A stretch of 64,000 nucleotides of DNA, from assembly GCF_008727875.1 (NCBI RefSeq), contig NZ_VTWS01000003.1, positions 124,001-188,000 on the forward strand. The letters run 5' to 3'. Of this stretch, positions 1 through 64,000 are shown one piece after another; position 1 is the first letter of the stretch, and every line of letters starts with the position of its first letter. The translations under genes were made by a program, and so were the position numbers. The stretch comes from Larkinella humicola. Lineage in GTDB: Bacteria; Bacteroidota; Bacteroidia; Cytophagales; Spirosomataceae. A model generated the notes under the pieces. It saw only the letters and a list, made by a program, of their open reading frames with translations. It was not told the origin of the DNA and did not search any database.

Positions 1-347
1 TGCAAAAATAAATTCATGTTTCAAAAAATATCGGAGTGTAATCGTACGACCAATGATCTGGTAAAAACCCGTCGAGAAGTCTGATAACTAATTCGATGTC
101 GAAAAATGAGAAAATATTTTTGCATTTCCTAAATTCATACGCCAAAAATTTAGGATACGGTAGGTATTTTATGGATAATGAGGTAAAAAATATGCGAAAT
201 TATTTCTGCAGTTCCCCCTGGTTTTCTGCGCGAAGCAAGCGGTAATGGGGTATTTGGAGGAAATCGGGTATCGGTTTGAAGTCTTTTCTGTCGGACAAAT
301 CGACAAATACAGTAAGTACTTAATTTATTGATCGAAAATCACAACGT
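1..347 (+). promoter_or_regulatory. Leader/promoter region of the exopolysaccharide operon
   Basis: No gene is seen here. The stretch is AT-rich in its first 180 bases and lies directly upstream of the first export gene, so it should hold the main promoter of the plus-strand arm. At 281-296 it carries GTCTTTTCTGTCGGAC, nearly identical to a box upstream of ugd on the other strand (24275-24290). The start codon is preceded by CACAACGT, a partial match to the TACTCAACGTT motif found before other genes of the locus. I do not see an exact Bacteroidota -7 element (TAnnTTTG), so the start of transcription is not placed. Confidence 0.45.
281..296 (+). promoter_or_regulatory. Box shared with the ugd upstream region
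   Basis: GTCTTTTCTGTCGGAC at 281-296 matches GTCTTTCTGTCGGA on the minus strand at 24275-24290 except for one extra T. It lies about 53 bases before the first gene of the plus-strand arm; the partner lies about 42 bases before ugd, a leading gene of the minus-strand arm. A common regulator binding both ends of the locus is an inference from only two copies. Confidence 0.35.
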
Positions 348-1133
348 ATGAAGAATTGGAATTCCCTGGCACTCTGTTTCATGATCATTGCTTTCTCGTC
401 CTGCATTTCACAAAAACAGATCACCTATTTTCAAAGCCCGGTAGCCGACACCACGGCACAGGCCGAAGATATCACGAACAAGTACATCCCCACCATTCAA
501 CCCAATGATTTATTGGGGATCAATGTCAATAGCCTGAACCCGGAAGCCAGCAGCTTTTTCAATCCGTACGCTGCCGCCGAACGAGTACCCACTTTTCAAA
601 CCGTGAACGGACAGGTTCCGGTTACGGCGGTCGTAGGTTACCTCGTCGACACGCAGGGACAGGTCCAACTGCCGCTGGTGGGAAAAATAAAAGTATTGGG
701 ACTTACCTCCGCTGGCGCGCAGGAATTGATTCAGGAAAAGCTGAAGAATTACCTGAAAGAACCTACGGTGGCCGTCCGGTTTCTGAATTTTAAAGTATCG
801 GTGCTGGGTGAAGTAGCCCGACCGTCGATGTTCAGCGTTCCGAATGAGCAGATGACCCTGACGGAAGCCCTGAGTTTGGCCGGCGATATTACCATCTACG
901 GCCGCCGGGACAATGTCATGGTGATTCGGGAGACGAACGGGAAACGGGAATTTGGCCGGGTCAACATGAATCAGCGGGATCTGTTCAAGTCGCCTTTTTA
1001 CTATTTGCATCCGAACGATGTCATTTACGTAGAACCGGGGAAAGCCCGTCTGGCCTATGCCGACCGCTTTTACACCATTCTGCCATCGATCATCGGCGCG
1101 CTGTCTCTGATCGCAGTCATTATACGCCGTTAA
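348..1133 (+). CDS. Polysaccharide export lipoprotein (Wza/BexD-like)
   Basis: This is the outer-membrane polysaccharide export component that would form the exit channel for the polymer. The 261-residue protein begins with a lipoprotein signal ending in FSSC (Cys19 is the lipidation site), followed by the poly_export domain (about 45-140) and an SLBB-type domain (about 145-230, starting VSVLGEVARPSMFSVP). It ends with a hydrophobic segment (about 241-259) and two arginines, the short C-terminal membrane anchor usual in Bacteroidota homologues. It is the first gene of the exopolysaccharide cluster and lies 74 bases before the BY-kinase gene, its usual partner. The ATG is preceded by CACAACGT. 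Identification of the family is firm; the exported polymer is unknown. Confidence 0.93.
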   Translation: MKNWNSLALCFMIIAFSSCISQKQITYFQSPVADTTAQAEDITNKYIPTIQPNDLLGINVNSLNPEASSFFNPYAAAERVPTFQTVNGQVPVTAVVGYLVDTQGQVQLPLVGKIKVLGLTSAGAQELIQEKLKNYLKEPTVAVRFLNFKVSVLGEVARPSMFSVPNEQMTLTEALSLAGDITIYGRRDNVMVIRETNGKREFGRVNMNQRDLFKSPFYYLHPNDVIYVEPGKARLAYADRFYTILPSIIGALSLIAVIIRR

Positions 1134-1150
1134 TACAGCATACCAGCGGC

Positions 1151-1172
1151 AGTGGGCCCGGATCGGGCCACT
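1151..1172 (+). terminator. Stem-loop between wza-like and wzc-like genes
   Basis: AGTGGGCCCG and CGGGCCACT pair around a two-base loop, with one bulged G. No T-run follows, so it may be an attenuator or mRNA-stabilising hairpin rather than a true terminator. It sits 19 bases before the ATTACTCAACAACGTTATG element. Confidence 0.45.
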
Positions 1173-1191
1173 TGCCAAACGATAATACCTA

Positions 1192-1210
1192 ATTACTCAA
1201 CAACGTTATG
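1192..1210 (+). promoter_or_regulatory. TACTCAACGTT start-codon motif, copy 1
   Basis: ATTACTCAACAACGTTATG ends in the ATG of the BY-kinase gene. Compared with the copies before ugd and the UDP-xylose synthase (TTTACTCAACGTTATG) it has three extra bases (ACA) in the middle. Function unknown; see findings. Confidence 0.45.
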
Positions 1211-3568
1211 ATCACAACTCCGTATGTTTACCACCAGCAGGAGGAAAAAGAACCTGACCTTCGGCTGATCCTCTTCCGGTATCTGAAAAACTGGAAATGG
1301 TTTCTGCTCTCGCTCGTCGTCGCGCTGGCCATCGGGTATGCGTACCTGCAATACCAGGTTCCGATCTACAAAGTACAAAGCAGTATTTTGATCAAGGACG
1401 AGAAAAAGGGGATTTCGGCGGACAACATCATGAAAGAAATGGATCTCTTCACGGATTCAAAGGTTGTCGAGAACGAAATCGAAATTCTGAAGTCCTATAC
1501 GATCATGGAGAAGGTAAACGACGCGCTGGCGCTGGATGTTTCCTATTTCCACGATACGCCGGTTGGCGAGCGCGAGATTTATAAAGATTCTCCGTTCCGC
1601 CTGGTTGTCGAACAACCCAAACCGCTGCTGTACGAAGATGGCTTCAAAGTGGAGTTTGTGGACCCTGCCACGGTTAAAATTGGGGAAAAGAAATATGCCG
1701 TTAACCAAAGTCTGAACACCGAATTTGGCCGGATCCGGATTTTCCCGAAAGCGGGTGCCAAGCTCGACAAAGAACCCGTTATTGTTCACGTGGCTCCCAA
1801 ACAGGAGCTTATTCAGAATTTTGTTGAAGATTTGAAAGTTGAAGCGACCAGCAAACAGTCAACGGTTCTGATCCTCAGCCTGGAAACTGCGGTACCCGAA
1901 AAAGGGCGTAACATCCTTGACAAAATTGTGGAGGAATACAATGATGCCGCTCTGAAAGATAAAAACCTGGTGGCAGCCAATACGCTGGATTTCATCGAAG
2001 AACGCCTGAAACTCATCTCTGGTGAACTCGCAACGGTGGAAAAAGATGTGGAAAGCTACAAATCAGCGGAAGGGATTACGGATATCAGTACCGAATCACA
2101 GATTTTTCTGCAAAACGTTCAGCAGAACGATGCCCAATTGAGCCAGGTCAATATTCAGTTGGGTGCCCTGGAAGACGTCGAAAAGTACGTTCGCAGTAAA
2201 GAGGGGGAACGAGGCTCTGCTCCTTCCACCCTGGGCCTGACTGATCCTACTCTTTTAGGGCTGATTGCCAAGGTGTCGGAACTGGAACTACAACGCGAAA
2301 CGCTGGTGAAGACCACCTCAGAAAACAACCCCATTCTGCGTTCACTGGACGAACAAATCCGGACTACCAAATCGAACATCACCGATAACATCCAGACGAT
2401 GAAGAACATCATGACGGGCACCCGCCAGAAGTTGATGGCTCACAATCGCAAGTTTGAATCGATGATCCGGTCGGTGCCGCGCAAAGAACGGGCGTTACTC
2501 GACATCACGCGCCAACAGGCCATCAAAAACAACCTGTATACCTACCTGCTGGCCAAACGCGAAGAAACCGCTCTTTCCTACGCTTCGGCCATTGCCGATA
2601 GCCGGACGATCGATATGGCTCGCAGTGGCAGCAAGCCCATTAAGCCCAAAAAGAGCATGATCTTTTTGCTATTCGGAGCGTTGGGCTTGTTGATCCCGGT
2701 TGGTGCTTTCGCTACCCGCGACATGCTGAACAACCGGATTGGTAAGCGCACGGATATTGAAGAGCTGACGAGTACGCCGATTGTCGGCGAAATCTCCTAC
2801 GCCAAGCATAAATTCCCGCTGGTGGTTACATCCAACAGCCGGTCGATTGTTGCGGAGCAGGTACGTGCCTTGCGAACCAATCTGCAATTCCTGCGATCCA
2901 ACAACGAGAGCCTCGCCATCCTGTTTACGTCCAGCATTAGTGGGGAAGGTAAATCGTTCATCTCACTAAACCTCGGAGCCAGCCTGGCCCTCATCGACCG
3001 TCCGACGGTTATTTTGGAAATGGACTTACGCCGTCCGAAATTGCACTCCATGCTGGACATGCCCAATACCGTCGGGATCAGCAACTTCCTGGTCGGTCAG
3101 GTAACCCTGGACGAAATTCTGCAACCCGTACCAGGCATGCAAAACTACTTCATCCTGACCAGCGGCCCCATTCCACCTAACCCGGCGGAGCTGCTGGTGA
3201 GTGACAAAGTCGATGATTTGTTTCACCAGCTTCGGGAACGCTTCCAGTACATCATCGTGGATTCACCGCCGATTGGTCTGGTTACCGATGCCCAGATCCT
3301 CGCCGACAAAACCGATGCGACCATGTACGTCGTCCGTCATGATGTAACGCCCAAGCAGCACATGAAAATGGTGGACGTCATGTACAAAGAACAACGCTTC
3401 CGGAAGTTGAGCCTGATTCTGAATTCAATCAATGAAGGAACCGGCTACGGATACGGCTACGGATACGGGTATGGCTACGGATACGGTTCCGGTGGCTATT
3501 ATGAACAGGACCCCATCGCCAAAAAATCCTTTCTGAAGCGGTTGCTGCCAGGCAACAAACCAGCCTAA
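1208..3568 (+). CDS. Polysaccharide biosynthesis tyrosine autokinase (Wzc-like BY-kinase)
   Basis: This inner-membrane polysaccharide co-polymerase and bacterial tyrosine kinase controls chain length and couples polymerisation to export. The 786-residue protein has an N-terminal Wzz domain, a first membrane helix near 31-49, a long periplasmic coiled-coil region (about 230-450), a second helix near 482-502 and a cytoplasmic kinase domain. Walker A (SGEGKS, near 578), Walker A' (EMDLRRP, near 605) and Walker B (YIIVDSPP, near 683) are intact. The tail holds a striking alternating Gly-Tyr run (coded at 3443-3500) that ends GSGGYYEQ and is the likely autophosphorylation cluster. A PHP-type phosphatase able to reverse this sits at the other end of the locus (24676-25416). 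Start chosen at the ATG inside the TACTCAAC..AACGTTATG motif. Confidence 0.95.
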   Translation: MITTPYVYHQQEEKEPDLRLILFRYLKNWKWFLLSLVVALAIGYAYLQYQVPIYKVQSSILIKDEKKGISADNIMKEMDLFTDSKVVENEIEILKSYTIMEKVNDALALDVSYFHDTPVGEREIYKDSPFRLVVEQPKPLLYEDGFKVEFVDPATVKIGEKKYAVNQSLNTEFGRIRIFPKAGAKLDKEPVIVHVAPKQELIQNFVEDLKVEATSKQSTVLILSLETAVPEKGRNILDKIVEEYNDAALKDKNLVAANTLDFIEERLKLISGELATVEKDVESYKSAEGITDISTESQIFLQNVQQNDAQLSQVNIQLGALEDVEKYVRSKEGERGSAPSTLGLTDPTLLGLIAKVSELELQRETLVKTTSENNPILRSLDEQIRTTKSNITDNIQTMKNIMTGTRQKLMAHNRKFESMIRSVPRKERALLDITRQQAIKNNLYTYLLAKREETALSYASAIADSRTIDMARSGSKPIKPKKSMIFLLFGALGLLIPVGAFATRDMLNNRIGKRTDIEELTSTPIVGEISYAKHKFPLVVTSNSRSIVAEQVRALRTNLQFLRSNNESLAILFTSSISGEGKSFISLNLGASLALIDRPTVILEMDLRRPKLHSMLDMPNTVGISNFLVGQVTLDEILQPVPGMQNYFILTSGPIPPNPAELLVSDKVDDLFHQLRERFQYIIVDSPPIGLVTDAQILADKTDATMYVVRHDVTPKQHMKMVDVMYKEQRFRKLSLILNSINEGTGYGYGYGYGYGYGYGSGGYYEQDPIAKKSFLKRLLPGNKPA
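3443..3500 (+). repeat. In-frame Gly-Tyr codon repeat in the kinase tail
   Basis: GGCTAC, GGATAC and GGTATG-like hexamers alternate about eight times and encode the Gly-Tyr tail. The unit is 6 bases, so slippage would change the number of tyrosines without shifting frame. It is coding, not an intergenic repeat. Confidence 0.8.
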
Positions 3569-3593
3569 TACAATACCAACTACTTGATGGATT

Positions 3594-3619
3594 CCCAACC
3601 GGTTTTACTCCCGGTTGGG
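3594..3619 (+). terminator. Stem-loop after the BY-kinase gene
   Basis: CCCAACCGG (3594-3602) pairs perfectly with CCGGTTGGG (3611-3619) around an 8-base loop. There is no T-run after it. Like three other copies of the TACTCAAC motif, the copy at 3641-3665 lies shortly downstream of such a hairpin. Confidence 0.55.
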
Positions 3620-3640
3620 AGAACATTGCCTAGTAACTCG

Positions 3641-3665
3641 TATTTACTCAACCTGGAACGTTATG
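3641..3665 (+). promoter_or_regulatory. TACTCAACGTT start-codon motif, copy 2
   Basis: TTTACTCAAC and AACGTTATG are both present but separated by CTGG, so the motif is split. The final ATG (3663) is the preferred start of the priming sugar transferase. Confidence 0.4.
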
Positions 3666-4319
3666 ATTAACCTGTTACAACCCGACTCCTCGTACTATGT
3701 CGTCAGTGAGACGGCTGCGGGAAAGCCACAGCCGGTAGCTAAGCGGGCCTTCGACATCACCGTATCCCTCTTGGTTGCCGTATTCATTCTATCCTGGTTT
3801 ATCCCCCTACTTGGGCTGTTGATCAGACTGGAATCGCGGGGGCCTGTCTTGTTCGTTCAGTTGCGATCGGGACGGAATGGACGGCCTTTCCCCTGTCTGA
3901 AATTTCGGACGATGAAATACCAGCGAAACGCTTCCTTCAAACAAGCGACCCACAACGATATGCGAATTACCCGGATTGGGCGAATTCTGCGAAAAACCAA
4001 TCTGGACGAATTGCCCCAGGTTCTGAATGTCATTGCGGGTCACATGAGCATCGTTGGTCCCCGCCCCCACCCGATTCCCCTCGATGTCCAGTATATGCCC
4101 CTCATACCGGAATACAAGCACCGGTTTGCGGTAAAACCGGGGATAACTGGTCTGGCCCAGTCGAAAGGACTGCGGGGCGAAACATCAGAACTCAACCAAA
4201 TGCGCCACCGGGTCCGCTACGACATCTGGTATACCAAATATACCTCACTTCCTCTGGATGTGAAGATCTGCTGGTGGACGGTAGAAAAAATGGTAAAAGG
4301 TGACAAAAACGCCCGGTAA
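3663..4319 (+). CDS. Priming sugar-phosphate transferase (WcaJ/WbaP type)
   Basis: This enzyme transfers a sugar-1-phosphate from a UDP-sugar to undecaprenyl phosphate and so starts repeat-unit assembly at the inner membrane. The 219-residue protein has one hydrophobic hairpin (FDITVSLLVAVFILSW onward) after a short cytoplasmic N-terminus, then the bacterial sugar transferase domain with KFRTM, RKTNLDELPQ and the SIVGPRPHP block. It is the short form without the N-terminal CoA-binding-like module of long WcaJ proteins. An in-frame ATG at 3615 would add 16 residues, but the ATG at 3663 follows the locus-wide AACGTT motif and gives the more usual N-terminus. The sugar used cannot be told from sequence. 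Confidence 0.9.
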   Translation: MINLLQPDSSYYVVSETAAGKPQPVAKRAFDITVSLLVAVFILSWFIPLLGLLIRLESRGPVLFVQLRSGRNGRPFPCLKFRTMKYQRNASFKQATHNDMRITRIGRILRKTNLDELPQVLNVIAGHMSIVGPRPHPIPLDVQYMPLIPEYKHRFAVKPGITGLAQSKGLRGETSELNQMRHRVRYDIWYTKYTSLPLDVKICWWTVEKMVKGDKNAR

Positions 4320-4356
4320 TAAGCGGTTTCAGACGCTCTGACAAGAAAAGATCCCT

Positions 4357-5301
4357 ATGACTTGTAGTATCATCATACGAGCCTTTAATGAAGAAGCTCA
4401 TATAGGCAAGTTGCTCAACGGCATCAAACAACAGGAAACCGGCACCGATCTGGAAGTGATTCTGGTTGATTCGGGTTCCAAGGACAATACCGTCCGCATT
4501 GCCGAAAGCTACGGAGCCAAAATTGTACGGATTCGTCCGGAGGAGTTCTCCTTTGGCCGGGCGCTTAACATTGGCTGCCAGCAGGCTTCGGGAGATATTC
4601 TGTTGTTTGCCAGTGCGCACGTCTACCCGGTTTATACGAATTGGATCGATCAAATGCTCAAGCCATTTGGAGATCAGAAAGTGGCCCTGACCTACGGGCG
4701 GCAGATCGGGAATCAACTCAGCAAATACTCGGAGCAACAATTGTTTGCCAAATGGTTTCCGGCGGTTTCCAACTACAACCAGCAAATTCCATTCTGCAAC
4801 AATGCCAATACGGCCATTCGGCGTTCGCTCTGGGAAGAGTTGCCCTACGACGAAACCCTGACCGGACTGGAAGATTTGCATTGGGCCAGCGAAATTTTAC
4901 AACGGGGTTACCGGATTGCCTATGATGCCGACGCCACCATTGTCCACGTCCACGAAGAAACGCCCCGGAAGATCTTCAACCGGTATTATCGGGAGGCCAT
5001 TGCGTTCAAACGACTGAAGCCGATGGCGCAGTTTGGTCTCTGGGATTTTGCCTACCTGTCCGTATCCAATCTGATCAGCGATTACGTAACCGCAGCCCAG
5101 GAGCGCGTTCTGTGGCAACACATTGCAGAAATCCCGGTTTTCCGCATCCTGCAATTCTGGGGAACGTATCAGGGATACCGTTTCGTCGGGACACTCGACC
5201 GGACCCTGCGGGAGCGGTTTTATTATCCGAATGAAGTTTTCAGGCGAGAGAAACCGGTGAGCCAGGAACCGGTAGTCATGAAACAAATCGCTTACGAATA
5301 A
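4357..5301 (+). CDS. Glycosyltransferase family 2 (rhamnosyl/galactosyl-type)
   Basis: A cytoplasmic inverting GT-A transferase that would add a sugar to the lipid-linked repeat unit. The N-terminus TCSIIIRAFNEEAHIGKLL and the nucleotide-binding VDSGSKDNT (near 42-50) are typical of GT2, followed by an FASAHVYP segment where the metal-binding motif would lie and ETLTGLEDLHWASEI, an ED-type catalytic-base region near 165-180. At 314 residues it has normal length. It lies 37 bases after the priming transferase in the same direction and probably acts early on the repeat unit. Donor and linkage are unknown. Confidence 0.88.
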   Translation: MTCSIIIRAFNEEAHIGKLLNGIKQQETGTDLEVILVDSGSKDNTVRIAESYGAKIVRIRPEEFSFGRALNIGCQQASGDILLFASAHVYPVYTNWIDQMLKPFGDQKVALTYGRQIGNQLSKYSEQQLFAKWFPAVSNYNQQIPFCNNANTAIRRSLWEELPYDETLTGLEDLHWASEILQRGYRIAYDADATIVHVHEETPRKIFNRYYREAIAFKRLKPMAQFGLWDFAYLSVSNLISDYVTAAQERVLWQHIAEIPVFRILQFWGTYQGYRFVGTLDRTLRERFYYPNEVFRREKPVSQEPVVMKQIAYE

Positions 5302-5336
5302 CCAGGCCGTCTTGCAAAACACTTAACGTTAACTAT

Positions 5337-6020
5337 ATGAAATACTCTGTTGCTGCTATCGTCCCCATGCGCCACTCCAGCGAGCGCGTGCCGGGCAAAA
5401 ACTACCGGGATTTTGCCGGTAAACCGTTGTTTCACCGCATTGTAGACACCCTGCTGGAGTGCCCTTCGATTACGCAGGTCGTCATCGACACCGACAGTCC
5501 GACGGTTATCGAACAGGTCGAAGAATTTTATCCGACCGTTACCGTCCTGGAGCGGCCCGAACACCTGCGCGACGGAGCCATTCCGATGAACAACGTTCTG
5601 CTAAATACCTGCAACCAGATTCCGGCCGATTTTTACCTGCAAACCCACAGCACCAATCCGCTCCTGTCGGCCGAAACCGTTGAGAAAGGCATTCAGCAAT
5701 TTCTGAAAAACTACCCGATTTACGATACGCTGTTTGGCGTTACCCGACTCCAGACGCGTTTGTGGGATCAGTTGGCGAGAGCCGTCAATCACAACCCGGC
5801 CATTTTGCTCCGGACGCAGGATCTGCCGCCGATTTACATGGAGAACTCCTGCATGTACCTCTTCAAAAAAGAAACGCTGATTCAAAAACATAACCGCATC
5901 GGTGACCGCCCCTTCATGTACGAGATTGCAGACATTGAAGCGCAGGACATCGATGTTGAACTGAATTTTAAAGTAGCCGAATTTCTGTTTACCGAACTTT
6001 ATCCTGAACTGGCCCTATGA
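5337..6020 (+). CDS. CMP-sugar synthetase (acylneuraminate cytidylyltransferase family)
   Basis: Members of this family activate 3-deoxy or sialic-type sugars with CTP, giving a CMP-sugar donor. The 227-residue protein starts SVAAIVPMRHSSERVPGKNY, the nucleotide-binding motif of NeuA/KdsB proteins, and has the FAGKPLF block, VVIDTDSP and an ETLIQKHNRIGDRPF segment near the C-terminus. It overlaps the next gene by four bases (ATGA), and that gene is followed three bases later by an SDR gene, so the three are probably translationally coupled and act on one sugar. No NeuB-type synthase is present in the window, so the substrate is unclear; it may not be a sialic acid. A cytidylate kinase is encoded in the opposing arm. 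Confidence 0.88.
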   Translation: MKYSVAAIVPMRHSSERVPGKNYRDFAGKPLFHRIVDTLLECPSITQVVIDTDSPTVIEQVEEFYPTVTVLERPEHLRDGAIPMNNVLLNTCNQIPADFYLQTHSTNPLLSAETVEKGIQQFLKNYPIYDTLFGVTRLQTRLWDQLARAVNHNPAILLRTQDLPPIYMENSCMYLFKKETLIQKHNRIGDRPFMYEIADIEAQDIDVELNFKVAEFLFTELYPELAL

Positions 6021-6961
6021 AAGTGTTGATTACCTGCCCTCCCATGCTCGGGCAACTTGCCGAATTCCTGCCCATTTTTGAAGAAGCGGGCATTGAAGTG
6101 ATTGCTCCGAAAGTCGTTCAGATTTTATCGGAAGAAGAACTGCTGGAACTCGTTCCAACCGTCGACGGCTGGATCATCGGCGATGACCAGGCCACCGAAC
6201 GCATCTTTCGCGCCGGAAAAGCCGGAAAGTTGAAAGCTGCCGTCAAGTGGGGAATTGGCGTCGATAATGTTGACTTCAAGGCGTGTAAGGAATTAGGGAT
6301 TCCCATTATCAACACCCCGATGATGTTTGGTGCCGAAGTGGCCACCATCGCGGTGTCTTACGTTTTGGGATTGGCGCGGCAAACGTATTACATCGACCGC
6401 GAAGTGCGGGCGGGCAATTGGGTAAAACCGGCGGGAATGTCGCTGGCTGGCCACACCGTCGCGCTCGTTGGTTTTGGCGACATCGGGAAAGCCACCGCCC
6501 GGTTTCTGAAAGCATTCGATATGCACATCAATGTGTATGACCCCTTTGCAAAACGGACGGAGGAAGACGAAGAAGCCTACCGCTTTCTGAACTTCCCCGA
6601 AGAACTGGAAACCGCCGATTTTGTGGTTTCGACCTGCGCCCTGACGCCCGCGACGAAACACCTGATCAATGCCGAATCGATTCAACGGATGAAAGACGGC
6701 GTTCGGATTGTGAACGTATCCAGAGGGCCGATTGTCGATGAAGCCGCTTTGCTGGAAGGTCTCAAGAGTGGCAAAGTTCACTCGGCTGGTCTGGATGTGT
6801 TTGAAACAGAGCCTCTGCCAATGGACTCGGAGCTTCGGAATTTTGACCGGTGCATTTTCGGAACCCACAACGGTTCCAATACCATTCAGGGGGTACGGCG
6901 TGCCAGTCACCAGGCGATTCGTTCGATGTTCGAGTTTCTGGAAATTGGTGTAACTGCGTAA
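6017..6961 (+). CDS. D-2-hydroxyacid dehydrogenase (phosphoglycerate dehydrogenase-like)
   Basis: A NAD-dependent dehydrogenase of the D-isomer 2-hydroxyacid family. The 314-residue protein shows the catalytic/Rossmann split arrangement: GMSLAGHTVALVGFGDIGKA gives GxGxxG near 155, with NVSRGPIVDEAALLEGLKSG around the catalytic Arg region, DVFETEPLP, and the catalytic His in FGTHNGSNT near 285. There is no C-terminal ACT domain, so it is unlikely to be the serine-pathway SerA. Its start overlaps the stop of the CMP-sugar synthetase, which points to oxidation or reduction of a precursor of a CMP-activated sugar. The exact substrate cannot be named. Confidence 0.85.
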   Translation: MKVLITCPPMLGQLAEFLPIFEEAGIEVIAPKVVQILSEEELLELVPTVDGWIIGDDQATERIFRAGKAGKLKAAVKWGIGVDNVDFKACKELGIPIINTPMMFGAEVATIAVSYVLGLARQTYYIDREVRAGNWVKPAGMSLAGHTVALVGFGDIGKATARFLKAFDMHINVYDPFAKRTEEDEEAYRFLNFPEELETADFVVSTCALTPATKHLINAESIQRMKDGVRIVNVSRGPIVDEAALLEGLKSGKVHSAGLDVFETEPLPMDSELRNFDRCIFGTHNGSNTIQGVRRASHQAIRSMFEFLEIGVTA

Positions 6962-6964
6962 ACG

Positions 6965-7693
6965 ATGAAAAAAATACTGATTACAGGGGTTCTAGGCGGT
7001 ATTGGCAGTGCACTGGCACTTGCCTTTCGCGAAGCCGGCTATTACGTGTACGGGCTGGACATTCAGGCATCGGAACATCACCAGGCCGACCGTCTGATCC
7101 AGTTCGATCTTCATCAGTTCAGCACGAATGAAGCCTACCGAAACGAGTGGAAACACACGTTCAATGTGCTGATCCCGGAGCTTCACGTTCTGATCAACAA
7201 TGCCGCCGTGCAAATGCTCGGTAGCCTGGATGAATTAAAGCTGGACGACTGGAATCATACCATGACCGTCAACCTGACCGGTCCGCTGCTGCTTAGCCAG
7301 CACTTTCTGGAGCAACTGGAAGACGTAAACGGCAGCATTATCAACATTGGCAGCATTCACCAGCAACTGACCAAACGCCGGTTTATTAGTTACGCCACCT
7401 CGAAAAGCGCCCTTATTGGCCTGACCAGAGCCTTAGCCGTCGATTTGGAAGGCCGGGTGCGGGTCAACGCCATTAGCCCTGCAGCCATCGAAACCGATAT
7501 GCTGCTGGCCGGATTCGACGGGAATCAGGGTGCCCTGGATGAACTCCGCAAGATTCACCCCGTACAACGAATCGGGCGCCCGCAGGACGTCGCCACGATG
7601 GCGTTGTTCCTGGCGTCGGAGAACTCCGGTTTTATTCACGGAGCCAATCTGTCGCTGGATGGCGGTATTAGTTCGGTCTTGAAGGATTTGTAG
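6965..7693 (+). CDS. SDR-family oxidoreductase, CMP-sugar module
   Basis: A classical short-chain dehydrogenase/reductase of 242 residues. The cofactor site ILITGVLGGIGSALALAF (near 4-20), the NNAAVQ segment (near 78), the catalytic Ser in NIGSIHQQ, and YATSKSAL (Tyr and Lys of YxxxK, near 142) are all visible, as is the AISPAAIETDM loop. It starts 3 bases after the hydroxyacid dehydrogenase gene. SDR proteins next to cytidylyltransferases are known from nonulosonic-acid loci (PtmA-PtmB in Campylobacter), which fits a role in making or modifying the CMP-linked sugar; the reaction is an inference. Confidence 0.87.
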   Translation: MKKILITGVLGGIGSALALAFREAGYYVYGLDIQASEHHQADRLIQFDLHQFSTNEAYRNEWKHTFNVLIPELHVLINNAAVQMLGSLDELKLDDWNHTMTVNLTGPLLLSQHFLEQLEDVNGSIINIGSIHQQLTKRRFISYATSKSALIGLTRALAVDLEGRVRVNAISPAAIETDMLLAGFDGNQGALDELRKIHPVQRIGRPQDVATMALFLASENSGFIHGANLSLDGGISSVLKDL

Positions 7694-7713
7694 AGTACCC
7701 ATAAATCAATAGT

Positions 7714-9174
7714 ATGTTGCCACTGGAAATACAACGGAATTCAGCGATCACGCGTCTTTGGCACTCCCCGACCTTTACGACTTGGGCGAGTCTGGCGACA
7801 CGTTCCATGAATTTGGTGCTGCTGATTCCGTTCATTCTCCGGCAATTCAGCCCGGCCGAGATTTCATTATGGTATCTTTTCAGCACAGTCATCAGTTTAA
7901 ACCTGATGATTGATCTGGGATTGGGTGTCACATTTTCCAGATTCATTGCCTATGCCATGGGCGGAGCAAATGGAACAGATACTACAGAAAAGCCAGTAGA
8001 CAGGGATCATGAGTCAGGTCCTAATCAATCCTATTTATTGAAAGTGGTTGGAACACAGCAGATTCTATTCGCGTGGTTGACCGGGTTAGTGTTTCTGCTG
8101 TTAGTAATCGGGGGAACCCTTTCGGTATACCGTCCAATCCATTTTCTTTCTAACCCGAATCAGGGGTGGATCGCCTGGAGCATCGTAATCGTTGCCACAA
8201 CGGTTACGTTTCGCGGTAACGCCTACACGACTTATTTGCAGGGAATCAATCGGATTGCGGAGTTCCGCCGGTACGAAACACTATTTTCACTAGCAGCTAT
8301 TCTCACTAGCGTGGTGATGCTGTACTTCAATGCCGGGTTAGTTGGACTGGTAGCCGTTAACCAATTGTGGAACATTTTATCGGTTTTACGGAATCGCTGG
8401 ATGTGTTACCAGTACAACGAAGGCGTGTTCGTGTCGGGCCAGTCATTCAAATTTGATCGGGCCATTTTGAAGGAAATCTGGCCAGCCGCCTGGCGAAGTG
8501 GGATTGGCGTGCTGATGTCCTATGGTCTCATTCAAAGCAGTAGCCTCATCTACGCACAAAGCAACCAGGTTGAGCAGGTTTCCGCCTACCTATTTGCCAT
8601 GCGCATCATGCAGATCATCATCACCTTCGCACAGGCACCTTTCTACAGCAAACTTCCTCTGATGGCTCGTCTATACGCACAGGATAACCGCCAACAGATC
8701 ATCGAGGTGGCTCAAAAAGGAATGCAAAGAGCTCATTGGACGTTTGTAGCGGGCTTTGTTGGAGTGGCATTACTCGCAGAACCGGTAATGCAGTTAATTG
8801 GCAGCAATATTCATTTTATTGACCAGCGACTCTGGGCGATCATGGGAATTGCCTTTTTTGTGGAGCGCTATGGGGCTATGCACTTACAGTTATATAGCAT
8901 CACAAATCATATCGTTTGGCATATTGCGAATGGCTTTACCGGAATCATTTATATCATGCTGGCACTAGTAGCCTACCCCTTAATAGGCGTGCTTGCTTTT
9001 CCTTTAAGCATGTTAGCTGCCTATCTGGGGTTTTACTCCTGGTATTCTACCCTTAAGTCGTACGCTGCCTTCAAATTGAATTTCATAACATTTGAATCGA
9101 AACAATTAGTAATTCCATCACTTATTTTATTAGTTATTGCGTTGAATTCCATCTTTCACACTGTTAAGATCTAG
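7714..9174 (+). CDS. Wzx-like polysaccharide flippase
   Basis: A multi-spanning inner-membrane protein of the MOP/PST superfamily that would flip lipid-linked repeat units to the periplasm. The 486-residue sequence has about 12 hydrophobic segments, starting SPTFTTWASLATRSMNLVLL and AEISLWYLFSTVISLNLMID, with the DLGLGVTFSRFIAYAMGG stretch common in such transporters. It stands between sugar-activation genes and the polymerase, the expected place. Its stop codon overlaps the next start (TAGTG at 9172-9176). Base composition begins to fall in GC through this gene. Confidence 0.85.
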   Translation: MLPLEIQRNSAITRLWHSPTFTTWASLATRSMNLVLLIPFILRQFSPAEISLWYLFSTVISLNLMIDLGLGVTFSRFIAYAMGGANGTDTTEKPVDRDHESGPNQSYLLKVVGTQQILFAWLTGLVFLLLVIGGTLSVYRPIHFLSNPNQGWIAWSIVIVATTVTFRGNAYTTYLQGINRIAEFRRYETLFSLAAILTSVVMLYFNAGLVGLVAVNQLWNILSVLRNRWMCYQYNEGVFVSGQSFKFDRAILKEIWPAAWRSGIGVLMSYGLIQSSSLIYAQSNQVEQVSAYLFAMRIMQIIITFAQAPFYSKLPLMARLYAQDNRQQIIEVAQKGMQRAHWTFVAGFVGVALLAEPVMQLIGSNIHFIDQRLWAIMGIAFFVERYGAMHLQLYSITNHIVWHIANGFTGIIYIMLALVAYPLIGVLAFPLSMLAAYLGFYSWYSTLKSYAAFKLNFITFESKQLVIPSLILLVIALNSIFHTVKI

Positions 9175-10556
9175 TGAACTATTTTAATAATAAATATCGC
9201 TACATCATAACAATAGCAGGGCTAATTCTCCTAGCCTTGGGTAGTACTTCCATAACTCACTTAAGACAATTTCAAAAAGCAGAAATCATCTTGTCATCGA
9301 GATGGTTCCACCCCATTAACAAAAACGATACCTTGAGTACATTAAAAATGTTGGACATCTACAAACCAGACCGGTTAGACTGGATGTATTGTACAAATGA
9401 AAGCCAATTAACGGAATTAAGAAAAAGAAATATTAAGTTTAGTCTGGCTATCAACCCTCAAATCCCTGATTCTGGAGACTATACAGTCCACGGACGTATT
9501 AAAGATATAGAAGGAAATAAATTAAAGGCCCCCTGGATGCAGAATTGGGAGCAAAAAAACCCTTACTGGGGATGTGTAAACAATCCAATCTTTCAGAAAT
9601 TATTTATTAAAAAAACACATCAGATAATAGATCTTGGTGCTTACGGTGTATTTGTAGATGATTCGAGGTTAAATGAACAAGCTATAGACTGGGGGGGGTG
9701 CATGTGTGAATTTTGTATACCGGGATTCACAAAATATATGCATGAAAACTATCCAGGCAAAGTAGAAGCCAATTTCGATTATAGAAAATTCTTGATTGAA
9801 AATGGAATTAAGAAAGAGAACTTTATAAAAAAAACAAATATTCCTTTTTGGTCTGAGTACAAAGATTATCAGGAAAAGTCGGTAATTCAATTCTTAAAAA
9901 GATGGAAAAAAGATGCTAAAATATACTCCGGCAACAATATCGTTTTTTTAACCAATAATTACAAAGGTAAATGGAGTAATGTTTACAAGCAATTTGATGT
10001 TGGAATTGCCGAAGTGCCCGCAAACGGATTAAAGCAAAAATTCATTGTCGATGGGATCGAGCAAGCAAGACAATTAAATAAGAAACAATTTTACACATTT
10101 TCCTCAGATAGCGATGCGGACAACGTAGAAGCAGTTCTTGATATGTATTTATTAGGAACCACTTTAGTTATTCCATGGGATGTTTATGTGGATCTAAAAT
10201 CAAGAAAAAAACCTACCAGATATTACGGTGAACCAGAAATTTATTCACCTATATATAACGCAATAAGAGAAAATACAGTAATCGAAACCGTAAACAAAAA
10301 AAACAACTATGATTTTTCTCAAACAAAAAGTGAAACTTCAAGTGCCAGAATTGGTTCAAAAGAAAATAAAATAGCATCTTCAAAAATAGTAAAATATGAA
10401 TTCCAGGATAGTACAAACATTAACACGGTACTAGTTGAGAAAGAAAATTTCAGAATAATCTACCCAAAAAATAAGTCAAAAATCACAGTTGACAGCCAAT
10501 CACAAACCCGTATTAATGTGTATGGGAAATTACTTGTGATTAAGTATGAAAACTAA
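9174..10556 (+). CDS. Membrane-anchored glycosidase-like TIM-barrel protein
   Basis: A 460-residue protein starting with GTG that overlaps the flippase stop. Residues about 11-30 form one hydrophobic segment, so it is probably a periplasmic protein held by an N-terminal anchor. The segment YGVFVDDSRLNEQAIDWG followed by CMCEFCIPGF resembles putative glycoside hydrolases in which a strand-end Asp precedes a C-x-C-x2-C cluster. I infer a TIM-barrel hydrolase that trims or remodels the polymer; no activity is proven. The gene is very AT-rich, which makes the run of eight G at 9691-9698 in mid-gene notable. The last 100 residues are low in complexity (Lys/Asn/Ser-rich). Confidence 0.55.
   Translation: MNYFNNKYRYIITIAGLILLALGSTSITHLRQFQKAEIILSSRWFHPINKNDTLSTLKMLDIYKPDRLDWMYCTNESQLTELRKRNIKFSLAINPQIPDSGDYTVHGRIKDIEGNKLKAPWMQNWEQKNPYWGCVNNPIFQKLFIKKTHQIIDLGAYGVFVDDSRLNEQAIDWGGCMCEFCIPGFTKYMHENYPGKVEANFDYRKFLIENGIKKENFIKKTNIPFWSEYKDYQEKSVIQFLKRWKKDAKIYSGNNIVFLTNNYKGKWSNVYKQFDVGIAEVPANGLKQKFIVDGIEQARQLNKKQFYTFSSDSDADNVEAVLDMYLLGTTLVIPWDVYVDLKSRKKPTRYYGEPEIYSPIYNAIRENTVIETVNKKNNYDFSQTKSETSSARIGSKENKIASSKIVKYEFQDSTNINTVLVEKENFRIIYPKNKSKITVDSQSQTRINVYGKLLVIKYEN
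9691..9698 (+). repeat. G8 homopolymer inside the glycosidase-like gene
   Basis: Eight consecutive G encode Trp-Gly-Gly just before the Cys cluster. A one-base change would shift the frame and truncate the protein at about 175 residues. It is the most obvious contingency-type tract in the locus. Confidence 0.6.
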
Positions 10557-10579
10557 AGTCCACCTAATCGAGAACAAAG

Positions 10580-11389
10580 ATGAAAAACGAATTTATTGAT
10601 AACGACCCAACGCTTAAAATAAATCCTACACTTAATCCGTACAGGCAAGCACTAAAGTTATGCTATGACCGGCTGGTTTGGGATATCGATCCTCGTTCGT
10701 GGTCATCAAGAAATAAACTATTGAAGTGGAAAGATAAATACAAAGGAGAAAAGGCAGTAATACTCTGCAATGGCCCCTCCCTTAACAAAGTTGATTTCTC
10801 CTTATTAAAAAACACATTCACATTTGGGTTAAATAAAATTAACCTGTTATTTGATCGATCAGACTTTCGACCATCGTTTATTGCCGCTGTCAATTTATTA
10901 GTTATAGAGCAAAACAAGGATTTTTACAACTCTACTGATATTCCTTTGTTTTTGCGGTCTGAAGGAAAAGAATTTGTAAAGAACAGAGAGAACGTATCTT
11001 TTCTGCATACCAGTAATCAGCAGAAATTTTCAAAAGACATTAGCATCAGTTTATGGGAAGGCGGCACCGTCACATTTGTGGCCATGCAGCTTGCCTACCA
11101 CATGGGGTTCAGTGAAGTGGCCTTAGTAGGCTGTGATCATTATTTCAATGCGAAGGGAGCACCAGGGCGGCTAGCCGTGAGTAATGGCGATGACGATTCT
11201 CATTTTGATAAACGCTATTTTTCAAATGGGATGAAATGGCAACTTCCGGAAATTTATACCAGCGAGTATAGCTACAATCTAGCGAAGCTAGCCTATAATG
11301 CGGATAACCGAGCTATTTACAATGCCACTGATGGAGGGGCATTAGAAATATTTGAACGGATTGAATTGACTAAATTTGTCAATAAATAA
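10580..11389 (+). CDS. MptE-like/DUF115-type protein with GNGPSL motif
   Basis: A 269-residue cytoplasmic protein without membrane segments. GEKAVILCNGPSLNKVDF (near 55-72) is the nucleotide-binding signature of the MptE-like (DUF115) fold; a comparable GNGPSL motif opens the GT42 sialyltransferases, which use CMP-sugar donors. EVALVGCDHYFNAKGAPGR and the HFDKRYF segment are further conserved-looking blocks. Given the CMP-sugar synthetase upstream, a CMP-dependent glycosyltransferase is possible, but assignment to the DUF115 family is all I can support. The gene lies 23 bases after the glycosidase-like gene and 12 before the polymerase. Confidence 0.6.
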   Translation: MKNEFIDNDPTLKINPTLNPYRQALKLCYDRLVWDIDPRSWSSRNKLLKWKDKYKGEKAVILCNGPSLNKVDFSLLKNTFTFGLNKINLLFDRSDFRPSFIAAVNLLVIEQNKDFYNSTDIPLFLRSEGKEFVKNRENVSFLHTSNQQKFSKDISISLWEGGTVTFVAMQLAYHMGFSEVALVGCDHYFNAKGAPGRLAVSNGDDDSHFDKRYFSNGMKWQLPEIYTSEYSYNLAKLAYNADNRAIYNATDGGALEIFERIELTKFVNK

Positions 11390-11401
11390 TAAATATAAAA
11401 A

Positions 11402-12622
11402 ATGAAAAATTTTATAAAAATACGAGAGTTATTTTTCCCTATGGCTGCATGGGCTTTTATCTTTGTAATATATTTCAGCTTCACTTGGCTGTTTAATGAG
11501 CCAATAAACGTTTTAACTTTGTTTTTACCGGTCATATTTTTGTTCTTTTTATATTTAGGGCACATAACTACTAAAAAAAGCTACGACAATCCGGTACAAA
11601 TAAAAAAAGACTTCAAGCTACTCATATTTGCCATTATTGGCTTTATACCAGTTTGTATATACTTTTTTTCAAGTATTGACAACTTAGGAAAAGAATTAGC
11701 AGAAATTAGAGAAGAACATATGGAACAAGCAAGTGGAGATTTTAAAGATTCAATTTATAATCTTTTATTTCCACTACTAATATTTTCTTTTATTATTTGC
11801 AACTTCAATAATTTAAAATATAAAATATTCGTAAACATTTTAACTATTTTATCATGTTTAGCGTTTATACCAATTAATGGTGGAAGAATAAACTTTATCA
11901 TATTTTCATGCTTATATTTAGCAATATACTTTCACAAAAATTTCGAATTAATAAAAAAATCTTATTTAAAATATTTTGGGAAATTTACACTTGCATTGTT
12001 AGTAATTTCTATACTAGGTGCAATGTTCACAATAATGAGGACGGGTGTAGAAGGAGATACGCAAGTAAACTTTATGTCAAAGTTGCCACATATAAATAAT
12101 GAGGCTTTAAATTATTTAGGGGGATCGCAATTCGGAATAATATTGATATTCTTTATAAACACATTTTATGATTATACTGGAGGATGTGTTTACTATTTAA
12201 GTATTTTTACTGACACGTCTGACAAAATATCATATTTAACTTACGGATTTTATAATTTTAACTTTTTAGATAGATTCGGGGTGATAAACTGGATGAAAGT
12301 ACATGATGATATTGACCACCTATACTACGATTATGATATAAGATATAATGTATGGGCGACATCAATACGAGATCTTTCCATCGACTTTGGGCTTATAGGA
12401 TCATTCTTATTTATATTTTTTATGTCTAAGTTAATGTTTATATCTAAGAGATATCTACATAGGTCTAGATCGGCTCAATTAGTATATTTTATGTCATTCG
12501 CATTTTTCTTATTCTCTCCATTTCACAGTATGTTTTACCTTACAAAAGCATATGGTCTTGGTTTTATTCTTGCTATTATCTTACTAGTTAGATATAAGCT
12601 GAAGAAGAGTCTATCTGTATAG
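11402..12622 (+). CDS. Wzy-like O-antigen/EPS polymerase
   Basis: A 406-residue integral membrane protein with about 10-11 hydrophobic segments and a large periplasmic loop (about 225-320, rich in Tyr and Asp), the topology of Wzy polymerases that join repeat units in the periplasm. No sequence motif is diagnostic, so the call rests on topology and on its place between transferases and after the flippase. The gene is extremely AT-rich, with many ATA and TTA codons, unlike the flanking housekeeping genes. An oligosaccharide repeat-unit polymerase of the EpsG type is the main alternative. Confidence 0.72.
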   Translation: MKNFIKIRELFFPMAAWAFIFVIYFSFTWLFNEPINVLTLFLPVIFLFFLYLGHITTKKSYDNPVQIKKDFKLLIFAIIGFIPVCIYFFSSIDNLGKELAEIREEHMEQASGDFKDSIYNLLFPLLIFSFIICNFNNLKYKIFVNILTILSCLAFIPINGGRINFIIFSCLYLAIYFHKNFELIKKSYLKYFGKFTLALLVISILGAMFTIMRTGVEGDTQVNFMSKLPHINNEALNYLGGSQFGIILIFFINTFYDYTGGCVYYLSIFTDTSDKISYLTYGFYNFNFLDRFGVINWMKVHDDIDHLYYDYDIRYNVWATSIRDLSIDFGLIGSFLFIFFMSKLMFISKRYLHRSRSAQLVYFMSFAFFLFSPFHSMFYLTKAYGLGFILAIILLVRYKLKKSLSV

Positions 12623-12646
12623 CAACTAATTAAAATAGTAAAATCC

Positions 12647-13426
12647 ATGAAGCATCCGACCATTTCAATAATCACAGCGACATTTAACTCGTCAGCAACT
12701 TTAGAAAAGTCAATCTTGAGTGTAATTTCTCAAACATATAAAAATTACGAATATATTATCATAGATGGCGATTCAAAAGATGGAACCAAAGAATTAATTG
12801 CAAAATATAAGCATTACATTACGTATAGCATTTCTGAAAAAGACAAAGGGATTTACGATGCCTGGAACAAAGGGATAGCAAAAGCTACTGGCGATTGGGT
12901 CATGTTTATTGGCGCTGATGACTTTTTATTTCCAGATACATTAGAGTCATATGTAGAATTCATTAACCAAGAAAGTACTGATTCTACATTGTATATTTCA
13001 TCAAAAGTTCACTTGTTGTCTCTAGATGGGAAAATAACTAGAACTTATGGATGGCCTTGGCAATGGAAGTCATTTAAGAGGATTAATTTAATTGCTCATC
13101 CTGGCTCACTTCAGTCTATGAAATTATTCAAAAGCTACGGTAATTACGATATTTCATATAGAATTGTAGGAGATTATGAATTATTATTAAGGCCAAGAGA
13201 AAAGTTAAATGCTCTATTTTTAAACAAGATAACAGCTTATGTTACTGAGGGAGGAGCGAGCTCAAAAATTGAAACTTTCTTTGAACTTCGAAAGGCGGTT
13301 TTAAACTCCAATTCAACAAGTAAGGTTCAAGCTTTTTTTGACTTTTACGTACAATTAATAAAGTATTATGGCAGAAATTTAGGCAAAAAATTTGGCTTGA
13401 CTTTATATTTGAGAAAAGAGTTTTAG
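12647..13426 (+). CDS. Glycosyltransferase family 2 (WcaA/WfgS-like)
   Basis: A GT-A inverting transferase of 259 residues. PTISIITATFNSSATLEKSI at the N-terminus, IIDGDSKDGTKELI (DGxSxDGT, near 38-50), KGIYDAWNKGIAKATGDWVM and FIGADD (DxD-like metal site near 90) are the usual order of motifs in this GT2 subgroup. The KGIYDAWNKG block is typical of enzymes that act on O-antigen or colanic-acid-like units. Strongly AT-rich like its neighbours. Donor and acceptor are unknown. Confidence 0.9.
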   Translation: MKHPTISIITATFNSSATLEKSILSVISQTYKNYEYIIIDGDSKDGTKELIAKYKHYITYSISEKDKGIYDAWNKGIAKATGDWVMFIGADDFLFPDTLESYVEFINQESTDSTLYISSKVHLLSLDGKITRTYGWPWQWKSFKRINLIAHPGSLQSMKLFKSYGNYDISYRIVGDYELLLRPREKLNALFLNKITAYVTEGGASSKIETFFELRKAVLNSNSTSKVQAFFDFYVQLIKYYGRNLGKKFGLTLYLRKEF

Positions 13427-13447
13427 TCACTATAAATATCCAAAACA

Positions 13448-14737
13448 ATGAAACAAAAGAAGGTTTTGTTTTTTGAAGCTTACCCATTTTTTTCAGGTGC
13501 TCAAAGAGTCTCTTTAAACTTATGTAAAATTTTAAAACGGAATAATTACCACATTACGTTATTATTAGCCGATGATTCTAAAAATGAAATATCTAAAAAC
13601 TTTTCGCCTTACGTTGATGAAATCATAAAATTAAAAACTAGCGAAAGGCTGCTTTCATATGGAAATTTTGGCCAATGGTTTAGATTATCAGTCATTTTTG
13701 AAACCCTTTTTACCGGTTTATTTCCTTTTTATTGGTCTTGTATAAAAATTTTCACAAAGGGCAAGTTTGATTTTTTTTATTTCTGCGATCCTCGAGGGGC
13801 TGTCATGCTTAAGATACCTTTACTTTTTTTTAGAGGCAAAAAGATAATGTATCTACAAAGTAAAAACAGAGTCAGCCCTTTTCTATCTAAATTACTATTC
13901 TTTTCATTTATCGATCATGTCATTTCTCCAAGTATTGACGTTCAGAACAGTTTACCAGATTCAAGAAAAAAATCAGTAATTAATTATGGTATTGATTTTT
14001 CACAATATGAATCAGTTAATAGTGGTAATGTTAAGATGGAGTTACAAAATCTCTTACGTGAAAGCTATCAGAATAGGACAAAGCTTTTGTATGCGGGACT
14101 GATTAAGCCACAGAAAGGGTTACATCATTTAATTTATGCACTGAATTGTCTTAAGAGTAGTATTCCCGAAGCTGATCTTCCAATCATTATCATATTAGGA
14201 AACCCTTCAAATGATGCCGAAGTTAATTTTAAAAAAGAGTTAGCAGAATTTTCAGTTAAACATAATTTAAACCAATATATCCATTGGATGGGCTGGCAAA
14301 GTAATGTTTTAGAATGGATGAAAAATGTCGATTATTTCATTTTTCCTACCATAGATAAAGAAATGTCTACTTTTTCAGGTTATGATGGCGTAATTGAATC
14401 TACGGAAGGTTCGCCCGTTGTATTGATCGAAAGTTCAGTATGCGGTTTATTTAGTATTGCTTCCAGAGTGACAGGCGTGACAGAGACAATTATTGAAAAA
14501 GTAAATGGTATTACTTATGACCCAAATAAATCCGATTCTTTGTACGAGGCTTTAAAGTATATATCAATAGAAAAGCCTAAATTTTTAGGATTTCCAAATA
14601 AGCAAAAATTCACATTAGAATCTTTTTCCAACAAATTTTTACAATTATTTGATTATACTCCATACTCTACTTCATCAGCCATAAAAAATGAGTCCTCGGA
14701 ACTGACATCCTCTTCGTTTTCTGCGGTTAGTCAATAA
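13448..14737 (+). CDS. Glycosyltransferase family 4-type (GT-B fold)
   Basis: A 429-residue retaining GT-B transferase. The N-terminal acceptor domain starts KVLFFEAYPFFSGAQRVSLN, a glycine-rich loop typical of GT4; the C-terminal donor domain begins near 215 (TKLLYAGLIKPQKGLHHLI) and contains WMGWQSNVLEWMKNVDYFIF, and a long inserted segment before EGSPVVLIESSVCGLF, the E-x7-E motif. It has a serine-rich C-terminal tail (STSSAIKNESSELTSSSFS). It lies 21 bases after the GT2 gene and 14 before a second GT-B gene. It should add one sugar to the repeat unit. Confidence 0.87.
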   Translation: MKQKKVLFFEAYPFFSGAQRVSLNLCKILKRNNYHITLLLADDSKNEISKNFSPYVDEIIKLKTSERLLSYGNFGQWFRLSVIFETLFTGLFPFYWSCIKIFTKGKFDFFYFCDPRGAVMLKIPLLFFRGKKIMYLQSKNRVSPFLSKLLFFSFIDHVISPSIDVQNSLPDSRKKSVINYGIDFSQYESVNSGNVKMELQNLLRESYQNRTKLLYAGLIKPQKGLHHLIYALNCLKSSIPEADLPIIIILGNPSNDAEVNFKKELAEFSVKHNLNQYIHWMGWQSNVLEWMKNVDYFIFPTIDKEMSTFSGYDGVIESTEGSPVVLIESSVCGLFSIASRVTGVTETIIEKVNGITYDPNKSDSLYEALKYISIEKPKFLGFPNKQKFTLESFSNKFLQLFDYTPYSTSSAIKNESSELTSSSFSAVSQ

Positions 14738-14751
14738 TAACTCTTATTTAC

Positions 14752-15957
14752 ATGAATAAATTAAAGATACTTCACATTACACAATCTCTTGGAGGAGTTG
14801 AAACTTACATCAGGGAAATAATCAACCATGTTGATAAAGATCAATTTGAACTTAAGATTGTTGCACCTCCCAGTAAAACGTTAACGGAAGTTTGTCTTCA
14901 ATATAACATTCAGCACATTGAATTTAATATGTCCCGAAGCTTTAATCCGTTCAGCGATTCGATATCACTTATTCGCCTTTACAGATTAATCAAGCGCGAG
15001 CGTCCATCTTGTGTTCATATTCATAGCTCTAAAGCAGGTTTTCTTGGACGGATTTCCTCTAAGCTGGCAGGATATCCTTCCCTGTTTACTCCAAACGGTG
15101 TATCTTACTTGTCCTTTACGGGCATGAAGAGGTTAATCTATTTTACCTTAGAATCATTCGCTAAATTTTTTACCGATCGTATCTTAACTGTTTCTTATTC
15201 AGAAGCCAATCGACTCATCTATGAAGTTGGTCACAAACAAAATTCAATTGACGTCCTGCTAAATTCAGTGACTTTTCCTTTAAATTACTCGAGTTTACAA
15301 AGAACAAATCATTCTAAAAATGAACATCCTAAAATTGGAACCATTGCTCGATTAACCCCCCAAAAGAATCCTCTTCTATATGTAACAGTAGCATATCATG
15401 TAATACAAGCCCATCCTAAATCTCATTTTTATTTACTCGGAGCAGGTTTCCATGATCACTTAAAAACTGAAGTAATTGATCTTATAAACAGATATGGTAT
15501 TGCAGACCAATTTCATATACTTGACTGGTGTGATCCTAAAGCTTCTTCTGAATTTATAAATTCACTTGATGTTTTCGTCCTAACATCTGTATTTGAGGGC
15601 CTTCCTTATTCTCTACTTGAGTCGATGCGTGCAGGAGTACCCTGCGTCGTCAGTGCTTGCGACGGATGCCTTGATGTAGTTAGAAACGGAGAGAATGGGT
15701 ATGCATGCTTGACAAAAGAACAGTATGTCAAGGCTATTCTGGATCTTTTAGAAAACCCAGGTTTAGCTAAGCGTATTGGAGAGAATGGTGCATCCTATTC
15801 TTACACTTTCCACAATTCGTCTAAAAACTCTAAAATTTTATCAGAAATATACAAAAAAGTGTCTAATTCTGAATGGAGTGATCAGTTACAAGTTAAAAAT
15901 TTAGAGTTTAATTCTTTCGCTATTGCGAAAGACCATGAGGTCATTACTCTTGGCTAG
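14752..15957 (+). CDS. Glycosyltransferase family 4-type (GT-B fold)
   Basis: A 401-residue GT-B transferase. KILHITQSLGGVETYIREI is the acceptor-side glycine-rich loop, VHIHSSKAGFLGRISSKL the second N-domain block, and KIGTIARLTPQKNPLLYV opens the donor domain near 197. DVFVLTSVFEGLPYSLLESM contains the E-x7-E motif that binds the nucleotide sugar. Similar proteins in EPS loci are called EpsD/WcaI-like. It is the last transferase of the plus-strand arm; 180 bases with a transposase remnant separate it from the acyltransferase. Confidence 0.88.
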   Translation: MNKLKILHITQSLGGVETYIREIINHVDKDQFELKIVAPPSKTLTEVCLQYNIQHIEFNMSRSFNPFSDSISLIRLYRLIKRERPSCVHIHSSKAGFLGRISSKLAGYPSLFTPNGVSYLSFTGMKRLIYFTLESFAKFFTDRILTVSYSEANRLIYEVGHKQNSIDVLLNSVTFPLNYSSLQRTNHSKNEHPKIGTIARLTPQKNPLLYVTVAYHVIQAHPKSHFYLLGAGFHDHLKTEVIDLINRYGIADQFHILDWCDPKASSEFINSLDVFVLTSVFEGLPYSLLESMRAGVPCVVSACDGCLDVVRNGENGYACLTKEQYVKAILDLLENPGLAKRIGENGASYSYTFHNSSKNSKILSEIYKKVSNSEWSDQLQVKNLEFNSFAIAKDHEVITLG

Positions 15958-16016
15958 ACCACATACTGATATAGTCCTGAATACTCGGATATAAAACTTA
16001 TTTAACTTCGTGTACC

Positions 16017-16100
16017 ATAAACAAATCCCAACAACCAAAACGAAAGTATATCGCCGAGTTTAAAGCCGATGTACTACGGTCAGTTGCCAATGGTGAACCC
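16017..16100 (+). pseudogene. Transposase OrfA remnant (IS3-like N-terminus)
   Basis: Reading from 16020, the 180-base gap encodes NKSQQPKRKYIAEFKADVL and then RSVANGEP before diverging. KRKY-x-x-EFKADV is the typical start of the helix-turn-helix OrfA of IS3/IS911-like elements. The codon before it is ATA, as if a start ATG had mutated, and the similarity ends at about 16100. No terminal repeats or OrfB are left. It marks a past insertion in the variable part of the locus. Confidence 0.5.
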
Positions 16101-16137
16101 ATAATAGTCGTATACACTACTTTAATTATCACGAATT

Positions 16138-17244
16138 ATGAATCAAATTCATACACTTCCTCAAAAAGAAAGCCACTCGAAAGGAATTATTGGAATTCAG
16201 TATTTGAGAGGCCTTGCGGCTTTAATGGTCGTTCTTTGCCATGTCGCTGAAATGGCTAATTTCCCAAAGTATTTCAATGCTAATTTCCTGCCAACCTGGT
16301 TACTTTCTGGATCTTCGGGAGTTCATTTGTTTTTTGTAATAAGTGGTTTCATCATCTCTTATGTTTCACTGAACAATCAGATTAAACCCAAAATCAGCCC
16401 GATGGATTTTTTAACCCGTCGTTTTATACGTATTATTCCATTCATGTGGGTTTGTATTATTGGATATGCCTCCCTTAGATTTTTAGGAAGAGGTACCTTT
16501 ACTCCCCTTCCATATCTAAGGGCAGCGGTTTTGTCTCCAATTGGTGATATAATGCCAAGTCAAATCTGGACTTTGCGCCACGAGGTTCTTTTTTATTTGC
16601 TATTCTGTGTATTTATTCTTTATGTAAAACCAAGGTGGGAGATATTAACCCTGTGGTTCTTATCGCCTGTATTTTGGTTTTGGTGCGGCATTTCTGATTT
16701 AGTTCCCGCATCAACTTTTCACCAGCTTTGTGACTTCTTATTTCACAAAGCAAACCTTTTGTTTGGTATGGGGTTTTTAATTGGAGTACTGTATAATTAT
16801 GGCTTTTTGAATTATACAATAAAGAACTGGAATGGTTTTATCCTTTGCGCAATTTTAACCATACCTTTATTTTTCTTTTCTTATCAAAGAATTCTGGGGG
16901 ATAACTTTATTATAGTTACTGGCTTATTTTCAACATTAATTGTAATAATCTCAATTTTCCTATTTTCTGGTCGTCCATTAAATATAGTCGATAAATTTGG
17001 ATTAGAGTTGGGGGATGCCTCGTATTCTATCTATTTAGTCCATCCTGGAATTATTTCGGCAGTTTTAGGAGTATGGTCTAAGTTCCAGCCCTCAGCAAAT
17101 CCATTCGCCGTATTGGTGATTAATTGTATTCTATGCTGTCTTGGTGGAATCCTAGTGCATAAATTTATTGAGAAGCCAATTATCAAAATAACCAGGGATA
17201 GATTCGAGCAAAAGAAGATTATTGCTGATGTACGTGCAAGTTAA
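16138..17244 (+). CDS. Acyltransferase 3 family protein (OafA/ExoZ-like)
   Basis: A 368-residue inner-membrane O-acyltransferase that would acetylate or otherwise acylate the polysaccharide. GIQYLRGLAALMVVLCHVAE carries the conserved R and the catalytic-type His of the family (RGLAALxVxxxH), SGVHLFFVISGFIIS the next block, and DFLTRRFIRIIPFMWVC the third; about ten membrane segments follow. It is the last gene of the plus-strand arm and converges with the Wzi gene 35 bases away. GC content rises compared with the polymerase and transferases but stays below the genome background. Confidence 0.9.
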   Translation: MNQIHTLPQKESHSKGIIGIQYLRGLAALMVVLCHVAEMANFPKYFNANFLPTWLLSGSSGVHLFFVISGFIISYVSLNNQIKPKISPMDFLTRRFIRIIPFMWVCIIGYASLRFLGRGTFTPLPYLRAAVLSPIGDIMPSQIWTLRHEVLFYLLFCVFILYVKPRWEILTLWFLSPVFWFWCGISDLVPASTFHQLCDFLFHKANLLFGMGFLIGVLYNYGFLNYTIKNWNGFILCAILTIPLFFFSYQRILGDNFIIVTGLFSTLIVIISIFLFSGRPLNIVDKFGLELGDASYSIYLVHPGIISAVLGVWSKFQPSANPFAVLVINCILCCLGGILVHKFIEKPIIKITRDRFEQKKIIADVRAS

Positions 17245-17279
17245 TCGTCATAAAATCAGCATGACAGGGCTGTTTACCC

Positions 17280-18761
17280 TCAATGCCACACTTTTTTAAA
17301 GCTGATCAATCCTCCTATCGCATCATTATAGAGATCTCCCTGGTCCATTGCCAGATTGATTCCCAGGAACCCGCCACCGAGCCAACTCACCGGAATATTT
17401 AATCGTATTAAGCTGGAGGATTGCGTTACACTTCCTGGAAAGCGTTTCCAGTGTGTTCCATAATTACTGCTTAACGAAAATCGCCCTTCAACTGTTACAC
17501 CAGATCGTAGCTCGCCGAGAACGGCGATATGGTACAGTGAAACAAGGCTATTATTAATCATACTCCCCTGGTTTTTTTTAGATGGAGTTAAATGCGTATC
17601 CCATTCCGGCTTGGTGTCCTTATATCTTGTAATAAATGGGGTTCCAATGATCCGTTCTTTTACGGCCCACCCGTCAATATATTGAATATTATTAAAGTAG
17701 TCATCCATTCCGTCATATTTGCGGCTGTCTATTTTCACCGTTGCGCCACTTTGATCTCTGGTCGTTAAGTATTCAACCGTAATCGTTTTTAACTTAAAAA
17801 ACGGGTTGGGCTGACCCGATACGTTTTGAATTCGAATACCGTATAGTCCATCCGGCAAATTAACAAGTGCCAGCCCCGACTTATCCTCGAAGGGGTGTTG
17901 ATAATAGCCCAGAATCCGATATTGCTTGATCGAAATTTCCGTTCCTATATCTATGTTCCCCAAATGGTTGCCAAATCGATTGACAGCATCCGGGAAGGCA
18001 TAATCACCTGCATTTGATGGCTGACTGGCCGTTATAACGGCTAAATAGGTTTTGAATGAAGACGGAATTACTCCGCCAACGGCCTGATTGGATGATAAAT
18101 ACTTCGACTTCCCTCCCCATTGCGCATTATGAAGAAACCCCCCATACAATTTCACCTTCCAATTCGGTTTTCCAATGCGGCCATACAGGGCCTTTTGGTG
18201 CAAATAAGAATTCTGGATTGAATCTGTATTCGGGAACCAGCCATGCGCAAAAAAGGCGTTAATCGAAATCAAGCCTTTGGTAAACTTTAAAGGAGCATAC
18301 CCATTTGTTCCAAGCTGGATCTTGGTGATGGGTAATGCATTGCCCGACCACGAATAAGATCCGGATGAAAGAGTGGTATCCACCAAACCTAACACTTCTT
18401 TCCGACGGCCCACCACTAGTTCAATGGAGCGGTAGCCAATTTTTGCGTACGCTTCCGGCACCAAAAGCCGGTTATTGGGACCAGCATATCCTACTACCTC
18501 AGCGCCATACCCGAAATGCCACCCTTTGCCTGTGCTGTCTACCCTAAACACGCCTGAACTTCCCAACCGGACTGTTCCGGCAGGAGCTATCAACGGCACA
18601 GTCCCAAATTGATTGGCTCGCAGCCAAAACGGCGTTCGGCGAGCCGATGAAGCCATGCCACTTACTTCGGCTGAAACCTGAACGGATGAGACGGGTTTCT
18701 GTGCGTAAAGGGGGCAACTCACTAAAAAAAGGAGAATAAGGGTGCAGAATGGTGCTTTCAT
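17280..18761 (-). CDS. Wzi-family capsule assembly outer-membrane protein
   Basis: An outer-membrane beta-barrel protein involved in surface attachment of capsule. The 493-residue protein has a Sec signal peptide (MKAPFCTLILLFLVSCPLYA, cleavage before QKP), then VSAEVSGMASSARRTPFWLR, the start typical of Bacteroidota Wzi homologues, with GRRKEVLGLVD and repeated amphipathic strands to the C-terminus (FKKVWH). It is the last gene of the minus-strand arm, 45 bases after the cmk gene. Its presence suggests that at least part of the polymer stays cell-bound as a capsule. Confidence 0.87.
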   Translation of the reverse strand: MKAPFCTLILLFLVSCPLYAQKPVSSVQVSAEVSGMASSARRTPFWLRANQFGTVPLIAPAGTVRLGSSGVFRVDSTGKGWHFGYGAEVVGYAGPNNRLLVPEAYAKIGYRSIELVVGRRKEVLGLVDTTLSSGSYSWSGNALPITKIQLGTNGYAPLKFTKGLISINAFFAHGWFPNTDSIQNSYLHQKALYGRIGKPNWKVKLYGGFLHNAQWGGKSKYLSSNQAVGGVIPSSFKTYLAVITASQPSNAGDYAFPDAVNRFGNHLGNIDIGTEISIKQYRILGYYQHPFEDKSGLALVNLPDGLYGIRIQNVSGQPNPFFKLKTITVEYLTTRDQSGATVKIDSRKYDGMDDYFNNIQYIDGWAVKERIIGTPFITRYKDTKPEWDTHLTPSKKNQGSMINNSLVSLYHIAVLGELRSGVTVEGRFSLSSNYGTHWKRFPGSVTQSSSLIRLNIPVSWLGGGFLGINLAMDQGDLYNDAIGGLISFKKVWH

Positions 18762-18806
18762 AACGGATAGGGCAATATGGGTTAACTATCTTCCCATGGT
18801 GAGAAG

Positions 18807-19592
18807 TTAAGCTTCCATTGACTTAGAATATTCCCGGTGCAATTCGCTCGTAATGGTCAGATAAGCTTGTTGAACAACCCATTCCACCTGTCCGGCGATG
18901 GATAGGTGCGAGGTGTCCAGAAGCTGGGCATCCGACGCCTTTCGTAAGGGACTTTCGGTGCGGGTCGTATCGAGATGGTCCCGCTTTTCAAGATTTTGAG
19001 CGATTTCGGCCAATTCAACCTGCTCTCCTTTAGCCTGCAGTTCAATGCGTCGGCGTTCCGCCCGAACCAGTGAATCAGCAGTCATGAATACCTTCAGCTC
19101 AGCATGCGGAAAAACATGCGTACCGATGTCGCGCCCGTCCATTACGATACCCCGGTTGTGACCAAGTTTTTGCTGTAGCCCCACCATGGCCTTCCGTACG
19201 TCAGGAATAGCACTAACTTCCGGTACAGCATTCGCTACCGGAAGTTTGCGGATTTCTTCTTCTACATTCTGTCCATTCAAATGCGTTTGAATCGTTCCGG
19301 TTTCCGGGTCACCTTCAAACGTGATGTGAATTTTTGCAAGCGCTTCCCGTACCGCTTTTTCACTCGCAAGATCGATTTTGTGCTGAATGAAATACAACGT
19401 GACCGCCCGGTACATGGCCCCGGTATCGATGTAGGTGTATCCCAACTGGACAGCAACCTGCCTGGCCGTCGTGCTCTTGCCACAGCCGGAGTGCCCGTCA
19501 ATAGCGATGATAATTTTAGTACTGCCGGAGAAAGTATTTACGGGAGTTGCTCTGTGAAACTGATAGGAATCATTGATAAGGCCCATATCCAT
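18807..19592 (-). CDS. cmk: Cytidylate kinase
   Basis: (d)CMP kinase, converting CMP and dCMP to the diphosphates with ATP. KIIIAIDGHSGCGKSTTAR holds the P-loop (GHSGCGKS), DTGAMYRAVTLYF the NMP-binding region, GRDIGTHVFPHAELKVFMTA the LID-proximal block, and RTESPLRKASDAQLLDTS the C-terminal motif. At 261 residues it carries about 25 extra N-terminal residues (MDMGLINDSYQF..) compared with usual Cmk; a second ATG lies at 19586. It sits between gmd and wzi in a polysaccharide arm and has the TACTCAACGTT motif upstream, so it may also recycle CMP released by a CMP-sugar transferase. That link is an inference. Confidence 0.92.
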   Translation of the reverse strand: MDMGLINDSYQFHRATPVNTFSGSTKIIIAIDGHSGCGKSTTARQVAVQLGYTYIDTGAMYRAVTLYFIQHKIDLASEKAVREALAKIHITFEGDPETGTIQTHLNGQNVEEEIRKLPVANAVPEVSAIPDVRKAMVGLQQKLGHNRGIVMDGRDIGTHVFPHAELKVFMTADSLVRAERRRIELQAKGEQVELAEIAQNLEKRDHLDTTRTESPLRKASDAQLLDTSHLSIAGQVEWVVQQAYLTITSELHREYSKSMEA

Positions 19593-19602
19593 ACCGATTA
19601 AA

Positions 19603-19614
19603 AACGTTGAGTAG
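19603..19614 (-). promoter_or_regulatory. TACTCAACGTT motif, copy 3 (cmk)
   Basis: CTACTCAACGTT on the minus strand, here 10 bases before the first possible ATG of cmk rather than touching it. It follows the gmd terminator hairpin by about 37 bases. Confidence 0.45.
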
Positions 19615-19639
19615 CTGCTATTCCAATCAGGCAGATAAG

Positions 19640-19690
19640 CAAAAAAGGAAAGAGATCACGAACCCGATTTAGTCTGCAGTTCGTGATCTC
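19640..19690 (-). terminator. Terminator of gmd
   Basis: On the minus strand GAGATCACGAAC (from 19690) pairs with GTTCGTGATCTC (19663-19652), followed by TTTCCTTTTTT. This is a 12-bp perfect stem with a U-rich tail 8 bases after the gmd stop. Confidence 0.75.
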
Positions 19691-19697
19691 CAAGGGG

Positions 19698-20810
19698 TTA
19701 CTCAAAATAATTCAGCACCAAATGACCGCCTTCAGCCAGCAACTGGTCGCGACGGAACAAGTCGATGTCAGCCGTCATCATGTCTTTTACCAGCGCAGCC
19801 AGGTCATATTTCGGCTGCCAGTTCAGTTTGGTCATGGCCTTCGTCGGATCACCCAGCAGCAGATCCACTTCCGTCGGGCGGAAATACCGCTCGTCGATGC
19901 TCAATACTTCTTTGCCGACTTCGACCGGGTAATCCGGGTTCGACGCACTCACCACAAACGCCCGCTCGGCCACACCTTCGCCCCGGAATTCCAATTCGAC
20001 GCCAATCTCGGCAAACGCCATCCGGACAAAATCACGGATTGAGGTGGTGACACCGGTGGCAATCACGAAATCTTCCGGTTTTTCCTGTTGCAGAATCAGC
20101 CACATGGCTTCTACATAGTCTTTGGCGTGGCCCCAGTCGCGCAGCGAGTCAATGTTGCCCAGAAACACCTTGTCCTGCAAACCCAGACCGATCCGGGCCA
20201 CAGCGCGGGTGATTTTGCGCGTTACGAACGTTTCGCCCCGCAGCGGTGATTCGTGGTTAAACAAAATACCGTTGCAGGCATACATGCCATACGCTTCGCG
20301 GTAGTTGACCGTAATCCAGTAGCCGTATAGTTTGGCAACGGCATAGGGCGAACGCGGGTAAAACGGCGTCAATTCCGATTGGGCATGACCCTGCACCCCG
20401 CCGTATAATTCGGAAGTAGATGCCTGGTAAATGCGGGTTTTTTCGGTCAGACCCAACAGCCGGACGGCTTCCAGAATGCGGAGTGTACCAATGCCGTCGA
20501 CCTGGGCGGTGTATTCCGGCTCATCAAAACTCACCCGCACGTGCGACATGGCACCGAGGTTATAAATTTCGTCGGGCTGCACTTCCTGAATAATCCGGAT
20601 GATGTTGGTCGAATCGGAGAGATCGCCAAAATGGAGCTTGAACCGTACATTCTTTTCGTGCGGATCTTCGTATAAATTGTCGATCCGCTGCGTATTGAAC
20701 AAGGAACTCCGGCGTTTGATACCGTGTACTTCATATCCTTTTTCTAATAATAATTCGGCCAGATAGGCGCCATCCTGCCCTGTAATACCGGTAATAAGTG
20801 CTTTTTTCAT
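19698..20810 (-). CDS. gmd: GDP-mannose 4,6-dehydratase
   Basis: Makes GDP-4-keto-6-deoxymannose from GDP-mannose, the first committed step to GDP-L-fucose. The 370-residue extended SDR shows [20 protein letters not shown] (GxxGxxG), [19 protein letters not shown] (the NADP-binding RRSS block), the catalytic Ser/Thr in [13 protein letters not shown], and Tyr/Lys in [33 protein letters not shown] is the usual substrate-binding block. GDP-fucose synthase lies 39 bases upstream in the same operon. Length and motifs are standard for the family. Confidence 0.97.
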
Positions 20811-20849
20811 ACGTACGGAATTAGCTGTATTCGAAAGATTATCGTGTGA

Positions 20850-21788
20850 TTAAACGTAGACTTCCTGGTGGTTCAGAAAATCCTGATAGGTCGTGGTAAT
20901 ACCGGTTTTCAAATCGGTTTGGTGTTGCCAGCCCAGGGTATGCAGTCGCGAAACATCCATAAGTTTGCGGGGCGTCCCGTCCGGTTTGTCGGTATTCCAG
21001 CGAAGTTCGCCTTCAAAGCCAACGGTTTCTTTCACCAGCTCGGCCAGTTCGCGAATCGTGACGTCCTCCCCGGTCCCGATGTTGACAAACAATTCATCGT
21101 TGTAGGTTTCCATCAGAAACACGCAGGCATCGGCCAGGTCATCGGCGTGCAAAAACTCCCGGCGGGGCGAACCCGTTCCCCAAACCTCAACGAAGGGCTG
21201 GTTGCTGATTTTCGCTTCGTGGAATTTTCGAATCAAGGCCGGCAACACATGCGACCCCTGAAGATCGTAGTTATCATTCGGGCCGTAAAGGTTGGTCGGC
21301 ATTGCCGAAATAAAATTGCAGCCGTACTGGCTCCGATACGCTTCGCAGAGCTTGATGCCGGTAATTTTAGCAATGGCATACGGTTCGTTGGTCGCTTCCA
21401 GATACCCGCTGAGCAGGTATTCTTCTTTCAACGGCTGCGGAGCCAGCTTGGGATAGATGCAGGAGGACCCCAGAAACAGCAGTTTCTCAACCCGGTTTTG
21501 GTAGGCACTGTGGATAATGTTAGCTTCGATCAGCAGGTTATCGTACAGAAAATCGGCCCGGTACGTATTGTTGGCCCAGATACCGCCGACTTTGGCAGCC
21601 GCTAGAAAGACGTAATCCGGTTTTTCGTCGGCAAAAAAATCAGCGACGGCCGCCTGGTTGCGCAGATCCAGTTCCGACGAGGTCCGGGTAATAACTTGCT
21701 GGTACCCTTTGGCTTGTAGCGAACGAACCAGAGCCGACCCCACCATGCCCCGGTGTCCGGCAACGTATATTTTGTCTTGTTTCCTCAT
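20850..21788 (-). CDS. fcl: GDP-L-fucose synthase
   Basis: Epimerase-reductase that turns GDP-4-keto-6-deoxymannose into GDP-L-fucose. The 312-residue SDR begins [20 protein letters not shown], followed by [20 protein letters not shown], the catalytic Ser-Ser-Cys in [17 protein letters not shown], and Tyr/Lys in [33 protein letters not shown] and [15 protein letters not shown] are also typical. It precedes gmd in transcription order. Together they indicate that fucose or another sugar from the GDP-6-deoxyhexose branch enters the polymer. Confidence 0.96.
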
Positions 21789-21833
21789 TAATGATAGCTA
21801 TTCGTTCAGCAAAATCCTTTTTCCTGCCCTTAA

Positions 21834-22814
21834 TCAACGCACCGAAAATTCCCGGTGATAAGCGGCCTTGTACAGTTCTTCTTCCGGCAGATTTTTGAAG
21901 TAATCGTAGGTAATCCGCAAGCCTTCTGCCCGCGATACTTTCGGCTCCCAGTCTAAAATGGCTTTCGCTTTGGAAATATTCGGCTGGCGTTGTTTGGGGT
22001 CGTCGGTCGGCAGCGGTTTATAAACCACCTGCTGGCTGGTGCCGGTCAGCTTGATGATCTCTTCGGCAAATTCTTTGATGGTTATTTCAACGGGATTGCC
22101 AATGTTGACCGGAGACGGATAATCGCTCAGCAGCAGGCGGTAAATTCCCTCGACCAGATCATCGACGTAGCAGAACGAGCGGGTCTGGCTGCCATCTCCA
22201 AAAATAGTCAGGTCTTCGCCCCGCAAAGCCTGGCCGATGAAAGCGGGTAAAACCCGGCCGTCATTCAGTCGCATCCGCGGACCGTAGGTGTTGAAAATGC
22301 GGACAATCCGGGTCTCCAGACCGTGGTAGGTATGATAGGCCATCGTCATGGCCTCCTGAAACCGCTTGGCTTCATCGTATACCCCACGAGGACCGACCGG
22401 ATTGACATTGCCCCAATATTCTTCGGGCTGGGGATGAACCGTTGGATCACCATAGACTTCCGACGTGGAAGCAATCAGCACCCGCGCGTTCTTGACCCGC
22501 GCCAAACCCAGGCAATTGTGAATCCCGAGGGAGCCGACTTTCAGCGTCTGAATCGGGATTTTCAAATAGTCAATGGGGCTGGCCGGCGAGGCAAAATGCA
22601 GAATGTAATCGAGTTCGCCCGCAACGTGGATAAACTGCGATACATCGTGGTGGTGAAATTCGAAGTTCGAAAGGGGGAACAGGTGCTCAAGATTGCGGAT
22701 ATCGCCGGTAATCAGGTTATCCATGGCAATGACATGGTATCCTTCCTTGATAAATCGATCACAGAGGTGTGAGCCCAGAAAGCCAGCCCCACCCGTTATC
22801 AGAATGCGCTTCAT
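21834..22814 (-). CDS. UDP-glucuronate decarboxylase (UDP-xylose synthase)
   Basis: An extended SDR that would decarboxylate UDP-glucuronate to UDP-xylose. The 326-residue protein starts [20 protein letters not shown], has [20 protein letters not shown], the catalytic [10 protein letters not shown], and [16 protein letters not shown] (Tyr/Lys), where most homologues have [25 protein letters not shown] and [18 protein letters not shown] are hallmark blocks of UXS enzymes. The gene directly follows ugd, which makes its substrate. A tiny frame (ATG-AAA-CTT-TTC-TAG, 22838-22824) attached to the AACGTTATG motif precedes the true ATG at 22814. Confidence 0.93.
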
Positions 22815-22823
22815 GTAAGACGA

Positions 22824-22838
22824 CTAGAAAAGTTTCAT
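22824..22838 (-). other. Four-codon mini-ORF before UDP-xylose synthase
   Basis: The ATG of TTTACTCAACGTTATG here opens Met-Lys-Leu-Phe-stop and not the gene itself, whose ATG is 9 bases after the mini-ORF stop. It could be a leader that controls translation, or a relic of a former start. I cannot tell which. Confidence 0.3.
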
Positions 22839-22851
22839 AACGTTGAGTAAA
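22836..22851 (-). promoter_or_regulatory. TTTACTCAACGTTATG motif, copy 4
   Basis: An exact 16-base match to the copy before ugd. It begins directly beyond the ugd-uxs hairpin (22853-22883) and ends in the ATG of the mini-ORF. Confidence 0.5.
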
Positions 22852-22852
22852 G

Positions 22853-22883
22853 CTGGCGGGCTGAACGATCATCAGCCCGCCAG
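22853..22883 (-). terminator. Hairpin between ugd and UDP-xylose synthase
   Basis: CTGGCGGGCTGA pairs perfectly with TCAGCCCGCCAG around a 7-base loop. The following bases are CTTTACTC, so it is at most a weak terminator; partial read-through to the next gene is likely. Confidence 0.6.
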
Positions 22884-22900
22884 TACGAATGAGCGACCGA

Positions 22901-24232
22901 TCAGGCCGTCTGTTCCACCCCTTGCGAGATGGTTTCCCGACCAACGCTGTAGTAGGTGTAGCCTAATTCTTTCATCTGGTCCAGTTCGTAGAGATTCCGT
23001 CCGTCGAAGATGACTTTGTTTTTCAGCAGCAGGTTCATTTTGCTGAATTCCGGCGTCCGGAACATGGGCCATTCCGTCATAATCACCAGGGCATCGGCAT
23101 CATCCAGGGCAGCATACGACGTATGGGCGTACGTAATTTTGCTACCAAATACGTTTTTCACATTGTCCATCGCTTCCGGGTCGTAGGCCGTCACTTTCGC
23201 GCCGGCATCCAGCAGCGCCTGGATGTTTTCCAGCGCCGGTGCTTCCCGGATGTCGTCGGTATACGGTTTGAACGCCAGCCCCCATACGGCAATGGTTTTT
23301 CCTTTCAGGTCGCCGTTGAAGTGCTGGTTGATAATTGGAAGGAGTTTGGTTTTTTGCTTCGCGTTGACGTCCATCACCGATTTCAGAATCTGGAAATCGT
23401 AGTCGTATTCCTGGGCGGTTTTCGCCAGCGCCTGCACGTCTTTCGGAAAACAGCTTCCGCCGTAGCCAATCCCGGCGAACAAAAACCGTTTGCCGATGCG
23501 GCTGTCGGTGCCAATCCCTTTCCGGATGTCGTCGACGTTGGCCCCTGCTTTTTCGCAGAGGTTGGCAATTTCGTTCATAAACGAAATCTTAACGGCCAGG
23601 AACGCGTTGGCGGCATATTTGGTCATTTCGGCCGACCGTTCGTCCATGAAAATCACCGGATTACCCTGACGGACCAAGGGCGCATACAGTTTGCTCATCA
23701 CGGCTTTCGCGCGTTCTGACTTGGTGCCGATCACCACCCGGTCGGGTTTCATGAAGTCTTCGATGGCAACGCCTTCGCGGAGAAATTCAGGATTCGACAC
23801 CACGTCGAACTCCACCTGCGCACCCAGCGAAATGTAGTCGTGCACTTTTTCGGCGGTTCCCACCGGCACCGTACTTTTGTCGACAATCACGGCATACTCT
23901 TTCAGCAATTGCCCCAGATCACCGGCCACTTTCAGGATGTATTTCAGATCGGCGGAACCGTCTTCGCCCGGCGGGGTGGGCAGGGCCAGAAAAATAACCT
24001 CGGCACCTTCGATGCCTTCGGCCAGGCTGGTCGTGAATTTCAGACGACCTTCGGCGGTGTTGCGGTTAAACAACACGTCCAGACCCGGTTCGTAGATGGG
24101 GATGATGCCGTTGATGAGCTTTTGTACTTTGCGCTCGTCAATGTCGACACAGGTGACCTGGTTGCCGGTTTCGGCAAAGCAGGTTCCGGTTACGAGTCCA
24201 ACGTAACCGGTTCCAACAACAGCAATTTTCAT
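22901..24232 (-). CDS. ugd: UDP-glucose 6-dehydrogenase
   Basis: Oxidises UDP-glucose twice with NAD to give UDP-glucuronate. The 443-residue protein begins MKIAVVGTGYVGLVTGTCFA (Rossmann GxGxxG), has IFLALPTPPGEDGSADLKYI, VDKSTVPVGTAEKVH, NPEFLREGVAIEDFMKPDRV, the catalytic Cys in GIGYGGSCFPKDVQAL, and KTIAVWGLAFKPYTDDIREA. All three domains are complete. It is followed by UDP-xylose synthase and starts exactly at the ATG of a TTTACTCAACGTTATG motif. The long AT-rich region upstream probably holds the promoter of the minus-strand arm. Confidence 0.97.
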   Translation of the reverse strand: MKIAVVGTGYVGLVTGTCFAETGNQVTCVDIDERKVQKLINGIIPIYEPGLDVLFNRNTAEGRLKFTTSLAEGIEGAEVIFLALPTPPGEDGSADLKYILKVAGDLGQLLKEYAVIVDKSTVPVGTAEKVHDYISLGAQVEFDVVSNPEFLREGVAIEDFMKPDRVVIGTKSERAKAVMSKLYAPLVRQGNPVIFMDERSAEMTKYAANAFLAVKISFMNEIANLCEKAGANVDDIRKGIGTDSRIGKRFLFAGIGYGGSCFPKDVQALAKTAQEYDYDFQILKSVMDVNAKQKTKLLPIINQHFNGDLKGKTIAVWGLAFKPYTDDIREAPALENIQALLDAGAKVTAYDPEAMDNVKNVFGSKITYAHTSYAALDDADALVIMTEWPMFRTPEFSKMNLLLKNKVIFDGRNLYELDQMKELGYTYYSVGRETISQGVEQTA

Positions 24233-24245
24233 AACGTTGAGTAAA
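24230..24245 (-). promoter_or_regulatory. TTTACTCAACGTTATG motif, copy 5 (ugd)
   Basis: The minus strand reads TTTACTCAACGTTATG, with the final ATG being the ugd start codon. Identical over 16 bases to copy 4. Confidence 0.5.
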
Positions 24246-24675
24246 TAGAATAATAAGTAAAAAAATGTGGGTTTCCGACAGAAAGACGACTGATTAGCCG
24301 AAACGAAAGTCCGCAGGGAGCTCCGTTTCAGGGCGATCGGTAAAGCTACCTACCGATAAAATCAGACAAACTACTATTCTTTTTTTTTAAGTATTACATT
24401 CTAAATATAGAAAGCAGAAATGAGATTACCTATGCAATCTTCAATGTTTTTAAGAGAATACGGTATATAATCTTCAAAAAATTCAATAAAAAGTTTTTTA
24501 CGGAATACTATTTTTAATCTTTCTGAAAAAATCCGCAAAGTTTTTTTCCTATTTATCAGACAATCAACAAAAATTATGCCGCAGTATAAAGCACAAGAAT
24601 AAGTCGAGGCAATGGAAGTCCCAACTCTCAGGATGTAGCACCTGAAGTTCCATGAAATGCCACACGCAGGACCTT
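24246..24675 (-). promoter_or_regulatory. AT-rich upstream region of ugd, no gene
   Basis: About 430 bases without a credible gene. Between 24360 and 24560 it is strongly AT-rich with homopolymer runs. A hairpin (ATCGGTA / TACCGAT, 24336-24357), the CTGTCGGA box shared with the first gene of the locus (24275-24290), and a second hairpin at 24612-24653 just after the phosphatase stop are visible. It likely carries the promoter of ugd and the genes downstream. Confidence 0.45.
24275..24290 (-). promoter_or_regulatory. Box shared with the first export gene's upstream region
   Basis: GTCGTCTTTCTGTCGG(A) on the minus strand, 42 bases before ugd; partner at 281-296 on the plus strand. Confidence 0.35.
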
Positions 24676-25416
24676 TTACAACAGGGATGAATTCAGGAAC
24701 GTATGCGAATTGAGGAGCGCCAGTTCTTTGGATTGAAGCAATTGTCCCAGCTTCTCCGCATCCCGGGGCCGGTGCAGATCGGAACCCACAAAATCGACCA
24801 TCGAATCATCGAGTAGCTGTTTGGCCTGTTGCTGGACGCGCCCGCCATACTGCCCGGTCAGCGAGAGCAAATTCAGTTGGAACAGACACCCTTGCACCCG
24901 CAGTTTGTGAAACCGCTCGGTCTGGTCCTTCAGATATGAATACCGCTCGGGATGGGCTAGAATGGGCTGATAGCCTTTCGTCTGAATCTGAAAAATGATT
25001 TCGTCCAGGTTCAGGGGCGGATTGGCAAACGACAGTTCGACCAGCAGATAATTGGCTCCGAACGTCAGGAGGTCATTGGCTTTGAGCAGCGTTACGAAAT
25101 GGTCGTCGATGAGGTATTCCGCAGCCGCTTCAACCTGAATCGTCAGGTCTGTTTCGGCCATGGCTTCGCGGAGTTCGTCGAGGCCGCGCCGGATGGTGTC
25201 GCTGCTGTTGGGGTAATAATCGCGCAGCACGTGGGGAGTAGTGACTACTTTCTTATAGCCCAGTTCCTCGAAAGCCCGCAGGCAGGTCAAAGCCGTTTCG
25301 AGGTCGGGTACACCATCGTCAATCCCCGGAATCAGGTGTGAATGAATATCGACTCCCAAAAATCCGAAATCCGAAAAGGCGGATTGTTCCTGGCGACGCT
25401 TAAAAAATGAGAACAT
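24676..25416 (-). CDS. PHP-type tyrosine phosphatase (CpsB/CapC/YwqE-like)
   Basis: A metal-dependent phosphatase of the PHP superfamily that removes phosphate from BY-kinases. The 246-residue protein has GVDIHSHLIPGIDDGVPDLE (the HxH metal motif), VVTTPHVLRDYYPN (TPH motif), EAAAEYLIDDHF, QPILAHPERYSYL and VGSDLHRPRD (final metal-binding DxH). It is the natural counterpart of the kinase encoded at 1208-3568. The first residues (FFKRRQEQSAFSDFGF) are typical of Bacteroidota homologues. It lies 32 bases after the XRE-type regulator gene in the same direction. Confidence 0.9.
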   Translation of the reverse strand: MFSFFKRRQEQSAFSDFGFLGVDIHSHLIPGIDDGVPDLETALTCLRAFEELGYKKVVTTPHVLRDYYPNSSDTIRRGLDELREAMAETDLTIQVEAAAEYLIDDHFVTLLKANDLLTFGANYLLVELSFANPPLNLDEIIFQIQTKGYQPILAHPERYSYLKDQTERFHKLRVQGCLFQLNLLSLTGQYGGRVQQQAKQLLDDSMVDFVGSDLHRPRDAEKLGQLLQSKELALLNSHTFLNSSLL

Positions 25417-25448
25417 AGTGTAGTATAAAGTCGTAAGCCCGGCAATTA

Positions 25449-25904
25449 TCAGCTTTCCGAAGACAAATCGGACCGACGACTAACGTGTGAGAGACTGATG
25501 ACTCTTTTTTTACCCGCAACCTGTTCAAGTTCCTCCCGAAGCAGGTCATTGGTTTCCTGTAACAAAGCTACGCGTTCGTTTAACTGAAACAAAAGAAACT
25601 CCATATTTCGCAGCCGATCGTCTAACGTCATGGCAGACAGGGGAGTTTGTGGTAAGGTGCGGAACATGAGGCCCTCTCCCCGCAGCAGCCAGTCGGCATT
25701 GACCGCAGGATAAGCCCCTAAAATTTTTTGTAACGTTTCGTAGCGCGGCTTCAGACGACCGTGCAAAATATGATATACTTTTTCACCCCGTTTTTCACCC
25801 AATTGTCGGGCAAACTCCAGAACGCTGATGTCTAGTGCATCGATCAGTTGCTGCAAACGGTCTCCAATGGGCATGGGAAGAGGGCTTTTTTTACACAAAA
25901 CCAT
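25449..25904 (-). CDS. XRE-type DNA-binding regulator
   Basis: A 151-residue putative transcription regulator. The helix-turn-helix is near 15-65 (IGDRLQQLIDALDISVLEFA, then HILHGRLKPRYETLQKILGA), followed by NADWLLRGEGLMF, the conserved end of many Bacteroidota XRE proteins. Residues about 95-135 (LDDRLRNMEFLLFQLNERVA, LLQETNDLLREELEQ) form a coiled coil likely to give dimers. A second ATG at 25874 (MPIGDRL) is an equally good start. It is divergent from the unknown gene at 26172 and upstream of the PHP phosphatase, so it may control either the polysaccharide locus or its divergent neighbours. Confidence 0.82.
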   Translation of the reverse strand: MVLCKKSPLPMPIGDRLQQLIDALDISVLEFARQLGEKRGEKVYHILHGRLKPRYETLQKILGAYPAVNADWLLRGEGLMFRTLPQTPLSAMTLDDRLRNMEFLLFQLNERVALLQETNDLLREELEQVAGKKRVISLSHVSRRSDLSSES

Positions 25905-26060
25905 GTAATTTCCAGTCTTGTGTTCGGTCGTCTAATGTAGAACAATTTCAGATTCTTCGAAATAGCCCAGGCTCACAAAACCTAAAATAAGGACAAAAAG
26001 GCGGTTTTCAGGGTGTATTCGCAGCTACTCTATTTTTTTAGTAAACTTTTTATGTGTCGT

Positions 26061-26105
26061 TTTGTATTATACATAATAGTGTGTATATTTAAACTCAAAT
26101 ACAAA
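26061..26105. promoter_or_regulatory. Inverted repeat in divergent promoter region
   Basis: TTTGTATT (26061-26068) and AATACAAA (26098-26105) are perfect inverted copies 29 bases apart, around an AT-rich core containing the near-palindrome TATTATACATAATA. It lies between the XRE gene and the 226-aa gene and is a candidate operator for the XRE protein. Confidence 0.4.
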
Positions 26106-26171
26106 CCCCCTGAAAAGGCAAAAGGGATCGCATAGCGGTCCCCCTGTCCGAACAGTAAACAACAAATACTA

Positions 26172-26852
26172 ATGAACACACAAAAAAACAACACCGGCAC
26201 AACAAATCAAAATGGTTTGGAAGTGAAACTTTATCAGAAGGTTAACGAATCGACGGGTGAAGTCATCAATAATCCCGATACGAGCCACTTCAAATATTTG
26301 GAGGGACATCCCCGCCAATACCGTTTCGACGCCAAGGAGGGCATCTTTAACATCAATGGCACCGAAAAACTGGGCGGGCCGACGAACGGCCGCACGCTGA
26401 CATTCCAGCCAATTGCCTGGCGCATCTTTACCGATAATATTTTGAACATGGGAACCAAGAACTGGGCCGAAATCTTTTTTATCGATGAAAAGAACTGTGT
26501 TTCGGCGGTCTTGTTCCATGGCTACTCGGTCGATAACATCTTCCGGCTCATCGAACCGCTGTTCTACGACGACCTGACCCTGGCCGATGTTGTAATTACC
26601 GCTGTGGCCGAGAAAAAGGAAAATACCAAGATCCAGCCGAAAGGCGTCTATTACATTGCCACCTTCAGCTACAAACTGGCTGATCCGGAAGAAACGAAGG
26701 TGCTGAAATCCTTTGGTCAGGCCAATCGAATTTTCCGCCAGGAAACCCTGACCGACATTGCCAACATCAAAACCGCTTACAATTACTACAATCCGTTTCT
26801 CAATCCGACGGAAGAACTGCTGGTTGAGAATGGCATTCATTTGCTGAATTAA
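26172..26852 (+). CDS. Unrecognised 226-residue protein
   Basis: I do not recognise this family. It is soluble, without signal peptide or membrane segment. The first 15 residues are rich in Asn, Thr and Gln (MNTQKNNTGTTNQNG), then a mixed alpha/beta sequence follows with blocks such as YLEGHPRQYRFDAKEG, LTFQPIAWRIFTDNILNMG, EIFFIDEKNCVSAVLFHGYS and KGVYYIATFSYKLADPEETK. Codon use is ordinary for this genome. It is divergent from an XRE regulator and 134 bases before a RecE-like nuclease gene, a spacing filled by a long palindrome. A phage-derived recombination or regulatory function is possible but unsupported by any motif. Confidence 0.75.
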   Translation: MNTQKNNTGTTNQNGLEVKLYQKVNESTGEVINNPDTSHFKYLEGHPRQYRFDAKEGIFNINGTEKLGGPTNGRTLTFQPIAWRIFTDNILNMGTKNWAEIFFIDEKNCVSAVLFHGYSVDNIFRLIEPLFYDDLTLADVVITAVAEKKENTKIQPKGVYYIATFSYKLADPEETKVLKSFGQANRIFRQETLTDIANIKTAYNYYNPFLNPTEELLVENGIHLLN

Positions 26853-26951
26853 CCCCTAAATCCCGAAGCGTCGGCCCGGCCTGAAGCGGATTTCTGGATA
26901 CGGTTCCGTCCAAGTCCCCTTCAGCCGGGCCGACGCTTCGGGATTTAGAGG
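26853..26951. repeat. Long palindrome, CCTAAATCCC family, copy 1
   Basis: Arms 26856-26886 and 26919-26948 pair over about 30 bp with one bulge, around a 32-base loop. The tips (CCCCTAAATCCC / GGGATTTAGAGG) and the loop-side string GTCCAAGTCCCCTT are shared with the copies at 27761 and 52833, but the middle of the stem (GAAGCGTCGGCCCGG) is different. It may also end transcription of the preceding gene. Confidence 0.75.
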
Positions 26952-26986
26952 TTCCTATCTTACTTCATCAAAAACCCAATCCAGTC

Positions 26987-27697
26987 ATGATTACCGAATT
27001 GATCGACTACCGTTCCATCCCGCGGGTTTCGAATTCCGATTTGACCCGGTTGAAGGAAGAATGTTTAGGCTATACCTCGCCGGGACGGCTGGTTCCGCAG
27101 CGGGCCATGCAGTTCGGGCGGGCTTTTCACTCGCATTTGCTGGAACCGGAACGCATCGGTGGCATTATCGAGCAGTTGCTGCCCGACATGAAACCGGTTG
27201 AGTCGGGGCGGCTGGAACACCTCACGGAACAGGTTCGGCGCGATTCGTTCTGTAACCGGTATCTCCGAAAATCAGAACGCGAACGGGTGGTTCTCTTCAC
27301 CGATCCGATCACCGAACTGGGTTGCAAAGCTCGGCTGGATATGGTCTACACCAGCCCCAAACGGCGGAGTGCGCTTATTCTGGATTTTAAAACTACTTCG
27401 GCCCGCACGCAGAGCCAGTTTCTGCAAAGTTGTTATGATTATGACTACGACCGGCAGGCGGCTTTCTACATTGACAGCCTCCGCTCCGCCGACAGCCAGG
27501 AATGGGAACAAACGCGCCAGATTCGCTTTGTGCTGATTGGCGTTCAGAAACAGAAACCAAACCGGCTTTTTGCCGTCGATGCCACGTCGATCCCGGATTT
27601 TGTGGACTACGGGCGAAAAAAATACCGCTTCTGGCTCCGCAAATGGAAGGAGCAACAACAGGAAGACACCAGTTTCTGGCTGCGGCAGGCTTCCTGA
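26987..27697 (+). CDS. PD-(D/E)XK nuclease domain protein (RecE C-terminal-like)
   Basis: A putative 5'-3' DNA exonuclease of 236 residues. MQFGRAFHSHLLEPE (41-55) is the conserved G-x3-H-x3-LEPE helix of RecE-type PD-(D/E)XK enzymes, Asp118 in CKARLDMVY and Asp133-x-Lys135 in LILDFKTT form the catalytic core, and YDRQAAFY (154-161) is the Q-x3-Y motif. In phages such enzymes work with a RecT-like annealing protein. No RecT is seen here; the unknown gene just upstream occupies the partner position. Confidence in the fold is high, in the cellular role low. Confidence 0.85.
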   Translation: MITELIDYRSIPRVSNSDLTRLKEECLGYTSPGRLVPQRAMQFGRAFHSHLLEPERIGGIIEQLLPDMKPVESGRLEHLTEQVRRDSFCNRYLRKSERERVVLFTDPITELGCKARLDMVYTSPKRRSALILDFKTTSARTQSQFLQSCYDYDYDRQAAFYIDSLRSADSQEWEQTRQIRFVLIGVQKQKPNRLFAVDATSIPDFVDYGRKKYRFWLRKWKEQQQEDTSFWLRQAS

Positions 27698-27760
27698 ATC
27701 TGGAGAGCGGTTGGCAGACAACCTGTTTTTTTGTACGGTTAACCTTCACTCCTACAAATT

Positions 27761-27836
27761 GCCCCTAAATCCCCTAAAGGGGACTTTTAGAACCCGGAAG
27801 GTTCGCGTCCAAGTCCCCTTTAGGGGATTTAGGGGC
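27761..27836. repeat. Perfect palindrome, CCTAAATCCC family, copy 2
   Basis: GCCCCTAAATCCCC..GGGGACTT (27761-27786) and its exact reverse complement (27811-27836) make a 26-bp perfect stem around a 24-base loop (ends CGCGTCC). Each arm is itself partly palindromic (CCCCTAAAGGGG). Confidence 0.9.
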
Positions 27837-27851
27837 TAATTCTTTATCAGC

Positions 27852-28214
27852 ATGACGAACGACCTAATACTACCTGAACCCGCCAGCCGGGCGTCTTCCG
27901 CTCCGCTCTTCGATTGGGGCATCGACGGTCTGGTGATCTGGATGGAAGAACTGGACGGTTTTGGCAGTCTGATGGCCTACATCAACGAAGCCCTGGCGCA
28001 GATTGCCTTTGCCATTGAGCTTCAAACCGGCTGGGATCACCGCACCGACGGCCATACGTATCATCCACTGTATGGCTACCGGCTGCTGCTGCGCGATGCG
28101 ACCGGTTTGTGGTATGCCATCCGCATGGACGAAGCAGGCCGGTTTGCCGACTTTATTCCGCTGGAAGAGTTCGACTACGATACCGCCTACGACAAAGCCC
28201 TGTGGCTTCCCTGA
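27852..28214 (+). CDS. Small acidic protein of unknown function
   Basis: A 120-residue soluble protein that I do not recognise. It is acidic and aromatic, with DWGIDGLVIWMEELDGFGSL, the Trp/Tyr-rich centre TGWDHRTDGHTYHPLYGY, and RDATGLWYAIRMDEAGRFAD. No signal peptide. It follows the RecE-like nuclease gene after 154 bases that contain palindrome copy 2, and precedes another palindrome, so it may be a stand-alone unit. Coding potential looks real from normal codon use and the absence of rare codons. Confidence 0.7.
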   Translation: MTNDLILPEPASRASSAPLFDWGIDGLVIWMEELDGFGSLMAYINEALAQIAFAIELQTGWDHRTDGHTYHPLYGYRLLLRDATGLWYAIRMDEAGRFADFIPLEEFDYDTAYDKALWLP

Positions 28215-28224
28215 AGAGGTAAAA

Positions 28225-28325
28225 AATCAAAAATGTAAAATGCTCAATATCAAATGTAAAAGTGTTAAACGAGCGTGTTTCCTCTCACTTTTACATTCGA
28301 TATTGAGCATTTTACATTTTTGATT
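28225..28325. repeat. 40-bp inverted repeat of word-like AT-rich sequence
   Basis: Arms 28225-28264 and 28286-28325 are reverse complements over 40 bases with one mismatch, with a 21-base loop containing AGCGTGTTTCC. The arm is built of repeated words (AAATGTAAAA, AAATGTAAAAG). It spans the whole spacing between two co-directional genes. Confidence 0.88.
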
Positions 28326-28392
28326 CCTTCCTGGTTCCGTGCAACCTTTTCCGACGTATTTTCATCCTTACGGAAACTCTCATCTTTCCCGT

Positions 28393-29166
28393 ATGAAAAC
28401 GTTATTGACTACCCTTCTCCTTATTTTCACCACCTTACCGGCCATCTGGGCCCAACGCACGGTCGATGCCAAAGAAATTCTGGCTAAAATCAACCGGAAA
28501 GAGGTGGTTTCCTACGAAAACGCCACCATCACCGGCGATCTCGACCTGACAGAACTGGCCAACAAAAAACGCGTCACCAAAAACCTCTGGGCCGAAAGCG
28601 AAGCCTACGAAAGCACCGTTGAAAAACCGGTCACATTCCGGAATTGCACCTTCAGAGGCAATTTTCTGGCGTACAAAAATGTCAAAACCGAAGGGCGGTT
28701 TCTGAACGGCAACGGGATCATGTATGCCACCCATTTTACCGAACCCGTAACATTTGAGAATTGCACCTTCGAAAAAGCATCTGAGTTTAAGTATTCAGAC
28801 TTTGGCCAGCGGGCGTCCTTTATTGGTACCGGTTTTCGGGAAGAAGCTAATTTCAAATACGCCAAGTTCAAGGCATTGGCCGATTTCACGGACGCCCGGT
28901 TCGCGAAAACCGGCAATTTTAAATACACGAGTTTTAAGGAAGCAATCGCCTTCCGGAAAGCCCGTTTCGATCAGTACGCCGATTTTAAATACACCAAATT
29001 TGACGAAGGAGTCAATTTTAACAACACGCGTTTCGACGGAACCGCTGATTTTAAATACACGCATTTACCCCGCAATTCCAGCTTCGACGAGACGGTATTT
29101 GACGGCCCTACCGATTTTAAATACGCCACCCTGAACGGCCGGAAATTTTCGCCCAGTCGTCGCTAA
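28393..29166 (+). CDS. Secreted pentapeptide-like repeat protein with 22-residue units
   Basis: A 257-residue exported protein. MKTLLTTLLLIFTTLPAIWA is a clear Sec signal, cleaved before QRT; an ATG at 28339 would add 18 unlikely residues. The mature N-terminus (VDAKEILAKINRKEVVSYEN) leads to a solenoid of pentapeptide-repeat type. From about residue 132 on, five units of exactly 22 residues begin FKY and place Phe at positions 1, 6, 12 and 17, coded by 66-base units starting at 28786, 28852, 28918, 28984 and 29050. The expected shape is a right-handed beta-helix. Function unknown; it could be a periplasmic or surface scaffold. Confidence 0.82.
   Translation: MKTLLTTLLLIFTTLPAIWAQRTVDAKEILAKINRKEVVSYENATITGDLDLTELANKKRVTKNLWAESEAYESTVEKPVTFRNCTFRGNFLAYKNVKTEGRFLNGNGIMYATHFTEPVTFENCTFEKASEFKYSDFGQRASFIGTGFREEANFKYAKFKALADFTDARFAKTGNFKYTSFKEAIAFRKARFDQYADFKYTKFDEGVNFNNTRFDGTADFKYTHLPRNSSFDETVFDGPTDFKYATLNGRKFSPSRR
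28786..29115 (+). repeat. 66-base tandem coding repeats (five units)
   Basis: Five degenerate 66-base units, each opening with TTYAAATAC-like sequence coding for Phe-Lys-Tyr, lie inside the pentapeptide-like gene; a partial sixth starts at 29116. Third positions have drifted, so the array is old. Confidence 0.75.
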
Positions 29167-29254
29167 TCCAACGGGCCGACGGACGTTTGTTCGCCGGCCC
29201 GGATAACTCTTCGGCTGATTTCCAGTTCTATAAGCAACATCAACGCTTGTTGCT

Positions 29255-30454
29255 TTGAAACGATCCACAAAAATTATCCTGGCGGTTGTCGTTGTCCTCA
29301 TCGTCGCCAGACTCCTGCTACCGTATTTTGTACTGCGCTACCTCAACAAATTGATGGCCGACATGGGTTCGTATACCGGCCACGTGGAAGACGTCGATAT
29401 TGCCCTCGTCACCGGTTCCTACCAGATCAAAGACCTGCGCATCCGGAAAATCAACGGTAAAATCAAAGAGCCCTTTCTCTACGTTCCTAAAATCGATCTT
29501 TCCGTCGAATGGCCATCGCTGTTTAAGGGCGCCCTGGTCGGCGAGGTCGAGTGTTACCGGCCCGAACTGAACTTTGCTTTTAGCAACAATGAACAGGCCA
29601 GCCAGACTGGCCGGGAACTCGACTGGACCAAACTGGTGAAGGATATATTGCCAATCCAGATCAACCGGTTTGCGGCTTATGACGGCAAAATCGACTTAGT
29701 TAATCTGTTCGAGGCCACCAAAACGGATCTTTCGCTGGAAAAAGTTGCCCTCGACATCCGCAATATCCGCAACGTGGAAGACAAGGAAACCCGCTTGCCC
29801 TCGCCCGTTACGGCAACGGGTGATGTACCGGGCTGGGGCGGCACGATGAAGTTTGGGGCGGGGATGTATCTGCTGAAACCGATCCCGGATTTCAATTACA
29901 ACCTCAGCTTCGACAACCTCCAACTGGTTAAACTTAACGACCTGGCACGCAAGTACGGCAACGTCGACTTTGAAAGCGGAACCATCAGCGTGGTCAGTGA
30001 AATGGCCATGTACGACGGTCGATTGGTGGGCTATTTCAAACCGCTGACCAAAGAGATGAAGATTTTCAAGCTCAAGGAACCGGGCGAGGATCGGAAAATT
30101 GGCCGGTTTTTCACGGAATTGCTGGCTGAAGGTGGTACGGCCATTCTCAAAAATCAGAAGCGCGATCAGGTGGCTACACGGATTCCGCTGCGGGGAACGG
30201 TTGAGAAAACGCAGACGGAAGTCTGGCCCATCATCATCGGTGTACTGCGGAATGCCTACGTTGAAGCCTTCACTACTGAATTTGACAATACCGTCACCTT
30301 CAAGGATGCCGTCGAGAACCTGAAAGAGGATTACAAAGAAAAACGCCGGGAGAAAAAAGCCGAACGGAAAGAAGCGCGTCAGGAGCGAAAAGAAGAACGG
30401 AAACAGAAACGCGAGGAACGAAAAGAAGCCCGAAAAAAAGAGAAGGATGGTTGA
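29255..30454 (+). CDS. AsmA/DUF748-like protein with charged C-terminal tail
   Basis: A 399-residue protein with one N-terminal membrane segment (IILAVVVVLIVARLLLPYFV, near 7-26) and a periplasmic beta-rich body resembling AsmA-like DUF748 proteins (VDIALVTGSYQIKDLRIRKI, then WPSLFKGALVGEVECYRPEL). Such proteins are linked to lipid or envelope transport. The last 45 residues are almost only Lys, Arg and Glu (EKRREKKAERKEARQERKEE), a long charged helix. The start codon appears to be TTG; no in-frame ATG gives a complete membrane segment. It lies 88 bases after the repeat protein in the same direction. Confidence 0.78.
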   Translation: MKRSTKIILAVVVVLIVARLLLPYFVLRYLNKLMADMGSYTGHVEDVDIALVTGSYQIKDLRIRKINGKIKEPFLYVPKIDLSVEWPSLFKGALVGEVECYRPELNFAFSNNEQASQTGRELDWTKLVKDILPIQINRFAAYDGKIDLVNLFEATKTDLSLEKVALDIRNIRNVEDKETRLPSPVTATGDVPGWGGTMKFGAGMYLLKPIPDFNYNLSFDNLQLVKLNDLARKYGNVDFESGTISVVSEMAMYDGRLVGYFKPLTKEMKIFKLKEPGEDRKIGRFFTELLAEGGTAILKNQKRDQVATRIPLRGTVEKTQTEVWPIIIGVLRNAYVEAFTTEFDNTVTFKDAVENLKEDYKEKRREKKAERKEARQERKEERKQKREERKEARKKEKDG

Positions 30455-30525
30455 GGAAGGCATCAAAAACCGTAGTTTCGTGACAACACGAAGCCGTTGT
30501 GACCAATCAATCTGTACCTTTCGCC

Positions 30526-31047
30526 ATGCCCCAACCCAAATACGCCCGCGAGTCTCTGGTCACCATGACCGAGATGGTCTTACCCAACGATACCAACACC
30601 CTGAACAACCTGATGGGTGGCCGATTGCTGCACTGGATGGACATCTGTGCCGCCATTTCGGCCCAGAAACACTCCAACCGCATCGTCGTCACGGCTTCGG
30701 TCGATAATGTCTCGTTTTCGGAACCCATCAAGCTCGGTAACATCGTAACGATGCAGGCCAAGGTCACGCGGGGATTCAATTCGTCGATGGAAGTCAACAT
30801 TGAAGTGTGGGCAGAAGATATTCCGGCCGGAACCCGGGTCAGTACCAACCGGGCGTTTTACACCTTCGTAGCCGTCGACCAGAATGGCCGTCCCATCGAA
30901 GTGCCACCCGTCGTGCCCGAAACCGAGGCTGAACACGACCTGTACGCGAGTGCGCTGCGCCGTCGGCAATTGCGCCTGGTATTGGCCGGACGCATGAAAC
31001 CGAATGACGCGAAGGAATTACGGGCGCTGTTTGGTGTTGAAAACTAG
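30526..31047 (+). CDS. Acyl-CoA thioesterase, hotdog fold (YciA-like)
   Basis: Hydrolyses acyl-CoA to free acid and CoA in the cytoplasm. The protein has one hotdog domain: ESLVTMTEMVLPNDTNTLNN, LMGGRLLHWMDICAAISAQK (the usual catalytic-helix region with G-G-x-L-x-x-W-M-D), and TASVDNVSFSEPIKLGNIVT. The C-terminal tail (ASALRRRQLRLVLAGRMKP) is typical of Bacteroidota homologues. The ATG at 30526 is preferred because conservation starts there; a GTG at 30499 would add nine residues. Substrate chain length is unknown. Confidence 0.9.
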   Translation: MPQPKYARESLVTMTEMVLPNDTNTLNNLMGGRLLHWMDICAAISAQKHSNRIVVTASVDNVSFSEPIKLGNIVTMQAKVTRGFNSSMEVNIEVWAEDIPAGTRVSTNRAFYTFVAVDQNGRPIEVPPVVPETEAEHDLYASALRRRQLRLVLAGRMKPNDAKELRALFGVEN

Positions 31048-31102
31048 TTTACGGTTTATGGTGGCTGACGCAAGCAGGAGAACGCGTCAGCCACCGTAAA
31101 CT
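31046..31102. terminator. Palindrome between convergent genes, with GCGTCAGCCA core
   Basis: AGTTTACGG..GGTGGCTGACGC pairs with GCGTCAGCCACCGTAAACT, with a 7-base bulge in the left arm and a 12-base loop. It may terminate both converging genes. The string CGCGTCAGCCA also occurs (as TGCGTC[A/T]GCCA) in the loops of the palindromes at 36190 and 42248. Confidence 0.65.
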
Positions 31103-31112
31103 GAAAACCCCA

Positions 31113-34100
31113 TTACTGCACTTTCAGTTTCGCTAAACCGACCACAGGCCGGCCATCGGTCGTGATGCCCTGCACCATAACGCGGATCGTGCGAACGACG
31201 TCCGACAGCGGGAACGCCAGATTCGATGCTCCTTTGGAATCGGTTTGAACCACCGGTTTCCAGTACAACACATCCCGGCGGTCGATGGGGGCACTCTGTT
31301 CGGCCAGAACCGCCCCCGGCGTGTCTTCATACCGCGGAACGTAGAAATCCCGGTGGGCCGAAAAACCGAGGAGGGCCAATTGATTAAGTCCGACACCAGG
31401 CTCCACTTTCTTCGCTTTGGAATTCCCGCGTTTGGTATAGAAAGCGATCACGCCGTTGCCCCCGCGCGCGCCGTAAATGGCCGACGTAGCCGCATTTTTC
31501 AAGACTTCGATGCGCTCGATGTCATTCGGATTCAGGCCCATCAACGCATTTCCTTCGGGGGTTTCGGTCAGGTAAGAACCGTCCAGAAGGTACAAGGGTG
31601 CCTGAATCTGCATGGAGTTCCCGACGCCAAACGAAATAGCGTTCCGGATGTTAACCGTATAACCGTTCATGGTTTGCTTCACCTGCACCCCCGCCACCCG
31701 GCCCCGGATCATTTCATAGACATTTGAAAACTGCGGAGATCGTTCATCGAACAGAATGACCGCGTCGGGCGTGCCATGCAGACTCATTCGCTCCACCGAT
31801 TCGGGTCGCTCGGCGGGTCGATAACCTTTGATGGTTACTTCTTTCAGAATTTTAGCCTGTTTATCCCGGTACAATCCCGGATCGGATTCCTGACGCAGCC
31901 GCGCCACGTCGAGTTGCTGTTGAAACCGTCGCCAGTCCGGAGACGGCTCGGCCACCACTTTTGCCGACGACCAGACGCTCCCGGCCGTATCCGTTTCAAC
32001 GATTGCCTTGATGGATTTAAACTGCGTATTCATTACCTGAACCAGCAGTTGTAACGTGTCGGTGATGCCCAGACCCGCCATCCGAAACCGCCCGTAGCGG
32101 TTGGTGCCGATGGAGTGCGGAATGGCTTGCGATGAACCGGGAGCCGCCACCAGCAACTCCGCAAACGGAATCGGGTTGCGTCTTTCGTCCACTACCCGGC
32201 CACTGAACACAATCCCGCCCAGCGTATCCGACGGCGACTCTGGTTTGCGCAACCCGATCCGTCGCCAGCCCTGCGTCAGCAGCAGATCATCGAGCGCCCG
32301 GCGGGTGGCCGCCGTCGTGTCTTTGAAGAAAAAACCGGGTTGCTCGATGCGCCCGCGTAAATCGCCCGTCAGCAACAGATGGGTTCGAATGTCCGCAGCC
32401 GTGGAGTCGTCCGGAACCTGATCGGCATCGGTTACAGCCGCCGACAGCGTGGCCACCAGCGACATTTCCGGCTGCGCGTTCACTTTGAGATTCAGAACGA
32501 CGCGTTCCCGGGGCGTGTAGCGGGGTTTGTCCGCCGTCACCGTGATCTCAACCGACGGAATCTGTTCCGAAATAAAGAGCATTCGCTCCGCCCGGGGCTG
32601 ACCATAGGCATCATACAGCGTTACCTGACAGAGTCCGGGCGGAAAAACGGCCATCGGCACGGTCAACCGGGCTTTTCCGTCCTGCAACTTCATTTTGGTT
32701 CGTTGCACCAACTGCCCGTAGCTTTGGAAGGTCAGGTAAATAACCGGATCAGGTTGCGGCACATTGGCCAGAATGCGAATGCTCAGGCTGGCGGTATCGC
32801 TGACCACATCGGCCAGCAATACGAACCCTTCCGGTTCCAGCTTTGGCAAGGCAAACCGCTGACTTTTGCCATTGTGCTGGATTTCAGCCTGATAAGTCTG
32901 GTCGGCTTTCGGATGGAGCAGCACGCTTCCCATCCCAAAGCGGTTACTGACAAACCGGGTCACTTCCCGCCCCTGATCGTCCAGAATCCGGCCCGACACG
33001 GTTTTTCCGCGACCATCCTGCCCAACGGCTTTGAACCCCATTCGCGTCGGCAGGTTTGTCACCCAGCGCCCCCCTTCCGGCAAAAACTGAACGTCCAATT
33101 CCTCCTCAACCCCGACAGATCGTTGGCCGGGGCCGTTCAGCACGTTGTAGACCGTTATGTTTCGCTCAAAAGCCGGGCGGGTGGCGGCATAATCCTCATC
33201 CGTATAGGCCCGCAGCCGGTAGATGCCGGTCGCCAGCGTATCCGAAAGCCGGAAGTCGCCCGTTGCCCGGCCGTCGTTGATGCGAAGCCACTGGTGTTGC
33301 ACTACCTTCCCACCCGGTGTCAGTAGATCGGCGTGCAGGGCCCCCTCGCCAAACATCAGTTGCGCGGTGACCGGCTCCATGACGTACGCACTGAGCCAGA
33401 TCCGGTCGCCGGTCAGATAAAACGGTTTATCGATGTGAACAAAAGCCGATGGGGCCTGATACGGATGAGCCAGTTTCCAGTGGCGCAGCATCGAATCGAG
33501 CCGGTAATCGGCCGCCAGAATCTGGCCTTCGATCGGCGACGCCAGCACGGAATCCGGTTGGCTGGAGGCCGCACTTGGTTCCCAGTTGGCGGGCAACAGC
33601 AACGAAAACCGGTCGTTGCCCAGATAGCCCATCGCCAGCATGCCCAGCGGGAGCGTCACCCGGCCATCGACGGTGATCTCGCTCATGCCCTGTGGGAACC
33701 GGAATTCGGTATAGGCATACGGCGCATCCCGGTAGGGCGAATACGCCGAGAAAATCCGGTTATAGAAGACTTTGAGCGGAGTCGCCGTCACCAGTTTTCG
33801 CTCAAACGACAACCGCCCCGGTTTAATCAGCGAATCGGTAACGACCGGCAACAAATGGCGTTCAATGTCCTGAAACAGACTCACACCGCCCGTCTGCACA
33901 GGGTATCGGGGGTTCACCTGATACACCAGGAAGCCTTCTTTTTCGTAGGTTCCGGCCACCAGACTAGCCATGAGGTGACGGGTGGAGCCGAGGTAGGCCC
34001 GTTGCCGGTTGCTTCGCCAGCGGTCAGCCTGGCGGGTGTCCTTCGGTTTCAGTTCTTCAAATCGGGTGGCTCCGGCAAAATACATGGCCCCGTTCGTCTC

Positions 34101-34688
34101 CACCTCAAAATACTGCATGTCATACTGGATGCGGTAGCCAAACGCCCGGTTTTCGATCACCAGCGGTTCGCGGGCCGTTGCTTTCAGAATGCTTTTCTGG
34201 TAGGTAAACTGGAGCACATCCGGATTCAGGATCTCACACTGGCTCCGAAAGGGCGTTTTCCCGAGCAGTTCCCGTTCAAATTCCCGGTAATGCCGCTCCC
34301 AGGTTTTATCTCTCTTTCCTTTAACCGTAACATCGGCAAGGGTGAAGCCCGTACTTTTTAACACCAGATTGATGACGCGGGGCTGGCTGTTCTCCAGCCG
34401 AACCGACTGCCGGGCGGGCTGATAGCCCAGATAGGAAGCCACGAGTTCGATGGTGCCGAGTGGCACGTTGGGGAGCCGGAACCGGCCTTTCTCGTCGGTT
34501 GTGGTGCCTTGCGTGGTGTTGTTGAGGTAAACGTTGGCAAACGGCAGGGGCTGACCGGTTTGCGATTCGGTCACTTTCCCCGTGATCGTTGTGTTGGTTT
34601 CCTGAGCCAGAACGCCGGTATACGCCATGAACAGCCCGAGCCAGCCGACCAGCAGGTTACGAAAACGATCGGCGCGAAAAGCATTCAT
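31113..34688 (-). CDS. Giant CarboxypepD_reg / MG2 / TonB-plug protein without barrel
   Basis: A 1191-residue exported protein. A Sec signal (cleavage near LAQE) is followed by a carboxypeptidase-like regulatory domain (TITGKVTESQTGQPLPFANV, residues about 33-115), a long region of unknown fold, a macroglobulin-like MG2 region (HIDKPFYLTGDRIWLSAYVM, about 415-520), further Ig-like domains, a second CarboxypepD_reg-like segment (VVDERRNPIPFAELLVAAPG), and near 985-1090 a TonB receptor plug (YEMIRGRVAGVQVKQTMNGY, IERIEVLKNAATSAIYGARG). A transmembrane barrel is missing. Such proteins are found in Bacteroidota and are presumed to work at the outer membrane; the role is unknown. It is monocistronic. 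Confidence 0.85.
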   Translation of the reverse strand: MNAFRADRFRNLLVGWLGLFMAYTGVLAQETNTTITGKVTESQTGQPLPFANVYLNNTTQGTTTDEKGRFRLPNVPLGTIELVASYLGYQPARQSVRLENSQPRVINLVLKSTGFTLADVTVKGKRDKTWERHYREFERELLGKTPFRSQCEILNPDVLQFTYQKSILKATAREPLVIENRAFGYRIQYDMQYFEVETNGAMYFAGATRFEELKPKDTRQADRWRSNRQRAYLGSTRHLMASLVAGTYEKEGFLVYQVNPRYPVQTGGVSLFQDIERHLLPVVTDSLIKPGRLSFERKLVTATPLKVFYNRIFSAYSPYRDAPYAYTEFRFPQGMSEITVDGRVTLPLGMLAMGYLGNDRFSLLLPANWEPSAASSQPDSVLASPIEGQILAADYRLDSMLRHWKLAHPYQAPSAFVHIDKPFYLTGDRIWLSAYVMEPVTAQLMFGEGALHADLLTPGGKVVQHQWLRINDGRATGDFRLSDTLATGIYRLRAYTDEDYAATRPAFERNITVYNVLNGPGQRSVGVEEELDVQFLPEGGRWVTNLPTRMGFKAVGQDGRGKTVSGRILDDQGREVTRFVSNRFGMGSVLLHPKADQTYQAEIQHNGKSQRFALPKLEPEGFVLLADVVSDTASLSIRILANVPQPDPVIYLTFQSYGQLVQRTKMKLQDGKARLTVPMAVFPPGLCQVTLYDAYGQPRAERMLFISEQIPSVEITVTADKPRYTPRERVVLNLKVNAQPEMSLVATLSAAVTDADQVPDDSTAADIRTHLLLTGDLRGRIEQPGFFFKDTTAATRRALDDLLLTQGWRRIGLRKPESPSDTLGGIVFSGRVVDERRNPIPFAELLVAAPGSSQAIPHSIGTNRYGRFRMAGLGITDTLQLLVQVMNTQFKSIKAIVETDTAGSVWSSAKVVAEPSPDWRRFQQQLDVARLRQESDPGLYRDKQAKILKEVTIKGYRPAERPESVERMSLHGTPDAVILFDERSPQFSNVYEMIRGRVAGVQVKQTMNGYTVNIRNAISFGVGNSMQIQAPLYLLDGSYLTETPEGNALMGLNPNDIERIEVLKNAATSAIYGARGGNGVIAFYTKRGNSKAKKVEPGVGLNQLALLGFSAHRDFYVPRYEDTPGAVLAEQSAPIDRRDVLYWKPVVQTDSKGASNLAFPLSDVVRTIRVMVQGITTDGRPVVGLAKLKVQ

Positions 34689-34780
34689 GGAGTTTGAACA
34701 ATAGCTTTCTTAAAACTACGAAAATCTTAGCAAAATACCATATCAAACCTGAAAAGGCACATTTCTGCCCCCTCATTCCA

Positions 34781-35080
34781 TCAATCCCTTACTTCATCTA
34801 TTTTCTCCACCGAAAATGCCGTTGCCCGGTCAGCAAACAGCCGTTTGGTGGCCGCCCAGGTGGTTTTAAACAATTCCGAATGGCGGTAATGCGTCAGTGC
34901 TTCGGGGGTTTCCCACTGGCTGTAGGTCACGTAAACCGTAGGCTGATCGAGGTCACGGAGCAATTCGAGGTGAAGGCAGCCGGGAAACGCGCGGATTTTC
35001 TGTTTTGATGCCTCGAAAATCGCCAGGAAATCCGCGGTTTTCGCTTCCTGAAACGTCATGCGAACGATACGAATCAACAT
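34781..35080 (-). CDS. Antibiotic biosynthesis monooxygenase (ABM) family protein
   Basis: A 99-residue ferredoxin-like-fold protein of the ABM/YgiN type. LIRIVRMTFQEAKTADFLAI at the N-terminus, IRAFPGCLHLELLRDLDQPT in the middle and TYSQWETPEALTHYRHSELF are the characteristic blocks (CxHL and SxW-x-x-x-x-A-x-x-x-Y). These proteins act as dimers on small aromatic or quinone-like molecules, often without a metal. Substrate cannot be told. It stands alone between the giant plug protein and an oppositely oriented aldo/keto reductase. Confidence 0.87.
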   Translation of the reverse strand: MLIRIVRMTFQEAKTADFLAIFEASKQKIRAFPGCLHLELLRDLDQPTVYVTYSQWETPEALTHYRHSELFKTTWAATKRLFADRATAFSVEKIDEVRD

Positions 35081-35115
35081 AAATTTTAGGGAAGAGGGAT
35101 GAGTTAAGAATTTGA

Positions 35116-35203
35116 GTTAAGAGTGATGAGTTAAGAATTAAGAGTTAAAAGTAGTCGCGAATAATTACTTTTAACTCTTAATTCTTAACTCATCACTCTT
35201 AAC
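35116..35203. repeat. Perfect 38-bp inverted repeat built of GAGTTAAGA words
   Basis: Arms 35116-35153 and 35166-35203 are exact reverse complements over 38 bases, with a 12-base loop (GTCGCGAATAAT). The arm repeats GTTAAGA/GAGTTAA-like words, which also make up the palindrome at 36190. It ends 6 bases before the start of the aldo/keto reductase, so it would sit in its 5' leader. Confidence 0.92.
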
Positions 35204-35209
35204 TATACT

Positions 35210-36181
35210 ATGAAGTACCGTACTTTTGGCCGAACCGGCTGGCAGGTGAGTGAAATTGGCTACGGCATGTGGGGACTGGCCGGCTGGACGGGTTCCGAAC
35301 GGCAGGAAGTGGACCAGGCACTCGACCGTTCCGTTGACCTGGGTTGTAATTTCTTCGATACCGCCTGGGGGTATGGCGAAGGCCTGAGCGAGCGGATTCT
35401 GGGCGATTTGCTCAAACGATTCAGTGACAAACGGTTGTATGTGGCCACCAAAATTCCACCCAAAAACCGCCAGTGGCCTTCCAAACCGGAGTTTGCCCTT
35501 AAGGATGTTTTTCCGGCCGATTACATCGTCGAATACACCGAAAAAAGCCTGAAAAATCTGGGCGTCGAAACCATTGATTTGCAGCAGTTTCACGTCTGGG
35601 AAGATGGCTGGGCCGAGCAGGACGAGTGGAAAGAAGCCATCACGAAACTGACGCAGCAGGGGAAAGTGCAGGCCTGGGGTATTTCGGTAAACCGCTGGGA
35701 ACCGGACAATTGCCTCGACACCCTGCGGACTAACCTCATCGACGCCGTGCAGGTGATCTACAACATTTTCGATCAGGCTCCGGAAGACAACCTGTTTCCG
35801 CTTTGCCGCGAACTGAACATCGGCGTCATTGCCCGCGTGCCGTTTGATGAAGGAACCCTGACCGGCACATTGACGAAGGAATCCACCTTCCCGGCCGACG
35901 ACTGGCGTTCGACGTATTTCGTACCGGAAAACCTGAATTCCAGCGTCGACCATGCCGACGCGCTAAAACCGCTGGTTCCGGCCGGAATGACCTTACCCGA
36001 AATAGCCCTGCGTTTTATTCTGGAAAACCCGGATGTGGCCACGACCATCCCCGGTATGCGCAAACTCCGCAACGTAGAAGCCAACATGGCCACCAGCGAC
36101 GGCAAAACGCTGAATCCAGAACTCATCAAAGAACTGAAAGGCCACCGCTGGGACCGCACGCCAACGGAGTGGAGCCAGTAG
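35210..36181 (+). CDS. Aldo/keto reductase
   Basis: A 323-residue NADPH-dependent oxidoreductase with TIM-barrel fold. TFGRTGWQVSEIGYGMWGLA is the conserved N-terminal strand, NFFDTAWGYGEGLSERILGD holds catalytic Asp and Tyr, RLYVATKIPPK the catalytic Lys, and DLQQFHVWEDGW the active-site His. LRFILENPDVATTIPGMRKL near the C-terminus binds the cofactor. It is monocistronic and flanked on both sides by long inverted repeats of the same word type (35116-35203 and 36190-36254). The physiological substrate is unknown. Confidence 0.93.
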   Translation: MKYRTFGRTGWQVSEIGYGMWGLAGWTGSERQEVDQALDRSVDLGCNFFDTAWGYGEGLSERILGDLLKRFSDKRLYVATKIPPKNRQWPSKPEFALKDVFPADYIVEYTEKSLKNLGVETIDLQQFHVWEDGWAEQDEWKEAITKLTQQGKVQAWGISVNRWEPDNCLDTLRTNLIDAVQVIYNIFDQAPEDNLFPLCRELNIGVIARVPFDEGTLTGTLTKESTFPADDWRSTYFVPENLNSSVDHADALKPLVPAGMTLPEIALRFILENPDVATTIPGMRKLRNVEANMATSDGKTLNPELIKELKGHRWDRTPTEWSQ

Positions 36182-36189
36182 GGAAGTAG

Positions 36190-36254
36190 GAGTTAAAAAT
36201 TAAGAGTTAAGAGTTGAATGCGTCTGCCAACTCTTAACTCTTAATTTTTAACTC
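36190..36254. repeat. Perfect 27-bp inverted repeat, loop AATGCGTCTGC
   Basis: Arms 36190-36216 and 36228-36254 are exact reverse complements. It lies between converging genes and may terminate both. The arm is made of GAGTTAA/AATTAAGAG words; the loop and edge read TTGAATGCGTCTGCCA, which matches 15 of 16 bases at 42293-42308. Confidence 0.92.
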
Positions 36255-36256
36255 TC

Positions 36257-38821
36257 TTAATATGAGTACCGCAGCGTTACGCCGTAGGTGCGCTGGTCGC
36301 CCACGATACCGGCATATTGTCCGGCGCTTCCGGGTGCAGCCAGAAGTTGCTCGTAATAATTCGTATTGAAAAGGTTTCTTCCCCAAAGGAAAAACGAAAG
36401 TCCGTTGGATGCCCGGAAACCAAGCCGCCCGTTGGTCAGCGCATACCCGTCAATGTTCAGATACTGCGAAGGAGACGGACTTGACGAGAACTCGGAGCGG
36501 TAAAAGACATCGACACCCAGAAAATAGTTACCCTTGAGTCCGGTGAAGGTCCCTTTGGTGGTTACTTCACCGCCCACAGAGCCCGACCATTTGGAGATGC
36601 CGGGTAGCCGTCCCCCCGAAACATCCTTGAAAGCCTGCGCCCCTCCTACTTCTTCCAAGGGCACGGGAGCATTGACGAAGCTCACGTATTTACCATCCGT
36701 ATAGGCCACTGCAGCATTCAGGGTCAGGTTGGTAAAGCGGACATTCCCGTCCAGTTCGGCTCCCTGCACCCGTACTTTTTCTGCATTCGCTAAATACCCC
36801 CGGTTTACACCCGGTTCCGGCGTTTGCACCTGAGTCTGGTAATCTCTGATGTCGGAACGATAGAGGGTCAGGTTCAGCACCGAATTGCCCGACGGTTTGG
36901 TTTTGACGCCAAACTCCTTGTGATCCACGTATTCGGGTTTCACATTGGCCAGATTGATCAAAATCTGTCCGTTTGCCGTTGGCAAACCGCCCACGTTCAC
37001 TCCAATGGGCTTGTAACCAATGGCATAGGTAGCGTAAGCATTCAACTTGCTGGTGGCTTTGTATTGCAGAGACAGTTGCCCGGAGAAGTTTCCCTGCGAA
37101 TAATCCGTATTAAAAGCCTGGTTGGTATAGACCCCATTTTTCAAAGCAATCAGGGCAGCGTCCGTAGTTTGCAAACCGCCGTAGGTCACCCGGCTGTAAT
37201 CCACCACCTTTTTGTCGTAGTTGTAGCGCACACCTGGCAAAACGTGGATCTTGTCGGTCACGGCCCAGTCAACCTGCCCGAACACCGCCAAACTTGTGCT
37301 CTTGATTTCGTTGGTGGTGCGAATGCCGAAGTTGTCGAACAAACCGGGCGTTTTCCAGAGCGCGCTGGTTGAGCTTTGTGCAAACCGCCATTGGGCCGAA
37401 CCGGCTTCTTCCGTTTGCACCGGATCGGATTTCAGGTCCTGCCAAAGGCCAAATACGCCAATTACGCCACTCAGTCTGGGTGAAATTTTCCCGGAATACC
37501 GGATTTCCTGCGACCACTGGTTGTGTTTCGAGTTGCCGGAAGAAATTGTAAAGACGGGCAGCCCAATGTAATCCCGGTCATTCAGTGGCACCCATTTCCA
37601 GTAGCGCCAGGCCGACGTACTGGTCAGCGTTCCATTCCCGATTTTGATATCGGCATTGACCGAAACCCCACCCAATTGGTTATCCGCTTTGGAAGGCGTG
37701 TCCAGATCCAGTTTGCGTTCAAAGGCACTTTGGTAAGGAAGGCTATAACCTAAATCAGCGATGATGGCATTGAACTGCCGGTAAGCCGCTCTTTTTGTCG
37801 GTACGACCCCGGCGACCGGCCATCCGTAACCCGTCGGTTTTTGGTCCGAAATGTCCCCGATCACGGTAATGTTCACATTTTCGCTGGGTGTATAGAGGAT
37901 CTGCCCACGCACGCCGATGTTGTTGATATCGTTGATCGGCAATTGCGTATGAACATTAAAAAACGTGCCGTTTCGCTGCGTTCCTGTAAAGGAAACCCGC
38001 GTAGCCAGTTTTTTGCTCAAAGCGCCCGTGATCGACGCCTTGGCCTGAACGAAACCCAGATTGCCATAGCTCAGTTCAAGGTTGGCTCCCGGCGTAAAGC
38101 TGGCCGCCCGCGTGGTGATGTTGAAAGCCCCGGCGGTTGTGTTTTTTCCGAAAAGCGTTCCCTGGGGCCCGCGCAATACCTCGACGCGTTCGATGTCGAT
38201 GAAGTCGAGGGCTGTGGCCGCCGGACGCGCGTAATAAACCCCGTCTACATAAAAGCCCACACCCGGGTCAACGCCGTCGTTGGTCAATCCGTAGGTGGAT
38301 CCCAGCCCGCGAATGTTGAGCGTTGTATTGCGGGCATTGGAAGCATACAATTGTACGGTAGGCACCAGCTCTTTAAGACGGTTCACGTTAAAAGCACCGG
38401 CATCTTCGGCCCGAACGCCCCCGATTACGGAAATGGGAATCGGCACCTCCTGCGCAGATTCCTGACGACGGCGGGAAGAAATCACGACATCGTCCAGTTG
38501 GGTCGTATTCGCATCAAGCTTGATTTCAACCTTGCTCTCATTGATGACAACCTCTTTTTTAAGGTATCCTACGTAGGAAATGATCAACGTGAAGGGCAAC
38601 CGCTGGCCGGTGATCAGGCTGAACTCACCGTTCGCGTCCGTCGCACTGCCATTGGTGGTTCCTTTGATGGATACCGTTGCGCCAATGAGCGGTTCGTTGG
38701 TGCGGGAGTCGATTACTTTTCCGGAAATGGTCGAATTAACAATGGGGGCATTTTGGGCGGATAGAAACAAAGGGGAAAGAATGATCCCAATCAAAAAAAA
38801 TACGCTTAAAACTCGTTGCAT
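36257..38821 (-). CDS. TonB-dependent outer-membrane receptor
   Basis: An 854-residue ligand-gated outer-membrane channel. The start at 38821 gives the signal peptide MQRVLSVFFLIGIILSPLFL (an upstream ATG at 38863 would add 14 residues). A CarboxypepD_reg domain (ISGKVIDSRTNEPLIGATVS) is followed by the plug (DDVVISSRRRQESAQEVPIP through ERVEVLRGPQGTLFGKNTTA) and a 22-strand barrel ending in the aromatic GVTLRYSY. The short plug and RGPQGTLFGKN resemble receptors for siderophores, vitamins or small glycosides rather than SusC. No binding-protein gene lies next to it, so the ligand is unknown. A small palindrome lies 28 bases before its start. Confidence 0.93.
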   Translation of the reverse strand: MQRVLSVFFLIGIILSPLFLSAQNAPIVNSTISGKVIDSRTNEPLIGATVSIKGTTNGSATDANGEFSLITGQRLPFTLIISYVGYLKKEVVINESKVEIKLDANTTQLDDVVISSRRRQESAQEVPIPISVIGGVRAEDAGAFNVNRLKELVPTVQLYASNARNTTLNIRGLGSTYGLTNDGVDPGVGFYVDGVYYARPAATALDFIDIERVEVLRGPQGTLFGKNTTAGAFNITTRAASFTPGANLELSYGNLGFVQAKASITGALSKKLATRVSFTGTQRNGTFFNVHTQLPINDINNIGVRGQILYTPSENVNITVIGDISDQKPTGYGWPVAGVVPTKRAAYRQFNAIIADLGYSLPYQSAFERKLDLDTPSKADNQLGGVSVNADIKIGNGTLTSTSAWRYWKWVPLNDRDYIGLPVFTISSGNSKHNQWSQEIRYSGKISPRLSGVIGVFGLWQDLKSDPVQTEEAGSAQWRFAQSSTSALWKTPGLFDNFGIRTTNEIKSTSLAVFGQVDWAVTDKIHVLPGVRYNYDKKVVDYSRVTYGGLQTTDAALIALKNGVYTNQAFNTDYSQGNFSGQLSLQYKATSKLNAYATYAIGYKPIGVNVGGLPTANGQILINLANVKPEYVDHKEFGVKTKPSGNSVLNLTLYRSDIRDYQTQVQTPEPGVNRGYLANAEKVRVQGAELDGNVRFTNLTLNAAVAYTDGKYVSFVNAPVPLEEVGGAQAFKDVSGGRLPGISKWSGSVGGEVTTKGTFTGLKGNYFLGVDVFYRSEFSSSPSPSQYLNIDGYALTNGRLGFRASNGLSFFLWGRNLFNTNYYEQLLAAPGSAGQYAGIVGDQRTYGVTLRYSY

Positions 38822-38848
38822 TGTGGTGGCTGGTTGTGTTAATTTAGT

Positions 38849-38871
38849 ATTCCTATAGATCAAATAGGAAT
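38849..38871. promoter_or_regulatory. Operator-like palindrome before the TonB receptor
   Basis: ATTCCTAT (38849-38856) and ATAGGAAT (38864-38871) are perfect inverted copies separated by 7 bases, 28 bases upstream of the receptor's start codon. The size fits a dimeric repressor site, but nothing else supports a specific regulator. Confidence 0.4.
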
Positions 38872-39201
38872 TTTTCGAATACCTGGCTTCAGTTTATGAA
38901 GGGAATGAAGAGAGGGGCAAAGACTAGTTAGAAGCCTGTGCTAGCGGCAGCAGCAACATCGCTGTAACAAGCGGGAGGAGCGTACTGGTTTTTTCATGTG
39001 TTCCTGATTAATTGACAGCTACTAACTACACTTTCAGATAGACTAAAGGGAGTATTATTACTTATAATCTATTGACTTAGTAGTTTTTTACACAAAAAAA
39101 GAGTGCCACGCTGCGATTTGCAACTAATGGCACTGAAAGTTTTGGCAAAAGCCGTATTTTCTTCTAAAATTTATATTTATTCCTGAATTAAAGTCAAAAA
39201 G
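38872..39201 (-). other. Region without intact gene; possible signal-peptide relic
   Basis: This stretch should hold the receptor's promoter. On the minus strand, ATGAAAAAACC at 38998 begins a 16-codon frame, while the +1 frame reads ..KTSTLLPLVTAMLLLPLAQ.. before a stop, a sequence that looks like a Sec signal peptide separated from its ATG by one missing A in a homopolymer. Nothing follows it, so it may be a dead gene start, or chance. At 39090-39160 there is an A-run and GC-rich patches without further structure. Confidence 0.3.
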
Positions 39202-39876
39202 TCACGCTACTTTTTTTACCTGTGTCCGGCGTGCTGATCGCAGGGCGTCATTCTGCGCACTTTCCAATATTGTATCAGAAATAATTTCCAGTTGGTGCGC
39301 CCGCTTCAACACAAACTCGAAAGGCAGGTTGAAGTAGTTGGAAACGTCCATGCGGAAGCTATCCGGGAAGCGTGAAAGCCGTACGCCGAAGAAACTCCGG
39401 ATTTCGGTTTCGGGCAACAAAGCCGCCAGCGCCACCCGTTCGGCTTCGGCCAGCAGTTCGTTGCGGTTCGTGTATAAATGTTCCAGACCAATGGCCGCCG
39501 TCAGAATGTGCAGATAAAGCTGCTTGTAGGCTCCCGACAGTTCGTTTGGCAGAATCACCCAGCCCTGCTCGCGGAATTTAGCGGCAAAACCGGTCAGGCC
39601 GGGAACACCCCGCAGATCGCCCGCGATGAGTTCTTCAGGAAAGTGCAACCGATCGTCGGACTTCGACAAGCGGTAGACCACCGCTTCCACCGGGCTTTTC
39701 TGAAACAGGAGGTCAGCCGGAAGTTGGCGGTTATTTTCCCATTGATCGCTCAGTTTGACAAAAACCGTCTCGTTGACGGGCGAGTTTTGCGAATCCCCCA
39801 AACTGACGAGCATACGCCGAAACGCAGCCAGAAAGTCGATCTGAAATTGATTCGGATTAAATTTTGTGCGTCTCAT
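39202..39876 (-). CDS. Degenerate ImmA/IrrE-like protein
   Basis: A 224-residue soluble protein (an upstream ATG at 39939 would add 21 residues). The N-terminal half is unrecognised (MRRTKFNPNQFQIDFLAAFR..). The C-terminal half resembles the helical part of ImmA/IrrE metallopeptidases: LHILTAAIGLEHLYTNRNEL, EAERVALAALLPETEI and SNYFNLPFEFVLKRAHQLEI line up with the family's HExxH helix, E-x-x-A-x-x-x-A-x-x-LLP helix and C-terminal helix. The zinc-binding HExxH itself is absent, so it is unlikely to be a peptidase. It may bind a regulator or be a former phage or mobile-element gene. Assignment is tentative. Confidence 0.5.
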   Translation of the reverse strand: MRRTKFNPNQFQIDFLAAFRRMLVSLGDSQNSPVNETVFVKLSDQWENNRQLPADLLFQKSPVEAVVYRLSKSDDRLHFPEELIAGDLRGVPGLTGFAAKFREQGWVILPNELSGAYKQLYLHILTAAIGLEHLYTNRNELLAEAERVALAALLPETEIRSFFGVRLSRFPDSFRMDVSNYFNLPFEFVLKRAHQLEIISDTILESAQNDALRSARRTQVKKVA

Positions 39877-40013
39877 AGCGTATTGTCCTCTGGCGACCTG
39901 TTCGCCGGAATTCGTGAATGTCAAGGGCTTACTCCCCAAAAAGGCGTATAAAGATACAAAATACCGGACGTATTTGCAATACGTTCTCTAACGCCGGATC
40001 AACCCATCTGGTT

Positions 40014-40610
40014 CTAACTTCCGGACTTCCACCGCAGGGTTTTGAGCAAATGCAACACATCTTTCCGCAGGTAGTCGATCACCGGTGCCAGCGAGTCATT
40101 GCGGGTAGCAACGTTGAAATAAACCGCGCCCCGCAGGAAATGGGTGGTCGTATCGGTCGTAAAAAACTGCAGTTGGCTGGGCACTTCACCCGTGATGGAA
40201 AGCACATCGGCTTTCAAGCCGCCCGGAAGCTGAATCAATTCTTCTTTGAAAGCGTAGGCTTTTTCGTTGTGCATGGCGGCCAGTTTATAGGAATCGCCAA
40301 TCATGCCCGCCAGCCGCTTTTCGTTCTGCAACACCGGATGATAGGTCAACTGAACGCTCGCTTTGAACGCGGGGTAATGGATAAAAATCCAGTGGGGCTG
40401 GGCCCCCCGAAACGTATCGGGCAAAATCCGGGCCTGTCTGGAATATTCGAATGTGTACGGATGGGCTTCTTTCAGCGTCTGATACTGATGCGATGGCAGG
40501 TCGATGCGGTTATAGCCTTTGGGTTTCGGAACATAATTGTCGGCATCGCGACTGCCGCAAGCCGCCAGCAGAACCGCCAGAAAAACGAAAACTGATTTTA
40601 TCACAGGCAA
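40014..40610 (-). CDS. gldD: Gliding motility lipoprotein GldD
   Basis: A lipoprotein needed for gliding motility and type IX secretion-linked functions in Flavobacterium. The 198-residue protein has a lipobox (LLAAC, Cys18) and then PKPKGYNRIDLPSHQYQTLK and PYTFEYSRQARI, the conserved GldD start, with WIFIHYPAFKASVQLTYHPV and VFHFLRGAVYF-like C-terminal blocks. It is 74 bases downstream of nothing related: the neighbours are a degenerate ImmA-like gene and a small hypothetical gene. The other gliding gene of the window, gldA, is 15 kb away. Confidence 0.92.
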   Translation of the reverse strand: MPVIKSVFVFLAVLLAACGSRDADNYVPKPKGYNRIDLPSHQYQTLKEAHPYTFEYSRQARILPDTFRGAQPHWIFIHYPAFKASVQLTYHPVLQNEKRLAGMIGDSYKLAAMHNEKAYAFKEELIQLPGGLKADVLSITGEVPSQLQFFTTDTTTHFLRGAVYFNVATRNDSLAPVIDYLRKDVLHLLKTLRWKSGS

Positions 40611-40628
40611 GGAGATGTTACACCAGAA

Positions 40629-40664
40629 AGGAAACGAAAAAGCCCGGCGTTTTCGTGCCGGGCG
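40629..40664 (-). terminator. Terminator of the small hypothetical gene
   Basis: On the minus strand GCCCGGCAC..GCCGGGC forms a 7-8 bp GC stem followed by TTTTTCG. It lies downstream of the gene ending at 40727 and upstream of gldD. Confidence 0.65.
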
Positions 40665-40668
40665 AACT

Positions 40669-40718
40669 CACACCTGTCAGGTTTTGAAAACCGCCCGGCG
40701 GCCCGGCTGACAGGTGTG
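40669..40718. repeat. CACACCTGTCAG palindromic element
   Basis: CACACCTGTCAG (40669-40680) pairs with CTGACAGGTGTG (40707-40718); inside the arms lies a second palindrome, GGTTTTGAAAACC. It is not in the word-repeat or CCTAAATCCC families. It may be a repeated extragenic element elsewhere in the genome. Confidence 0.7.
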
Positions 40719-40726
40719 TTGGTGTA

Positions 40727-41017
40727 TTACGAATTAATCATTTCCAGTTCTTCCTGCCGCACCGGCTGGCCGAGCAGCGTCCGGAACCGGTTGATGTTGA
40801 AGGTCGGTTCAAACCAGACTTCGCCCAAAACCGGGTGGCGCACCGGCACATCCGGATTCTGAATCTCGCCCAGCAGCACGCCGGTTTCGCCGTTGGTATG
40901 GCGTTTCACCATCCGAACCGTATACATCTGATCTTCCTTGGGCGTTTTGACCCCAAACTCCGCATAAAAAGCCAGCACCGGAGCCGGGAAATTCTCGTTT
41001 ACGCAAATGATTTCCAT
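40727..41017 (-). CDS. Small conserved-looking hypothetical protein
   Basis: A 96-residue soluble protein starting at ATG 41017 (MEIICVNENFPAPVLAFYAE); the frame is open further upstream to 41137, but that extension is basic and unlike the body. Blocks include KTPKEDQMYTVRMVKRHTNG, GVLLGEIQNPDVPV and EPTFNINRFRTLLGQPV. No domain recognised. Similar short proteins of unknown role are common in this bacterial group. It lies 141 bases after the AIM24 gene and is followed by a terminator. Confidence 0.7.
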   Translation of the reverse strand: MEIICVNENFPAPVLAFYAEFGVKTPKEDQMYTVRMVKRHTNGETGVLLGEIQNPDVPVRHPVLGEVWFEPTFNINRFRTLLGQPVRQEELEMINS

Positions 41018-41158
41018 CTCTATTTTATCACTATATCTTCTATTCTTGAGCCTCAATCGGTTAACTCTGTGTGTATAAGGATTGCGGATGCGTATTTGTT
41101 CCCAAAAACTCCTGAATCTGATACACGTTACCAGCAAACATCAGCACAACCCCATCCG

Positions 41159-41938
41159 CTAATCCTCAAACAATTTTCCTAAACCGCCCAACACCGACCC
41201 CCCTTCTTTGTTAGCCTGTCCGCCCCCGGCCGACAGCCGATCCACCAGCTTGGAAATCGGCATCGACTGAATCCAGACTTTTCCAGTTCCGCGCAAAGTG
41301 GCCAGAAAAATACCTTCTCCGCCAAAAATCATGGATTTCAACCCGCCGGAGCGTTGAATATCGAAGCTGATGGAAGGCTCGAAACCGACCACGCAGCCCG
41401 TATCGACCCGCAACGTTTCGTTGTTCAGTTGCCGCTCCATTACCACGCCCCCGGCGTGAATGAAGGCCATGCCGTCGCCCTGAATCCGCTGCAGAATGAA
41501 ACCTTCTCCGCCGAACAAACCCGTTCCGATCCGCTGGTTGAAGTGAATCGCAATCTGGGTTCCCATGGCAGCACACAAAAAAGCGTCTTTCTGAACAATC
41601 AGTTGACTGCCGTAGATTTTGGCCAGATCAATCGGCATCACCGTTCCCGGATACGGAGCCGCAAACGCCACTTTCCGCTTGCCGTAGCCGCGGTTGGTGA
41701 AGTGCGTCATAAACAGGGACTCGCCCGTCAGCAACCGCGAACCAGCCTGAAACAGCTTGCCCATGATGCTTTGGGTAGCCTGCGAGCCGTCGCCCATTTT
41801 GGTTTCAAACTGAATACCATCCTCCATGAATAACATGGCACCGGCTTCGGCAATGACGGTTTCGTTCGGGTCCAGTTCAATTTCAACGACCTGAATGTCT
41901 TCGCCGATGATCTTGTAGTCGATTTCGTGAGAACGCAT
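41159..41938 (-). CDS. AIM24/TIGR00266 family protein
   Basis: A 259-residue protein of a widespread family with a duplicated beta-sandwich fold and no settled function. [20 protein letters not shown] and [20 protein letters not shown] at the N-terminus, [20 protein letters not shown], the glycine-rich [20 protein letters not shown] and [20 protein letters not shown] are diagnostic. The C-terminal tail ([20 protein letters not shown]) is flexible. No signal peptide. It is upstream of the small hypothetical gene and downstream of a small acidic gene, all on the minus strand. Confidence 0.92.
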
Positions 41939-41996
41939 GAAAATCTATGAATTACAGATTAAAAATTACGGATTGTACCTGGACTGGCGTACGTAC

Positions 41997-42239
41997 CTAT
42001 TCCTCCTCTCCATCTTCATACTCCTCCCCGTCGCCCTTCTCACCGTCTTTCAGGTCTTTCCGGTTCCGGAGCTTTTTATCATCGACGGTTTTGTTCAGAA
42101 ACGCGTTGATCTTGTCGATATCGTAGCTGTTCGTAATCTCGCCGAACGTATTGATTTTAATGTCAAAACCTTCCAGTTCTTTGTGAACCCTCGGTTTTTC
42201 GTTCGGCTGGTCTTCGGGTTTCGTGACTTTCTTTGCCAT
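41997..42239 (-). CDS. Small acidic hypothetical protein
   Basis: An 80-residue protein with a basic N-terminus (MAKKVTKPEDQPNEKPRV), a central segment LEGFDIKINTFGEITNSYDI and an acidic tail rich in Glu and Asp (EKGDGEEYEDGEEE). No known domain. The charge split and composition suggest a small protein that binds nucleic acid or another protein, but this is a guess. It lies between gltX and the AIM24 gene, with a long inverted repeat on its upstream side (42248-42342). Confidence 0.7.
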   Translation of the reverse strand: MAKKVTKPEDQPNEKPRVHKELEGFDIKINTFGEITNSYDIDKINAFLNKTVDDKKLRNRKDLKDGEKGDGEEYEDGEEE

Positions 42240-42247
42240 GTTTTTAG

Positions 42248-42342
42248 GAATGAAGAGTTATGAATGATGAACGATGAATGATTGCCACACGATTGAATGC
42301 GTCAGCCATTCATCGTTCATCATCCATCATTCATAGTTCATT
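42248..42342. repeat. Inverted repeat built of ATGAATGATG words
   Basis: Left arm 42248-42280 and right arm 42307-42342 pair as reverse complements with two small indels; the inner 17 bases are perfect. The loop holds TTGAATGCGTCAGCCA (42293-42308), almost identical to the loop region of the palindrome at 36190, although the two stems are unrelated. Confidence 0.82.
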
Positions 42343-43857
42343 TAAGGCTTTCTGCAACCGGTCAATCGCGTCCTGTTTACCGATAATTTCCAGCGTCATC
42401 ATCAGATCCGGACCGGCCCCGACGCCCGTGATGGCCAGCCGGAGTGCCTGCATGATTTTGCCCTGTTTAACCCCGGCAGCGGCCGTTGCAGTGGCCAGCG
42501 TAGCCTTCGCCAGATCAACCGTCAGCGGTTCCTCAACCGAAGTTAATGCATCTTTCAATGCGGTCAAAGCCCGCACGGCTTCATCGTTCCATTTGGCCGC
42601 GACAATGGCCGGATCGTATTGGTGCGGTCCCCGGAAAAAGATCGCCGATTCGGCATAAATCTCCCGGACAAAGTTGACGCGTTCTTTCAATAAACCCGCT
42701 ATTTTGGCCGCTTTCTCCGGTGTACAGTCAATCCCGTCGGCCGCTGCCTGGCTCACAATCGCTTCGGCCAGTTCTTCGTTCGGTTGCTGCCGCAAATATT
42801 CGTGGTTGAACCACTTTGCTTTCTGAATATCGAACCGCGCCCCGGCTTTGTTGATCTGTTCCAGACTAAACGCCTGAATCAGTTCGTCCATCGTGAACAT
42901 TTCCTGCTCCGTGCCGGGATTCCAGCCCAGGAACGCCAGAAAATTGACCAGCGCTTCGGGCAAATACCCGTCTTCGCGGAAACCACGGGCGACGGTATCG
43001 GAAAACGGATCTTTCCATTCGAGCGGAAAAACCGGAAAACCGCCCAGATCGGCGTCCCGCTTGCTGAGTTTGCCGTTGCCATCGGGCTTCAGCAAAAGCG
43101 GCAGGTGAGCAAACTGCGGCATCGTACTTTCCCAGCCTAAAAACCGGTACAGCAACACGTGCAGCGGAGCCGACGGCAACCACTCTTCGCCCCGAATGAC
43201 GTGCGTAATGCCCATCAAATGATCGTCCACGATGTTGGCCAGGTGATACGTCGGCATACCGTCCGATTTCAGCAATACCTTGTCATCGATCTGCGACGAA
43301 TGCACCACCACCCAGCCGCGAATCAGGTCGTTCAGCCGGACGTCTTCCTTGCGCGGCACTTTCAGCCGAATCACATACGGACTGCCCGACTCCATCAAGG
43401 CGGAGACTTCCTCCGGTTTGAGCGTCAGGGAGTTTTTCATCTGAAGCCGCGTAATGGAGTTGTACTGAGCCGCCGGGGCGTTGGCTTCCTCCATCCGTTT
43501 GCGCATCGCATCCAATTCTTCGGACGTATCGAAGGCATAATAGGCTTTGCCTTCCGACACGAGTCGTTCGGCGTATTCACGGTAAATGGCTTTGCGCTCC
43601 GACTGGCGATAGGGCGCATGAGGACCACCAGCGGTCAACCCTTCATCAATTTCAATACCGACCCATTTCAGGGCTTCGACAATGTAGTCTTCGGCACCGG
43701 GGACAAAGCGGTTTTGGTCCGTATCTTCGATGCGGAGCAGCATTTTGCCGCCGTGTTTGCGGGCAAACAGGTAATTATACAGGGCAGTTCGCACACCCCC
43801 AATGTGAAGCGGCCCGGTTGGGCTGGGCGCAAAACGAACGCGTATTTCGGTTGACAT
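42331..43857 (-). CDS. gltX: Glutamyl-tRNA synthetase
   Basis: Charges tRNA-Glu with glutamate in the cytoplasm. The 508-residue class I synthetase has the HIGH motif in FAPSPTGPLHIGGVRTALYN, the zinc-binding region replaced as usual in this clade, YHLANIVDDHLMGITHVIRG in the catalytic domain and the KMSKS motif as GNGKLSKRDADLGG. The C-terminal anticodon-binding region is complete (ATATAAAGVKQGKIMQALRL). The 3' end runs into the right arm of the inverted repeat at 42307-42342. Essential housekeeping gene. Confidence 0.97.
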   Translation of the reverse strand: MSTEIRVRFAPSPTGPLHIGGVRTALYNYLFARKHGGKMLLRIEDTDQNRFVPGAEDYIVEALKWVGIEIDEGLTAGGPHAPYRQSERKAIYREYAERLVSEGKAYYAFDTSEELDAMRKRMEEANAPAAQYNSITRLQMKNSLTLKPEEVSALMESGSPYVIRLKVPRKEDVRLNDLIRGWVVVHSSQIDDKVLLKSDGMPTYHLANIVDDHLMGITHVIRGEEWLPSAPLHVLLYRFLGWESTMPQFAHLPLLLKPDGNGKLSKRDADLGGFPVFPLEWKDPFSDTVARGFREDGYLPEALVNFLAFLGWNPGTEQEMFTMDELIQAFSLEQINKAGARFDIQKAKWFNHEYLRQQPNEELAEAIVSQAAADGIDCTPEKAAKIAGLLKERVNFVREIYAESAIFFRGPHQYDPAIVAAKWNDEAVRALTALKDALTSVEEPLTVDLAKATLATATAAAGVKQGKIMQALRLAITGVGAGPDLMMTLEIIGKQDAIDRLQKALNEL

Positions 43858-43875
43858 AAAAGAAAAAAAGGGAGG

Positions 43876-43926
43876 AAAAGGCCAGACGGAAAAAGCGGTA
43901 GTTACTCACTTCTTCCATCTGGCCCT
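43876..43926 (-). terminator. Terminator of the RidA gene
   Basis: On the minus strand GGCCAGATGGAA pairs with TTCCGTCTGGCC (one G-U-type mismatch), followed by TTTTCC. It lies between the RidA stop and gltX. Confidence 0.65.
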
Positions 43927-43935
43927 TTCTATTAT

Positions 43936-44307
43936 TTAAAGTACGGCAATCACGGATATTTCTACATTGACATCTTTCGGCAAACGCGCCACTTCCACCG
44001 TCTCACGAGCGGGCGGATCGGCCGTAAAAAAGCTGCCGTATACTTCGTTGATGGCCCCGAAGTTGTTGAGGTCTTTGACAAAGATGGTGGCTTTCACGAC
44101 GTTCTCGAACGTGAGTTCGGCTACTTTCAAAATGGCGCCGATGTTTTCCATCACCTTGCGGGTTTCGGCCTGGATATCACCGGACGAAGCGACATCGAGG
44201 GCAATCTGGCCAGAAACATAGAGTGTTCCGTTTACCATAACCGCTTGGTTATAAGGCCCAATGGGCGCGGGTGCGTCGGGGGAGAATATGATTTTTTTCG
44301 TTGACAT
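43936..44307 (-). CDS. ridA: RidA family protein
   Basis: A 123-residue trimeric enzyme that hydrolyses reactive enamine/imine intermediates made by PLP enzymes such as threonine dehydratase. APIGPYNQAVMVNGTLYVSG at the N-terminus, KATIFVKDLNNFGAINEVYG, the catalytic Arg in PPARETVEVARLPKDVNVEI and the closing AVL are all in place. Length is standard. It sits 124 bases from glmS, with a terminator between, and is not part of a metabolic operon here. Confidence 0.92.
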   Translation of the reverse strand: MSTKKIIFSPDAPAPIGPYNQAVMVNGTLYVSGQIALDVASSGDIQAETRKVMENIGAILKVAELTFENVVKATIFVKDLNNFGAINEVYGSFFTADPPARETVEVARLPKDVNVEISVIAVL

Positions 44308-44370
44308 ACGAATTGTGGGATTTTAGGCAAATCGGGCTGCAAGTTAGCAATCAAATTCATCGAATGGTAA

Positions 44371-44422
44371 ATAAAAAAGTCCGATGCGGTTTTGAAAACC
44401 GTACCGGACCCTGCTTTTTTTC
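44371..44422 (-). terminator. Terminator of glmS
   Basis: On the minus strand AAAAAAAGCAGG precedes GTCCGGTACGGTTTT..AAAACCGCATCGGAC followed by TTTTTTA. The stem is about 13 bp with a T-run, directly after the glmS stop. Confidence 0.72.
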
Positions 44423-44431
44423 GTGTTATTG

Positions 44432-46285
44432 TTACTCCACCGTCACCGACTTCGCCAGATTACGCGGCTGGTCGACGTTGCGGCCCCGCATCACGGCGAT
44501 GTAATACGACAGCAGTTGCAACGGGATCACCGAAACCAGCGGCATCAGGATGTCGTGAACGTTCGGAATTTCAATCACAAAATCGACCATTTCCCGAATC
44601 TGGGTGTCGCCCTCGGTCACGACGGCAATTACACGGCCTTTGCGGGCTTTCACTTCCTGAATGTTCGAGACGACTTTTTCGTAGGAGCTGTCCTTCGTCG
44701 CAATCACCACCACCGGCATATCCTCGTCGATGAGCGCAATCGGACCGTGTTTCATTTCGGCAGCCGGGTAGCCTTCGGCGTGGATGTACGAGATTTCTTT
44801 CAGTTTTAGCGCCCCTTCCAGTGCTACGGGGAAATTCAGCCCCCGGCCCAGGTAGATGAAGTTCTTGGCATACGTGAAAATATACGCGATTTCCTTCACC
44901 TTCTCGGCGTTTTGCAGCACCTTGTCGACCAGCGCCGGAATTCGCTCCAGTTCGGCCAGCAACTGGCGGAAAAGCGTTTCCGAAATCGTGCCTTTCTTTT
45001 GGGCCGCAGCGATGGCCATGAGCGTCAAAACCGTTACCTGAGCCGTGAACGCTTTGGTGCTGGCCACCCCGATTTCCGGCCCGGCGTGGGTGTAAGCGCC
45101 TGCGTGCGTGGCCCGCGCAATCGACGAACCCACCACGTTGCAAACACCAAAAATGGTTGCTCCTTTCGACTTCGCCAGTTCAATAGCCGCCAGCGTATCC
45201 GCCGTCTCGCCCGACTGCGAAATCGCAATCACGATGTCCCGTTCAGCAATAATCGGATTGCGGTAGCGAAACTCCGACGCGTATTCCACCTCGACCGGAA
45301 TGCGGGCCAGTTCTTCAAAAATATACTCAGCCACCAGACCGGCATGCCAGGATGTTCCGCAGCCGACAATCACAATCCGCTTCGAAGCCGCCAGTTGATC
45401 CAGGTAATCGCGCAAACCGCCGAGTTGCAGGTGACCGTCGTCCGCCCGAACGCGGCCGCGCATGCTGTCGGCAATGGAACGGGGTTGTTCGAAAATCTCT
45501 TTCAGCATGAAATGCTCAAAACCGCCTTTTTCGATGGCTTCCAGTTCCATCTCCACTTTTTGAATGTACGGCGTGGTCTGCGTGTTATCGAGGTTGATCA
45601 CCTTCAGCTCCCCGGCGCGAACGACGGCAATTTCGAGATCGTTCAGGTAAATAACGTCTTTGGTGTATTCAATGATCGGCGTGGCATCCGACGCAAAAAA
45701 GTACTCGTTCTCCCCGACCCCAATCACCAGCGGACTGCCTTTCCGGGCGGCAATCAGTTGCGTCGGGTCTTCCTCCGAAATGATCACGATGGCGTAGGCC
45801 CCGACCACTTCCAGCAAGGCCTGCCGGACCGCTTCCTCCAGCGACGACCCGGTTTCTTTCCGAATGTCCTCAATGAATTGAATCAGCACTTCCGAGTCGG
45901 TTTCAGAGCGAAAGACATGGCCTTTGCGAATCAGATTTTGCTTGATCGTCGCGTAGTTTTCGATAATCCCGTTGTGGATAATCGCCAGCTTCCGGTCGTG
46001 CGACTCGTGTGGGTGGGCATTCACGTCGTTCGGTGCCCCGTGGGTGGCCCAGCGGGTGTGTCCGATCCCGATTTTGGCCTGCAACGCCTTGCCCGCCAGT
46101 TCGTGCTCCAGATCAACCACTTTTCCTTTTTTCTTGTATACCTTTAATCCCGACGATCCGGGTTCTTCAACGTCGAGCAAGGCGATTCCCGCGCTGTCAT
46201 ACCCCCGGTATTCCAGTCGTTTCAACCCTTTTAGAACCAACGGAGCCGCATCGCGATGACCGACGTAGGCGACAATTCCACACAT
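44432..46285 (-). CDS. glmS: Glutamine-fructose-6-phosphate aminotransferase
   Basis: Makes glucosamine-6-phosphate from fructose-6-phosphate and glutamine, the first step to UDP-GlcNAc. The 617-residue enzyme starts MCGIVAYVGHRDAAP, where Cys2 becomes the N-terminal nucleophile; GHTRWATHGAPNDVNAHPHE and ETDSEVLIQFIEDI are glutaminase-domain motifs. Two SIS domains follow (VGCGTSWHAGLVAEYI, ISQSGETADTLAAIELAKSK, LGRGLNFPVALEGALKLKEI) and the end LAKSVTVE is canonical. It supplies amino-sugars for peptidoglycan, LPS and possibly the polymer made by the first region. Confidence 0.97.
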   Translation of the reverse strand: MCGIVAYVGHRDAAPLVLKGLKRLEYRGYDSAGIALLDVEEPGSSGLKVYKKKGKVVDLEHELAGKALQAKIGIGHTRWATHGAPNDVNAHPHESHDRKLAIIHNGIIENYATIKQNLIRKGHVFRSETDSEVLIQFIEDIRKETGSSLEEAVRQALLEVVGAYAIVIISEEDPTQLIAARKGSPLVIGVGENEYFFASDATPIIEYTKDVIYLNDLEIAVVRAGELKVINLDNTQTTPYIQKVEMELEAIEKGGFEHFMLKEIFEQPRSIADSMRGRVRADDGHLQLGGLRDYLDQLAASKRIVIVGCGTSWHAGLVAEYIFEELARIPVEVEYASEFRYRNPIIAERDIVIAISQSGETADTLAAIELAKSKGATIFGVCNVVGSSIARATHAGAYTHAGPEIGVASTKAFTAQVTVLTLMAIAAAQKKGTISETLFRQLLAELERIPALVDKVLQNAEKVKEIAYIFTYAKNFIYLGRGLNFPVALEGALKLKEISYIHAEGYPAAEMKHGPIALIDEDMPVVVIATKDSSYEKVVSNIQEVKARKGRVIAVVTEGDTQIREMVDFVIEIPNVHDILMPLVSVIPLQLLSYYIAVMRGRNVDQPRNLAKSVTVE

Positions 46286-46442
46286 AGGCTTTTAAATTTA
46301 AATGGTGTTGTACAAACTACTTTTTAAAATATTTAAGAAAGTGATCTTCCATTCCTAAATTGTTGACAAAACCACCCTTCTTTCTGGGAAAGATACCAAT
46401 AAAACCGCTGATTCACGCGATTTATAACCGGAAAGTACAGAA

Positions 46443-46484
46443 ACAAAAAAGCCAGCTCCTGAAAGAAGCTGGCTCCGTTTTTTT
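46443..46484. terminator. Bidirectional terminator after the DUF4270 gene
   Basis: AAAAAAGCCAGCTCCTG and AAGAAGCTGGCTCCGTTTTTTT form an 8-9 bp stem (AGCCAGCT/AGCTGGCT) with A/T runs on both sides, just after the DUF4270 stop. Confidence 0.75.
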
Positions 46485-46493
46485 CGTCTAAGG

Positions 46494-47918
46494 TTACGGC
46501 GTGTACGTATAAAACACCACCAGTTTCGCATTCATCGGTGCGTTTAAAATGGCTCCGTTCAACTGGTTGTTGAGGTAAGGTTGAGCCAGAAAACTTGGTG
46601 CTCCCGTCGTTTGGCTGGTCGTAATCAAGGAGGTGTTGGTGGCCGGCAGCAGTGCTAAACCGTTGTTGGCCTGAAAACCCACCAGAATGGCCTGCAAATA
46701 CGTCGTAACATCGAACGTGTAAGTCTTTTGACGGCTGCTGTAGCCAACAATCTGCGGATAATACCATTTATTGGCCGTCTGAAACGTGCCCGACTGGGTC
46801 TGGAGCAAGTGCAACAGCCGGGTTCCGGTACTGACTTCCGGCGTGTACAAAAGCCGGTTGTTGGCATCGGTCTGGGCCAGTGTCATGACCGAAGGAACGG
46901 GCCCACCGGGGCTGCTCCCTTTCACGAAAAAGCTCAGTTCAGCCCGGTTGATGGCAATCCGGCCACTTTCTTTCTTCAGGTTTTCAATGGTCGGAAAGTT
47001 CACTTTCGTTGTCACACCGGCGGCACTTTGAACAAACATTTCACCACCCGTGTCGGCTCCCGTCAGCGGTTTCGTGAGGCTCAAAGCCGCCAGTTTCGTT
47101 CCCGAACGATCAACCTTGACCTGGCTGAAGGAAGGCAAACCCGCTGTCGTGAAAAAGTCGATGCTCAGCACTTTGGTCGTATCCGCCGATTTGTGGTAAT
47201 ACAACTCGACAAACATGTTGTTGGAAAACCCGAAAACCGTCGTGTTGGTAGCACCCGGAACCACGGCAATGCCTTTGAACACCTTCCGGAAGTCCGCCTG
47301 AACAATGCCGGATCCTTTGGAAAGCTCCAGCAACTCACGACCCAGCGCGTCGGGCAGACGGGCATAACCGGCCCCTCCGACGGCGGTTGGTGTCAGCTTG
47401 ATTTTGGCTAGCGGTTCGGCGGCATACGCGACTGACGACGCATTGGTGTACCGTTTGGTAGAATCCAGATCTTCCGTCAGCCGGTGAACCAGAATCTCCT
47501 GCGCCCGGGTCGTATCGCCGTATACATACGAATAACCGACTAGTACGCGCAGGGAATCGTAGATTATTTCACCTTCTGTTTTGAAGCTGCCGCCTTCGAC
47601 ATACAACTGCCCGAACGTTTTGGCAACAACTTTGCCAAAAATCGGGTCGGTATATTGCCCCACCAGCAAGCGGCTGTTGCGGTCGGTGACGACCGAGTCG
47701 AGCAGAATCGTGGACGTTTTGACGGTCAGCGTATCGGTATACAGCACACCAATGGCCGTGGGTGGTGCCAGGCCAATGTCTTTCGGCTCTTCGCAGGCCA
47801 CCAACACCGACACCAGCGCGAGCATGCCGGCCATCAAGCTGAGTTGAATCGTGCTAACGGCCCGGCGGCCCCGGTTAGCCCGCCAGTTCCGTATAAAGGT
47901 TGTAGTATTGGTCAGCAA
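46494..47918 (-). CDS. DUF4270 family outer-membrane lipoprotein
   Basis: A lipoprotein of a large Bacteroidota-specific family of unknown function. After an N-terminal hydrophobic segment (LMAGMLALVSVLVAC, lipobox VLVAC) it begins EEPKDIGLAPPTAIGVLYTD, typical for DUF4270, and ends in PMNAKLVVFYTYTP. The start is uncertain: ATG 47834 leaves no basic n-region, whereas a basic stretch (NWRANRGRRA) lies just before it, so a start at TTG 47918 or ATG 47966 is likelier; both overlap the end of the starch-synthase-like gene. In several relatives this gene also follows that gene, which suggests translational coupling. Confidence 0.85.
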   Translation of the reverse strand: MLTNTTTFIRNWRANRGRRAVSTIQLSLMAGMLALVSVLVACEEPKDIGLAPPTAIGVLYTDTLTVKTSTILLDSVVTDRNSRLLVGQYTDPIFGKVVAKTFGQLYVEGGSFKTEGEIIYDSLRVLVGYSYVYGDTTRAQEILVHRLTEDLDSTKRYTNASSVAYAAEPLAKIKLTPTAVGGAGYARLPDALGRELLELSKGSGIVQADFRKVFKGIAVVPGATNTTVFGFSNNMFVELYYHKSADTTKVLSIDFFTTAGLPSFSQVKVDRSGTKLAALSLTKPLTGADTGGEMFVQSAAGVTTKVNFPTIENLKKESGRIAINRAELSFFVKGSSPGGPVPSVMTLAQTDANNRLLYTPEVSTGTRLLHLLQTQSGTFQTANKWYYPQIVGYSSRQKTYTFDVTTYLQAILVGFQANNGLALLPATNTSLITTSQTTGAPSFLAQPYLNNQLNGAILNAPMNAKLVVFYTYTP

Positions 47919-48684
47919 CTTCCTGGCCTTCTTCGGCGAGTTCAAATTTCTTGTCGGACAAATCATTCAAAATAGTATTTAAACTCTCGCTATAATCTTC
48001 GTCGGCTTTTACAACCACATCGGCATAGGTACATCCCATCCGGATAAAACCGTCATAATCAGCCGATTTTAGATATTTCAACATCTCTTCATCCACATCC
48101 ATGGCCTTGGCCTTTTCGACCAGGCCATCGTCGAAACGGTACGAGAACGAGTTGTTGTAGACCGAGAATACCGACTTGGTATCCTTAAACATGGGGTCGT
48201 TTTTGTAGGTTGTTTTCAGATACAGCGGAATCAGGGCCGTCATCCAGTCATTGCAATGGACGATATCAGGTGACCAACCTAGTTTCTTCACGGTTTCCAG
48301 AACGCCTTTGCAAAAGAAAATAGTCCGCTCGTCGTTGTCTTCGTAGAATCGGTCATCCTTGTCAAGAAAAACGTGTTTACGCTGGAAATAGTCTTCATTG
48401 TCAATAAAATACACCTGAAGCTTGGCATTGGGAATGGAGGCCACCTTGATAATCAGCGGCTTTTCTTCATCGCCCACCGTAATATTGATACCCGATAAAC
48501 GGACCACCTCGTGTAGCCGGTTCTTTCGCTCGTTGATCAGCCCGAAACGTGGCACCAGGATGCGAATTTCCATGCCGCGTTCCTGCATCGCCTGCGGTAG
48601 TTTCCGAACAAAATCGGCCACCGCAGAAGTCTGGAGGAAAGGGTTGATTTCACTGGCAACGTAGAGAATCCGAAGTTTGCTCAT
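47875..48684 (-). CDS. Glycogen/starch synthase catalytic-domain protein (N-terminal half)
   Basis: A 269-residue protein matching only the N-terminal GT5 domain of ADP-glucose starch synthases (RILYVASEINPFLQTSAVAD, then RGMEIRILVPRFGLINERKN, VYFIDNEDYFQRKHVF, GWSPDIVHCNDWMTALIPLY). The KTGGL donor motif near the start is altered (FLQTSAVAD), and the C-terminal GT-B domain is absent. It is therefore unlikely to be a working synthase on its own and may be a regulatory or binding protein. Bacteroidota commonly carry this short form. It is divergent from panC. Confidence 0.82.
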   Translation of the reverse strand: MSKLRILYVASEINPFLQTSAVADFVRKLPQAMQERGMEIRILVPRFGLINERKNRLHEVVRLSGINITVGDEEKPLIIKVASIPNAKLQVYFIDNEDYFQRKHVFLDKDDRFYEDNDERTIFFCKGVLETVKKLGWSPDIVHCNDWMTALIPLYLKTTYKNDPMFKDTKSVFSVYNNSFSYRFDDGLVEKAKAMDVDEEMLKYLKSADYDGFIRMGCTYADVVVKADEDYSESLNTILNDLSDKKFELAEEGQEVADQYYNLYTELAG

Positions 48685-48743
48685 AACACGATTGGGGGGC
48701 TTTAGTGAAATACACCGCCGTAGCGGAACAAATTAAAAATCTG

Positions 48744-48774
48744 CAAAATTATACAATTTTTTCTGGTATTTCAA
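48744..48774 (-). promoter_or_regulatory. Bacteroidota-type promoter of the synthase-like gene
   Basis: On the minus strand TTG (48774-48772), then 20 bases, then TAATTTTG (48751-48744). This fits the -33 TTTG / -7 TAnnTTTG consensus, about 60 bases upstream of the start codon. Confidence 0.5.
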
Positions 48775-48884
48775 TAGAATTCCGCCAGAAAAACTCCTGT
48801 TTTGTCAACATAAACCGCGCGTCGCCAGATTCCCGCTTCGGCCGAATCCGGCGACAGACCAACTCAATTCCTTAAAAAATTAAT

Positions 48885-49727
48885 ATGCAACTCTACGAAA
48901 CCATCACCGGTATACGGCAAGCACTTGATTCTCAACGCAGGACCGGCTACTCCATCGGACTAGTCCCCACGATGGGCGCGCTGCACGCAGGCCATCTGAC
49001 CCTGGTCGACGCCTGTAAAGCCCAGAATGACCTCACGGTTTGCAGCATCTTTGTCAATCCGACGCAGTTCAACAACCCCGACGACCTCGCCCGGTATCCG
49101 CACACGCTCGAAGCCGACTGTCAACTGCTGGAAGAAGCCGGTTGTGACCTGGTTTTTGCGCCGTCAGTAGACGAAATATACCCGACCAATCCCCTGATGA
49201 AACTGAATTTTGGCGAACTCGAAACCGTGCTGGAAGGGGCCTTCCGGCCGGGGCATTTCAACGGCGTCGGCATTGTGGTTTCCAAGCTCTTCAACATCAT
49301 CCAGCCCGACCGGGCGTATTTCGGCCAGAAAGACCTGCAACAGGTGGCGGTGGTGAAACGGCTGATCCGCGACCTGGGTTTTCAATTGGAACTGATTCGG
49401 ATGCCCATCGTGCGGGAAGACGACGGCCTGGCGATGTCGTCGCGCAACCGCAACCTGTTGCCCGCCGAACGGCAGGAAGCCCCCGTTCTCTTCCAGGCAT
49501 TGAGCCAGGCACAGGACATTTTGCGCAACGACGGCACGCTCGATACCGCCAAAACCGCCGTAGAAGGCTATTTACAGAACCATCCCGCTTTTCGGCTGGA
49601 GTATTTCGAAATCGCCAATGCCGACACGCTCCAGCCCGTTGAACAACTCCAGGCACCGGGCGCAACGGCCTTGTGCATTGCCGCGCATCTGGGAAAAACC
49701 CGGCTGATCGACAACCTCATCCTGTGA
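48885..49727 (+). CDS. panC: Pantoate--beta-alanine ligase
   Basis: Condenses pantoate and beta-alanine with ATP to pantothenate, the precursor of CoA. The 280-residue class I-like ligase shows GLVPTMGALHAGHLTLVDAC (the HxGH-type nucleotide site), SIFVNPTQFNNPDDLARYPH, KLFNIIQPDRAYFGQKDLQQ, RMPIVREDDGLAMSSRNRNL (KMSKS-like region) and a complete C-terminal dimerisation domain. panD, which makes beta-alanine, follows after 114 bases in the same direction. Divergent from the starch-synthase-like gene. Confidence 0.96.
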   Translation: MQLYETITGIRQALDSQRRTGYSIGLVPTMGALHAGHLTLVDACKAQNDLTVCSIFVNPTQFNNPDDLARYPHTLEADCQLLEEAGCDLVFAPSVDEIYPTNPLMKLNFGELETVLEGAFRPGHFNGVGIVVSKLFNIIQPDRAYFGQKDLQQVAVVKRLIRDLGFQLELIRMPIVREDDGLAMSSRNRNLLPAERQEAPVLFQALSQAQDILRNDGTLDTAKTAVEGYLQNHPAFRLEYFEIANADTLQPVEQLQAPGATALCIAAHLGKTRLIDNLIL

Positions 49728-49841
49728 CAAACCGGCGGCTGAACTAACTCTTTTCGCGGGCTGTTTTTGCGGTAACTGCTTCGGGTGGACGGTTTTTCAC
49801 TACTTTTGACCGTCCGTTTAAACCGGGCAGTCACTACAACT

Positions 49842-50189
49842 ATGTTTATTACCGTAATGAAATCCAAGATCCACCGGGTCCGGGTAACGCAGGCTGAACT
49901 GAATTATGTCGGCAGCATTACCATTGACGAGGATCTGATGGATGCGGCCGGATTGCTTGAAAATGAGCAGGTGCATATCGTCAACAACAACAATGGCGAA
50001 CGTTTGGTCACCTACGTGATCAAGGGAGAACGTGGTTCCGGCATTATTTGCCTCAACGGGGCAGCCGCCCGGCGCGCGCAGGTCGGCGACATCATCATCA
50101 TCATTGCCTACGGCATGATGACCACCGATGAAGCCAAATCCTACAAACCGCTGGTGGTTTTTCCCGACAACAATAACCGATTAGTTTAA
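49842..50189 (+). CDS. panD: Aspartate 1-decarboxylase
   Basis: Pyruvoyl enzyme that makes beta-alanine from aspartate. The 115-residue pro-protein begins [20 protein letters not shown]; self-cleavage between Gly24 and Ser25 ([16 protein letters not shown]) generates the pyruvoyl group. [39 protein letters not shown] and the family end [11 protein letters not shown] are present. The frame is open from 49785, but the ATG at 49842 gives the normal N-terminus. With panC it forms the pantothenate pair. Confidence 0.96.
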
Positions 50190-50193
50190 ATTT

Positions 50194-50298
50194 AAATGGT
50201 TGTGCTGGCTGGATGGTTAAAAATGATTGAATGGCTCTCTAATTTTAACCATTCAACCATTCTTAACCATTTAACCATCAGAGCCATAAAAACCATTT
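50194..50298. repeat. Inverted repeat of ATGGTTAAA words, copy 1
   Basis: GATGGTTAA + AAATGATTGAATGG (50212-50234) pairs with CCATTCAACCATTC..CCATC (50249-50279), the right arm being one 8-base word longer; outer AAATGGTT/AACCATTT (50194-50201, 50291-50298) extend the structure. It reaches to 6 bases before the TTG start of the flippase-like gene. Confidence 0.8.
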
Positions 50299-50303
50299 AG
50301 CCC

Positions 50304-51320
50304 TTGAAAAACATTCTAAAATACGGCATTTCGCTCAGCATTGCCGCCGGATTGCTCTGGTACGTGTTCAAGGACATCGACCGGGCGGCCATGTTCGACG
50401 CGTTCAGCAAAGCCGACTATACCTGGATTGCCGTGTCGGGCTTGCTGACGGTAGTGGCCCACTGGAGCCGGGCCTATCGCTGGAGTCTGCTGCTCGAACC
50501 GGTGGTGGGCTATCGGCCCGCGATTGTCAACACGACCCTGGGCGTTCTGACCGGTTATTTTGCCAATCTGGTGGTGCCGCGCATGGGCGAAGTCACCCGC
50601 TGCGGGACGCTCAACCGGCTGGAGGGCGTTCCCGTCAATGTCAGTTTCGGTACCGTTGTGGCCGAGCGGATTATCGATGTCGTGGTGCTGTTTCTCCTCC
50701 TCGGTGCCACCTTTCTGATCGAATTCAACCGGCTCAGCACGTTCCTGATGGACTTTTTCGCATCCAAATTCAACATGGCCGGTCTGCGCGATAACACCTG
50801 GTTGCTGGTCATTCTGGTTGGCTGTCTGCTTGGGTTTGCGGTAATGATCTGGGTTTTTTACACCCGTTACAAAGAGGTTCTTCGTCAGAAACCGTTCTAC
50901 CAGCGCGTTGAAAAGTTTGTGGTCGGCCTGCTTGAAGGCTTGCTGAGTGTCCGCAAGTTGAAAAACCCCTGGGCATTCATTCTTCACACGGTGCTGATCT
51001 GGACAATGTACTATTTCATGTCGTTTGTGCTGTTTTCGGCCATGCCCCAAACCGCCGACCTCGGTTGGCGCGCGGGTCTGACCATTCTGATCATGGGTGC
51101 GTTGGGAATGGCCGCTCCCGTTCAGGGCGGTGCCGGAACGTTCAACATTCTGGTTGGGGCAGCATTGGCGCTTTACGGGATCAGTAACCAGGATGGGGCC
51201 ACGCTGGCGACGCTGATGCTGTTTACGCAGTGGTTCTACGTCGTGGTGCTGGGCGCGCTGAGTTTCCTGATTGTGATGCTGAAAGGCCGAAATCCGCAAC
51301 AGGTAGTTGGCGCGGAGTGA
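50304..51320 (+). CDS. UPF0104/AglD2-type flippase-like membrane protein
   Basis: A 338-residue integral membrane protein of the lysylphosphatidylglycerol synthase TM region family (DUF2156-free form), with about eight hydrophobic segments. ILKYGISLSIAAGLLWYVFK at the start, HWSRAYRWSLLLEPV, NTTLGVLTGYFANLVVPRMG (followed by E and RCG) and GMAAPVQGGAGTFNILVGAA are the hallmark blocks. The start is TTG. Members are thought to move lipids or lipid-linked sugars; the substrate here is unknown. Flanked by two inverted repeats of the ATGGTTAAA type. Confidence 0.88.
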   Translation: MKNILKYGISLSIAAGLLWYVFKDIDRAAMFDAFSKADYTWIAVSGLLTVVAHWSRAYRWSLLLEPVVGYRPAIVNTTLGVLTGYFANLVVPRMGEVTRCGTLNRLEGVPVNVSFGTVVAERIIDVVVLFLLLGATFLIEFNRLSTFLMDFFASKFNMAGLRDNTWLLVILVGCLLGFAVMIWVFYTRYKEVLRQKPFYQRVEKFVVGLLEGLLSVRKLKNPWAFILHTVLIWTMYYFMSFVLFSAMPQTADLGWRAGLTILIMGALGMAAPVQGGAGTFNILVGAALALYGISNQDGATLATLMLFTQWFYVVVLGALSFLIVMLKGRNPQQVVGAE

Positions 51321-51329
51321 TGATAAGAT

Positions 51330-51420
51330 GGATGGTTAAACATGGTTGAATGGTTAAAAATGGTTGTTTAAAAACAAGCCATCCAACCATTTAACCATGT
51401 TTAACCATGTTTAACCATCC
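51330..51420. repeat. Inverted repeat of ATGGTTAAA words, copy 2
   Basis: Left arm 51330-51366 and right arm 51384-51420 are each 37 bases and complementary at most positions; each arm is four copies of a GGTTAAACAT/GGTTGAAT word. It lies between two co-directional genes, directly after the flippase-like stop. Confidence 0.88.
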
Positions 51421-51439
51421 TTCAACCCTTTAAAACAAA

Positions 51440-51928
51440 ATGACCGAATCCAAAATCCTCAGCCGGGATCAGGCCGTTGCGTTAGCCGAACAGTGGCACG
51501 CTGAGGGGCAGCAACTGGTTTTCACGAATGGCTGTTTCGATATTCTGCACCTGGGTCATGTCGATTACCTGGAAAAAGCCCGTCAATTCGGCGACAAATT
51601 GATTCTGGGGTTGAATACCGATGCGTCTGTCAGTTGCATCAAAGGGCCACTGCGCCCCGTTGTCAACGAATACGCCCGCGCCCGACTGATGGCTTCGCTG
51701 GCGTTTGTCGATGCGGTCGTTCTCTTCGGTGAGTCCACACCGCTTGACTTGATTCAGGCGTTGAAACCGGATGTGCTGGTCAAAGGCGACGACTACGCCG
51801 TCAGTGCCATCGTGGGTGCTGATTTTGTGCTGGAAAACGGCGGACGGGTGCAAACCATTCCGCTCGTGGCGGGTTATTCCACCACGGCGCTAATTGGAAA
51901 AATCCGCCACGCTTACCCGGAAGGATGA
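51440..51928 (+). CDS. rfaE2: D-glycero-beta-D-manno-heptose 1-phosphate adenylyltransferase
   Basis: A 162-residue nucleotidyltransferase that makes ADP-heptose from heptose-1-phosphate, as separate HldE C-domain proteins do. QLVFTNGCFDILHLGHVDYL contains the HxGH motif, LGLNTDASVSCIKGPLRPVV the substrate loop, and DVLVKGDDYAVSAIVGADFV with TIPLVAGYSTTALIGKIRHA closes the domain. In Bacteroidota the kinase half is encoded elsewhere. It points to heptose in LPS core or a related glycan. Alternative nucleotidyltransferase functions (glycerol-3-phosphate type) are less likely because of the C-terminal motifs. Confidence 0.9.
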   Translation: MTESKILSRDQAVALAEQWHAEGQQLVFTNGCFDILHLGHVDYLEKARQFGDKLILGLNTDASVSCIKGPLRPVVNEYARARLMASLAFVDAVVLFGESTPLDLIQALKPDVLVKGDDYAVSAIVGADFVLENGGRVQTIPLVAGYSTTALIGKIRHAYPEG

Positions 51929-52076
51929 TTTTCCCAAAACCGGGATCAACGGTTGCCTGTATGGATAAACAATGAACTGTTTTTTTGGTGATATTTGTTA
52001 AGTTAGTATAGTGATCCACACTACTGTTTAACCATGTACTCTTAATCGCACCGGCGACCCCGGTCTTTCTTGAATT

Positions 52077-52763
52077 ATGCCTGGAATCTGGATTATTTTC
52101 ATCATTTTCGCTCTCCTGAGTGCCGGTATTAGCTGGCGTCTGCGAAGCAAGTTTAACGAGTATTCACAAATCGGACTAAGCAACGGTTTGAGTGGCAAGG
52201 AGATTGCCGAGCGAATGCTCCATGAAAACAACATTTTCGACGTTCGCGTCCTCTCGGTGGAAGGAATGCTGACCGACCACTATAACCCGCAGGATAAAAC
52301 CGTTAACCTGAGCGCCGATGTCTACTACGGGCGAAGCGTATCGGCTGCGGCTGTGGCAGCCCACGAATGCGGTCACGCCGTGCAACACGCGACGGCCTAC
52401 GGTCCGCTTAAACTGCGTTCGGCGATGGTGCCGTTCCTGACGGTTTCGTCGAGTTACCTGCAATGGATCATCCTGATCGGTATTTTGCTGATCAACACCA
52501 CCATCATTCCGCTGGCGGTTGGGGTGGCGTTGTTTGCCGTGACGACGCTGTTCAGTTTTGTAACGCTGCCCGTCGAATTCGACGCCAGCCGCCGGGCCCT
52601 AGCCTGGGTGCAAAGCCGGAACATCGTCAACCAGCGGGAATACGGTTTTGCCAAAGATGCCCTCTGGTGGGCGGCCATGACCTACGTGGTAGCCGCACTC
52701 GGTTCGCTGGCCACGCTGCTGTATTACGCCAGTCTGCTGATGGGTGGTCGCCGGAGCGACTAA
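52077..52763 (+). CDS. Membrane zinc metallopeptidase (YugP family)
   Basis: A 228-residue inner-membrane peptidase-like protein. An N-terminal helix (MPGIWIIFIIFALLSAGIS) is followed by SNGLSGKEIAERMLHENNIF, DHYNPQDKTVNLSADVYYGR and the zinc-binding HECGHAVQH (HExxH type) near 103, then three C-terminal membrane segments with LPVEFDASRRALAWVQSRNI, whose Glu and Asp are the third-ligand region. Physiological substrate unknown; relatives are presumed to take part in membrane protein quality control. Monocistronic, with a terminator after the stop. Confidence 0.92.
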   Translation: MPGIWIIFIIFALLSAGISWRLRSKFNEYSQIGLSNGLSGKEIAERMLHENNIFDVRVLSVEGMLTDHYNPQDKTVNLSADVYYGRSVSAAAVAAHECGHAVQHATAYGPLKLRSAMVPFLTVSSSYLQWIILIGILLINTTIIPLAVGVALFAVTTLFSFVTLPVEFDASRRALAWVQSRNIVNQREYGFAKDALWWAAMTYVVAALGSLATLLYYASLLMGGRRSD

Positions 52764-52787
52764 GTTTAGAATTTATTTATTTTTGTC

Positions 52788-52825
52788 AAGAGGGTACTAC
52801 GTAAAATAGCGTGGTACCCTCTTTT
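52788..52825 (+). terminator. Terminator of the zinc-peptidase gene
   Basis: AAGAGGGTACTACGT pairs with AGCGTGGTACCCTCTT (one mismatch), ending in TTTT, 25 bases after the stop. Confidence 0.75.
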
Positions 52826-52832
52826 GCATGAT

Positions 52833-52900
52833 ATCCCCTAAAGGGGACTTTTGCATTCAGTTTAAGCTATGTCCAAGTCCAGTTAAGGGGATTTAGGGGC
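52833..52900. repeat. Degenerate palindrome, CCTAAATCCC family, copy 3
   Basis: ATCCCCTAAAGGGGACTT (52833-52850) pairs with 52875-52892 with three mismatches. It keeps GTCCAAGTCC before the right arm and GATTTAGGGGC at its end, but has lost the outer left tip, so it is an older copy. Confidence 0.75.
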
Positions 52901-52922
52901 ATCCAGACCCCGTTCCCTGCGA

Positions 52923-52956
52923 TAAAAAAGCCCATAGGGAGACCCTATAGGCTTTC
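52923..52956 (-). terminator. Terminator of the permease gene
   Basis: On the minus strand AGAAAGCCTATAGGG pairs with CCCTATGGGCTT, followed by TTTTTTATC. About 165 bases after the permease stop. Confidence 0.7.
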
Positions 52957-53121
52957 TGCATTATTGCGAGATGTAAAGATTAATTCCAATTGGAAAACCG
53001 CTTAAACCGTTAATAGACCGCCACGATTTCCGGGTCACAAGATAGTATTAATTATTATTGCCTGTACAATCAATTAATAAATTATTGCATTATTTTTCTA
53101 TTCAGGGTTTAAAACTGCTGG

Positions 53122-54789
53122 TTACGGAGCGGTTTCGGCAGCCAGTTTGCTTTTCCGGTAGCCGTACGAAAAGTAAATTACCAGACCGATGACCAGCCAA
53201 ACCAGGAAAATGGCCCAGTTGCTGATGCCCAGTTCAGTCATCAGATAGAGGTTGGTCAGAATGCCTAAAACCGGGAGAAGGGAGAAATTGTACCGAAACG
53301 AGAGAACAGAGAACAGCGCCCAGGTAAGCCAGAAAACCGCCAGCAACGGTTTTTCCTGCATCCCACTCAGCAGACCGCCCGCCCGCAAAACCAGAAACAT
53401 CGCGACGACCAGCGCCAGGCCGATGATGTATTTGCCGTTGATGTAAGGTACTTTAAACTTCGAATGTTTGGAAAGGCCCTTGGCGTCCAGAAACAGAATA
53501 CCGGCGCAAACGAGAATAAAGGCGAAGAAGGTTCCGACGCTCGTGAGGTCGATAAAAAACTGCATATCGAGAAACAACGACGGGATGGCGACCAGAAAAC
53601 CGGTTACAATGGTGGCAAACGAAGGCGTCCGGTAGCGCGGATGAATTTTGGAGAAACGCGGCCACAACAAGCCATCGCGGCTCATGGTCATCCAAATGCG
53701 GGGCTGACCCAGTTGGTATACCAGCAACGCGCTGGTGATGGCAACAACGGCACTAACCGAAATCACCCCCGCAATCGCGTCGAGCCCCACTTTCTGGAAA
53801 ACATACGCCAGTGGATCATCAACGCCCAGTTCCTTGTAATTTACCATCCCGGTCAACACCAGCGTAATCAGCACGTACAGAACCGTACAGATAATCAGAC
53901 AGTAAATCATCGCCCGGGGTAGATCACGCTGCGGATTTTTGCACTCTTCCGCCGTAGTCGAGATGGAATCGAAACCGATGAAGGCAAAGAACACCGAAGC
54001 TACTCCGCTCAACACCCCCGCAACACCATTGGGTGCAAACGGTGACCAGTTTTCCGGTTTGACGTAAAAGGCTCCGGCGGCAATGACCAAACCGATGACG
54101 GCCAGTTTCAGAACCACCAGCAGGTTGCTGGCAGCCCGGGATTCCTTGATGCCGACGTAGACCAAAGCCGTGATCAAAACCGTGACAAAACCGGCGGGCA
54201 AGTCGGCAATGAATTTCAAACTTCCGAGTGCCGGAGCATCTTGAAAAGCCTGCGCCAGTTCCCGGGTGTGCGCCGGTAACTCAGCGGGTGTGGCACTGGC
54301 CTGCACGAGCGCATACGCTTTAGCCGCCGATCCATAGTCCGTGGCCCAGTACGACGGAAAATGAACTCCGAACCCTTCGAGCATCGACGTAAAATATTCG
54401 GACCATGAAATGGCTACAACCATGTTGCTGACGGCATATTCCAGAATGAGCGCCCAACCGATAATCCAGGCGAAAATCTCCCCGAACGACACGTACGCGT
54501 AGGTGTAGGCACTGCCGCTGACCGGCACGGTGGAGGCAAACTGGGCGTAACTGAGGGCGGTAAAAACGCAGGCAATGGCCGTGAAGACAAACAGCAGCGA
54601 GACCGCCGGACCGCCGTTGACACTGGCCCGTCCGATGGTGCTGAAAATACCGGCTCCAATGATGGCCGCGATTCCAAACGAAGTCAGGTCGCGGACGCCC
54701 AGCACCTTGTTCATGTGTGACGCATGTCCTTCGTCCACATCGGCGATGGCTTTTACAACCGATTTTTTCCGGAATACAGAGTCACTCAT
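53122..54789 (-). CDS. APC-family amino acid permease
   Basis: A 555-residue cation-coupled amino acid transporter of the inner membrane. LGVRDLTSFGIAAIIGAGIF is the conserved first helix, followed by about 12 membrane segments, FFAFIGFDSISTTAEECKNP (the CAT/APC signature), and an inserted hydrophilic loop of about 60 residues between helices (YGSAAKAYALVQASATPAEL). The short C-terminus (YGYRKSKLAAETAP) is cytoplasmic. Substrate is probably a cationic or neutral amino acid but cannot be fixed from sequence. Its start is 11 bases beyond the stop of the LprI-like gene. Confidence 0.92.
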   Translation of the reverse strand: MSDSVFRKKSVVKAIADVDEGHASHMNKVLGVRDLTSFGIAAIIGAGIFSTIGRASVNGGPAVSLLFVFTAIACVFTALSYAQFASTVPVSGSAYTYAYVSFGEIFAWIIGWALILEYAVSNMVVAISWSEYFTSMLEGFGVHFPSYWATDYGSAAKAYALVQASATPAELPAHTRELAQAFQDAPALGSLKFIADLPAGFVTVLITALVYVGIKESRAASNLLVVLKLAVIGLVIAAGAFYVKPENWSPFAPNGVAGVLSGVASVFFAFIGFDSISTTAEECKNPQRDLPRAMIYCLIICTVLYVLITLVLTGMVNYKELGVDDPLAYVFQKVGLDAIAGVISVSAVVAITSALLVYQLGQPRIWMTMSRDGLLWPRFSKIHPRYRTPSFATIVTGFLVAIPSLFLDMQFFIDLTSVGTFFAFILVCAGILFLDAKGLSKHSKFKVPYINGKYIIGLALVVAMFLVLRAGGLLSGMQEKPLLAVFWLTWALFSVLSFRYNFSLLPVLGILTNLYLMTELGISNWAIFLVWLVIGLVIYFSYGYRKSKLAAETAP

Positions 54790-54800
54790 AAGGCTGGTGT

Positions 54801-55244
54801 CTATTGTCTAAGTTTGCGTTCGGCTACTAATTCTTTCAATTCGGCAATCCGGCTCAGGGTGGTGGCTTCCTTGCAATTGGCAATCACCATCAGCAACGCG
54901 GAACCACCTTCGTACATTTTCTCGTAAATTTTGCAGTGGGCATCGCGGTAAACGATCCACTGCCGCTGGGCTTCCATCACGATGGTTTTCTCGTCTTTCG
55001 AAACCAGCCCGATCAACTGTTTGTAAACCGCATTCAATTCGTGGTCGGCTTTCTGAAACCGCATCTGGGCGCATAAATTCATCTCCGTCTGCGTTTGGGC
55101 GCTGTCACAGTTGGTGAGGACATCCGGCGGATGACTGAGAATATCGATGTGTTCCAGTGCGGGACTTTGGGCCGCCGGTCGCTGCGCCCAGGTACTGATG
55201 GCCATCAGGCAGCCCACTACCATGCCGATGTGCTTCGTTCTCAT
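54801..55244 (-). CDS. LprI-like (DUF1311) secreted protein
   Basis: A 147-residue exported protein. The ATG at 55244 gives the signal peptide MRTKHIGMVVGCLMAISTWA, cleaved before QRP; the frame is open to 55385 but that extension overlaps the GldA promoter. The DUF1311 domain is seen in NCDSAQTQTEMNLCAQMRFQ, KADHELNAVYKQLI and EAQRQWIVYRDAHCKIYEKM, with paired cysteines. Relatives include lysozyme inhibitor LprI, so a role in protecting the envelope is possible. It is upstream of the permease gene in the same direction and divergent from gldA. Confidence 0.85.
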   Translation of the reverse strand: MRTKHIGMVVGCLMAISTWAQRPAAQSPALEHIDILSHPPDVLTNCDSAQTQTEMNLCAQMRFQKADHELNAVYKQLIGLVSKDEKTIVMEAQRQWIVYRDAHCKIYEKMYEGGSALLMVIANCKEATTLSRIAELKELVAERKLRQ

Positions 55245-55399
55245 TGCAGTTGTTTCAACCCGTTTCAGGTTGAACGGAAGGCTAAAAATAAAAATTGTTT
55301 TTGGTATTAAAAGCGGTTTCCCAAAAACGCCGTTAATACAGGGACATTCCATTGTTTTTTTACCTTGTACACTGTCTCTTTGCATTTTCGTATTGACCG

Positions 55400-56341
55400 A
55401 TGTCCATTCTGGTACAAAACCTGACCAAACGATACGCCCAAACCGGCGAAACGGCCCAGCGCGCGGTCGACGACATTTCCTTTTCCGTTCAGCCGGGTGA
55501 GATCGTGGGATTTCTGGGTCCCAACGGGGCCGGGAAGTCCACGACGATGAAAATTGCGACGGCGTATCTGCCCCCTACCGAAGGCACGGTTGTCGTGAAT
55601 GGTTTTGACGTTCGCACGAATTCAATCGATGTACGGCGAAGTTTGGGCTATCTGCCGGAGCATAATCCGCTCTACCTCGACATGTACGTGAAGGAGTTTC
55701 TGCACTTCGCGGGATCGCTCCACGGTTTGCGGGGTTCCGGGCTGAGTCGGCGGGTCACGGAGATGATCGGGCTGGTGGGGCTGGAACTGGAGCAACGCAA
55801 AAAAATCGGGCAGTTGTCGAAAGGCTACCGGCAGCGCGTCGGGCTGGCGCAGGCGCTGATTCACAACCCGCCCGTTCTGATTCTGGACGAACCCACCACG
55901 GGACTCGACCCCAATCAGCTGACGGAAATCCGCCAGGTGATTCGGGAAGTGGGCCGCGAAAAAACCGTGTTGTTTTCAACCCACATCATGCAGGAAGTCG
56001 AAGCCCTCTGCGAGCGGGTCATCATCATCAACCGGGGCCGGATTGTGGCGGATGGGCCATTGAGTCAATTGCGGGAAACGTCCGACGGGTCGGTCGCTAT
56101 TGTGGCCGAGTTTGAACAGGGTCTCGAGGATGTTGCGGTGTTGAACACGCTTCCCGGCATTCTGCGGATCGAGCCCCTTGGCGAAAACCGCTACCGGCTG
56201 ACGGCTCACAAAGACAGCGACCTGCGAGCTGCTGTTTTCCGGTTAGCCGCCGACAAAAACCTCACCCTCGTCGGCCTGAAACAGCTGGAAAGCAATCTGG
56301 AGGGGGTATTTAAACAATTGACAACACCGACCAATCAATAA
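55400..56341 (+). CDS. gldA: Gliding motility ABC transporter ATP-binding protein GldA
   Basis: The ATPase of the GldAFG transporter needed for gliding in Flavobacterium. The 313-residue protein has Walker A in FLGPNGAGKSTTMKIATAYL, the Q-loop region YLPEHNPLYLDMYVKEFLHF (typical of GldA), signature LSKGYRQRVGLAQALIHNPP, and Walker B LILDEPTTGLDPNQL. The C-terminal part (LPGILRIEPLGENRYRLTAH) is the GldA-type extension. gldF and gldG are not next to it in this window. Divergent from the LprI-like gene. Confidence 0.92.
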   Translation: MSILVQNLTKRYAQTGETAQRAVDDISFSVQPGEIVGFLGPNGAGKSTTMKIATAYLPPTEGTVVVNGFDVRTNSIDVRRSLGYLPEHNPLYLDMYVKEFLHFAGSLHGLRGSGLSRRVTEMIGLVGLELEQRKKIGQLSKGYRQRVGLAQALIHNPPVLILDEPTTGLDPNQLTEIRQVIREVGREKTVLFSTHIMQEVEALCERVIIINRGRIVADGPLSQLRETSDGSVAIVAEFEQGLEDVAVLNTLPGILRIEPLGENRYRLTAHKDSDLRAAVFRLAADKNLTLVGLKQLESNLEGVFKQLTTPTNQ

Positions 56342-56343
56342 CG

Positions 56344-56421
56344 AATACTGAACGCTGAATAGCGAATAACGAAGTGGCGTTGCCTCCTTATTTCGTTATT
56401 CGCTATTCAGCGTTCGGTATT
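56344..56421. repeat. Inverted repeat of AATACTGAACGC words
   Basis: Arms 56344-56373 and 56392-56421 pair over 30 bases with one mismatch; the loop contains GTGGCGTTGCCTCC. The arm is a chain of related words (GAATACTGAA, GCTGAATAGC, GAATAACGAA). It starts right after the gldA stop, between converging genes, and may serve as terminator. Confidence 0.9.
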
Positions 56422-56439
56422 CAGTATTTAATTTTTACT

Positions 56440-56976
56440 TCACTTTCGGGCCGTCGCCAGCAATGGATACTGGTCGAAGATGGATCGGACAATGCCTTTG
56501 AAGTAATTGTTCTTGAAGTTCGGATTTCGGGTGACCCTCGATGCGTAGCCTTTCCAGATCACCTGATAGGTCTCGGCATCAATCAATGAAATCATCAGCG
56601 TTCCCTCGTCAAGGTTGTAGTCGATGCGTTTGTAGGTGGCATCGCCATCTTCACTCACCACCCAGTCCTTGATAACCGGTTGTTGATACCCTCTGAAACG
56701 CAGATCGTTGCGGAAAATATTGTAGGAAATCAGCAGATTGGGACCCCGGTTGGCCACTTTGTAGCCCCGTGCTTCCATTTGGTGACGAATGGCTTCCTGA
56801 ATGTCCGAGCAAAGCAGGGTGGAGTCGATGTACTCACATTCCAGAAAGTTAAAAGATTCATAGTTTTTAAAATGCCCTTCGTAGCTGTAATCGTGCTCAA
56901 CGAATAATTTCCCAGGCATGCATCCGGCCAGCGAAACCACAGCCAGTAACACAAGAACGCCGATAAAATGTTTCAT
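56440..56976 (-). CDS. DUF4136 lipoprotein
   Basis: A 178-residue lipoprotein (signal MKHFIGVLVLLAVVSLAGC, Cys19). The DUF4136 domain shows FVEHDYSYEGHFKNYESFNF, QEAIRHQMEARGYKVANRGP, NLLISYNI and DAETYQVIWKGYASRVTRNP, with QYPLLATARK at the end. Family members sit in the outer membrane, function unknown. It is monocistronic; the gap of 135 bases to aroB holds its promoter. Confidence 0.9.
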   Translation of the reverse strand: MKHFIGVLVLLAVVSLAGCMPGKLFVEHDYSYEGHFKNYESFNFLECEYIDSTLLCSDIQEAIRHQMEARGYKVANRGPNLLISYNIFRNDLRFRGYQQPVIKDWVVSEDGDATYKRIDYNLDEGTLMISLIDAETYQVIWKGYASRVTRNPNFKNNYFKGIVRSIFDQYPLLATARK

Positions 56977-57111
56977 AAACGGACTGTTTAACAGGGTTGT
57001 AAAGTTAGAATCGTATAGACAAACTGGTTAAAAATGAATGGTACTATTGGTATAGTAATGGTCTAGCTATAAGATTCAAAAACCGTTTGAACGGCCCGCT
57101 TACAGACTAGT

Positions 57112-58137
57112 TTAGGTTCGATAATAATCCAATGCCCGGCGCATTTCTGCTTTCGTCACCAGCACATCGTAGGTGCAACTTCCCGGTCCGTCCAGCAAGG
57201 CCATCCGAACCTCGCCATTGCGGTTTTTCTTGTCCTGCAACGTCAGCTTCAACACCGGCTCCAGGTCGGCATCCGTGAGTTTAACACGGCCATAGATGGA
57301 AAACAGATACTCTTCAATCTGTTCCAGCAATCCTGTTTCGATCAACCCTTTGCGCTTGGCGATAAAAGCCTCGGCAATCATACCGGCGGCAATGGCTTCA
57401 CCATGCAGCAACCGGTGCTTGGGATCGGCCAGAAAATGGGTTTCGAGCGCATGTCCCAGCGTGTGACCGAAGTTTAATACTTTACGTATTCCCTTCTCGT
57501 TTGGATCTTGCTCGACAATATTTTTTTTCACGCCCACCGAATGCGCCACCAGATCGTTCCAGTCCTGCTGGTGCAGATCCCGGCGACGGATGACATTCCA
57601 TTTGGCCGCATCGGCAATCAGACAATGTTTGATGATTTCGGCAAAGCCCGACCGCAATTCCAACTCCGGTAAGGTTTGAAAGAAAAGGGTGTCGATCAGA
57701 ACGGTTTCCGGTAGTTTGAAGACCCCAATATGGTTTTTAAATCCGTGAAAGTCAATACCTAACTTTCCGCCTACACTCGCATCCACCTGCGACAATAAGG
57801 TGGTTGGAATCTGAATAAAATCGATGCCCCGTTTGTAGGTTGCGGCACAAAAACCGCCTAAATCGCCAATTACGCCCCCTCCAAGATCGATCAGCAGGGC
57901 GTGACGGTCAAATTGGGCGTCGGTCAGGGCTTGCCAGACGGTTTCGCAAGTCGCTAAATTCTTGAATTCTTCCCCTGCCCGAACCGTAATAATCTTATGT
58001 TTCGGTAAAAAATTTTTTATCGCCGGATAGCAAAGACGCTTCGTATTTGCATCGGCCAGAACCGCAATGGCCGAATAATTGTGCTGCTTTAGAAAAGCCG
58101 GCAAGCTTTCGGCCAGGGGTGAAATGTGAACGGACAT
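57112..58137 (-). CDS. aroB: 3-dehydroquinate synthase
   Basis: Second enzyme of the shikimate pathway, converting DAHP to 3-dehydroquinate with NAD and a divalent metal. The 341-residue protein has LIDLGGGVIGDLGGFCAATY and KRGIDFIQIPTTLLSQVDAS (the NAD and phosphate sites), VGGKLGIDFHGFKNHIGVFK, the metal-binding Glu in ELRSGFAEIIKH, and His residues in NFGHTLGHALETHF and LLHGEAIAAGMIAEA. Complete and of normal length. It lies 74 bases after the aminotransferase gene in the same direction. Confidence 0.95.
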   Translation of the reverse strand: MSVHISPLAESLPAFLKQHNYSAIAVLADANTKRLCYPAIKNFLPKHKIITVRAGEEFKNLATCETVWQALTDAQFDRHALLIDLGGGVIGDLGGFCAATYKRGIDFIQIPTTLLSQVDASVGGKLGIDFHGFKNHIGVFKLPETVLIDTLFFQTLPELELRSGFAEIIKHCLIADAAKWNVIRRRDLHQQDWNDLVAHSVGVKKNIVEQDPNEKGIRKVLNFGHTLGHALETHFLADPKHRLLHGEAIAAGMIAEAFIAKRKGLIETGLLEQIEEYLFSIYGRVKLTDADLEPVLKLTLQDKKNRNGEVRMALLDGPGSCTYDVLVTKAEMRRALDYYRT

Positions 58138-58211
58138 AGGTGGTTATATAGAAATCGCTCCCAAAGGTAAGTCTTCAGGAGCGATTTCAAGGTACGAAAG
58201 TCCGTCGGGAC

Positions 58212-59360
58212 TTAGGAAATAACTTTCAGCGCATCGGCGAAGTATTTCATTTGATCCATCGTCCCGAGGCTCACACGGCACCAGAACTGACCGTCGAACT
58301 TCCACTGCCGAACGCTCACGCCGTTTTCCATCATTTTCTTGGTGAAATCGTCGCCCTTCATTCGGATCGGAAACAACACGAAGTTCGTGCCGGATGGCAG
58401 ATACGTGTAGCCGTTTTGTTTCAGCGTGGCATACAGAAACTCACGGGCTTCCAGTCCTTTGCCCAGTGAATATTTGATAAATTCTTCGTCTTTGTAACAC
58501 GCCAGGGCAGCCCGCAACGTGGTCATGCTCAGGTTACCGGCTCCACCGCCCCACTTCGAGATAGCTTTCAGCGTATCCGGCTGACCCACCATGTAGCCCA
58601 TCCGCAAACCGGCCATGCCGTAGATTTTCGAGAACGTCTTGGCCACCATTACATTCTGGCCTTTTTTGATGTTTTCGATCACCGTGTACTTCTTCGGATC
58701 GCCGGTGTAATGAATGTAGGCTTCATCCACAAATACCGGTTTTTTCGCCGAAACGCGGTCCACAAACGCCCGCAGGCTTTCCGGATTGATCGTAACGCCC
58801 GTCGGGTTGTTGGGGTTACAGATGTAAACCAGACCGGTTTTGTCGTTGACCTTCTTCTCCATTTCTTCCAGATTGTGGTCGTATGAACCGCTGGTCAGGG
58901 GTACTTTGTCCCACGTCATGCCGTGCATCACAGCCGCCCGAACAAGTGACTCGTAGGTGGGGTCGGCCGACAGAACGCTGCTGCCCGGACTGGCATAGGC
59001 ATACTGCAAAGCCGTTGCGTGCAGCAGTGCGCCCGAACCCGCCGAAAGCAGAATTTGCTCCGGTGCCACCCCCTCCTCATCCGCAATCATTTTCTGCAAT
59101 TGCGCGCCGTAGGAAAACGGATACAAAAAGCCATCCGAAGCGGCTTCGTTAATCGCTTTCAACGCCTTTGGCGATGGACCATACGGATTTTCGTTGGCCG
59201 ACAGACGTGCTTTCAGCGCACCTTTGGGAGCCGTTGGCGGTAAGACACCGGCTGGCGCAGCCTTGTCCAGCCAGGGTTCACAATACGCGGCCGGAGCTGC
59301 GGCTAAACCGACACCCGCGAGCAATCCGGAGCGGAGCCATTCACGACGATTAAGAGACAT
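58212..59360 (-). CDS. Tat-exported histidinol-phosphate aminotransferase-like enzyme
   Basis: A fold-type I PLP aminotransferase of 382 residues, related to HisC. The N-terminus LNRREWLRSGLLAGVGLAAA is a twin-arginine signal (RR at 5-6), so the enzyme is expected in the periplasm. LSANENPYGPSPKALKAINE, YICNPNNPTGVTINPESLRA, FVDEAYIHYTGD and the PLP-binding Lys in VAKTFSKIYGMAGLRMGYM are intact, as is RVSLGTMDQMKYF at the end. It is the last gene of the SusC-SusD set, so a modified amino acid or amino-sugar taken up there is a possible substrate. No histidine-biosynthesis gene is near. Confidence 0.88.
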   Translation of the reverse strand: MSLNRREWLRSGLLAGVGLAAAPAAYCEPWLDKAAPAGVLPPTAPKGALKARLSANENPYGPSPKALKAINEAASDGFLYPFSYGAQLQKMIADEEGVAPEQILLSAGSGALLHATALQYAYASPGSSVLSADPTYESLVRAAVMHGMTWDKVPLTSGSYDHNLEEMEKKVNDKTGLVYICNPNNPTGVTINPESLRAFVDRVSAKKPVFVDEAYIHYTGDPKKYTVIENIKKGQNVMVAKTFSKIYGMAGLRMGYMVGQPDTLKAISKWGGGAGNLSMTTLRAALACYKDEEFIKYSLGKGLEAREFLYATLKQNGYTYLPSGTNFVLFPIRMKGDDFTKKMMENGVSVRQWKFDGQFWCRVSLGTMDQMKYFADALKVIS

Positions 59361-59391
59361 AATAAAGAAGTGGTTAGATATTTGTTTTCGT

Positions 59392-59904
59392 TTAATTTAC
59401 CCCCTGAACCCGCGACAACCGGGAAAACGCCTGGCCTTTGTGTTCGCCCATCCAGGTCAGTGACACACTGCTCCCGACGGCGGGCGCTGCAATACCGAGT
59501 TCGGCCCAGGTTTTGGTCAAAGTAGCCTTTCCGGTGGCATCGGTTTTCAGATCCGCAATCGCCGTCATGACGGTCGCCGTGCCTTTCACTTCGCGTTTCA
59601 TCAGCTTGACGGTTAATGACGCTACCGGAATGGAGTCGATGCCCACCTTATAGTCCAGAATACCGCTTTTGTCCAGTTCCAGAATTTTCACGGTCATCAC
59701 GACCGGTGCGGTGATTTTCTGCGTCACCACCGGTTCAGCGGTTTGCCCACCCCCATCGGAGGCTCCATCGACCAGCACCAGAACCGGCGCAACGACGCGA
59801 TCGACAAAGGGATCCTCGGTTTTTTCACACCCGGCGAGCAGGCTGCTTACGACCGTTAAGCCACTTAAAATAAGGTATTTATAGCTCTTCATACGCATCT
59901 TCAT
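59392..59904 (-). CDS. Lipoprotein of the SusC/D operon, unknown function
   Basis: A 170-residue lipoprotein (lipobox LLAGC, Cys26; the second or third Met could also be the start). The mature protein is Val/Thr-rich and predicted beta-sandwich (VDRVVAPVLVLVDGASDGGG, then TASLTVKLMKREVKGTATVM-like strands), ending in QAFSRLSRVQGVN. No known domain. It lies 12 bases after the SusD-like gene and 31 before the aminotransferase gene, so it probably binds or presents the same ligand at the cell surface. Confidence 0.78.
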   Translation of the reverse strand: MKMRMKSYKYLILSGLTVVSSLLAGCEKTEDPFVDRVVAPVLVLVDGASDGGGQTAEPVVTQKITAPVVMTVKILELDKSGILDYKVGIDSIPVASLTVKLMKREVKGTATVMTAIADLKTDATGKATLTKTWAELGIAAPAVGSSVSLTWMGEHKGQAFSRLSRVQGVN

Positions 59905-59916
59905 GGTTAATTATAA

Positions 59917-61389
59917 TTATTTCTCAACCCACCACAATTTGGACTTCATGTCATCCGCTCCACCGAGCAGGGAAATGCCTTTATCCAGACTCGCTTTGTT
60001 CAGGGAATACTCCGAAGTGGGGTATTTCAGGCGGGTTGGCAAAACGCCATCGTTCGAGAAAACCGACCGGGCATCTTTCGCGGGCAGCACCGGCAAACCC
60101 GTCCGGCGGTATTCCGTCCAGGCTTCAATGGCTTGTCCGAACAACGAAATCCATTTCTGCTCCATAATGGTCGTCTTGGTAGCGGTTCCTACTTTGGCCA
60201 GATACCCGGCGGGTACCGTCAAACCGTATTGGTCGAAGGAAGCGGTGATGCCTTTCTCCAGATACGTCTGCGCACTGCCCGTGATGTCGCCATCCGCAGC
60301 GGCTTCGGCCAGAATCAGGTTCAGTTCCGAAAACGTCATGATCACGGCCGGAGCCGTCGGGGCCGTAAAGTACGTTCCCAGTAAGGAACTCGTTCCGAGG
60401 TAGGCCGTAGCAACGGCATCGGGCAATCCGTTGGCGTGGCCTTCATATTTACCGGCTTTGTTGGGCTGGGCATACACCGTAATCCGGCTGTCTCCCAGTT
60501 CGTTGAGCCGGTCGGCCAGGGTTTTACTGATGTTCCAGTCGGTCCGGCCGTCCTGAATCATCACCTGGTGCCACTCGTTGTTGCTGGGCAATACGGCGGA
60601 GTTGGTCAGTTTGGCGTTATCAGCGTTGCTCGTAAAAACCGGATACATCGTTGCATTGCCCAGAATCTCGGCCATGACGGCTTTCGACTCCGCCGATTTT
60701 TTCACGGCCTGACGGTTTGCCAGCCGCAACCGCAGTGAGTTGGCAAACTTCTTCCATTTCAGAATATCACCACCGTACAGAATATCACCGGCAATGCCCG
60801 GGCCCGTCACGCTCAACTTTTCGTTGGCGGTTTTCAGGTCTTTGAGCAAACCGGCATACACCGTTTCGACCGGATCGTAAACCGGCGTGTAGTTGGGTGT
60901 CTCAGCCGTGCCTTTCAGAGCCTCGGTGTACGGAATGGGGCCATAGACATCTGCCAGCAATGAAAAGACCCACGACCGCATCACCAGTGCCACGCCTTCG
61001 TAATTGGCATTTTCGAATTTGCCACCCGGTCCGGCCAATGCAATAATCCGCTGGTAGTTTACCTGAGCGTCGTTGAAAAACCCTTTCCAGTTGTTGGTGT
61101 AAAAACCAACCGAAACTTCGTAGTTATCTCCCTCGTTCGAGTAGATGTTGCGGGTCAGATACTGCATCCAGCACATGGCCCCATCCAGATTCAACCGTTC
61201 GAAACGGGTCCGGACGCCCCAATACCGGTCAACGGACGCTTCGAGGGCATAGGGCAACAGATACTGGGGGCTGATGGCGGTCGGATCGTTCGGGCTGACG
61301 TTCATTTCGTCAAACTCCGATGTGCAGGAACCCGCCAGCGTCATCAAACCGATACTCACAAAAAGTGCTTTTATGATCTTCATAGTCAA
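59917..61389 (-). CDS. SusD/RagB family nutrient-binding lipoprotein
   Basis: The surface lid of a SusC/D uptake pair. The 490-residue protein starts with a lipobox (LMTLAGSC, Cys22) and has FDEMNVSPNDPTAISPQYLL, RNIYSNEGDNYEVSVGFYTN, ALVMRSWVFSLLADVYGPIP (the helical TPR core) and LYGGDILKWKKFANSLRLRL, which mark the SusD-like_2 subfamily often linked to peptides or amino acids rather than starch. The C-terminal AWTEYRRTGLPVLPAKDARS is also typical. It directly follows SusC (15 bases). Confidence 0.95.
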   Translation of the reverse strand: MTMKIIKALFVSIGLMTLAGSCTSEFDEMNVSPNDPTAISPQYLLPYALEASVDRYWGVRTRFERLNLDGAMCWMQYLTRNIYSNEGDNYEVSVGFYTNNWKGFFNDAQVNYQRIIALAGPGGKFENANYEGVALVMRSWVFSLLADVYGPIPYTEALKGTAETPNYTPVYDPVETVYAGLLKDLKTANEKLSVTGPGIAGDILYGGDILKWKKFANSLRLRLANRQAVKKSAESKAVMAEILGNATMYPVFTSNADNAKLTNSAVLPSNNEWHQVMIQDGRTDWNISKTLADRLNELGDSRITVYAQPNKAGKYEGHANGLPDAVATAYLGTSSLLGTYFTAPTAPAVIMTFSELNLILAEAAADGDITGSAQTYLEKGITASFDQYGLTVPAGYLAKVGTATKTTIMEQKWISLFGQAIEAWTEYRRTGLPVLPAKDARSVFSNDGVLPTRLKYPTSEYSLNKASLDKGISLLGGADDMKSKLWWVEK

Positions 61390-61404
61390 ATCGTTTGGTC
61401 GGAA

Positions 61405-64000
61405 TTAAAAGGACAGACTCAGGTTGGCACCGATGCTGCGCGAGCTGGGCAATTCGCCGTAGGCAAATCCCTGCTGGTTAGCCCCGAACCGGTCCACTTC
61501 AGGATCGACGTGGGTGGTGTTTTTGAACAGCATCGCCAGGTTGCGGCCCACCAGAGAGATCTTGGCCGAGCGAATTTTGACCCGGTTCAGGAAACCCGCC
61601 GGTAGCTGGTAGCCAATCGTAGCCTCGCGGAGTTTAACGTAACTGCCGTCATAAATCGACGCTTCGTGGTAGCTGCGTGGGTTGTTATAGGCAATGAGAG
61701 TTTTAGCCGGAACAATCACCGTGTTGGGGACGTAGTTCGGTGCTTCGGCGGTTCCGGCGTTGTAGACACCTTTGCCAATCACGCCTTCTTCGCGGCCCAC
61801 GGCGGTTTCTTCGTACTGACCCGTCCAGCGGGCGGTTCCGGTGCCTTCGTCGAAGAAGTCACCACCCCATTTCACATCCACCAGGGCCGAAACCGAGAAG
61901 CCTTTGAAGGTCAGGCTATTCAACCAGCCACCCGTCCATTTTGGCTGCACATTGCCCAGCGTGCGGGGCGTGGTCGAAACCACCGGCAAGCCATTGGCAT
62001 TGTAAATCCGCTGTCCATCGGGGGCTTTTTCAAAACCGGTTCCGAAGAAACTGCCGTACGGCTGTCCAACCCGCGCTTCCGTGATCAATCCCTGCCGGGT
62101 GGCCAGGGTATAGGTCGTCAGCCCTTCGGCCAGTTCGAGCACTTTGTTGCGGTTGCGGGAAAAATTCAGGGTCGTTTCCCAGCTAAAACCGGTGGCGGTT
62201 TTGACAGGCGTACCGGTCAGCACCACTTCCAGCCCTTTGTTGGAGATCTTACCGGCGTTGAGAACGCGGGAGTTATACCCGCTTGATTTCGAGATTTCAA
62301 CGGCCAGAATCTGATCGCGGGAGAGCTGATCGTAATACGTAACATCCAGGCCAATCCGACCTTTCAGGAAGCGGACGTCAAGCCCCAGTTCGGTTCCGGT
62401 CGTAATTTCCGGCCGCAGCGTGGAGTTGGCAATCTGGGTGTTTTCGTAAAACTCCGGCGTCGATCCCGCCCAGGAAGTTCCGGCCCGGAACGTTTGCAGC
62501 AACTGGTAGGGCAGCGCATCGTTTCCAACCTGCGCCCAGCTCGCCCGAATTTTACCGAACGAAATCACATTGCTCTGCACATTCAGAAGGTCGGTGATCA
62601 CGGCACTCCCCGATATGGATGGGTAGAAATACGAGCGGTTGTCTGAGGGCAGCGTGCTCGACCAGTCGTTGCGGGCCGTGGCGTTCAGAAAGAGTGCGTT
62701 TTTGTAGCTTACTTCCAACGATCCAAATACGCTGTTAACCTGCGACTTTTCAATCGCGCTCTGGGCCGTGTTCCGGCTGGGGTTGGCGTTGGAAGCATTG
62801 TAGAGCCCGTCGACAACCAATTCACCCACGGCGAGCGAATTGCGTTTGTAATAGTTTGTCCGGGAAATCGCACCAACCTGAATGTTGGTCGAAAAATCCG
62901 AATTAAGGGCTTTGTTGAACGTCAGGATGGCATCGTGGTTGGTTTCCTGACGACGCAGAATTTCTTCCGTGAAAGCACCGGGCGTCCGGTTTCCGTTCCG
63001 AACCCGCTCGAAATTGTTGACACTGATCCGCGTATCGGTCCAGACGTCGGTTCCACTCCGCACCATCAGACTCAGCGATGGAAGGATTTTGTAGTTCAGC
63101 GCGATGTTGCCCACCAGCCGGTCTTTTTCGTTGTTAGACGGCAGCATTTCCGAAGAGAAATACGGATTGGTAAAGAACGTGTGCTGCCAGTTTGGAGGAT
63201 CACTGTCGGCGGGTTTGCCGGGCAATGCCCGCTGAATGTGAACGCTGGTGTAATCCCGCCAGTTTCGGAGTTTGGTCCAGTCCGTTTGCCGGTGGGACCA
63301 AATGAATTCCTGACCGCTGCTGTAGCTCCGGTTACCGCCTGATTTGATGTATTCCGCCGAAACGGTTGCGCTAAATTTCGGCGTGAAGTTATAGGCGGAG
63401 TTGAATTTGAAGTTATTCCGGTAGAAGTCGTTGTAATACACCAATCCTTTTTGATCCATCCGACCGGCCGACAAGCGGAAACTGCCCTTGTCGTTCCCGC
63501 CCGAAACCGCTACGCTGTTCGTAATGGTCTGGCCGGTTTGCCAGAAATCTTCCCAGTTGTTGGGATTGGGCGTCAGCGGAGCCACTTCCTTGCCCGACCA
63601 CCAGTGCCGAACCAGCCGACCGTCCATGGGTCCTCCCCAGCTTTCGTCGGTGCCTTCGGTGCCGGTCAGCGGAGCCGTTGGATAAGCCGCCCGGTATTGC
63701 TGAATTTCGAGCGGATCGGTAATGGCGCCCGACCAGCCGTCGTTATACCAGGTGCGATAGCCATTTCCGCCACCATACGTGTTCTGGAATTGGGGTTTGA
63801 TCCACGGGCGTTCGAACGTGACGTTGGAGTTGATTTCAACACCGATGCCTTTTGTTCCCGATCCGTTTTTGGTCGTAATCAGAATGACCCCGTTAGCCGC
63901 CCGTGAGCCATAGAGAGCAGCCGCATTCGGGCCTTTCAAAATACTCATTTCCTTGATGTTATCCGGGTTCACTTCCGAAATTCCGGAACCGTACGTTTTA
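61405..64000 (-). CDS. SusC/RagA family TonB-linked outer-membrane protein (5' end cut by window)
   Basis: The TonB-dependent channel paired with the SusD above. The reading frame stays open to the window edge (KTYGSGISEVNPDNIKEMSI), so the start, signal peptide and N-terminal CarboxypepD_reg domain lie beyond 64000. About 865 codons are visible: the last part of the plug (SILKGPNAAALYGSRAANGV) and the whole barrel, ending in RSIGANLSLSF. The apparent start GTG at 63972 is an ordinary valine inside the plug. Substrate unknown; see the Tat aminotransferase for a hint. Confidence 0.95.
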   Translation of the reverse strand, partial: KTYGSGISEVNPDNIKEMSILKGPNAAALYGSRAANGVILITTKNGSGTKGIGVEINSNVTFERPWIKPQFQNTYGGGNGYRTWYNDGWSGAITDPLEIQQYRAAYPTAPLTGTEGTDESWGGPMDGRLVRHWWSGKEVAPLTPNPNNWEDFWQTGQTITNSVAVSGGNDKGSFRLSAGRMDQKGLVYYNDFYRNNFKFNSAYNFTPKFSATVSAEYIKSGGNRSYSSGQEFIWSHRQTDWTKLRNWRDYTSVHIQRALPGKPADSDPPNWQHTFFTNPYFSSEMLPSNNEKDRLVGNIALNYKILPSLSLMVRSGTDVWTDTRISVNNFERVRNGNRTPGAFTEEILRRQETNHDAILTFNKALNSDFSTNIQVGAISRTNYYKRNSLAVGELVVDGLYNASNANPSRNTAQSAIEKSQVNSVFGSLEVSYKNALFLNATARNDWSSTLPSDNRSYFYPSISGSAVITDLLNVQSNVISFGKIRASWAQVGNDALPYQLLQTFRAGTSWAGSTPEFYENTQIANSTLRPEITTGTELGLDVRFLKGRIGLDVTYYDQLSRDQILAVEISKSSGYNSRVLNAGKISNKGLEVVLTGTPVKTATGFSWETTLNFSRNRNKVLELAEGLTTYTLATRQGLITEARVGQPYGSFFGTGFEKAPDGQRIYNANGLPVVSTTPRTLGNVQPKWTGGWLNSLTFKGFSVSALVDVKWGGDFFDEGTGTARWTGQYEETAVGREEGVIGKGVYNAGTAEAPNYVPNTVIVPAKTLIAYNNPRSYHEASIYDGSYVKLREATIGYQLPAGFLNRVKIRSAKISLVGRNLAMLFKNTTHVDPEVDRFGANQQGFAYGELPSSRSIGANLSLSF

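Follow-up and report, generated by a model that had tools for sequence, protein, structure and literature searches.

The window analysed here, a stretch of 64,000 nt from Larkinella humicola, carries the following genes of an exopolysaccharide locus:

1208..3568, plus strand: Wzz/BY-kinase (Pfam PF02706, PF13807)
3663..4319, plus strand: priming sugar transferase (Pfam PF02397)
18807..19592, minus strand: cmk, cytidylate kinase (Pfam PF02224)
21834..22814, minus strand: uxs-like NAD-dependent epimerase/decarboxylase (Pfam PF16363/PF01370; the specific name comes from a first-pass annotation)
22901..24232, minus strand: ugd, UDP-glucose dehydrogenase (Pfam PF03721, PF00984, PF03720)

The first-pass annotation, made from the letters of the window, had placed a short element at each of these five genes, and all five sites lie where it put them. 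Together with two weaker forms, they are:

24226..24246, minus strand: ugd site (element 24245-24230), spanning -14 to +7 relative to the ATG (24232)
22826..22851, minus strand: uxs leader site (element 22851-22836), before the mini-frame MKLF*
19603..19614, minus strand: cmk site, 10 nt ahead of the ATG
1193..1211, plus strand: BY-kinase (Wzc-like) site; the ATG is at 1208 and the pairing has a 3-nt bulge
3643..3666, plus strand: priming sugar transferase site; the ATG is at 3663 and the pairing has a 7-nt bulge
5320..5339, plus strand: weak site before CMP-sugar synthetase, CACTTAACGTTAACTATATG
338..352, plus strand: weak site at the start of a wza-like export gene, ATCACAACGTATGAA

As had also been described, the ATG of the element is the gene start itself for ugd, the BY-kinase and the transferase, and opens the mini-frame before uxs. 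Hairpins ahead of four of the five sites are visible by eye in the sequence.

The gapped form TACTCAAC-N0-8-GTTATG occurs four times in the window and in none of 100 shuffles; the whole genome (7.86 Mb) holds six, these four included, and four copies of the exact 14-mer, two of them in the window. An 11-mer allowing two mismatches stays at chance level (20 occurrences against 15), so that only near-exact forms of the element are meaningful. The statement that no such string precedes genes outside the locus holds within the window and fails in the genome, where an exact copy at C16:608036 lies on the start of a 195-aa ORF without a Pfam hit, and some unrelated genes also have near matches ahead of them.

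A candidate small RNA gene on another contig

One of the two gapped-form copies outside the window reads, on its opposite strand, GAAAAGAAAAGTTTTTCATAACGTTGAGTAAATCAG followed by a GC hairpin and TTTTTTG, with a TATATTTG box upstream. Read in this direction, the copy is a candidate small RNA (sRNA) gene, and the element is the reverse complement of its seed, laid over start codons:

C11:1582281-1582362, minus strand: candidate sRNA gene of about 70 nt, near 1.58 Mb on a contig other than that of the window, with promoter-like box, seed and terminator

Its parts are the promoter-like box, a small hairpin at the 5' end, a seed CAUAACGUUGAGUAAAUC that is largely unpaired, and an intrinsic terminator; the RNA is predicted to begin near GAAAAGAAAAG. 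The 70-nt RNA folds with a z-score of -4.25; the seed is open in the centroid fold and holds a weak 3-pair helix in the lowest-energy fold. The gene lies downstream of an ABC-ATPase gene that we take for lolD, near a gene taken for sucC. A small frame at C11:1582333 (MKNFSF...) was rejected as coding, its length being 11, 16, 17 or 42 codons in same-genus copies, while in the genome L082 it stops after 6.

A 22-nt core of the sRNA was found in 78 public contigs, mostly from named Spirosomaceae genera. Since the 22-mer served as search key its invariance is selected, but its right flank, TCAGAAAGCCA, is also conserved in type I copies. A scripted test for a hairpin followed by a T-run was passed by 77 of 79 copies of the core, and compensatory double changes keep terminator stem pairs at 9 of 18 positions in one alignment and 10 of 18 in another. 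A TAnn[ACT]TTG box stands just upstream of the RNA in all 36 type I copies, and TGT[GAT]AC-N15-17-NGT[CA] precedes 34 of 43 type II copies; the core is kept despite differing upstream regions and terminators. In some lineages, namely Runella, a genome carries several copies. No Rfam family reached its gathering score in eight loci or in the window, and two sub-threshold matches (E 0.77 and 2) were taken as chance. Searches of the open-licence PMC literature turned up nothing on this sRNA. With a promoter-like box of its own, an intrinsic terminator, a conserved and mostly unpaired seed and, as described below, conserved complementarity beyond chance, the candidate would represent a previously undescribed sRNA family found in many Spirosomaceae genera.

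Complementarity at gene starts and its retention

Pairing with the seed was computed for gene starts across the genome, using crude gene calls (ORFs of at least 100 aa, chosen greedily, from the first ATG): 1518 were called and 74 dropped, having no suitable ATG in the first 30% or a start too near an end, which left 1444, including 55 in the window. The strongest pairing of all is at ugd, with 21 consecutive Watson-Crick pairs and -28.5 kcal/mol. The uxs start ranks second at -23.9 kcal/mol; its pairing runs beyond the mini-frame ATG into AAACTTTTCT, which is complementary, with a 2-nt offset, to the 5' part of the sRNA, and reaches -34.1 kcal/mol when a longer 5' part is used. The transferase ranks fourth and the BY-kinase sixth (tied). 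Even the weaker forms that the first-pass annotation had singled out, and the cmk site, are matched by few of the 1389 genes outside the window: 14 equal or exceed CMP-sugar synthetase (-16.8 kcal/mol), 18 cmk (-16.5 kcal/mol) and 22 the wza-like gene (-16.2 kcal/mol). Polysaccharide genes take the first seven places in pairing strength among the 55 genes of the window, a ranking that is partly circular because the sRNA was found by motif search.

In a tally of all starts, the real seed does not stand out from 60 shuffled seeds: 3 starts at or below -22 kcal/mol (shuffled mean 0.37, maximum 4), 5 at -20 (mean 1.57, maximum 10) and 8 at -18 (mean 6.6, maximum 21). Energy cut-offs thus fail to separate real from shuffled seeds, and the case rests on conservation and co-occurrence. 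Pairing beyond the earlier motif was summed over seven leaders (six uxs-type and one cmk, two of them identical) and totals -53.1 kcal/mol, where shuffles average -16.0 and none of 2000 is as low; three of the seven extensions are non-significant singly (p 0.059, 0.060 and 0.19).

Within the genus, complementarity persists while the sites change. BY-kinase orthologs keep the pairing in 9 of 9 same-genus genomes (-18.2 to -21.9 kcal/mol) with bulges of 0, 2 or 3 nt, compared with -5.8 to -12.1 in the 11 other BY-kinase matches read out of 25. At the priming transferase it is kept in all seven orthologs read (nine exist), with a spacing of 7 or 8 nt. The ugd genes of two species (genomes G001 and G004) carry two C-to-T changes that retain G-U pairs, and the uxs leader of G004 has lost the mini-frame ATG and kept the pairing. 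The sRNA seed contains the exact reverse complement of the element in 9 of 9 same-genus genomes, where the full 14-mer outnumbers its reversal 31 to 0.

Across 121 family genomes the exact 14-mer occurs 142 times and the reversed word four times, counts that related sequences inflate. Ninety-six of the 142 lie inside the sRNA gene. Of the 46 elsewhere, 43 fall in the 57 genomes with the sRNA and 3 in the 64 others, where presence means being among 109 of the model matches listed (cut at about E 3e-7, 13 of the 109 lacking the exact word); the 46 may therefore include a few weak copies of the sRNA gene, as L375 appears to be. In 23 of the 42 non-RNA sites read, a frame of at least 190 codons begins at the ATG (background 63 of 401), and nine of the 42 lie away from any gene start. 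Across the family, the exact word or a wobble form is present at ugd in six and one, respectively, of the 22 loci with the start shown (of 30 cut), and 15 have no site. Of 14 ugd starts shown from outside Larkinella, not one has a site within about 50 nt, while in two genomes one lies 151 and 189 nt upstream. We conclude that the targets centre on exopolysaccharide genes in Larkinella without being confined to them; an exclusive exopolysaccharide regulon, as first proposed, does not survive the exact sites on unrelated gene starts in L. humicola and other genera.

Searches for chaperones found no Hfq in 39 genomes, L. humicola included (the control was positive in 5 of 14 named genomes), and no RRM_1 protein in nine same-genus genomes, although the same search was positive in two of three genomes of the order and in the control, Bacteroides ihuae.

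Proposed mechanism, alternatives and known systems

Anatomy of the gene, its conservation, and the complementarity with its retention can be read directly from the genomes. From these we infer that the sRNA is transcribed, that it represses, and that a signal triggers it. It is highly probable, in our judgement, that the element is the target site of this trans-encoded sRNA, most likely blocking ribosome loading and so lowering exopolysaccharide synthesis. The RNA would be made from its own promoter-like box on C11 and act in trans on the locus; its seed would form a duplex of about 14 to 21 nt, which would span the start codon at ugd, the BY-kinase and the priming transferase and lie just before the gene at uxs and cmk. 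The duplex would keep ribosomes from loading whenever the sRNA is made, and the RNA thus probably switches genes off by covering their start signals. Of the earlier reading, the part that stands is regulation at translation starts by an element marking polysaccharide genes; an RNA target is a better reading of it than a protein site, a processing site or a stand-alone start signal.

Activation, for instance if pairing unfolded the leaders of uxs and cmk, is unlikely: these two sites spare the annotated start and follow a visible hairpin, a layout that fits either sign, but the start codon itself lies within the duplex at ugd, the BY-kinase and the transferase, an arrangement reported to go with repression in GibS and FopS (PMC7366714, PMC11697453). 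We consider it very unlikely that a DNA-binding regulator reads the word as double-stranded DNA, both at the target genes and inside the sRNA gene. In favour of such a regulator, the same 14-mer is found at the target genes and in the sRNA gene, and a site read as duplex can face either way; yet half-site spacing varies among orthologs of the BY-kinase and transferase, the site sits on or just ahead of the start codon, leaders keep pairing into the 5' part of the sRNA, and the sRNA core is retained with different upstream regions and terminators. The G-U pairs preserved at ugd would moreover be meaningless to a DNA-binding protein.

Little credence can be given to the word being ordinary Bacteroidota start context, A/C-rich and G-poor, with no specific regulator. 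ATGAAAA is a common start, and upstream of starts outside the window ACTCAAC is overrepresented (15 seen, 2.8 expected). Many A/C-rich words are enriched over the 1389 starts there, however, and ACTCAAC ranks 10th of 140 words of the same letters, other permutations being enriched likewise; we therefore dropped this half-word as evidence. The general enrichment is limited to the A/C-rich half, whereas the full word far outnumbers its reversal in genus and family and tracks the sRNA gene, and bulged forms are conserved at single genes. Extremely improbable, finally, is a single-strand RNA-binding protein that recognises ACUCAACGUU in mRNAs, with the antisense copy a coincidence: the word does lie on the mRNA strand at the orthologous target genes read, but the conserved seed holds its exact reverse complement throughout the genus, and a chance 14-mer match is expected about 0.03 times per genome (four reversed matches in 121 genomes).

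Beyond regulation of the locus by the sRNA, we suggest tentatively, as a possibility with rather less than an even chance, that the family-wide RNA is a standing 'anti-start-codon' module working without an Hfq or RRM chaperone. Its 22-nt core would combine a specificity word with the complement of ATGAAAA. A gene would be recruited by evolving TTTACTCAACGTTATG over its start, as much of the exopolysaccharide locus may have been in Larkinella. The same core would stand under an ECF-type promoter in Runella and Dyadobacter, multiplied in Runella, and envelope stress there would silence a different gene set via the same word.

If regulation by this sRNA is correct, its target code is legible as a near-exact word over start codons, and part of the regulon could be predicted from sequence alone, even in bacteria where no Hfq was found. 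The family would offer a clean system for studying long-seed sRNA action without a known chaperone and the drafting of genes into a regulon. It would also mean that exopolysaccharide synthesis in this group is switched post-transcriptionally; we found no such switch described in the open-licence PMC literature.

Enterobacteria have envelope-stress sRNAs under the control of ECF sigma factors. Many type II copies are preceded by TGTGAC-N16-CGTC, which we take to resemble an ECF promoter, with no sigma factor linked to it; the Larkinella copy beside the ABC gene has the TATATTTG box instead.

Among Bacteroidota sRNAs, GibS of Bacteroides thetaiotaomicron is reported to be trans-encoded, to pair over the start codons of metabolic genes by means of a 5' seed that is extended and open, and to bind in vitro without a protein cofactor (PMC7366714). 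The present RNA resembles it, by description, in its open seed over start codons, and differs in belonging to Spirosomaceae, with a conserved 22-nt core and exopolysaccharide genes as main conserved targets in Larkinella. Importers of the SusC type are repressed by the FopS multicopy family, whose reported antagonist is the RNA-binding protein RbpB (PMC11697453). By description, FopS and the present RNA also have in common a seed shared within the family, multiple copies per genome in some lineages (here Runella) and pairing near the start codons of surface-glycan genes, whereas RbpB is of the RRM type and the nine Larkinella genomes gave no RRM_1 protein. Rfp18 of Flavobacterium psychrophilum is another genus-conserved sRNA with predicted targets of related function; those targets are proteases and an adhesin, its pairing region lies in a stem-loop, and its deletion lowers two target mRNAs (PMC9723704).

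A predicted small RNA gene matching the exopolysaccharide word

The first-pass annotation had described a sequence element at five genes of the exopolysaccharide locus (ugd, uxs, cmk, BY-kinase and priming transferase), and all five sites were found where it had placed them. The pattern TACTCAAC-N0-8-GTTATG has 4 matches in the window and 0 across 100 shuffles; the entire 7.86-Mb genome holds 4 copies of the exact 14-mer TACTCAACGTTATG and 6 matches to the gapped form, including the 4 in the window. One of the two gapped matches beyond the window, at C16:608036, sits on the ATG of a 195-aa ORF for which a Pfam search gave no match. The other, at C11:1582333, is followed by no gene and lies 3' of a gene for an ABC-ATPase encoded on the other strand. 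This gene was called from a Walker motif found by script, and we take it to be lolD; the divergent gene past it is, judging from its first residues, presumably sucC.

Read on the strand of the ABC-ATPase gene, the locus is TATATTTG-CATC-GAAAAGAAAAGTTTTTCATAACGTTGAGTAAATCAG-AAAGCC(hairpin)GGC-TTTTTTG, which has the layout of a small RNA gene: a promoter-like box, then a short hairpin near the 5' end, a stretch left unpaired and finally an intrinsic terminator. The box resembles the Bacteroidota -7 element. Taken as a 70-nt RNA, the locus folds at -22.5 kcal/mol (z -4.25; 1 of 200 shuffles equally good), with the seed open in the centroid fold and holding a weak three-pair helix in the lowest-energy fold. 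No Rfam family reached its gathering score, below which there were two chance-level matches only. Two genes adjoining the small RNA gene, encoding an alpha/beta hydrolase (C11:1580182, L006) and a radical SAM protein (C11:1581343, L016), begin with the imperfect target words TAATCAACGTTATG and GACTCAAGGTTATG; the first of these words is also present in the Larkinella genome G003, 2.3 kb from its RNA gene.

Conservation and two forms of the candidate RNA

In an alignment of 15 loci, picked for carrying the 14-mer, 9 of 18 consensus pairs have both partners changed in one or more sequences. The covariance model finds one copy (E < 1e-21) in each of nine same-genus genomes, two of which have another copy scoring E 1e-12 or better; a second copy was also read directly in the sequence of G008. 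At E 0.01 there are matches in 121/121 family genomes, the weak ones being taken for plain terminators and left uncounted. Among 84,980 species searched, the 22-nt core GTTTTTCATAACGTTGAGTAAA occurs in 79 copies on 78 contigs, in Spirosoma, Larkinella, Runella, Dyadobacter, Fibrella, Fibrisoma, Rudanella, Persicitalea and other genera, in metagenome bins named to higher rank only, and on one Flavobacterium-labelled contig. This last copy (L340, Flavobacterium sp. SUN052) is of type I and closely resembles the copies on Rudanella-type contigs; mislabelling of the contig or transfer of the copy may account for this. By script, a hairpin and T-run come after 77 of the 79 cores; the remaining two, by eye, have a hairpin with a short T-run.

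The copies fall into two forms that differ 5' of the core. Type I, defined by GAAAAGAAAA, comprises 36 copies, Spirosoma and Larkinella among them, all with a TAnn[ACT]TTG box; an ABC-ATPase motif lies upstream of 28/36, versus 17/43 type II copies. Near the core, 34 of the 43 type II copies carry TGT[GAT]AC-N15-17-NGT[CA]. The stricter GTGAC-N16-18-CGTC, never produced in 200 shuffling rounds, is found in 17, of which 16 have spacers measuring exactly 16 and 11 nt, and many copies in Runella, Dyadobacter, Persicitalea and others have TGTGAC-N16-CGTC at a fixed distance 5' of the core (L287-L364). The motif resembles ECF-sigma promoters. An alignment of 34 type II copies shows double changes at 10/18 pairs. 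Eight Runella genomes have two copies apiece with identical core and differing terminators, and the model gives further ones.

Predicted pairing with gene starts and its evolution

The word is the reverse complement of the RNA's seed. We scored 1444 gene starts (2.0 Mb of the genome) for pairing. The ATG of ugd lies within a run of 21 consecutive Watson-Crick pairs; ugd ranks 1, the uxs leader 2, the priming transferase 4 and BY-kinase 6 (tied). Polysaccharide genes take the top seven places among 55 window genes: ugd, uxs, the transferase, BY-kinase, the CMP-sugar synthetase, cmk and the wza-like gene. For each of them, no more than 22 of 1389 genes beyond the window match its pairing; this ranking is partly circular since the motif led to the RNA. 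The total count of strongly pairing starts was not significant against 60 shuffled seeds.

Leader extension, evolution and census are less circular tests. After the word, the uxs leader continues with AAACTTTTCT, complementary to the 5' part of the RNA with a 2-nt offset. Over seven uxs- or cmk-type leaders, including one identical pair (G000, G002), the extension alone sums to -53.1 kcal/mol, whereas 2000 rounds of shuffling averaged -16.0 and went no lower than -31.3; taken singly, three of the seven are not significant (p 0.059, 0.060, 0.19).

BY-kinase orthologs keep the pairing in 9/9 Larkinella genomes (-18.2 to -21.9) through changing layouts, with a 3-nt bulge in six, 2 nt in two and none in one, while 11 examined of 25 further BY-kinase matches show no pairing (-5.8 to -12.1). 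The transferase start pairs at -19.8 to -21.8 in the 7 of 9 genomes read. Window-type ugd is exact in six of eight genomes read; in G001 and G004, which carry several ugd copies and where the one in the BY-kinase region was chosen, TTTATTCAATGTTATG differs by two C-to-T changes that retain G-U pairs (-23.3). The other G004 copy read (G004:C4) lacks the site (-8.8). In the uxs leader of G004, TTATGAAACTTTT is replaced by TTATAAACTTTT; the mini-frame ATG is lost and the pairing kept (-25.4), so the four-codon frame is not what is conserved. At the ugd start, ungapped identity falls from 0.88 (within 16 nt) to 0.47 just upstream, and for BY-kinase from 0.74 to 0.53; six paralogous BY-kinases have no such step (0.88, 0.85).

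Some start codons are preceded, within about 50 nt or less, by period-7 arrays (e.g. TAACTCT/TAACTCA, ACCGTAA, CATTCAT), in places following GCGTCAGCCA. Array words upstream of starts are strongly sense-biased (CTTAACTC 17 sense/0 antisense; AAACCGTA 29/3), and the 7-nt period of TAACTCT or ACCGTAA arrays places TAA in all three frames. At two further sites the target word is followed on its own strand by a hairpin and T-run, and there is no long frame; such an arrangement would fit a decoy transcript acting on the small RNA.

Period-7 arrays and possible decoys
Window 35150-35209: period-7 array before ORF 35210-36181, + strand
C13:212355-243556, C15:302119 and C11:432986: period-7 arrays
L008 1501-1560 (C17:205218): target word directly 5' of hairpin and T-run, one mismatch
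L086 1501-1550 (G004:C2:967604): same layout, exact word

Target census and proposed action

The nine Larkinella genomes contain the exact 14-mer 31 times and the reversed word 0 times: 12 fall in the RNA gene, 12 are sites at ugd, uxs or cmk, 2 cover the starts of genes close to a BY-kinase gene, and 5 lie elsewhere. One of the 12 target sites, in a uxs-type leader (G006:C3:142404, L245), has no uxs frame after it in the stretch read. In 121 family genomes the count is 142 versus 4 reversed. Among the matches listed, 96 of the 142 lie inside model hits, the exact word is missing from 13 of 109 hits used, and of the 46 outside, 43 occur in 57 genomes that have the word in their RNA gene and 3 in the other 64.

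Of these 46 non-RNA sites, 42 were read. At 23 of them the ATG begins a frame of 190 codons or more, in some cases running past the stretch, against 63/401 for GTTATG across 2.0 Mb of L. humicola sequence; the binomial P is about 7e-9, a significance that related sequences inflate. Ten lie 14 to 189 nt 5' of a gene start, and nine have neither long frame nor nearby start. Outside Larkinella, the genes with sites include one for a GDP-mannose dehydratase, and two leaders lie 5' of ugd; other sites belong to a Na/H exchanger, a permease of MacB type, a CHASE3 sensor, LytTR and Crp-like regulators, a 3-hydroxyacyl-CoA dehydrogenase and a PLC-like protein. The word, first suggested as one that could define an exopolysaccharide regulon, is therefore not an exopolysaccharide mark as such, although in Larkinella its main holder is the exopolysaccharide locus.

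We found no Hfq across 39 genomes and no RRM proteins across nine Larkinella genomes; the long seed may compensate for this. The promoter-like motifs of type II hint at envelope stress as the signal. The Bacteroides small RNAs GibS (PMC7366714) and FopS (PMC11697453) pair at start codons and repress. By analogy, the Larkinella RNA, if transcribed, would block starts and so probably lower exopolysaccharide synthesis. Its predicted pairing lies 5' of the start at two of the genes and, at three, over the start codon itself, as with GibS and FopS.
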